Assembly: GCA_900617975.1 (NCBI GenBank)
Contig: UZAE01012204.1
Location: 12,989 to 53,103, forward strand
Source of the DNA: Rodentolepis nana
Taxonomy: Eukaryota > Platyhelminthes > Cestoda > Cyclophyllidea > Hymenolepididae
Length of the DNA: 40,115 bases
Direction of reading: 5' to 3'
Part shown: one piece after another, positions 1-40,115 of the stretch
Numbering within the stretch: position 1 is the first letter of the stretch
How the letters are laid out: the number at the start of each line of letters is the position of its first letter
The notes under the pieces: generated by a model
Told to the model about the DNA's origin: nothing
What the model saw: the letters and a program-made list of their open reading frames with translations, nothing else
Databases searched by the model: none
Position numbers and translations under genes: made by a program

Positions 1-593
1 TAAGAGCTTAAATAGTGATTCCTTCTATAGTATTTTTGATCATTAGAATGTGGTTAGGTGCTGGAGCTGGGTGAACGTTTCTTGTGTTTTGTATACATTT
101 GGACATCTGTATCTTGGATTTTTAGTTCTTTAAAAGTTTTGTGCACATTGTATCCTATTTTTTGTGATAGATTTTGTATACATACATACATATATTGTAC
201 TCATCTTAGACGAGCATTTTTAGACTTAGTCATGTTTCTGGGTTCGACTATTTCCGCCTAGAAAAGTTGTTATTTTTGGTGGTTTAATACTTTCTTATTT
301 ATACTTTGATATTGTCTTTTGTGGTAATTTACCTAGTCCCTTAGAATTACCATCTCTGGGATGTTTTATATCATTAGGGTCAAGCTTAGTTACAACTTCA
401 TATCATCATTTAATACGTTGGAAGTGTAGTTGGACAACTTTAATTTTAAATATAATATTAGAATCTTCATATGTACTTTTACGATTATCTGAGTTTGAAT
501 GAATAATGGCTAGAACCTATGATTCAACCATTCATGATGGTTGTTTTTTGTATTGCTGGTAAGCATTTAGACTTATATAATTAGACGTAATGG
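1..593. other. AT-rich non-coding DNA
   Basis: No convincing exon, RNA gene or repeat was found here. The only open frame of note (58-261, plus) is rich in Phe, Cys and Ile, as expected for translated AT-rich DNA, and resembles no family I know. The stretch ends at the ATGG target duplication of the LTR-like element that follows. Confidence 0.5.
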
Positions 594-929
594 TGTAGCG
601 GATTGCTACGCTAGTAAAACCTGACTGACTCAGAAATCTCTATGGCAGAATCTCCAACATCTAGCTAGACTCCCAGAACCAGCTAAGTCATAGCCCAGCT
701 ATAAAGGAAACAGACGTGTAGCACGGAGCACGTTTATTAAGTGAGTATATTGCGGATCAAGTGTGTATACACAGGGAGCTACTCATGATCAGAGTGGGGG
801 ATTAGGTTAAACAGAGGTTGATGATTGGTCACTGTTTGTACGGTCGCTGCACACAGAGTTGTATGGCCGCATCTCCCAATCCTGACATGCAGGCATGCGA
901 TGAAGCACACAGCGATAACGTGTCCCACA
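594..929. mobile_element. probable solo LTR of a retrotransposon
   Basis: The 336-bp block starts TGTAG and ends CCCACA, with the TG...CA termini typical of LTRs. It is flanked by a direct ATGG on both sides (590-593 and 930-933), consistent with a 4-bp target-site duplication. It is visibly more GC-rich than its surroundings. The first bases can form a small hairpin (GTAGC at 595-599, GCTAC at 605-609). A TATAAAG box lies at 700-706 on plus, and an AATAAA polyadenylation signal is present on the minus strand at 733-738, so the orientation is undecided. No internal retrotransposon coding sequence or second LTR is in the window, which suggests recombination down to a solo LTR. The retroelement clade cannot be told from this. 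Confidence 0.55.
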
Positions 930-933
930 ATGG

Positions 934-2057
934 ATTTAATTGCAGATTTAATAGTTGGTATTAATATTATTGGTTATTATGAAGTTCTATAATTGTTTGT
1001 TATGGACATTTAATGGATTATATGTGATTATTTGTTTATACTTATATATATGTTTGCTAATTACTGAAAGATTATTCAGACTAATAAATGGTGGTTTTGT
1101 TGATTGCTAATTTATTTTGTATCAGAAAAAATAACCATAAGTGCTATTTGACGCAAATTAATTAATCTAACTGTAAGTTATTCTTTAAATTATTTTTGAT
1201 GTAGATGTTTTATGATTTCTATATTTATGGTTCTACAAACTTTAACTGGTGCGATATTTTCACTCTTTGTATGTAGCAGACACTACTTTAAAATTTTCTT
1301 TAGTATTGAATTTATTTAAGATTTGTTTTTCACATGGAGTATACGCTATTGGCATATTTGAGGTGTTAAAATATATTTTTTTTCTTTTCTCATTCATATG
1401 GGCAGCGCTTTATATGTCCTAGTTACTCTAAGAATTTCTGAGGAGTAGGAGTTATTTTATACTTACTTTTAATTGGTGAAGCTTTTGCAGGTTATATTTT
1501 ACCATGATATCCTATGTCACACTGAGCTGTTATAAATGTGGCAAAACTGGATAAGGTTGAAAAATTAAGAAAAAATTTAAGGTCTTTGCAAATAATTAAT
1601 TTTGGCAGCCAAGATTAGACTTTAACGACAGCAGATGAAATGAATTGCAGTTTAAAAAACACATTCTATTTTGGGAAGAAAGATATTTCTGATGCTTATA
1701 AAGATTTTCACCAATCTTTATGCTTTATAAAATATAAACTCAACTTATTTATGTCATCAAACTCATTTAATAGAGCAGATATATGACAAGTTCATAATCT
1801 ATCTAAATGTTTGATGTCAAACACTTATTATATAATGCAATAAAAAGTGTAATGCTAGACACCGTTTTCTATCCAGCGTTGAATTTACATAAATTGTCAT
1901 AGATATTTTAAAAAAGGAGCTTCATTTATATCAGATAAATTAGTACTTTGTGAACATTTCCTATCTTCCTTAAATTGCGCATTATGTTGACTGAGTGCAG
2001 TTCAATCATGAAATTAAATGATAGTGGGCCCTTTGTTAACATTCCCTTATTTCCAGC
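934..2057. other. AT-rich non-coding DNA
   Basis: Very AT-rich sequence with T- and A-runs. I see no exon with good splice sites and no repeat shared with other parts of the window. Confidence 0.5.
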
Positions 2058-2533
2058 TTGTCTGAAACCCTCCTCTCAACTTCCCGTTCCACCCAAATTG
2101 GACTTTTATTTCTTTCTCACAGTTGCCTACAGTTGCACTATTACCATGAGCTGACTAATGTTAATTTCAGTTAGGATTTCATCTGCTCAATTGAGATGCA
2201 ACCTCTCTCTGGCACCGCGGAGTTTCATCAGATCGTACGACTCATTAGATGTTCTTATTGCCTGCTCCTATTCCCTCAAAATATCTTTGAAAATAGATCT
2301 CGATTAGAACGTATTGGGTGTCCCTCCCAGTTATCCCACCTTCGATCCAGGATACCGAATGAGAAACGCTGTTTCAGAATGCTATCGCCGCACTTCCAGT
2401 CAGCATCGCATCACAGATTGCAAATATCTTCAAGCAGCTAGAGAAACGCTGCTACGGTCTGCTCAAGAAGGCTGTTATTAGTCGCCTATCTGCTTCACGC
2501 GAGAAGCGACAGCAACAACTCTTTTCTCAGTAG
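2058..2533 (+). pseudogene. COG3-like remnant, broken by stops and frameshift
   Basis: This patch is richer in G+C than its surroundings and reads as protein, but not in one frame. The frame starting at 2058 gives HYYHELTNVN, then a TAG at 2172-2174, then EFHQIVRLIRCSYC followed by a Pro-Asn and a Phe-Glu. In order and spacing this parallels the part of the Golgi tether subunit COG3 that reads SYFNELENIN and, further on, KLDDCITYI followed by a Pro-Asn-Phe. From about 2363 the coding look moves to another frame (FQNAIAALPVSIASQIANIF and onward) and ends at TAG 2531-2533; an acceptor-like CAG stands at 2375-2377. Family knowledge: COG3 is part of the conserved oligomeric Golgi complex for intra-Golgi retrograde transport. 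Only a small part of COG3 is represented. A retrocopy, a fragment of a lost gene, or a misread exon cluster are all possible. Confidence 0.4.
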
Positions 2534-4753
2534 GAAAGTGCTTGGTGGCTTTCATCATTACGTAAGTATTGTTCGTTAAGTACCATCTTTTTTACACTCA
2601 AAGAATTAGAAAAAAATTAATTTCTCATATAATTTTAATCCGCCAGTGATCTGCACCAAACTGGCACTGAAATATTGCAGTTTGGCAACCGTGGTAATAT
2701 TGTAGGTGTAATTAAAGCTGACCCAAAATATTAAGGCAAAAAAAAGAGAGACGTGATGCCATTTAGAGTCAGCTCTTTAGAAGGGCATGTATAAGCATTC
2801 ACTGTTAACTCCGTAAGTCCGAATTTTAGTAAAGGTAAAACATAAGAGTTATTGACTAACCACCGCTATTTCAAGGCTCAGTTGAACCGAAACTGCTAAA
2901 TTGCCTATTTATAAATGTTTGAGTTAAGCCTACTTTCTGATAGGATAAAGAATTAATGGCAAAATAAATTATATCTTACCAGAAGTAATGCTAGAGTTAT
3001 GATAAGGTATACTACTTACCTAAAGGAGTAGCAATAATTTACAAAAGCAATTGTGCATTCATTGCCTTGTTACAATTACCCATCTTAAGTATAGTCATTA
3101 CCTTTTATCTTGCACCATTTTCCCCAATGTATTGTGGTATAAGCTAAATGTTTCTATTTTCTTATATTTGATTAATAGTAATTGAAATAAGTTGAAAAAT
3201 GTCAATAATTGTCCAAGTCCATCTCGGCTAGCCTCAGGAACATAGGTTATATGGATATAACATTAAAAGAAGCGTTCTCATTACATTTATAGTTTATTCA
3301 ATGCGAGTCATCTACTCTAACTTCAAAATTAAGTATTAATATTAAAAATGATTGTCTGCAAATGAAACGGAGAAAAAAATAAGTAAAGAATCAGCAAAAA
3401 TGGTAGAAGTTGAGATAATTGAATAAAATGTATATTAAGTTCAATTAAATAAAAGCTAAAACCTTATTTTTTTACCAATAACATAACTAAGTAGTTCTAA
3501 TTAAATTGAAAAATCACAGTCTGTTCATCATAAGCATCATCGTAAAAAAACACTGAAATGTCATGTCTAATCGTTTAGATTAGCTAACTGTTCAATAAGC
3601 TCTTTCAGGACATGGCTACACCCAGCAATCTAGGAGACAAATGTACTCCTGAAAATTAGACTGGAAAGCAGTGAACTACAATCATTCACCAAAAAGAATG
3701 TAACATGAATCCTACTTTTTTGAACCCCCGACTTCATTCTCGAGTTCTACACTTGTCCTTCCCCGTTTTTATTTGGTTTTCATTTTTACAGGTTCTTGTG
3801 TCTAAATGTATTCATACAGTAAATATATAACAGAGTTTAAAAAACGGAAGATATAGCTTCCTATTGAGTTTGAAGTTTGCTATGACTCACTGCCTAGTGA
3901 AGATAATTTTATATCTTACCTCTATTAGAAATGGTTTTTTTTCCTTAAATGACGTCGAAGTATAATAAAATTAAGGCACCACTGCCATCATGAAATGTTG
4001 TCATTAATATCTAGTTAGTTATTTAAGTAAGTTCGAAATGCATTAGAATGGAATAAGAAGAATATCATTCATTTTCTCGATGGTGGTAAAGTTTTGTTCT
4101 TGTTCATTGTGAGATAGTAACTGCTATTAATTAGCAATAGATTGCAAAGATGGTAAAAGGTAAGTCAATTGTGTAGAAGAGAGCAGTTTCAGTTGATTGA
4201 TTAGCATTGACTAATTGGGTGGTTCATGAACTAAGGTCTTTTTCCGTGGCTGCCAACTGTTTAATCATAATAGTTGATCTTACTACTTCAACTTACTTTT
4301 CATCCCAAAGGTTGAGAAGTCAAACTCATCTTCCTTAGGGTTTTGCTATCTTGTATGCTGTATGTATGCGGGTAAAAATTTAAAATAAGCACTAAGAAGC
4401 GACCAATTCACCATAACCAAACTGTTTTAAGAATGAAAGATGTAATCCCATTAAGCTTTTCCCAAATTTGAAAGCAATGAAAGGTGATAAAAGAGGAGTG
4501 AGTGGGCTGCAATTTCCTCCTGCGTGAGGTTGCTGAGGGTAACCGTGAATTTTGTGTGCCCAAGCGCGTATGTGCACGTTGGCACATATTTTATCGTTGG
4601 AGTGTGATTGGTGGGAGAGGGCAAATGGTCCCGGGATTTGGCAGTAAACGTGGCACTGCACGCTAGAAATAAAACGTGGAGCTCCCGAGTCGAATTCGTT
4701 CCATATTGCCACACATCTATTTCGATTCCTCAAAGAAAATTTGAGAATAACTG
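2534..4753. other. non-coding DNA
   Basis: No exon could be supported. A more GC-rich patch lies at 4500-4720, with overlapping minus-strand open frames (4392-4733 and 4451-4714). They match no family I know and lack convincing splice context. The patch could be an old repeat copy, but no second copy is in the window. Confidence 0.45.
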
Positions 4754-5041
4754 ATTTATATCAAATGACAGGCCTTATGATAGTTATCATTAGTCCTTAA
4801 GTTGATTTCAGGTTTCACAGAGGGGAGGAACATTAAAGTCACAAAAATTTGAAAGAGGGGAACAGAAGAATGATTCACAGATGTAAAAGAGACAGACTCA
4901 AAGGTAGAGAAAGAGGAGAGGTGAGTACTGTGAAAGTGGTCGAATATGACATACAGTCGGGCCATGGTAGCTTGAAACCTGCTGCTGGGTTATAGACTTT
5001 ATGCCAAATGAGAATACTTTGCCCAGGGTGCACAACGTGGA
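4754..5041 (+). repeat. dispersed repeat, copy 1 (about 290 bp)
   Basis: The element starts ATTTATATCAAATGACAGG and ends near GCACAACGTGGAC. It aligns almost end to end with the reverse complement of 26881-27234; shared landmarks include TTCACAGAGGG, GTAAAAGAGACAGAC, GACATACAGT and TATAGACTTT. It has no terminal inverted repeats, no coding capacity and no clear target duplication. Read from the GTCCACGTTG side, it ends in an AT-rich tail, which would fit a SINE-like or truncated non-LTR element, but I see no unmistakable tRNA-type box A and B. Strand is arbitrary and simply defines copy 1 as plus. Confidence 0.7.
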
Positions 5042-5945
5042 CCCCAATATAAAAATAATAATTTCTCGATACCTACATTTAAATGCACCTTTCAATCCGT
5101 GGAAAGCAGAATCCTAGGCTCCGAAAACTCAACACAATTATCGATCCAAAACTGGGGTTGGAGATGAAATTCCTTTAAAATGTAGCCATGAGAAACCCTA
5201 CCAATTATGTATTTTTTTCAATCATTAGTTGGCTGCTGTTTTAGCCTATGAAAAGTTGTATCCATGATAGAATTTCTTGCTCAAAATTATGGTAAAAATG
5301 AAAGTTGAATTACGTTACTGAAAAATTTAATTTACTTTTATCCATTGAACTCTCAATTCTGAACTGCATTGCGCAAAATCGCAATAGTTTACATATGCTT
5401 ATATGCATGAATTTACTAAGTAATGCAATAGGCTTTTTAGTGAAAGATAGGCAAAATTAATCCAAGTTTGGTTGGCACATCAAGGGAGGCCAAAAACTTC
5501 TGGACATGGGCTCATTTACTAATCGTGTTTTGCATTTTCTTATTTTCACTTTCAACAATGAATTGCCTCAAGTAGCTTAAGACACTAATATAAAATGTAT
5601 TCAGTGTGAATGATACATTTGACCAAACGGCAAGAGTAATTTGTTCATTAAGTTAATATTATTCCTAGACCAAGCTCTTCTCAAAAATATTTGTGAGTGG
5701 AACTTGGATGTTGGGTGCATTTCATAAAAAAATGAAGCTGTGCTAAATGATAACCTGATATAATAAAAAAAATAATGACCAACAAATGCAATAGGGCCAG
5801 AGATAATTTAATTGGATTAAATTTAAGAAAACTGCTATGCCTACAAAATCAAGTTTAAATCATTGTCAAATTACACCGTTTGGATGATTGTCAAGCGTAT
5901 CAATCAAGAAAAAACATAAGAAGTAAGATAGAAAGAAGAGGTTTT
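5042..5945. other. 3' flank of the TMEM263-like gene
   Basis: AT-rich sequence downstream of the TMEM263-like stop codon. I found no canonical AATAAA close to the stop on the minus strand, so the 3' end is not placed. No other feature is supported. Confidence 0.4.
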
Positions 5946-6712
5946 TTAATCCGCTTTGTCCTTTAAAGGGCCCCTTAAAAGTGGCACTCTTGAAAGAATT
6001 CCACCCATTTTGGGGGGAAGTGGGGCAGTATCTTCATTAGATTCCATTGATGTTGGCAAATCAGAAGGGATTGCAGTGTTCGTTTGAGCTGTAGATCCGA
6101 AACGGGGAAAGTGGATATAGTTAAAGGCTCCAGACACCACGTTAGTGCCAACAGAAACGCCAGTGCAGACCACACTTGCTCCAAGAGAGACAGCGCCAGT
6201 GGCACCCGAAATGAGACCTGATCCCAAAGCGCCAATCAAATGTCCGGTCTTGCCAACAATGCCGGGTTCTGTGTGTGCGGGTGATGAATTTTCAGATTTT
6301 AAACCTAAATGATGAATGCTTCTTGTTTTACTTAAGTTGAAGAGACGAATAATGAATTTGAAAAAAGTAAAATATCAATCTGGGGTTATCTTGATAGGAG
6401 TATAGAGAATTTATAAAATAAAAAACTCATGGAAATGAAATACAGGAGTGAAATGTCAAACATAAAAGCAATACACGATATATTAAATTAGCTCATTTAT
6501 AATCATATTTTCAAGGAAAAATATCTACACAACATCTACTAAGAATAACAAACTGATGTTTACTACCTCCAGAAGCGTCTTCGTTTTCAGAAGTTATTCC
6601 GTAACAGAATCTTTCCTCGGGATCCACATATTCAGTGATTGGTAATTTTGTCTTTTTCTAAACTTAAAAGTTACTTTACTAGGCAGTTTACCTTTGGACT
6701 ATATTTGCTCAT
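5946..6712 (-). CDS. TMEM263-like small membrane protein, three exons
   Basis: Coding exons in my model are 6692-6712, 6567-6657 and 5946-6304; introns are 34 and 262 nt with GT-AG ends and matching phases (0, then 1). The protein is about 156 residues. Residues 1-50 are polar and include a run of basic residues after MSKYSPK. Residues 56-95 form a Gly-, Ala- and Val-rich hydrophobic stretch with repeated small-x-x-x-small spacing (ALGSGLISGATGAV), likely one or two helices in a membrane. The end, VPLLRGPLKDKAD, resembles the human TMEM263 end VPLTGKKKDKSD, and the Gly-rich core is also typical of that family. The region between core and end is longer than in vertebrates. TMEM263 has been linked to growth in vertebrates; its biochemical role is unsettled. 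Homology is inferred from short similarity, so another Gly-rich membrane protein remains possible. Confidence 0.6.
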
Positions 6713-6736
6713 TTATTCTCGGCAAATGAGGAATCT
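6713..6736 (-). promoter_or_regulatory. acceptor-like site just upstream of the TMEM263-like start
   Basis: On the minus strand, TTGTTTCAG ends at 6735, leaving a 22-nt leader before the ATG at 6712. The pyrimidine-rich tract and CAG make it a good 3' splice site. It could join a spliced leader, as flatworms do for part of their genes, or an upstream 5' UTR exon. Neither can be decided from DNA alone. Confidence 0.4.
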
Positions 6737-7359
6737 GAAACAATTCAGCAAAAAGAATAGAATGTCTGCTACCTAAAAAAACTTATACGCTACAGCAAAA
6801 GGCACAGTTAAAAAAGGAGTCAATAGGACCATGTAAAAAAAATAGTTTCAAACCATACACAGTAAAGAAAAGTAATAAGTCCACCACACTTAAATTATCG
6901 GTGCATTCACGAAACATATATTATTACATAAAAACAAAAGGTCAGCCACGATCTCATTCATATAGTTGCCATAAATTCATGAGTTGATTCAATTAGTACA
7001 ATCGATAAAATATTTTTTTAATTCGTAATCGAGAAATATGCAATAGTGATCTTTCCTGTTGTTTAATTAACATGTTTTAATATTACTCTCTTCGGGATAC
7101 ATTGTAATTTAATTAATTATTTTTAAATGTAAAAAAAATCGTTCATGTTAAACCTCCAGCTTATTGGAAAATTTCAGAGACATGTATTTGCCTATTTATT
7201 TTACAAGACTTCAATTAATAGATTAACCATAGTTTTTACTTTTGAACATTTTTCGAAATGCAAGCAATTATGCTGCAGTTTACAATATTATCTCAAATGT
7301 AATATGTAACAGTCAATATAAACGCAAATATTAGAATAATTGTGAGAGTGTTGACTGCC
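6737..7359. other. intergenic, IFT54 to TMEM263-like gene
   Basis: About 620 bp of AT-rich DNA containing the 3' UTR of IFT54 and the upstream region of the TMEM263-like gene. A gap this size is larger than usual within a trans-spliced polycistron, so an independent promoter is more likely. No specific element could be identified. Confidence 0.4.
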
Positions 7360-9886
7360 TCATAAAGTCTTGACTGATCGCAACATTAACTGCTCAATAC
7401 ATTTTTCATTTTCCAAAATATTAACCCTGCTTGAAACTATTGCCTTCTTATAAGCCTCTTTTCTTTCTTCTATTTCCATTAATTCGTCATTCAGTTGTTT
7501 ACTTTTAGAATCAAATTCTCTGAAAAGATATTAATTCCGAAATTGTTACAAACCCTTCAAATTTTCGAAATTCCTCCCTTAATTTTGCATTTAATTCTTT
7601 TAACTCCTTGTATTCAGATTGCATGTTTTCGAATTCTTCTGTCATTAGAAACATGAGTTTATTGATTGGCAAGGCGTAAGCGATAACTTCTTGAAGAACA
7701 TCTTTCGATTTTCTCATTTCTATCTCTTCCTTTTCTTGATCGTCAATTTTATTGGCTTGCTTGCCTATCAGTGTATTTTGCGAATCTGTGAACTGTGGGT
7801 TTTGTAGAAAGGAAAAATGTTTTATTTACTTTTGATTCTTTCAAGTTGCTATTTGTTATAATGTCGGCGGATAAATTGTGCTGCAATCTGCACAATTTTA
7901 TTTCGTTTTCTCCTAAAAATGAAACCAATGAATTTATAATCGGAATCGCAAATTGTTTGGATTATGTTGTTAGTTCATTATATTTACCAGCCTGGCATAT
8001 TTGGAACAGTTTCAATTATCTGTTTTTAATATCATCATGAATTTAAATTATGATTCTATGAATACAGCCCTATCAATTAATTACCTTATGAAAATCCCTT
8101 TGTTTAGTGTTTTTCGATATGATTCTGATCGACTAAAGGAAAATAGAATTCATTCAACTAAGAGGGTGGCAATTAAACAAAGCCACATTCAGTACCCTAT
8201 GCTATGCATGATTGAAAATTCCAAATGTATAATTCAAGTTTTTATAATAATCAACTTTCGCATTTCCAAGACATATTTTTTGCTAAATCCTGGTTAAAAT
8301 GAGCAAAACACCACATTATTAAATTATCGCCCTTATAGCATTCATTCACTAATTACATCACATTCATAATAACCAAAAGATTCGAATGGATTTGACAGTA
8401 TTCCAAAGTATTCTCAGTGAGACATTTCTATTAAATATCATGACGAAATACAGCCAAAATAACATGCCAAACTTAAGAAAATGGCTTTTTCATATCGGAG
8501 TCATCTTTGAATAGTTTTGAGATGTGCATCAAAACTGCTACCTTTATTTTATTCTAATTGGGATCTATTTAAGCACCGAATTTTGTGAACAGGATACAAA
8601 GAGAATTAATTGAAATTAGTGGAAATACTGACGATTCTCATGCTGGCGATTCTTCAATATTAAGGTGATGTGAGATAAATTTTTGGGCAATCCCGAAAAA
8701 TTGAAATTATCTTAAAAACATATTATATTCATAATATAACAAATTGAAAATGGGTCTAGGCTTTTACTTTTTGAAAATATTAGATAGGTAATGTCTTTTG
8801 CGTTCCCTCTTGACAACATTTAAGTTTCTTTATAATAGATCGAATCAAACATATGGGATGTCCGTGGATCTGGATAGTAAAAACTAACTCCCAGTCTCAC
8901 TTAACTCCTCAGTCTTAGCAAACATCTCTGTTACAGTTACACATTCTACAAATAAAATTATGTGATCTAAAAAGACATCTACAAAGTTAGATCCTTTAAA
9001 GGCACACCTCGGCCACGGCTAAGAAAAATTATAATAGCAAAAAATAAATACCACTTTGAGATTTCATAAACTCTTGAGCTGAATAAGGTCTGGCAATGTG
9101 CGAGTGATCGAGAGCGCCACCTAAAGACTTCATGTTCGGCTGCGGTATAGAAGACCTTTTATCCGAGATTATATGCTCCTACAAATTATTTGTCTGGTAA
9201 ACATTAAATTACCTTTCCTTGGGGTTTTTTAGGAATTCTATCATTAGAACGAGTTCTACTGAAAGAAATTTTGCGAGTTTCAGATTCTGATCTCATTGAA
9301 GGTAGCTTTGTTGAAGCAGGAATTTGAGAAGCTAAGAAATGTTACCTTTTTGGAAAACATACATAACTCCCTTCTATTTTCACTCGCTTCAGGTTTAATA
9401 TTAGAACTATCCTTGTTTACCCTTAATGCCTTATTAACACAATCTGCATTGTCGATCTATAAATTCATTAAATTGAAAAAATGGTAATCTTACACCCTTA
9501 TTTGCGATTTCAGCAAGCAGTTGCAATAGTATATTGGTGCGTTCGGCATCTTTGCCAGAGATAATGCTGCTGATTTTTACATTTGGAGCAGCATTATTAG
9601 CCACGGTCACAAAATCAATGACCTTTCTAAGGTAGGCTTTTTTGACGTCTTTATCTTTAATGAACTCAGCATTAGTTTCATTTGGTGTAAAAAGGCCCTT
9701 CATAATTCCGGTTGATTGTGTGAGCTGAATATTTCAAATTAAAATATCACATACCGATGTGCATATGTCATGAATAAATCGAAAAGGTGGCCGGGATAGC
9801 AGCTTAACTGTTAAGATAGGTTTCTTTATCAGCTTTCCTAGAAGATCCTGGGTCTTCTTTATTACAGTGGGGTCCGTATCAGCCAT
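7360..9886 (-). CDS. TRAF3IP1: TRAF3IP1 / IFT54, intraflagellar transport protein, nine exons
   Basis: Coding exons: 9755-9886, 9494-9724, 9346-9456, 9213-9305, 9052-9178, 8889-8945 (or 8901-8945), 7830-7912, 7554-7792, 7360-7519; about 410 residues. Residues 1-121 match the IFT54 N-terminal calponin-homology-like domain: [14 protein letters not shown], then [27 protein letters not shown] and [17 protein letters not shown]. The C-terminal coiled coil carries [20 protein letters not shown] and later [13 protein letters not shown], matching the human end in order and spacing. Family knowledge: IFT54 is an IFT-B component; its N-terminal domain binds tubulin and its C-terminal helix pairs with IFT20. 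The long Lys/Arg/Glu-rich middle of the human protein (about 690 residues) is replaced here by a short Ser-rich linker. The first and last exons are secure. Exons 5-7 are less certain, exon 6 has two possible donors, and an extra small exon may be missing between 8000 and 8880. Confidence 0.85.
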
Positions 9887-9893
9887 AATATCT
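9887..9893 (-). promoter_or_regulatory. acceptor-like site five bases upstream of the IFT54 start
   Basis: The minus strand reads GTTCTACAG followed by ATATT and the ATG at 9886. A CAG acceptor this close to the start leaves a 5-nt leader, which is hard to explain by a normal promoter. It suggests trans-splicing of a spliced leader or a 5' UTR intron. Confidence 0.45.
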
Positions 9894-10450
9894 GTAGAAC
9901 ATACACACACGTATATACATTTATATATTCGATAACTTTTTACATTTTAATGTGAAGGATATTGACATCCAATTCTTGTTTTTCCTTAACATTTGATAAT
10001 AAAATCATCCGAATTCAACGTCAAGGAAAGATATTAACAGTTTTTAAATTATATGTAAAAAGCGGAATGCGAAATCTTAATACCCAAAAAGATTGTCTTA
10101 AATAAAGCATTTGATCTAAAAATTAACAGCTATATGGATTTTCAACAAAATTTATGGATAATATTATGTTACTATTTTATTTTCCTAAATGAAAGAATTA
10201 CTCAAAGTTAATAGAGTCTTATGAAATATCCATCAAGGTTATTTCTAGGTTATTTTGTACAGCAAAACGATTGAAATGAAATTTAAATTGCCTAAAGTTA
10301 TTTCACTGCAAATATTATTCAGTAAAAGCAGTCCAGTGTTATTTACTTTGATTTTAGGAATTAAAAACTATTTTTATATTTAGTTGTTCCCTGATATCAA
10401 TATCTATGGTCGGTCTCACTGCAAAACCAGAATTTGTAGTTGAATAATAT

Positions 10451-10482
10451 TTATTTATTTCAAATGGCAGGCGTTTTGATAG
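10451..10482 (+). repeat. fragment of the dispersed repeat
   Basis: The sequence TTATTTATTTCAAATGGCAG plus the following GCGTTTTGATAG matches the terminal segment of the repeat at 4754-5041 and 40073-40115. Similarity stops abruptly after about 32 bases, so this is a short terminal remnant. Confidence 0.5.
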
Positions 10483-10906
10483 ATATTTTGCCGAGAATAT
10501 TTTCTTTCAGAAATCAAAGTGTGCATTAGTTACTTGTATATATATTCATATTACTCTTACTTTGTCATTAGTTGAGTAATTCTGAATATTTAGCTCATGT
10601 GTGTTCCTCTTCAATTCATTTAAAATCTAAATTGTTATGAATCTGTACCTCATCTTAAGCTTCTCTGGTCAATATAACATAAAGTAAACAATCGTTCATA
10701 ATAGCCCAAAGTTAGACCTTATACTTGAGTGTTAAGTACCAAATAAGTTATAAATACTTACGCAGAAGTATATCATATTAATTTGTATTATTCCCTTTTT
10801 AATCTATTCATCGTCCATTTACCCTTAGTTTGATCAAATTATTACCCAACTCTTATCTCCTTCCGCTACTTTACTCTGGACTTTGTAATCTTCAAGTCGA
10901 AACGAC

Positions 10907-10935
10907 GATAACCTCGAAAATGGCGATAACCTCGA
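10907..10935. repeat. paired GATAACCTCGA, 18-bp period
   Basis: The 11-mer GATAACCTCGA occurs at 10907-10917 and 10925-10935 within a GC-richer patch about 1 kb upstream of the IFT54 start. It might be a promoter element or a chance micro-duplication. I do not recognise it as a known factor site. Confidence 0.35.
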
Positions 10936-11318
10936 GTCGGCTACAGCGTTTGTAATTTAATCACAGCAATATTCATAGATAACGACTTTGAAAGTAGTAA
11001 GGCTGAATAGCTCCTCTGTTGTCAATTTAAATTTTATCTTACTCTATTCCACACATAAGCGAAAATAGACGTCCAGACGAAGAGGCTAGTTTTGATTTAA
11101 TTAGTTCATGTAAGGAGTTGCATAAAATTCACCAATCACACAACTTTATCTTCTAACAACCAAAATTTCTAAAGTATTTTATCAGAATAGTTGTTTATCT
11201 AAAAAATAAACCATACACATGTAGTTGTTAAACACATAGCGGCGAAGCAGAGAGGAAGGGGAGCTATAAACAAGGGGGATAGGGGCAGATGAATAATTCA
11301 AGGTAGAGGAGGAGCAAT

Positions 11319-12212
11319 TCACCCTCGATTTGCTTTTCCTGCTGTATCATTCAATGGCCGACGGGAATTCGAGGCTGCAACAGCTGCTGGAGTTGCCTAA
11401 TAAGTAAAAAAGATACATTAGGACGTATTAATATATATACTTGCCATATTTTGTGTCCCTTACCCAACCCTTTGTTCGTGCTTTGGAAGAGGTCATAGAA
11501 GGGGGATTTGATGAAGAACCTCTAAAGACAGCAGAACGGACACCGGGTTTCGAGGTGTCGTCAGACCTTGCGACACTTCGTTGAGACAGAGAGGGAGGTA
11601 GGGCCTTTCGGTGTCGTCTAGGTGGACTGAGATTCACCTCAAAAGCGAGGGCTTCCTAAACAGAAAAACGCACAAAGCGTTCAAAATACAAACATCCCAC
11701 ATATTTTTAACAAGTTATTCAATAAACAAAAGTACCTTTTTCAGAGGCGGGTTTGAACGTCGAAACGGAGCGGTCTAAAAGTAAAAAAAACAACTAAATA
11801 CTCAAACATTTTCAGTGAACGAAACGCTCAAGAGCAGAGAACGGCCAAACTCAAGTAACCCAAATTAGAGTTTTACAATTGCCCCATATCCAGAGGACGT
11901 TCAAGGCTTATCACACCTGGGCAAGCTAACTTCAACCAATTCGATTAGACTCACATCTTTAGTAATTGGTTCGAAAGTGGAATCAGTCGTACGAGAGCGC
12001 GTTGAAGTGAGATCCAGTTTTTCGGCACCAACAATCCCTTTAGACCCCGTAAGAAGAACCTCAGAAATCGATTGGAGACCTTTAGGAGGCAAAGTGAACC
12101 CAGCAGGGGCCGGTGATTCCATAGATGAATGGGAGCACTGTTGTTGTTGCCTTTCTATGCCATTTTTATGAACTGTTTGTAGTAGGGTGAAGAGTTGGTT
12201 GGGACTCTGCAG
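11319..12212 (-). other. NuMA-like exons 22-25: basic C-terminal tail
   Basis: Residues 1089-1276. Exon 22 (11955-12212) is Gln-, Ser- and Thr-rich; its acceptor may instead leave the start at 12206. Exon 23 (11736-11774) gives RRSNPPLKK and exon 24 gives LSPPRRHRKALPPSLSQRS, plausible nuclear localisation clusters. Exon 24 can end at 11464 (donor GTAAGG) or 11441 (donor GTATAT). The first choice ends the protein at 11319 after NSRRPLNDTAGKANRG; the second ends it at 11351 after LQQLLQPRIPVGH. I prefer the first on donor strength. Confidence 0.6.
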
Positions 12213-14451
12213 CTTTAAAGGAAAGGAAAAATGGTTCTTACCTACGTCAAGTGGTGTCAGTTATGGAGAAGAGAGTTTACCTGGGTCTCTATGGGATAAT
12301 TTGTTCGAAGATGGAAGGGCTGAAGTTCATTACGCCTTCGAAGTTCGGCTAATCTTGAGTACATATCTTCTACAAAGTGGAAAAATTTTAAATCAAATGT
12401 GCAAGCAACAAAACCTATAAGCCGAACTGCAATGATGTCAACCACAGGATAATTTCAAACGTGACCTCACATCTAAGCATCGAATAATATGATCACTAAT
12501 TAGTCTTGTTTTCATAAAAAAGAGTATGAGACAAGCACAGATGACGATTTGCTTTATTTTAAGACGTTTGGACCTCCATTATCAAATACTTGGCCCCGAT
12601 TTTGCATAAGAGTTTATGAAAATTTTCTCAATGTACGAAGACCTTCCTCTCCAAACACATTACATATTTAGTTTATAAAATAAAATCACAGCACTGCATC
12701 CCGAATCAATCTAAACCGACAACAGATACAACGAATATTTGAGAGAACAAAGTTTGACCTACAAAACAGCATGATTCTCACTCAATTATCATCTAACACT
12801 TTCTCATAAAGTCAAAATGCTTTTGAATCTACAAGTTCGACCTACTACAATAAGTTTCCATTCGTATTAAATACACGCTGACAAGGTACCATAGGATTCA
12901 TTTCAACAAACTTACTTACCGTTTCACACATACAGTGATAATTAACAGCAAATAAATCTGTGACGAAATGAATGCATACAAGCCTAATGCCAAGTCCACT
13001 AATGAAACAATCTTAGGCGGATTTTGCACGAACGATCCCTTCGGGTATTAATTCAATAAGAATTTATTTGTTCAATTGCACTATGCCCACTTTTCACAAA
13101 GTAGCCACCAAGTTCAGCTGCAAAGAAGTCAAACACCGTCAAATATCTCAAACTAAAAAACGAAAAAAGGTGGCTCCCGATAGAAGTGGAAATTTCTCGT
13201 TCGCTTAGCTGGAGAAGGTCGACTACTCAGTGAAAGTGGGATGCCCAATGCGTATTCCCCCCCCCCATCTACCAAAAGTGAATGCGTTGAACTTTGAAGA
13301 GCATTTGAACAGGAACAAAGTAAGGCACCTTAATAAATAAAAAAATATAAGCTAGAAGAGAAATGGACAATTACCTGGTCGCTCAGGTGCATCAGCAGAG
13401 GATTGATTTCCAGGACCATTGGGATATGTCGGAGGCGGTTCCGAATCTTCTCGAACAGATGAGGCTGTAAACAAAAGAAAATTGCTAGCTACATAGCGGT
13501 CTTCACTCCATACATTCTTTCCATTACGTGTAAAAGGCCATTTAATAGAGCACATTATAGACGACTCTTAGTCGAATTCAATCTTTGTATTTCTAGAGAG
13601 TAATTCCAAAATCTGATACAACCTAAAGTAAAGACAAGAATCCACTTAGGACTTTCAATTCTTCCCTACAACCATGATTGTTTGCTTTCTTAAAAATGCG
13701 ATGTACTTGACTGACTAATGGTTGGCCAGCAATTAATGCAAAAATAGTGAATCAAGCCCGAATTGTGATCTAGTGTACGACGTATGAAGACTGCAAGTTA
13801 TAAAAGCTATACTTTCAATTACTTTCAAAACTGAACTTCATTGACAACTAAGCCTTTTTCGAACAAAACCGCCACCAAAGCGACGAACAGCAAAAGAACT
13901 TGTCAACCCAAGGAGAGCATAAACAAAACTCGAAAACCAAAGATTAGTGATGTTGGATAAAATAAAGCCTTGATGGGATCTTGTTCCGGAGTGAAATTAT
14001 TTGAAATGAAAAAAATTATGACTAATTTTAAATTTCGGAAAAGTCACATTTTAATAGTACGATAGCAACACATGGACTTCTTTCATATTTTCCCCTTAAT
14101 TCTTGCTATGCCAAATAGCTTGCGACCACGTCCTTATATGAAAAAAGTCTTCGGCGTTTCTCTCTCAAACAGAACGCCCCTATGGCTTATTTGCGATTGA
14201 ACCGAAATTGGATGAAACCAATAATTCGCTGGGAATACGTCCACAAAACCATTTCAAATACTAATGCATAAGAAGTATTCTTTACAGAGCCGATGACGAA
14301 ACTAAGTCATTGGAGTCCTCCTCTGGTGGAGAGGAATACGAGCATCATTCGAATAATCCAGTGACCAAGCACCAACAAAAAAGCTAACAGAACAGCTAAG
14401 AAAGCCGAGACAGTTATATATATATATATATGTATGTTTGTGTGTGTATGG

Positions 14452-14487
<36 letters not shown>

Positions 14488-17400
14488 TAGCTCACCAGAG
14501 CGAGTGTGGGATGGAGGCGGAGAGGAAGTAGCGGCCTGAAAACCACGGCAACGTTGTCCTCCACCATTAGTCTGCCGCTTCTGCTGTCTCTCTGATGAGG
14601 AGGGACTGTGATGTGCCCCGATGCCTTGACGATTGTCTGAAGAATGAGGGGGCGAGTAGGGAGGTCGGGAAGAGATCTGACTCAAATCTGTGTAGGCCAC
14701 ACTGTCATCATCTGTATCCACTGCGTCTTCAACTATGTAAGGAAAAAGTTAAGTTGAAGGTAATACCGGTTCCTTTCGTCTTAAAAAGATAAATTATCAA
14801 TTAATGGTATTTAATTTTAAATTCAATTTGAATGAAGACCGAAACAAATGGACCCCCATTAAAACACACATGAAAAGAGTAGAAATAGAAATTTAAGTGC
14901 ATGTCAAATGTACAGTTGTCAAAATACATCCTTGCTATGCCAATGAAAGTTAAGAGAAACAGCTCGGGAGTAAATAGTTAGTTCGATTGCTTTTAGAAAG
15001 GAAGACAAATGAAACTTCATCCTCGCAATTGTCAAAATGTTGAAGCGAAGGCAGAACATAGATGGATCACAGGTAGAACAGAACAAATTCAACGCACATT
15101 TTGATCCGTAAACCACGTCCCATCCCAACCGTGAGATGATTATTGATCAGCAAAATATGCTCAGCGTGACCTCAACATCACAATAACGTAATTTTCCCTA
15201 CAAATTTCTTATCCTCCTACTCCCACTTCTGTCTCTCATTACGTCTCTGTAAAATATCTTCCTTACTTTGGTGAAGCTTCTAGACTAGTGATAGGGCAAT
15301 TACTTGAAGCAGTAGTCTTTCATTAATGTATCAAAAGTAGTTCATAATGAACTATTACTAGGTTTCGAAATGACGTAATTTTAGGCAGTTGAGTGATTAA
15401 TAGAACGATACCAATTATTAAGAGATTACCACCAATGCATACATCAATACGCCGATTAAATCTCCTGTTTAGTCTCAAATGATCGTGCGACAATACCTCC
15501 TAATTAATGATCATTCGTTTACGTTATCGTCCCAGCTACATTCCCATATGGTAAGATAGCTCTTACCGTTGTAGATAGACTCTATCTATAAATAAGCAGA
15601 TGCAATCTTTCATCGTACAGACTCTAACGTTCCGTGTTTCCAATGCACAACTGTGCTAGGCTCACACTTTTCAAACTCCTACCGACTAATTCCCACAGAT
15701 TAGTCATTCACCCAACTCCAAACCCTAAGCATCTATTCTAGCATACGCTTTGTGCCCCTCTCCTTTCCTCCACCTCTCTCTCTACTAAGTTCAATTAAAG
15801 CAATATTGTTACTAAACAAGTGCCTTACTCCTTACTATTTGCAGATTCATCGTTAATGAACATGGTATTTTACCATTACAAGTCTTACTGACAGAATGAG
15901 TGAAACCTTGAATATGGAAACAGTGGGCGTAATACAAGGCTATTATAGATATATTTATAAACAAATTTGAATTTGAAACTTACTTGTAGGTCTGGACGTA
16001 AGAGAAATCTTCTTATGTTCGTTCCGAATTTGTTGCTCGTCTCTACTTGAAAGACTTTGCTAGAAAAGAAATACAGGGAGTTGTTTGGTTGAAAACTAAT
16101 GATTAAATTAGTTAATTTCTCAAGCATTTCAGGCATGGGCTATAGGAAACTTGATTAGTTTTTCTAATACAACTGCGTTTGAATTTATGCTGGACGAAAA
16201 CTTCCATCATGGCCAAATAAGCCATACTTTCCAAAAATAATACAGAAGTACTTTATCACTTCAAAGTGTCATATAACAGACGGTTGCTTAATTATCCGTC
16301 TGGCGCAACAGAGGGTTATACATTATGAATGCAGACAACTGTCTGAAAAATCCCTACGGAAATAAGTAGTAATTATTTTTAAAAAGAAAGAAGCCCACTT
16401 TATGCAGCATTCGCTCCAATTCCGATTCCAGATACTTTGAATTCTCCGCAAGACAGCGGATCTTCTCTAAAATAGGAAATAGTAAAGGCGAATTGAAAGA
16501 GGAAGAGTAGTCTAAATAAACAATTAAGCGTTGAAACCACCCACCCTCCATGTTTCGGCTCTTCTTCAGTTTCTCACGAAGATAATTTATATCCTCTCTT
16601 AGTCGACCGTTCTCTTTTCTCATCTCCTATTGGCAAGAGGGAAAGCAATAGATATTAGCAAATAAAGGGTTCAAAGGATAAACTGTTATTTGTCTCTTAT
16701 TTGCCTCCTAAGATAGTCTTAAAATGGAGAAACTAAAAAAAGGTGATATAGGAAATTTCAACAATTTACTCAAAACCCAACAATTTAGCACATTTCAACA
16801 AAAATGTAATACTCGTGCCAATTAACAACAAAATTGATAATTTTCCTTCCATTGGATTAAAGTACTCATCTTCAACCAACAGAAACATAGTGCCGCTCTA
16901 TCAAGGAAATATAAGCCATTTGTAGAACATACCACTATATCATTGTTACCATTGGTACAATAAAACGCATGTACAGCAGGACACAGTGCAAGCACACTGC
17001 AGACCGGGCTGCCATTAGTTACTAGCCCAATCTGGAATCGGGTAATGTTGAGAGTTAGTGCCAATAAACTAGACCATCATATACGTTAAGTGTGATCAGT
17101 AAGACAATTCACCCAGTGTCGCATAATGGCCAAATTTAGTAAGTTAAACTTCCAAGCTCTACCAAGCCAATCTGATATCAAGCTTTTGAAGGAATGGACA
17201 GTAGAACGATGTTCAATCAATGATTCAAAAACATATCATCAAGGTAGTAATTGCGGAATGACGATTAATGGTATTCAACTGCCAATGATTTGCTATCAAA
17301 GTCAGTCAGCAAAGTTCTGAACGTCACTTACATGAAATCATTCAATAATTCAGGGGTCAACAAGAAAATGGCCCTTAATAGTATTTGGAAGTAAACATTG

Positions 17401-20400
17401 ATATCCTTGATTTACTATTATCTCATTTCCAATACCCTATTTAGCCTCGTACTGGGAAATTCTGTGAGTTAAGAAGAGAACGCAAAATCAACCATTGTTT
17501 GAGAAATTACATTGAAATGGACAGCAAAGATAAATATTTTAGCGATTTTGCGCCCAAGACATAGGTGGGAATCTTGCAATTACGCATAGACTAGAATACT
17601 GCTTCCTGGACGCAACGATCGACAAGGTCTTCCAGTGCCGATTTCCCTTCTTGTAAAAACAAAAGTGCTAATGCGACACATCAGAATAACATCCTCCGTA
17701 CAGATTAAGGATTCAATACGGCCCTTATATAATCACTATTGAGGAGCAGCTGCCTACATCAATATGAACTGAGAGGAGAAGTAATATATTGATTAAACAA
17801 CGGTAATCGTTGGGATACATACATTGAGTCGATCACCCGAGAGGACTAGCTGTGAACAGACAGAGTTGAGTTCCTGAGCGATATCATACGAGATGGAGAC
17901 AGCATCATCGGCAACACCATTCTCTCGTCGCAGCAATTCTACGAGACCTCGAGATTCTAGACGACCGAGGAAGGCAGTGATGGCAGAGCGATAACGCTCT
18001 CCAATGGCGTGGAATCGACGCGCCTCCTTCTCGTTCAACTCGCAGAGATGATGAGCTCGAGCACTCAACGCTCGCTCCTCGCGATATCTCTCCTCCATGA
18101 GGCACAGTTTCTCACGCAATAAGATGAAAAAAAATATTCCGGGTTACAAAAATTTGTGTTTGTCTCATTCTCTTTAGCCCTATTGACTGATTTCCACCAG
18201 CCTCTCATACGTTATGGCTTGCAAAGTATACTGGTCGCCTGAACTTATTTATTAAGTATCACTAGCAACATCTAATGGCTCTCCAATTTAGTATCGTAGC
18301 ACCCTTAAGAAATCATGCCTACCAATGGTATATGCCATAATTTAGAGGCTTCACAAATAACCTAGGATATTAACCTAGAGATATTAAGAAGTTCGAAAAA
18401 GGTCTAACCTACAAAGCGACAATACCGTAGTTAGTAAATATACTCCTGCTCTCTATTTCCAATTCTGCCAACATTAGTCAAACGATCATTAGTAGGCACA
18501 AAGATCGTGGATCCAGAAATCGAATTCATCACAAGTGAGACTAACCAGCAAGTGTTCACAATGCCCGTAGACGGAGTGGACAGAGATACAGTGGCAAACT
18601 TACCAACTGAGTAATTTCCTCCTCGTTCATAGAGATTGAATGAGTTTGAACCAGGTCCTTCTCACTACCGCCGACCTGTTCTATCACAATCGGAGATTCA
18701 ATAGCCACTTCTTGAAGGTCAGTCTGAACAGACACTTCAATTTGATTCTAAAATAAGAAAAAAATCGTCGCGTGGCAAATTGCTGACCTGTTATAATGTT
18801 ATGACATTTCGATAAGCCGATTCATTTTCAAAAGTTGCTTATTACTTATTTCCCCAATAGTCCGAAGCATAATCTGTAGGAGGTATCTTACCCATTGCTT
18901 CATCTTCAGTAAAATGGTCCTATGGCACTAATATAGAGTAGAGAAAGCAGAAAGACACTACTTTAAGAAACCTAAGTTCCCCCCCCCACATATGAGCAGT
19001 CAGGAAGAGCGTAGTTATTTCGATTGATGAGGATGATCTCAGCATGCTGATTCATCGAAGGGGTTATACGTAAATCCATTCTAGGCTACCTATTCGGTCA
19101 ACAGAGAAGTAAGTCTGCAGGTTGGCAAAGAATGTACATTCATTTTCATAGAAAAAGTGTTCAATTTTAAATGAAGAATTTATGTTGCAAGTGCAGCACC
19201 GAATACATCAATCAGAAGGAAAAAAACAGTTAAGGCGGATAGAATTTAAACTTTTTCTAATGAACTTAATAAAAGAGTTGCCGGATTAATTTAAAATAGC
19301 ACTGCAATCAAATCAAGCGGAATAAGTATAGCTAAAGAACGGTTAGTGAATTTAGTCGCTAGTCCAAAAAAGGAATATTTGTAAAATACTGAAACAAATA
19401 AATCACAAAAATAGATCCGAGATGTATTTTGATTAAAAAGAACACCAGGTTAATAAAGATAGCCCGATGTGAGATGTGGTTTAATTTTATACAACCCCAA
19501 AACGTTAATAGTTAATTAGATTCAATACAACTGGAACAATTGATACAACCACTAGGAGATTCACCGTCACAGGCTGGCTTAGAGAAAAAACTTGTGTAAA
19601 CTATAAAATATTATGAAAATTGTAATTATTTTGTGACCAATAGATTTTGTGCTCTACTTTATGGATACTTCGGTTCAGGCTGTTCACATGCGGAGGCAAT
19701 GTCAGTAATATTTGTTCGTTAACTGAGAGAGCGTGACTAACAATGCTGCCGGCACAAATACCGCTACATTCGTTATCTACATCTTAACGACAGCTGTAAG
19801 CAATTTCAAGTAGATATCGAATTTAACCACAACAGAGTAAGCTCTGATGCCAAATGGCAGGGATCGATTTGCAGTTTTGCAATACGAAATTGTTAGCACC
19901 ATTTCATTTGACACACGCATCCATATAGCTTAAATTAGTCTGGAAATAAATGAAGATTTCTCGGCGTGAACGTAAGGTAGCACGTACGAGGACGTATCGA
20001 AAGAACCTATCTGTATAAACAATTCTTACTTTAAATGCACCGTTTCAAACTAAAACAGCTACCACTCTGTCGCATCAAAATCGCAGTCAAATCTCACCTA
20101 GACAATAGCGTGTAGCTGACGTAAAGATGTCAAAGCCAGGGTTCTTGGTAATCTAAAGGCTGACTGTATTTTGTTCGCAAAGTTGAACTAATAAACAAAG
20201 ATTGTAGGAAGGGCAACTTATCACAAACTGAGTAAAGTATAAAACAGCGAGCAAAGCTACTAATACTCATAAAAATCAAGGAATGGTCGATAGATATCGG
20301 GCATAAAACACAAAGTGCTTACATCAACTGGTGCTGCAGTTTCAGTGTCAGTTTGAGTCGCATACTCAGCACCTGAAACAGTCTTCTCATCCGCTAACTT

Positions 20401-23400
20401 ATTTTGTGAGAGTAAGTTCAAGAGAGCGTTGGCAAGGGAGACAACTTCGGGAACGAGAAGGGCCGACAACGACGAGGAGAAATCATCAAAGGAAGAGGCG
20501 AGATTGGCTTGCAGTGTGCCCAGATCCTCCAGAATATGATCTCGAGCTGTTTCTGCAGCGGCCTGACTTTCTTGAGCCATCACCACAGCAGCTTCCATGT
20601 CAATGTGGTCCAAACGAAGCTTCGCCACATAGTCACGCAGTTCTTCAACCACCAAATCGGAGCTTTTCTGCAATGAATGATTGTTTGGCTAATCCCAAAA
20701 TAATAAACGGACCCCACAATCATTCAGTTTACCACTGTTCAAACGCACTTATAATTGATCAGTTATAATGACCTTTAGGCCCCACAATTGAAGAGGAAAT
20801 TGGTGGCCATTGTGCCAAGATGGTCACTTGCCCTCACGCTTCTACTTGTTTCATCTATCTATTTTTTCTAAGGTTTTATAGATCTTTATGGGCATTCAAC
20901 TCAACTTACCTTAGCCACAAACATCCCTTAATTAAGTTTTAAATCACCCTTGGCTCATTCTACCACCATTCAGACTAAGAAAAGAACCGTAAACCTAACT
21001 ACCTTAACAGCCAAAATCCAATTTCCCCACATATTTTGGAATTTTAACCACAGGATATGACACAACAAACAAGAATGGATAAAGAGAAAAACAGGGGGGG
21101 GGGATACCGACACAGAATTTAACGAGCCCGTCATTCTACCAAAAGGCGGCAGTTTGACAAGATATTGCTCACCTATTTTCCACCTAAATTACTGTTGTTG
21201 CTAGAACCTGAATACTTACAATTAATTCCACGGACAATATTGCGGCTGAAACTACATCTCACGATAAAATTCACTTGCTAATGGCTTATATTTAAAAAAA
21301 GAAATTCGGATGACATGCATGATCAGTCAAATTAAAATGTAACGCAATTCAAGAAGCTAAATTATTGCTGTCAGATATTTTCTAAATATTGAGGTAATTA
21401 AATGAAAACGGCAATTTGTTGATATGGAATTCACATAACCTCCAGCTTACTGATCAACAGGTGAAAACAGTGCCGAGGCAAGTTATCAGTGCAAATATCT
21501 CTATGGCAATTCGCCCATGCATTCCATTCCAAACCACTCATTTAGGACCCGAATTCGTATGCAAACTGTTTTTGAAAAGTAGATTGAGTGGCTTTGAGCT
21601 CCGACAGCCAAAATGCCACCAAAAAGTAATTTATAAATATCGATAGTTAACGCAGGATTGGCAATTTAGAAACCACCATCAAAAGGGACTTGAGTAAGAT
21701 TTTAACAAAAGCGCTCGATAATCAGTGTGTTGCAATGATAATAGAAATAAACAAATACCAAAAACAGCATGTACACTCTACCAAGGTTTTGCTATGAATG
21801 CGCAAATCGATAAAAACTGAATAAAAAGTTATTAATTATAAAAAAATCCTCTTTCTCATTCAGTTGTGTCCCAAGAAACTGAAAGAAAGGTAGGTAACTA
21901 AACATAGCATAAAGCTATTGATGAATCGTTTCGATATATCTACTAAACTGGGAAAAGATCTTGCCAATTTTTAACTATCATGTCAATTTTAAACAAATAT
22001 AAATTCCACTTTGAACTTGTGTGTCAAATGCGGGCAAGGAATCTGCAGTACTTATCAATATACGCAAAAACATTATGTCTCGGAAACTACGCCCAGTTTT
22101 AAGATTTATGAGACATGCATTTGGATCGTTTATTTATTTGATTATATTAATGGACCGTCAGTCTTATCTAACCTGTTCGATACGCGGTAAAATTATAGAA
22201 AAAAATTGATGGTTGCTGTGACGAATTTGAGCCAATTTAAGGCAGCAAAAAGCCGAAAACCATGAATCACGAGCTTTCGCGCTTTTAAAATCCCCATCGA
22301 CTAAATAATCGACACTCATGACCAATGGACGTCCTTAAAGACAATAAAACAAAACATTACTTATTATGAAGACAATTGACTAACTGTCCAACCTAAAATG
22401 CCATCGCAGACACAAAGGCGCATTACGAAAGGTTAGGACTAATAGCACTATAGGCAAAACGGCTTTGTCTGGCACAATTTCCGCAATTTCCTATGCATTT
22501 ATGCTGTCTAACACAAGTATTTACTTAATTTTTTTGGTAACTGCAAAAAATACCTCAATTTCTTTTTTACGTTGCTCTTCAGAAGAAGAAATCTTCAACT
22601 CTTCCATCGCAGAGGCCAAACGACCGTAGAGATCATCACGCTCGTTTTCAACCTGTAAAATATGAATATAAAGTAGCAGATTTCTGCAAAATCGTCTTCA
22701 AGCTATTTCCAAGCATCTAGTCTAATTAAGGCTCATGAAATTTTCTTATTAAGTCCTTAATGAAAGGACTCAAATACTCAAACCATTGGTTCTAGCGCAG
22801 TTAACTAAATGAAACGATTGCGTATGACCAAGGCATTTTGATTTTACTTGGTCAAGATGGATACCTGAAATCCACCAGTAAGTGGTAATCAATTTCTCTT
22901 CTCCCGTCTTTCAATTTAGATGATTCCGAATTTGTAATTAAACAACTTTTGGAAAATTCTTGGTTAAGGAGAGTAGAAAGGACTAAATAATCAATTAAAT
23001 GAAGGTTGATCAAGTTATACCTTAGGCAGAACATACCCAGAGCAATAAATAAATCTAAATAAAAATACATTAGACCTACAAGTTTAAGACGCTGAAGTAG
23101 AGATTCTTTGTCCATTTGGATCTCAGAGAGAGACTTCTTCAAATCTTCAAGTTCTAACCTGGCATTCTACAAGAAAAAAAGCCATCATAGGAAAAACAAA
23201 GAAAACAGATTTTGTTTCAAATTTTCTATTCATTGACAAATTTCAAATATCACCTCTCTATTTCGAAGGTGATTTAGTTCACTAAGTGAACTTATTCAGC
23301 AGATTAGTCAGACGTCGTCTCTCTTCTAAAGTTACCTTGACGAAGCGTTAGAAGATAGAACGAGAGAAGATTTAGCAAAACTCTTTCCTCTTGAACTGTC

Positions 23401-26400
23401 AACTCTAAGCAGTTATACATAAGATGACAGACCATAATTTGGAACAGTTAGTGAGTAAAAGTACATTAGTGAGCCTTAAAGCCTTTAATTCAACATTAGC
23501 TGAGATAAATAAGGCAAATATCATACAATTAATTAGCAAATGGCTAGTTTCTGGCAAATTAAAGATTTAGGCAAAGCCATTAACAGTCTTACCTTAAGTG
23601 CCTTTACATCATCAGTATGATTATGCACCAATTTTTTCAGATTATTGCATTCCTCCTGAAATTGGGAGAGCTGAACTTCGAGAGACCGATTACGCATGGC
23701 GAGTTCATTACTCTCATTCATGAAGTTGTTCTCCGATTTCCGTTTTTCTTCTAATTGAACCTTGGGTAAGTACAAAAGCAATCGCTAATCATTTTAGTCA
23801 AGTAAAATGGAACTTGAATCAATAACGATTCCGGGAAATTTGATACATTTTCTGCTTTAATCGTGGAAAGAGTATTCAACTGTTCAACCGATTTGGGGAG
23901 TTTAAAATGACTAATTCTTGCTCCAAATAAATATATCGAAATTATATCAATTGTTTGCAAGAAATTAAAAATGTTATTGATTTTATTGACCTAACAAATT
24001 CGAAGCAATTTCAGGCCTATTCAGCGTTAACAAAGAGACTTAACCCACACTCTCCTATTCAAAAAGATCTTAATCGAGGATTCCATACTGCTCCACAATG
24101 CGTAAGCTCTCCAAGACAAAGGAAAGTGTGCATTCAAATTATTATCAATGGATATCTACTGCAAAGAAAAATAACTGCATTTCGAAGTGATAAAAACCGC
24201 ACAAATCGGAGGACCAACGAGATAACAGTCAATAGGTCATATGAAGGGAGTTTACCAGTAAATTCACGACAAGTTATGCATGATTTCGTATGCATGCTCG
24301 TCCTTCAAAGATCACATACTATGTCTAGATACTGGCTAAAGATTACACAAATTCAGTACTCTTTAATGGCGTAATTGTAAAAATTTTTACATGTCAGTAC
24401 ATATTTAATATGGCAACGGAAAAATGAACGGAGCGAAATTAGGTAAAGGATGACTTACTTCAAGTGATTGAATTTTACTCAGAGCTAATTCGAGTTCCTT
24501 GTGAAAGATTGAGCCGAGATTTTCTCCACCGTTAGGAGAAAGTATGGGTTGATTTGAAGTGATAGGTGCGATGCTCACATCAAAAGACGTGTCTGGTAGA
24601 TCTGAAAAAGAAAAAATAATATGGATTAGTAAAATCAATCACAATCCCTACAAATCCCATATCAACTTCATATTGAAGAGGGGGGGGGGGGGAAGGAGGT
24701 GAGATTCGAACAAGCTTCATTAGAATGCTAAAATACCAGTACTATGCGGATTATTTGCCTTAATTCTCGCATTAATGCAGCTATATCAAAAGTGAAAGCA
24801 ATTATAAATGCTTCAAGGTTTTCCTCGTCAGAAAAAAAGTGCCAGGTATAGTTATACAATTTTGGGATAAAAGCCTTACCCACCCTGTTTGAATGATTAT
24901 GGGCAGGACGTAAGTAATACTTCTCAGCCTCAAAGCTCAAAATCATAAACGTGAACCAGGTGATTACTACAATCTAACAATAGTAAAATGTAAGAACACG
25001 AAAAGGAATTCAATCTGAAGAGAAAAAAGATCTTTGACTTCAAATAGCTTGACAAGCGGAAATTTTGTGCCATCGAGGGCATAATTTAAAGCAATCTTAT
25101 TTGGTCTTTAAAATGCATTGGGCCAAATTTCTAGAGTTGGTATATATCATTGCACCATACAATGATATACTCCCAGTGACCATCGTGGCATTAGTAGTCC
25201 GTCACGATCGACAATGAAAATGGTAGGGGATAAGAAATCTGAACAATTCGATCACGATCAGGGGCATTGAGACATGTCGTTTTGGAAACACAGAACAATC
25301 CACATGGAGACAAATAAAGTCAAACTGGTGATAGAAGCCTGTATTTGAATACCGGCTTCGAGCACCAACTCTTACCAATCAGAACGGGCAAGGAAGACCT
25401 CATGCCAACAAAGCAGATAAGCCGTTTTGCAGCATTTGATTGGTTCAGAAACAGAATAAAAAGGATAGAAATCATGAACATATGTCAGAAACGTTAATTT
25501 ACATTCCTAGGAACTAAATTTCTTATTGTTGATTTCTGGAAATAGAGTCCTATCTAAATACAGTCCTTAATTTGCCAGTAAACCTTTCAATACTTTTAAT
25601 ATATCAACAGCTTTGTGGAAAAGGTTTCCAACCGTTCTACCTTATAAAAATATTTGAGCCCCAGGAAGTCATGTTTCAGAGACGACCCAGTGATATATCA
25701 GAACGAATACGATAAAGCGTCATAAAAGATTTTAGCCTCAAAATATGACTAAAGTAGTAAACTAAGCAAACACAACTATTCATTACAAACACGACCTTAT
25801 ACGGCATGACAGTACATTCAATCAACTTACTAAACTTTACTATACAAAGAAATCGCATTTCAGAAGTGGAATATTAACGTATAAGCTCAGTATTTTCTTA
25901 TTCCGTTCCAGCGTTGAGTAAAGAGAGTATATGCATTTCTAAACCGCACATACTGGTAGAAAACATTATAAAAACCTGAAAACTATACATTATACAATAC
26001 AATTAGTTAAGTGTCTTTTACACTCTAAATAGGCACTGGTGTCACATTTCAGAGATCCGACCTTGAAAAAAAAGAATAGAGTTAAGTCTGAAGCCACCTC
26101 ATTTGGAAAGAAACTAAGTACTGGATAATAAGGACAAATTAGCAAATAATGAACAGAAAACCCTAGTTATTTAGGTAGCAAGAAGGAGGACCAACATCAA
26201 CTAACGTTCTTGTTCTAAAACTCATTCCAATTTCGATGTTCAGTAAAATTGTTACCAGCAAGCTTTAGTCTGACTAACCCAAGTGATGCTCAAACACAAT
26301 TCCACTACTATAAATGTAAGACTTGATCAACGAAGCGTCTGCAACTGTGACAGCGCAATAAACATCTTAGAGATATTTCAACTCCAGTTACTGGGATTTC

Positions 26401-29400
26401 AGATTCACTCTCAAAACCTAGCTAAACTCATGAAAATACCATGGAAATAGAGAACTTCAGATCAAAGGCAATGCATTACTGAGTTTCCTTCCATTCAGAA
26501 TTTCAAAAATGCCAAAATTAAGTTCAAATGAAGTTAATGAGACTCGGTAAAACAAAGTACCAGGCCTCTATGAAAAGCAAAAAGATCATTCCATGTAGAA
26601 AATTTAGCGGATGGAAGAAACATGATTGAATGACATCCAAAGCAAATTAGTGCGCATCATCCTGCTATTAGAAAATTTAGGCTAGAAGTAAAATTGAGCA
26701 TATACAAACATACAGGTCTGTAGATACGCAAAAGTGTAATCCGCACCCAATCTATTGAACGTAACGAATTCACGTGAAAACCTTTTCGTAAGATCAGAAG
26801 TTGTCAAACGAATTTGTAAAATGCAAATAGCAAAAGAAAAATAAAACTAAAAACCAACAATCAAAAGCGGTAGACTTACCTCCACGCGTTGCATCCTGAG
26901 CAACGTATACTCATACGGCAAAAAAGTCTATAAACTGGAAGTTGACTTCTCACTTCAATATACCATGACCCCACTGTATGTCATATCCGACCACTTCCAT
27001 AGTACTTATCTTACCTTTTCTCTGCCCTTGTGTCCGTCTGTCTCTTTTACGTCCGTGAATCCCCCTTCTGTTCCTCACCCCTCAAATTTCTGTTACTTTG
27101 ATGTTACTTCCCTCTGTGAAGCCTGAAGTCAACTAAAGGGCTAATAATAACTATCAATAAATAAGTAATAATATTACCGAAGTCAACTAAAGGGCTAATA
27201 ATAACTATCAAAACGCTTGCTATTTGAAATAAATTATCAAACGATTGGCAAAATTCACACAAAATTCAAATAGCCGATGATAGAGTTATGGACTGAGACA
27301 TTCACTGACATGGATGCGTGTTTAGTTGTACAACTCGATGAGCCATAAATGCAAATGTATCTAAGATGGATACTTAGAAGCTTATGAAACTAGCGTATCT
27401 GTATCATTCTGAAAAAAAGACATAGTGAGGGGCTGTGAATCACATACGTATATGTATTAACAACTATTTTTAAATCTGACAAACTAATGGAGCGATTATT
27501 GTTAAATCAAGTGGAACTAACGATTTCAACAGGTTTCTGTGAATTTGGTTCAGAAATCTTATTTGTTCTAGGCAGAAGAGGGGAAATTGCATTTAATACA
27601 ACTTTAGTAAGATGTAAGTTAAGTAGGGTTCATTCGATTTCTCAACATCTTCATTCTCTCGTGTCTAAACGCTCTTTCACCTAATAAGAAGCAGGATAGT
27701 TTGGGAATTTTGCAAGACGTTAAGCATTTTAATATAAAAAATGGTATTTAAATCTTTACCTGCTAATGGACTAATGAGGCAAAACAATGAGCTATTGAAT
27801 AACACACCGAAATTGCAATTAACGATTTTTAAATATGAACTACTCATACCTAACAAAGTTATCTAAATGACAATGCAAAATGGTAAATCAGTGCTGCAAG
27901 TGATTTAGATTTTTATTCCAATGTAAAGAGAGACTCAAGTTTTTTCTGATTACTTTCCAGCTTTTACACCACTAGCAGGAAAAAGAAAAAAATTCTTTAT
28001 TTTTTCAATAAATGAAAATAAAAATGAAACTGATACATCGTTTCTATATGACTTAGTGTTATTCTAACCACCAACGAAAATAGCAATTTCAGGTTGCTTT
28101 CAAACTAAATTTATCGATAGCACTACGCATAATGACAATGATATTGCATTAGGGTGTTAAATCTGTTTATTCCCAATGGTCAATGATGCCAGGTTTTCCC
28201 GAGTTGCCTCATATTTTGCACCAATCTAAATTATATTAATAAGCATAATGATCAGATGGATTGATGAACACAAATATTAAAGGGGAAAGCGAATTCGCAA
28301 TTACAAACAAATATTAACCAGTGGCATTTCTTTTATTTTACTCCATAGTTCAAACTTCAGCCCTTGGGTTCTATTCTCCCTTCTATTGCACTCAAAAATG
28401 TCTAAAGAGTTTAGATGCTTCTCATCGACTTTTCCTTAATTAAGAGTGACTCCTACTCAATGGATTGCCTAATAAACTTAAATGGTAAATATCAAGAGAA
28501 GAGACGTTTTAGAGGGATTCAGGCGTCATTTTTCAAAAAAATGAGATGCAATTTAACTTTACGTAAATTACTGCATAGCGGTGAGTGGGGTAAAAGTTGA
28601 ATTAGTTATAAAAGCACCACCGTCCTATTACTCAAATTTAACCACGGTATTTGATCGGTGCCAAAATCAAACCGAAGAAGGTAAATTTACTCTCGAGCTT
28701 TTCATGCAGTGCGCTACAGTGTTCAAAGAGTGATCACACAGAGCGAGAGCAGAATCACGCTTCAAACACACGGAGAAAGGAAATAAAGAAAAAAAAACAA
28801 ATAGAGAAGCAACATTAGTTAGTGAAATCTGAAACAGAAGACGCTTGATTTCTTGACTTTAGTACTTGATCGTCTTGACCCTTTCCACGTTTGGTTTCCA
28901 CTGGGGCTTTCCATTAATCAAGTTTTTCAGCCCATTGGCTAAATGTAGTGGCAGTAATAATTTCAGCAACATTAATTATTTACTTAGATGTAAGTGGCAA
29001 ATTTACTTAGCGCATATTGAATTGGGAAAAGAACTTCTTTCAATAGAAAAAGATGTTTAAGTTTTAAGGCTGTTAGATAAAACGGAACAACCTGTTTATC
29101 AACTTTATTATTAATCGTCAAAACGCACTAGATGTGGGTGGTTGATGAACGTAATATAGAGGAAATAAAGATTTCCTTATTTCCATTTTATTATTATTAT
29201 TATTATTCAAATATGGGACTTGAAGCTATTTGAGAGACTACAACATGTGCACACTTTTGCCGCTGTACAAACTGACACGAAAAATGCAGTGTAACAGGAA
29301 GTCGACTGATATTAAGTCATTTGTTTATATAGGTGAATTTACCCTCGCGAAAGAGATCCAAGCTGGGAGCCAAATTTTTTCTTACTCGCGCACAGCCACT

Positions 29401-32400
29401 TTAATCAGACAGAAAATAGAATTTCAAAAAGCAGCGTCAAGAAAAGGAGGGGTGGGAATAATAAATTAACTTTGACACCAGCTGACCCCCCCCCCCCGCC
29501 CCCCCGCCCTCCACATTCAATCTTTTCGCCTGATCGGTGCCAAATGTCAAAAGGAGGTTACTAGCCGAGGATTTTAAGAGAAATCATAAAGCAAAATCAA
29601 AAACTCACACGTTTTATTGCTTAGTCAAACTACTACACTTTTAAACTTTGTAAAGGTAGCAAAACGGAGTAAGCGCCTCAATTTTTAGATTGAAACAGTC
29701 TGCTAAAGCATGAACCCATAGAGGGATTAGTAAATTGTAATGATTTTTAAAGCAACAAAAAAGGCAGGAATAAACAAAGTAGACGGCAGACAGTACTGGG
29801 TTATCATTAATAATGTTCAGCCTTTAATTAATACGCTGTGATCTTGTAAGCACTGCGTCAATTACTCACTAACCAAGAGCGATGTTATTGCTTCTAAAGT
29901 AAAAAAAGATCATCATTTTTATTGCTTGCATAAAAATGCCCTAAGAGTAAGACTGTAAAAGCTACTCTGCATTTTAATAATGCATAAGGTAGTGATTCAG
30001 TAAATGGGAACGGAATTGAATTTCCAAGATCTCAGTCTTGAGAGAGAGAGAGAGTTGCCAAACTCCAAAGGACTCTTCGTTAAGACGTTTCCAAAAGGTA
30101 TGCATTATTTCGTGAATACCTACAGTACGAGCTCAACCCAATTAAGCTTTGGGACTAGTGACCAGGTAAAAATGCAGCTAAGAATATTGATAAGTGAATA
30201 GGACTTCGTGCATACTGGACGAGAGCTTGAAATGAGAGGATAGCAGAAAGAGTGCCATTAAGAATTTGGAATCGGCGGGAAAAGTAGTATTAGGCGAGTG
30301 ACACTTGAGTACCCAGAATATCTCACTAGAGTCCTATTTTCTTAGATTAGTTGTATCACTAACTGTTTGACAAGTTCAAATATTTCTCCACTGAGATTAA
30401 GGAAAAATGTTTTTTAGGTAGATCATTCGCATTGCCAAGGCTCAATGATGAGACACTCGGATTTCGCTTCGCTCCCCCTCCATTACCGAACCGAGCGTAG
30501 GAGCCGTGACCTCTGACGTTTCAGATGCACACGTTAACTATCACGGTAAGAAAACGTACTATTCCGGGGAAAGCTAAGGTCAGGCAGCAGCAGCATTAAC
30601 TCCAAAAGTTTTGAATTAAATCAGGTCGCGGCTTAAAAAATGAGGTCAACATTTATGCTAGCATTTTGTGCGATGATAAGAAAAACGAACCATTTTGCAC
30701 ACATTAATGTCTTAAATTGAAATTACTCTTAGTCCGATTAAGGAAACAGCACAAACGCGTGGGCTAAATCAACCAACACTGAAAGCATATACGGGAATTG
30801 TGACGATATTCGAAATCGATCGTTCAATTTATTCAAAGGCAGGAAAATTTAAGAGGAATTGAATCGAAGCTGGGAGTGGGCATGTTTTATGTAAACTCGA
30901 CCTGCGAAAAGGTAATAGGCTATTAACTTGGCAAAGAATGAGAGTAGTTTTGAATGACGATAAAGGAATCACAAAAAAAGGGGAGCGCAACAATGACTCA
31001 GCTCGTACGCGCATATGACAGAACTGGCAAGTCTGATTTGCGTGACTATATAACCAGATGAATCAGCCACACAGTGCGCGTGAAAGTAGATGAGGCTTGA
31101 GAGAATGTCTAAACGTATTCAAGCGCAAGGACTAATTAAGTAAACGACTGAGTTACTGTTCAAGACAGCTTATGAAAATGTAAATTAAGGCCAAAGCCAG
31201 TGACTGTGGGAGAGGGAAGACATGATATCAAGCATTAGAAGTACTTTTCAGATAAGTTCACGGGAGGATGAGCGCTGTTTTAAGTTAACAGAAACACAAT
31301 GAAAGGCATATAGCTAAAATCACAGCATCCATGCCAATAGAGACTAAGTTGCATAGTCTATTCCCTTCGACTTGCTACAACATTAACAACCAACAGGATG
31401 AAAAAAAATTTTCCTATTATGAAGTACCCTCAGAAGGACATGAACACTAATTCAAATAGAAATAATACAAAGAGCAGCAATAAGAGACGGCATATTCTGC
31501 ACACCAATGTTTCCTCAACAGATAAGTTGTTCAAGATTATCTGTGAGAAATGCATTTAATTTTATTACCAAGGTGCAAACCCTAAGCAAAAAGAGAGCAC
31601 ATCAGACAGACACGTTACAAGCACCTTTTGCCTTAGTTGCTTTTGAATGCCTGTAAGGCTATTAAAGATATTACTGAAATGTATGGCTAAATGTATACAA
31701 TCCGCCGATGCCAATTGTGTTTTAAAGGATTTCAATCGACAACAGGAATTTGAATGATTTGCCAAAATCAGAACGACAATAAAATCCCCGGTTATGTGTG
31801 ATCATCGGTTAACAATGGAAAAATTATCTCGGATACTCGCATGCTAATGATCACCTACACAAATGGATTTGAAGCACATCGGTAAATTTAATAGGAGGGG
31901 AATTCGGATGCCACCGAAACAGTTCTCCCAGCTATAGAAAGATGAGCAACGAAGTAAATGTATCTCCATATTATCATCACAAAGAATTCGTCCTTTTCAC
32001 ACCAAATTGCTGCTTGGTAAAAGAAGCAAATCGTCTAAGACAACAACAACGGGAAAAAATAATGGTCGTCTCCAAATCAAACGCCCATTCCATCAACTAA
32101 GCCAAGCCAAGGTTGGCACCTCGTAAGTTCCTTTTATGCCCATAGGGGAATGTGCATGGAATAATCAATTACGAACCGGGCGAAACAATTGTATTCAAAG
32201 TTCAATGGTAATCATTTGGACGATGCAATAAGAAAGTAAAAGATAAACGTTCAAATCTATTTAACAAAAAGGGACAATTCTATAACAATCCAATGTCTGA
32301 TCCAGAAAAGCAAGAATGACCTACGAAACAAATCAGGAACTAAAATTAGGATGTTCTACGCCACCCACTATGCTAGACAGACCTTGCACAACCCATTAAC

Positions 32401-35400
32401 ATCTTTTACATTCATGGAACATACTTCAAAGGGAAGAATTCTAAAAAAACTGACGAAGTCGAAAACCGCTTGAATGAGTATTTTAATTAAAACATTCTTT
32501 TTCAGTTAAAGTAACGAAAAAATTACAAGAGCACCGAGAAAGAATCACGAAAGATGACAGAAATTGCACTATAAGTGTTCAAATGAATAATTTAAGACCA
32601 AATAACACTTGGTGTTTTATAAAAGTCAAGCTAAGAAGTAAAGATGGGACCAACTGACATCTTTCCGTGCCCGTGCCCGTGTAAACCTTATGTTGGCATA
32701 AAATATGAGGGCATGCCAATACAATTGGTCGTGATCTCAAGTTGGTCGATTAATTAGCAAACCTAGCAGTACCTAATCCATGTAAAATCTAGGCATAACA
32801 GGCGTTCCAATATTCTCAGAGTGATAGGAATTTTCCCTTGGGATCTACGCAGGAGATTTAGAACACAAATGCCACCTCAGCGTAAAAAGAGATAGTGTAC
32901 ATACCACCATTGTCATTCTGTTGGTAACCATTTTGTTGTGAGGATCGCTTCTCAGCAATGCGCTGGTCAATCTTCATTTGTTGAACGACGGACTGCTGGC
33001 TAAGAACATCCTGTTCTAAAGCCTCACGAAAACGTAATTCCTCCGCTAATCGGGCTTCTGCCTCTTTCAAACGGCTTCGCATTGTTTCCACTTCTACATG
33101 GTATGCTTCACGTCCCTTATACTCATTCACCTTCTGTTGAAGAGCCAAAATCTGAAGGAGATATAGCATTTTCACAGGGGGAATGACGATTAAATTAAGT
33201 AAAGACGAGTAAGTTCTAATAAAGATGGCACATAGTCCGAAAATTATTAAAGGGAGCCGCGAACAATTCCTGATGAAGTTATTCCCAAACGTTAAATGTA
33301 GAATTAAGCAAAGTACAATAGTAGATAACTAGATAATAAGGCGAATCTGTAATATGCTAATACACAATGAGATTAGAATGAGCTAGAAAGGTATTAGTGC
33401 GGTTGTCCATCAAGGTTGTATTAAAAAACCCACTGCTTTTTATACTACACAAAATAATTATCTTATACGGAATCAAACTAATGTATCTACGGAAAATACC
33501 CATCTGGAATCTTTCTTATCGGCGTACACTGAATGGACTGAGAAGAATCTTAGTCACTCCAGTTATACTCGGACAGCAGCATGGATTTAATTACAAGGAC
33601 TAATAGGTTATACTGAAGGCAATCAGAAAAATTGTGCTAAATCATAATTTTTCGCATGATAGAGTATAGACAATAACTCACCTTGGCATCTCTATCAGTC
33701 AATTGGTATTCAATGTCTTTCCTGTTGCTATTCGCCTCATTTAAACGCGCTTGCGATTCCACCAATCGTTCTTCCAACCTGACAATAGGAAAAAACAAAT
33801 GCAAAAGCAGTGAATTGTCGTTAATCCAGTTAACCGATAAACGCATATTAAGCTAACATTAACGATCGGGTTACATTACGAAAAAAGTGTCCAGTATCCA
33901 AAAGGTATATTGTTCAGGCGCGTTATTATTCACGAAATTCTGCTAGTTCTTTGCACCAATGTGGATTATTTCAGCAGTAAATCATACGACTATTAAAATT
34001 TTTAAACATCATTTAATGGGAACAATTCTAAAAAGAATCTGAGAATTGATAATTCTAAGAAAGACAAATGTAAATGGTAGCTTGAGAATTATTAAATTCT
34101 AAACTAACAGTGAATTATTACTAGATGGTAAGGAAACTGGATCTCCCAGTTTCCCACCTATCACTTAGTCAACAATAGCATGTTAGATGTTAAAATTTGA
34201 GACATTGGTAATATAAATAACCAGGGGAAAAATCTCACGTCTTAATCCTCTCAGCTTGGAGGACGAGTTCGGCCCTTGCCTCGACAAGCTCGTCCTTGTT
34301 GTCCTGCCATTGGAGAGCATCTCGTCTCAGGCGAGAGACCTCCACCTCGGCGACGTGAGCCCGTCTCTCAGTCTGTGCAAGTTGTTCACGCAGCTCCACG
34401 GAGAGGGCCTCCGCGTCTTCTCGCTCTGCCTCCGCACGAGCGGCCCGCAATTCTGCTGCACGTACTCGTTGCTCCGCCTCATGTAATCGCATCTAGTGTT
34501 TGTGAAGAGGAAAAGCTGATGTTTTCATTCGATAAACAAGCTAAAAGCTAGAACTAAGGCGGATTGTGACTGCAGGGGAATGCAATGCGTTTGATTGAAT
34601 GGATAACGCCTCACATGTTTAAGAATACCTACTAAATGCGGAGGAATGGGGGAGGACATACACTAAATTGGAAAGATGCTAAAATAAAAGTTCCTCCTTC
34701 GAAAGACGTGTTTAGGAAAGCACTTCATGAAATTGAAACGATTAACAAAACGCGCGTGGTAAGACGTTGATATTCACATCTTAATCACTGTAATAAATAA
34801 TTCGAAAACCAAAAGTTGGGCATCCACTAACAGATGCACAGACCACAATGTAGTTTAACATTGTGTGAAATCAGACCAATTTCGACTGATCTTAATATAT
34901 CTACACCGCGTTAATAATGCAAGGAAATATAGTCTAAGATGTGAAGAAAATAGACAAAAGAGTCGAGAGGAAAAAAAGATTATAAAAGGGGGGGGGAGAA
35001 TGTTGCCATTCACCTTATCCGTCTAATTGCCACAATAAGAGATTACTGTCAATCGCTACACTGAGCTCCCAATATGCAGGTGTTGATATTAATTTGATCA
35101 AACAAGCTTATACAACTGGTTATAGCAAAACTGAGAATTATGTGAGAGGGAAATTTCGAATACGCGTCTACTTTGATGTCAAAGCTTAAGTTTACAAAAC
35201 CAAATATTTTTCATAAATCTGATCGGTTGCCAAGGCCATTATGAGCGGCCCAAAAAGACAAAAATGGAAGTGGAAAAGAGAAAAATTATAAACATGTTTA
35301 CAGATTGAATGAGTCAATCATTAATCGCTAAGAGAAAATCCAATTCACTCTATAGAAATCCAAGACGATATAATGCAAGCCGACCTAACATAAGGTTATC

Positions 35401-37324
35401 CAAAGTTGAAAGTAGGTAAAATTTAGCTAGCGGAAAGTGAATCAAGGGGGATTTAACACAGGCACATTTTGTGAGAAATAAAACAAGAATACTGCCGAAT
35501 TGCAAAATATGTGCAACAACAGACAGCATAATGGGAAAAATGGGGAACTTAAATTTAGATCACTAAGTATGCCAGAGGCGGCGTGTTTGCCGACCATATT
35601 GAAATAACACGAATATAGTCGCTCAGTCTGCGTCCACACGATTAAAATCAACACCAAAAGATTTAACTGAAGCATGCAAATGAAATTATAGCTAAGTCTA
35701 AATGGAGATTTCTGATAAAAATTAAAAAGCGCATGCATGGAAGAAATAGAAGGCAATCAAATGAAAGCATGATTAGTGCCAATATAAAGTGAAATAATCG
35801 AATGTGAATGGGAAAATGTGAGAATCCATCACCGATTACGAGCGATTTACCTTACATGTAGATCCAATTGCCTCGTTTGACTGTTGAAGATTGAAAATAA
35901 AGTTGAAGAAATCGTTAAATATTTTAATACGAATAGTTGAAATATGGAAGTTATACAGTATACTAAATAGTGAAACGTAATTGATCAGCACCCTGGTTTT
36001 CCTGGCATCTTTTTGACACATCGAACAGATGTGCATAACACTCTAGGACAGTAAGAATGGTCGAAGAATAACACCAGTTAGTGCCAGCATTCAAGAGATT
36101 AGTGAAATGGCTTAATTATGAACTACATGAGCGTAGGCAAATTTTTTCATCACAAAGAGTTAAACTGGCTCACTCTAAGTTTTCTTAAACTTTAGAAAAG
36201 ACAAATCGAAATTAAAAAATCTTTGTGAAGGGTTTTCATCACAACAGAACAAACCAGACCAAAATATAAATCTGTAATAGTATACTTAGCCAGAACCCAT
36301 CAGGTGCGATTTCGGTCGGCTATTGACGGCTGGTCTATTTTTTTCAAGCAAAAATACAAACTAGACTAACCTTGATATTCCAATGTGGGGATTCAACCAG
36401 GGTTCTGAGAGGAGTGAGAGGAGAAGCAGGAGGAATAGAAATCTTTTCGCTCTCTGAGGTTACCGCCTTTTGATGGGATTTCGTTGGAGTTAATGAAGGC
36501 GGTGGCATCAAAGCATTATCATTGGCAATTTGCAGGGAAGTTGGACGGATGGGAGCCTGAAAAAGCCAGAAATTAAGTTATACGTTAAGAAAGTTAGAGA
36601 AACACAAGGCAAGCTAACCTTCTCAGAATAGCAGTTATTAATCCCATTAAAATTCGATGAATTTTTCTTGACATTAATTGGTGTACTAGTAGTAAATGTT
36701 GTGGCACCATCTGAAGCCTCATTAAAATAATGGTCGCTTTCGGTCTTATTAGGGGTTAGATTCTTCAAAAGAGAAGAAATGATTCTTATGAGACATTAAA
36801 ATGTGCAAACACAACAATTCTATACATACAGGAGGACCAACCAACTTGAGGGCGTCCAATATATCCTCGCGAGTAACCTTTTCATTGTTTTGAATTTTTG
36901 TCATTGGGTTCTGAATCATATTAAATATTTCCGCTTGCGTTGCATCGCTAAGAGAAAGCGCAGCGTCGATAAACTTTTTAGCACTCTTGGTCTGCATAGA
37001 CCCAAGCATTACGAGATACACCGCCTAAGTTAATTTGCCAATAGAAAACAATAATGCTTTACGATCTCACACTCCATAGAATCTTCAAATAAACCATCCA
37101 AATTAATCATTTCATATACATTAGAACCGATATACTGTTCTATAAATGCTTTCAATACATCCTTAGAGGATTGTCCCTCAGTCGAAAGAAATTCACTAAA
37201 TAAGTAAAAAAAATTAGCAAGATTCTGCTAACCATTCACTTATAATTCTAAGTAAGCAAGATTCGTCTAAAACTGTTATGACGCTGCCAATAACAGAAGC
37301 AGTCCAATCGCGTAAAACCCCCAT
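11319..37324 (-). CDS. NuMA / LIN-5 / Mud-like spindle protein, 25 coding exons
   Basis: Exons: 37233-37324, 37063-37195, 36830-37024, 36619-36762, 36371-36556, 34239-34492, 33682-33778, 32905-33151, 24459-24601, 23593-23760, 23080-23166, 22554-22652, 20323-20667, 18604-18747, 17823-18110, 16545-16626, 16399-16466, 15984-16059, 14496-14732, 13375-13464, 12281-12369, 11955-12212, 11736-11774, 11464-11655, 11319-11396. All junctions are GT-AG and in phase; total 3831 nt, about 1276 residues. The domain order is Hook-like domain, Ser-Pro linker, interrupted coiled coil, disordered Pro/Ser part, NLM block, basic tail. That order and the NLM block identify the family. Family knowledge: NuMA links dynein to the cell cortex through LGN/Pins and organises spindle poles. 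At about 1276 residues it is shorter than human NuMA (about 2100), mostly in the coil. The start is the first ATG after an in-frame TAG. Missing in-phase exons within the large introns cannot be excluded. Confidence 0.8.
12281..12369 (-). other. NuMA-like exon 21: NLM / LGN-binding block
   Basis: Residues 1059-1088. EDMYSRLAELRRRNEL followed by QPFHLRTNYPIETQ matches human NuMA (RIAELQQRN, then PPHLKTCYPLE) at nearly every conserved position: Arg, Ala-Glu-Leu, Arg-Asn, Pro, His-Leu, Thr, Tyr-Pro and Glu. This is the block shared by NuMA, LIN-5 and Mud, lying in the part that binds LGN/Pins. It is the strongest single piece of evidence for the gene's identity. Both splice sites are clear (ACTTTGTAG; GTAAAC). 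Confidence 0.85.
13375..14732 (-). other. NuMA-like exons 19-20: disordered Pro/Ser region
   Basis: Residues 950-1058. Exon 19 (14496-14732) starts with an acidic run (EDAVDTDDDS) and continues SRPPYSPPHSS, then Gln-, Gly- and Ser-rich sequence. Exon 20 (13375-13464) gives EDSEPPPTYPNGPGNQSSAD. Low complexity and many SP sites suggest a disordered, phosphorylated segment, as in the NuMA tail. Exon 19 ends just before a dinucleotide microsatellite. Confidence 0.65.
14415..14485 (+). repeat. compound microsatellite (TA)n and (GT)n
   Basis: (TA)8 at 14415-14430, an imperfect TG stretch, then (GT)16 at 14454-14485. It ends about 9 bases inside the intron from the donor of exon 19 (donor GT at 14494-14495). 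In the pre-mRNA it reads (CA)n then (UA)n. Confidence 0.85.
14733..15983 (-). other. NuMA-like intron 18
   Basis: 1251 nt; donor GTAAGT, acceptor CCTTACATAG. A pyrimidine-rich stretch on plus at 15755-15785 is the only compositional feature. Confidence 0.5.
15984..16626 (-). other. NuMA-like exons 16-18: last coiled-coil block
   Basis: Residues 875-949. Exon 16 (16545-16626) gives MRKENGRLREDINYLREKLK, exon 17 (16399-16466) gives IRCLAENSKYLESELERMLH, and exon 18 (15984-16059) gives SRDEQQIRNEHKKISLTSRP where the coil ends. The intron between 16 and 17 is 78 nt. Confidence 0.65.
17823..18110 (-). other. NuMA-like exon 15: charged helical block
   Basis: Residues 779-874, 96 codons, phase 0 at both ends. 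It gives MEERYREERALSARAHHLCE and later GERYRSAITAFLGRLESRGL, highly charged and helical. It is GC-rich, with many CG-ending Arg codons, unlike the AT-rich exons 4 and 10. The acceptor (TTATTGCGTGAG) is weak, so the left edge of the exon is the less certain one. Confidence 0.65.
18604..20667 (-). other. NuMA-like exons 13-14: helical block and acidic linker
   Basis: Residues 616-778. Exon 13 (20323-20667, 345 nt, the longest) gives SSDLVVEELRDYVAKLRLDH, an Ala-rich helix and a hydrophobic patch (LLVPEVVSLANALLNLLSQ) unlike the rest of the coil. Its end and exon 14 (18604-18747) repeat the pattern TQTD / VQTD and are rich in Glu, Thr and Val, so probably disordered. I know of no named domain here. 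Confidence 0.65.
18748..20322 (-). other. NuMA-like intron 13
   Basis: 1575 nt; donor GTAAGC, acceptor TTATTTTAG. It contains a C-run at about 18980-18988 and nothing else recognisable. Confidence 0.5.
20668..22553 (-). other. NuMA-like intron 12
   Basis: 1886 nt; GT-AG ends in phase 0. A G-run lies at about 21095-21103. No exon was recognised. Confidence 0.5.
22554..24601 (-). other. NuMA-like exons 9-12: Ser/Pro break and second coil
   Basis: Residues 450-615. Exon 9 (24459-24601) starts DLPDTSFDVSIAPITSNQPI and ends in helix (KELELALSKIQSLE). Exons 10 (23593-23760), 11 (23080-23166) and 12 (22554-22652) are continuous coiled coil, for example KRKSENNFMNESNELAMRNR, LKKSLSEIQMDKESLLQRLK and ERDDLYGRLASAMEELKISS. 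Introns are 426-698 nt with clean GT-AG ends. Confidence 0.7.
24680..24692 (+). repeat. G13 homopolymer
   Basis: Thirteen consecutive G on plus, 79 bases upstream of exon 9 of the NuMA-like gene, so it is a C-run in the pre-mRNA near the 3' splice site. The length may be inexact because homopolymers are prone to sequencing error. Confidence 0.7.
26881..27234 (-). repeat. dispersed repeat, copy 2 (inverted)
   Basis: Reverse-complement counterpart of 4754-5041, with similarity across nearly the whole element. The GTCCACGTTG-like end is at 26881. The other end carries a perfect 33-bp direct duplication (27125-27157 and 27179-27211) separated by a 21-bp AT-rich spacer. It lies in intron 8 of the NuMA-like gene and makes no splice site that I can support. 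Confidence 0.7.
29187..29207 (+). repeat. (TTA)7 microsatellite
   Basis: Perfect trinucleotide run inside intron 8 of the NuMA-like gene. Confidence 0.8.
29486..29508 (+). repeat. interrupted C-run
   Basis: C12-G-C7-G followed by CCC. On the transcribed (minus-sense) RNA this reads as long G-runs, so a G-quadruplex is conceivable. Similar shorter runs lie at 13257-13266, 21095-21103 and 34989-34996. Confidence 0.6.
32905..34492 (-). other. NuMA-like exons 6-8: first coiled-coil block
   Basis: Residues 251-449. Exon 6 (34239-34492) gives MRLHEAEQRVRAAELRAARA and continues with heptad-like Ala/Leu and Arg/Glu. Exon 7 (33682-33778) gives LEERLVESQARLNEANSNRK. Exon 8 (32905-33151) ends in a Gln/Asn-rich break (SSQQNGYQQNDNG). 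Exon 6 is much richer in G+C than its flanking introns. Confidence 0.7.
34493..36370 (-). other. NuMA-like intron 5
   Basis: 1878 nt with GT-AG ends and no supported constitutive exon. It contains the possible microexon at 35851-35880 and a short G-run at 34989-34996. Confidence 0.5.
35851..35880 (-). other. possible 30-nt microexon
   Basis: Inside intron 5 the minus strand has AATCTTCAACAG, a 30-nt segment encoding SNEAIGSTCK, then GTAAATCG. Both splice sites are good and the length is a multiple of three with phase 0 on both sides. Skipping it also gives a good protein (HWNIK joined to MRLHEAEQ), which aligns better with other NuMA proteins, so it would be a cassette exon at most. Confidence 0.3.
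36371..36762 (-). other. NuMA-like exons 4-5: linker with Ser-Pro motif
   Basis: Residues 141-250. Exon 4 (36619-36762) is Asn-, Ser- and Thr-rich and looks disordered. Exon 5 (36371-36556) is Pro-rich and ends SPLTPLRTLVESPHWNIK, which parallels human ASPMGDILQTPQFQMRRL directly before the coiled coil. Several SP and TP dipeptides could be proline-directed kinase sites; that is inference. Confidence 0.6.
36830..37324 (-). other. NuMA-like exons 1-3: Hook-like domain
   Basis: Residues 1-140. MGVLRDWTASVIGSVITVL followed by DESCLLRIISE matches the NuMA start in the Trp, the following hydrophobic spacing and the aspartate-x-cysteine/serine-hydrophobic-Ile-Ile pattern (human LLSWVNSL and LQDCSIFIKIID). 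Exon 3 gives AVYLVMLGSMQTKSAKKFID, parallel to human MTMLLLYHSTMSSKSPRDW. In this family the Hook domain contacts the dynein light intermediate chain. The three exons are separated by introns of only 37 and 38 nt. Confidence 0.7.
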
Positions 37325-37382
37325 CGCAACAGCAAAGACAGGACGAGAAGTCTCAAAGAAAGCTCTTTGAATTTCCTAACCT
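37325..37382 (-). promoter_or_regulatory. 5' leader of the NuMA-like gene with acceptor-like site
   Basis: On the minus strand, TTCGAATTCAG ends at 37381 and TTCAGGTTAG ends at 37376, giving a leader of 51-56 nt before the ATG. An in-frame TAG lies just before the leader's GAAATTC, so translation cannot start further upstream without a splice. Trans-splicing or a 5' UTR intron would both fit. Confidence 0.35.
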
Positions 37383-37689
37383 GAATTCGAACCATACAAA
37401 CAAAGACAAAATATTGAATTCCATTATAAATATATCATTAAAAATTTAATGGATATTTCACTTAAAAATATTAAAAGGCATTTATTGTACATTTGGTAAA
37501 CTCAATATCTTTGGTTATGATTTCTTCCATATAATAAGACAAATCCACTTTTGTTAGATTAGCAATTCTGTATTTTAAAACTTCATTTTTAGTACGATTT
37601 ACTAAATTTTATACACCCCTTTAATAGGATAATAATAAGAGCATACGTTCTCGTCGGTCGTACGAGCATCGCTACTTTAGTTCACAACA

Positions 37690-37697
37690 GCGCGAAA
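37690..37697 (-). promoter_or_regulatory. possible E2F-like site TTTCGCGC
   Basis: TTTCGCGC on the minus strand fits the E2F consensus and lies about 370 bp upstream of the start of a presumed mitotic gene, within a local GC-rich patch. A single 8-mer can occur by chance. Confidence 0.25.
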
Positions 37698-38291
37698 GAA
37701 AATAATGTACCTTTTACAAAGATCCTACGAATTTAAAATTAAGCAACGGAGAATTGATTTTCTAAGAACAGTTCAGTATACTATTATTTGTCATATTACA
37801 AGTCAAATATTTAATGTTGCAATCAATTCTATATGTTATTAATATTTCACGCCATGATCCTCTTGGAGATCAAACAGAGGTCTCAGTTTGCTTTGCTCTG
37901 GAAAAATTTACCATGTAATGTTAATTTTATATTGACTTAATATCGGTCAAATTATAATTTGTATTTTTTAAGGGGCACTAACTGGGTAATATATAATATA
38001 CTTTTTATTTTTCATTTATCAAAGAGCAGAAATGTTTCCTGTTACCATACAAGCTGCTTTTCTGAAACCTCGAGCATATACAATAAAGCATATGCAAACC
38101 TAAGGAAAACAAATAGTTGCGTCACAACAGTGGCTCTGATTGGTTTGTCTAGTGCGCTAAGCTTGTTTTTCCTATCACCTAAATTCTTGTTGTTACAATA
38201 AAAGATAGTGTACATGGTGACTGAAATCACCATTTAGAACCTTCTATATGTGGTTGCCAAATTGACCATGTGTGGAGATACTTGATTACGC

Positions 38292-38398
38292 ACTCGAGCA
38301 CACAAGCAACACCTTTCCGATTTGTATTTTGTTAACCCTCCTTTGACTCGCACACACCCAAGCACGCAACACGTTTGTTCTTCTGACAACCTTTCCTT
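38292..38398 (+). repeat. imperfect tandem pair, about 53-bp unit
   Basis: Two neighbouring units share ACTCG, a CACA run, AAGCA(C)GCAACAC, TTTG and an AACC(T)CTTT end. Divergence is considerable, so alignment is approximate. Confidence 0.35.
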
Positions 38399-40072
38399 TA
38401 ATCATTTTATAATGAATAGAAAAACCTAATGTTTCAAATTTTTTATTTAAGAAATCTGAATCTGAGAAAATTTTTTGAAATCTAGTTTAATCATTGTCGA
38501 AAAAATGCCTGTTATTAAGTAATCCATGTAGATATCTCCCTATTAGCTTCTTGTAATCTCTATGACACAGTAAGACAGTTAGGAGAAATTTTCATTTGAA
38601 TAGTTTTATCAAACAGAACCGGAAGGACAAGAGGACAGAGAGAGTAATATTGGGCGATGCTATGACTTGATGTTTGGTAATAAACTAGTTTTACCAAACG
38701 GCCGCAACACTGGATCATTAAAGTCAAACTGGCACATTTAGGGTACATCATCGAGACTTATGTATTTAGTGCTGTTAAAGTTCCTTATAGAGGTTCCTGA
38801 GTGGTTCAAGTTTCAAGTATCGACTCAAATGGTAAGATCGGATAAATCATCATAGTGAATATGAAATGAAATGAAGATAGGAAATTTTAATCGAGAAAAA
38901 TCTAAAGAAGGATTTGACCCTTTAAGCGAGGTCACTGAGTGGGCCATATGAGTGTGTCTTATCAACGCATGAAAATTGATGCTAGGAAAATAGGTGGAGA
39001 AGGTGAAATAATTAATCAGAAAAGGACATTTGGAGTCAATGGTGATAGATGAAGCCATGTTGCCCAAGGGTTAAAAGCAGATAAACAAATTGAACCTTTT
39101 AAATACAAAAGACCTTGATTTCGAACGACAAATTTTGCACATAAAATAAAAAAAAACAGGGAATTCGACAAAGTGAACAAGTTGGAAAAGAGTGCTGCAC
39201 ACACATACGAGAACACAATCAGATCTTTGTTTGCACGAAAAGTGACAAGTATATAAAGTTGCAGGTTCAGCAATCAAGTGAAAATTAACAAGACAATGAA
39301 TTGAGTAGGGTTGGATAGAAATTTGGCTGACACAATTTAGAAACAAAACGCTCATAACCTGGAATTCCTCGAAAAGCAAAACAGAAACAATTAGAACATT
39401 TCTCAATGGGCAATGAAAGAAAAAGAACTCACTAAAGTGGAGTATAAATTTTGCTGATTTCGTTGAAAGCCAACTACCGAGGCAAATGCAGACTTCAGTG
39501 ATACGAATCTCTACCATTAAACCAAATGATAACTTCGATTTTGCATATGGGTTGTCATTAATTGGACAACTAAAAGACGATAAATTCATTATCATTGAGC
39601 TTAAATTTAGTCACCGTCACTGTAAACGGGCCTCCAAGTTCAATTCTCCCTGCGATAACCTGAAATTCGATATTTATTGTAATTTGCACCATCATTGTCC
39701 CAAATTTGTTTCAAAAATACATTTGAAATCCACGACATCAGTAGGAATCACTCTTCTTTGAAGATTCAAATATGAATTGAGGAATGCAATTTTTATCCAA
39801 TTTGAAAGTTCGCTTATACAAATAATTTATCTGTCTATGCCAAAGCCCTTGCAAACTTACCAGTTTTGAAGTTATTCATCCATCATGAGCTCATAAGCCT
39901 ACTGTCGGGTTTCAATTAGCATGAATTCTGTATTTGATACGTTCATTAGTAGCGCGCTAAAATGCACAAGGTCCTGAGTAATCTGGGCAATTAAATTGGA
40001 AATCGAAAAAACTCTACTGCCCTTGTAATTTACCTTCCATCAGATAGAATGAAATCATATTAGCTTACATAC

Positions 40073-40115
40073 ATTTATTTATATCAAATGGCAGGCGTTT
40101 TGATGGTTATCATTA
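40073..40115 (+). repeat. dispersed repeat, copy cut by the window end
   Basis: ATATCAAATGGCAGGCGTTT and the following TGATGGTTATCATTA match the start of copy 1 (4754 onward). The element continues beyond the window. Confidence 0.65.

What the first reader, a model, noticed from the sequence alone, without database searches (positions are those of the whole stretch)
11319..37324. Compact NuMA/LIN-5/Mud homologue in a probable flatworm
Seen: 25 phase-compatible exons give Hook-like start, Ser-Pro linker, coil, NLM block and basic tail. Known: this order defines NuMA family proteins. Inferred: a full spindle-orientation adaptor of about 1276 residues, which sequence searches dominated by coiled coil could easily label as hypothetical or myosin-like.
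Basis: partly seen in the sequence, partly recalled or inferred. Interest (0 to 1): 0.75.

Follow-up and report, generated by a model that had tools for sequence, protein, structure and literature searches.

The report
Unrecognised tapeworm NuMA spindle-orientation gene
The window holds a tapeworm version of NuMA, the protein that ties the cell's dynein motors to the cell edge to orient division; it is a new, shorter member of a known family that databases list under unrelated names.

Summary
On the minus strand, 37324-11319, I rebuilt 26 phase-compatible exons, 1286 aa. The organism is the tapeworm Rodentolepis nana. Exon 22 encodes a clear NuMA/LIN-5/Mud (NLM) block: 78 against a shuffled best of 14.2±4.8, 0 of 1000; 14 of 28 residues match human NuMA (human 1929-1943 recalled). 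The block is in 15 of 16 homologues found, all cestode. In 5 of 5 cestode proteins scanned, the best match to the Spindly motif described for human NuMA in 2024 (GEVLGDVL) is GENLG[SA][VI]F; for R. nana alone this is not significant. The C-half of the N-terminal domain resembles HOOK (hhalign E 2.3e-4), not human NuMA; residues 1-62 have no outside support. The human LGN-binding peptide just upstream of the NLM is not recognisable. The genome holds an LGN/Pins-like locus and a separate HOOK gene. Databases call orthologues TRAF3-interacting protein 1, CHMP7, Rab6-interacting protein 2 or keratin, partly because gene models are fused to neighbours. New member of a known family; function inferred.

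The parts
36830..37324 (-). Exons 1-3 (37324-37233, 37195-37063, 37024-36830): residues 1-140, Hook-like N-terminus. Q105 (36937-36935) and I112 (36916-36914) fall on HOOK3 Q147/I154, the LIC-binding pair
   Evidence: splicing; hhalign to HOOK, 48 ungapped columns; Q105 and I112 invariant in 6 cestode rows; exons 1-2 up to residue 62 without outside support
36371..36762 (-). Exons 4-5: Ser/Pro-rich linker, residues 141-250, ending TPLRTLVESPHWNIK, a weak counterpart of human NuMA SPMGDILQTPQFQMRR (P212/Q215, proposed HBS1)
   Evidence: best window in 3 of 5 cestode proteins but within the shuffled range (62-120 of 1000)
35851..35880 (-).
   Evidence: orthologous PLEENGSTTK / PPNENGSTSK in P0005 / P0006
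32905..34492 (-). Exons 7-9: first coiled coil (CC1), about residues 261-455
   Evidence: one uninterrupted helix of 206 residues in the AlphaFold2 model of orthologue P0012
24504..24527 (-). GENLGSIF, residues 485-492 (exon 10), candidate counterpart of the NuMA Spindly motif E407-x-LGDVL (409-413) at the start of CC2
   Evidence: Top-scoring window in 5 of 5 cestode proteins scanned; 3, 11, 19, 37 and 160 of 1000 shuffles as good (R. nana the weakest); human letters checked in PDB 9hhl; motif from PMC11623564; GENLGxxF in 11 of 16 homologues, the other 5 being fragments
16399..24601 (-). Exons 10-18: break, then second coiled coil, about residues 500-934
   Evidence: helix inferred from sequence, not folded here
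18724..20358 (-). Two putative LC8 (dynein light chain) motifs: TQT, residues 729-731 (20358-20350), and SVQT, residues 745-748 (18735-18724)
   Evidence: Pattern search; S[VI]QT[DEG] is found in 10 of 16 homologues (P0001-P0009, P0011); LC8 reading recalled, not tested
13375..16059 (-). Exons 19-21: post-coil low-complexity region with the conserved block EDAVDTDDDSVAYTDLSQISSRP
12281..12369 (-). Exon 22: NLM block EDMYSRLAELRRRNELQPFHLRTNYPIETQ, residues 1069-1098
   Evidence: 78 against 14.2 plus or minus 4.8, 0 of 1000; one match in the genome; present in 15 of 16 homologues
11955..12212 (-). Exon 23: second conserved cestode block, ...LPPKGLQSISEVLLTGSKGIVGAEKLDL
   Evidence: no counterpart seen in the human tail alignment
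11319..11774 (-). Exons 24-26: basic tail; LAFEVNLSP (11649-11623) may correspond to human SMAFSILNTP (CDK site T2055); stop at 11321-11319
   Evidence: the match to the T2055 region does not beat shuffles (123 of 1000); orthologues P0007, P0010, P0013, P0015, P0016 end in the same motif

Best explanation
This is the R. nana orthologue of NuMA/LIN-5/Mud, made compact by a central coil about half the human length. [quoted passage not shown] The coil dimerises it and sets its reach. The C-terminal NLM block and basic tail tie it to the LGN/Pins-Galpha complex at the cortex and to microtubules, so that dynein pulls astral microtubules and orients the spindle. Shown here: gene structure, family membership through the NLM, and TPR and GoLoco exons of an LGN-like locus in the same genome. 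Inferred: every binding step and the function.
For: NLM 78 against 14.2 plus or minus 4.8, 0 of 1000 shuffles in R. nana and 0 of 1000 in each of 4 other cestode proteins. The whole C-tail against the human tail: 107 against 49.2 plus or minus 8.1, 0 of 2000. MAFFT placed the human NLM on the cestode NLM without guidance. NuMA order Hook-like/linker/CC1/GExLG box/CC2/NLM/basic tail. Hook-like C-half with the LIC-binding Q/I pair. LGN-like locus: TPR exons, three of four matches 44-69% identical to human LGN, the fourth 40%, and two open frames over the GoLoco cut-off. One NLM match in the genome. A separate HOOK_N exon exists, so this is not the HOOK orthologue.
Against: No significant match to the human NuMA Hook domain. 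The Spindly-like box in R. nana alone is within chance (160 of 1000). The N-terminal part of the human LGN peptide (1900-1918) is not recognisable in any of 5 cestode proteins (194-748 of 1000). The human-type NLS and the S1969 site are not recognisable. Pfam gives the deposited R. nana protein a GAS (growth-arrest specific, microtubule-binding) match over its cut-off, E 2.9e-12, at model residues 500-612; I read it as coiled-coil similarity because P0005, P0007 and P0010 lack it. Residues 1-62 have no outside support. No expression or interaction data. The letters of human NuMA 1929-1943 are recalled; their number fits published residue numbers but no call confirmed them. The NLM comparison is with human only; no LIN-5 or Mud sequence was in hand. 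Dynein LIC was not looked up (the request did not complete four times).
Confidence: 0.87

Rival explanations
1. The deposited annotation is right: one 1713-aa fusion protein containing TRAF3-interacting protein 1 (IFT54).
For: P0001 joins the gene to a MIP-T3/IFT54 region; P0003 (H. diminuta) and P0002 (H. microstoma) carry similar joins.
Against: The MIP-T3 domain lies at P0001 1222-1332; P0001 1213-1335 maps to window 9889-9491, beyond the stop at 11319. By inspection the join needs an intron that skips the stop codon. E. multilocularis is fused to a different gene (KTI12). T. solium, Spirometra, Anoplocephala and Schistocephalus proteins stop in the same C-terminal motif.
Confidence: 0.05
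2. A HOOK or CCDC88-type dynein adaptor rather than NuMA.
For: The C-half of its N-terminal domain is closer to HOOK than to human NuMA.
Against: A genuine HOOK_N exon lies elsewhere in the genome; Pfam HOOK_N does not match here; the NLM is, from recall, not a feature of HOOK proteins. CCDC88 sequences were not compared.
Confidence: 0.04
3. A NuMA-family protein whose main job in tapeworms is not cortical spindle orientation but minus-end or pole organisation, or interphase microtubule anchoring.
For: The best conserved part, ELRRRNxLQPFHxRTNYPxETQ, lies mostly C-terminal to the minimal LGN peptide and inside the region that is MTBD1 in human NuMA; the upstream LGN-contact residues are not recognisable.
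Against: An LGN-like locus is present; LIN-5 and Mud are essential at the cortex (PMC8047419, passages), and the Pins-binding peptide of Mud is not well defined either (PMC3438535, section; PMC6525239, passage).
Confidence: 0.25

Closest known systems
Human NuMA (NUMA1, 2115 aa)
   Same: NLM block 14 of 28 identical; order of parts; E-x-LG-[DS]-[VI]-[LF] box at the start of CC2; basic tail
   Different: 1286 aa; coil about 680 against about 1490 residues; C-half of the Hook domain closer to HOOK; LGN peptide 1900-1918, NLS 1988-2005 and S1969 region not recognisable
C. elegans LIN-5 and Drosophila Mud
   Same: Members of the NLM-bearing family by published definition; LIN-5 is also compact (recalled)
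   Different: Sequences not available here; not compared directly
HOOK1/HOOK3 (and the R. nana HOOK at G000:C3424)
   Same: C-half of the N-terminal domain, including the Q/I pair that binds LIC
   Different: No Pfam HOOK_N match; separate gene in the same genome; coil and C-terminus differ (from recall, not compared)
Cestode orthologues P0002-P0016 under other names (CHMP7, Rab6 interacting protein 2, keratin, Myosin_tail_1, AIP3; several unnamed or hypothetical)
   Same: Same gene in other cestodes (close paralogues in Mesocestoides not excluded)
   Different: Truncated or fused gene models; none starts with the full Hook-like domain

Membership tests
[quoted passage not shown]
   0 of 1000 shuffles in each of 5 cestode proteins. 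Compared with human only; human 1929-1943 recalled
NuMA/LIN-5/Mud | N-terminal Hook domain that binds dynein LIC | tested here: inconclusive
   C-half resembles HOOK (SW 5 of 5000); no significant match to the human NuMA Hook domain; binding not testable here
NuMA/LIN-5/Mud | Long central coiled coil | tested here: met
   AlphaFold2 helix 248-453 in P0012 (CC1); CC2 judged from sequence only
NuMA | Spindly motif LGDVL with upstream Glu at the start of CC2 | tested here: inconclusive
   Top window in 5 of 5 proteins at the expected place, but 3 to 160 of 1000 shuffles as good
NuMA | Minimal LGN-binding peptide 1900-1926 | tested here: not met
   1900-1918 not recognisable in 5 cestode proteins. 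Only the C-terminal R-[LV]-x-E-L part, inside the NLM, is kept. Not required for the family: the Pins-binding peptide of Mud is not well defined either
NuMA | NLS 1988-2005 | tested here: not met
   298-678 of 1000 shuffles as good in 5 proteins; also not conserved in LIN-5 and Mud
NuMA/LIN-5/Mud | Basic C-terminal tail | tested here: met
   20 K/R against 5 D/E in residues 1185-1286
NuMA/LIN-5/Mud | Binds LGN/Pins/GPR and dynein; positions the spindle | not testable with these tools
   Only the presence of an LGN-like locus was tested
HOOK | Pfam HOOK_N domain | tested here: not met
   No hit in 6 of 6 rows of A4, one of them covering residues 1-138; separate HOOK_N exon elsewhere, E 1.5e-15
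TRAF3IP1 / IFT54 | MIP-T3 CH-like domain | tested here: not met
   Domain lies at P0001 1222-1332, downstream of this gene's stop
GAS8-like (Pfam GAS) | Pfam GAS domain | tested here: inconclusive
   Over cut-off in P0001 (46.8 against 32.3 bits, residues 410-522) but not listed for P0005, P0007, P0010; lies in the coil

The most novel reading that the evidence does not exclude
Cestode NuMA keeps an older adaptor design: a HOOK-type LIC-binding Hook domain, the GExLG Spindly box, and an NLM whose conserved core is a binding site of its own (for microtubule minus ends or a further partner) rather than the LGN peptide known from mammals. LC8-type QT motifs in the middle of the coil would couple it directly to a dynein light chain. 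Half the human coil length would give about half the reach at the cortex.
Probability: 0.3. Interest if true: 0.55.

Novelty: new member of a known kind. Interest (0 to 1): 0.4.

Why it matters
It gives tapeworms a nameable spindle-orientation adaptor. Five searches of open-access papers listed no paper that describes a flatworm NuMA by title or abstract start (and 88, of which only 10 of 282 were listed); most subscription journals are not held. It shows why the gene was missed (truncated starts, fused neighbours, coil-driven labels). It adds a deep comparison for two open points: which part of the NLM does what, and whether the 2024 NuMA Spindly box is ancestral. Flatworm stem-cell biology could test it directly.

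Tried and rejected
Tried without result: PDB sequence search with the NLM exon or the NLM profile (0 hits; the solved NuMA peptides found end inside the block, at the R that I number 1928 or before); PDB search with the N-terminus (only chance hits). Pfam on three pieces of the model (1-188, 626-959, 1069-1286) gave nothing at cut-off; the deposited whole protein P0001 has one match over cut-off inside this gene, GAS at model residues 500-612, taken as coil similarity. AlphaFold2 was run on H. weldensis P0012, which lacks the first half of the Hook domain (block pLDDT 41-65 there; pTM 0.27); the PDB comparison of 67 chains listed no Hook or NuMA structure, which excludes nothing for half a domain. 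Two further homologue searches aimed at trematodes, planarians and other phyla returned only cestodes (in 41 only the 7987 candidates sharing most words were scored); one search also missed close orthologues already in hand, so absence there means little. GoLoco and Insc_C family searches of the genome found nothing, but their controls rang nowhere either. Codon scores could not tell exons 1-2 from intronic frames. S1969, T2055 and NLS counterparts did not beat shuffles. An Rfam scan of the window gave no match.

Considered and rejected: real fusion with IFT54; HOOK/CCDC88 identity; myosin-like, keratin or GAS8-like labels.

Full report
WHAT IS THERE. On the minus strand between 37324 and 11319 I assembled 26 exons with GT-AG introns and compatible phases, giving 1286 residues and one stop. 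The window is G000:C2402:12989-53103, and the best homologue, P0001 from Rodentolepis nana, sits on a contig of 53103 bases and is 99% identical, so the organism is this tapeworm. P0001 agrees with residues 81-1286 of the model in 1196 of 1206 aligned positions, the other 10 being the microexon. E. multilocularis and T. crassiceps carry the microexon's counterpart.

HOW SURE ARE THE ENDS. The stop at 11319 is supported: T. solium (P0007), Spirometra (P0010, P0016), Anoplocephala (P0013) and Schistocephalus (P0015) proteins end in the same SRRPLKE... motif. The other homologues are fused, cut or divergent there. The 5' end is less sure. P0001, P0003 and P0005-P0007 begin inside exon 3; P0010 has an unrelated lead; the other models without a Hook part begin further downstream. 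Only H. weldensis P0012 reaches into exon 2 in frame: it begins MDGLFQDSTECEIAAYLVML and so confirms the end of exon 2 and its junction. H. microstoma P0002 begins MDYLKILRS before AVYLVML. R. nana has a similar string, MVYLKILW, in another frame at 37097, inside exon 2, so that start looks like the same DNA read out of frame (inference). Residues 1-62 have no outside support and no distinctive codon score.

FAMILY. Seven human NuMA stretches were slid without gaps along five cestode proteins (the model and 4 of the 16 homologues) and compared with 1000 shuffles each. The NLM stretch scored 78, 70, 68, 67 and 68 against shuffled means of 12-15, with 0 of 1000 in all five; in R. nana 14 of 28 residues are identical. 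The whole C-tail aligned to the human tail at 107 against 49.2±8.1, 0 of 2000, and MAFFT aligned the two NLM blocks without guidance. The block is present in 15 of the 16 homologues returned; the exception, P0012, is an N-terminal piece from a contig of the same length and with the adjacent locus number as P0004. A search of the genome with exon 22 gave one match, itself. The human letters 1929-1943 are recalled; they fit the published positions of S1969, T2055 and the NLS but no call confirmed them.

SPINDLY-LIKE BOX. A 2024 preprint (PMC11623564, passages read) places the NuMA Spindly motif at LGDVL (409-413) with E407, at the start of CC2. The PDB chain 9hhl confirms GEVLGDVLQLE there. In all five proteins scanned the best window for this stretch is GENLG[SA][VI]F, which lies at the break between the coils. 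The scores are modest: 3, 11, 19, 37 and 160 of 1000 shuffles are as good, R. nana being the weakest, and the five are not independent. GENLGxxF is in 11 of 16 homologues; the other 5 are fragments. The proposed HBS1 site (P212/Q215) has its best window at the linker end in three of five, within the shuffled range; of the other two, the Mesocestoides fragment lacks that region and Spirometra's best window is elsewhere.

HOOK-LIKE DOMAIN. Against the human NuMA Hook domain (PDB 6qja/9hhl) nothing significant was found: Smith-Waterman 35 against 28.6±4.7, 207 of 2000; hhalign probability 0.2%. Pfam HOOK_N was silent. Against HOOK proteins the C-terminal half does better: 43 against 23.3±4.3, 5 of 5000, for R. 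nana, and 36 against 24.2±4.5, 98 of 5000, for Spirometra, two of six comparisons made (the four against human NuMA gave nothing). hhalign gave probability 44%, E 2.3e-4 over 48 ungapped columns; 0 of 300 column shuffles reached its 23.3, the best reaching 22.3. In that alignment Q105 and I112, invariant in six cestode rows, fall on HOOK3 Q147 and I154 (numbering by recall), reported as crucial for LIC1 binding (PMC6400558, passage). AlphaFold2 on P0012 shows helices 8-24, 26-36 and 40-58 there at low to middling confidence, and one helix 248-453 at mostly high confidence for CC1. The PDB comparison gave no Hook structure.

WHAT IS MISSING. The upstream half of the LGN peptide (1900-1918, with the Phe and Glu-Pro-Glu described in PMC3438535, section read) is not recognisable in any of the five; nor are the NLS, the S1969 region and, statistically, the T2055 region, though the conserved AFE[VI]x[FL]SP box is aligned to human AFSILNTP by MAFFT in some rows. 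The Pins-binding peptide of Mud is likewise not well defined.

PARTNERS IN THE GENOME. Human LGN (recalled, matched to PDB) finds four stretches on G000:C2735, three at 64, 69 and 44% identity and one at 40%; the 69% stretch is listed with two stop codons inside its frame, probably because it crosses an intron border. Nearby open frames hold GoLoco motifs, two over the curated cut-off and one partial below it; the genome-wide GoLoco search itself had found nothing, with silent controls. A separate HOOK_N exon lies at G000:C3424. Dynein LIC could not be looked up.

DATABASE STATE. Names given to homologues include TRAF3-interacting protein 1, Protein CHMP7, Rab6 interacting protein 2, Keratin type I, Myosin_tail_1 and AIP3 domain proteins; the others are unnamed or hypothetical. 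In P0001 the MIP-T3 domain lies at 1222-1332 and that stretch maps to window 9889-9491, beyond the stop; in E. multilocularis the extra part is KTI12. Different neighbours fused in different genera point to gene-model errors. P0001 also has a Pfam GAS match over cut-off in its coil (model 500-612), not listed for P0005, P0007 and P0010. Paper searches for NuMA with flatworm and LGN, Hymenolepis (34), planarian and spindle orientation (79), Schistosoma (80) and cestode terms (88, 10 of 282 listed) showed no description of a flatworm NuMA in the listings; the T. crassiceps genome paper mentions NuMA only as background or in references (passages) and a planarian microtubule paper only in a reference title (passage). 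The other listed papers were not opened on this point, apart from PMC9804148, where the word was not found.

MECHANISM. Most likely (0.87 for family; about 0.7, by inference, for cortical dynein recruitment): Hook-like domain and Spindly-like box engage dynein-dynactin, the coil dimerises, the NLM and basic tail bind the LGN-Galpha complex and microtubules. Only the sequence parts are shown; each binding step is inferred from the family.

Noticed in passing
window 9889-5949 (-): The next gene downstream is IFT54/TRAF3IP1 (MIP-T3 domain); the deposited model continues into a Gly-rich region (GKTGHLIGALGSGLISGATGAV...) that may be a further gene. Deposited models fuse it to the NuMA gene.
   Followed up: partly
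window 20358-20350 and 18735-18724: TQT and SVQT motifs of LC8 type in the middle of the coil; S[VI]QT[DEG] is found in 10 of 16 cestode homologues.
   Followed up: partly
window 14732-14496: Block EDAVDTDDDSVAYTDLSQISSRP right after the coil is strongly conserved in cestodes, with no counterpart recognised in human NuMA (not searched systematically); it could be a cestode clustering motif.
   Followed up: no
window 12212-11955: Block PKGLQSISEVLLTGxxGIVG, highly conserved in cestodes, of unknown role.
   Followed up: no
L008, L009 (G000:C2735): LGN/Pins-like locus with TPR and GoLoco exons; not assembled into a gene model.
   Followed up: partly
window 32904-24602 (-): An 8.3-kb intron between exons 9 and 10, just before the Spindly-like box; 15 of the other 24 introns are below 500 bases.
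   Followed up: no
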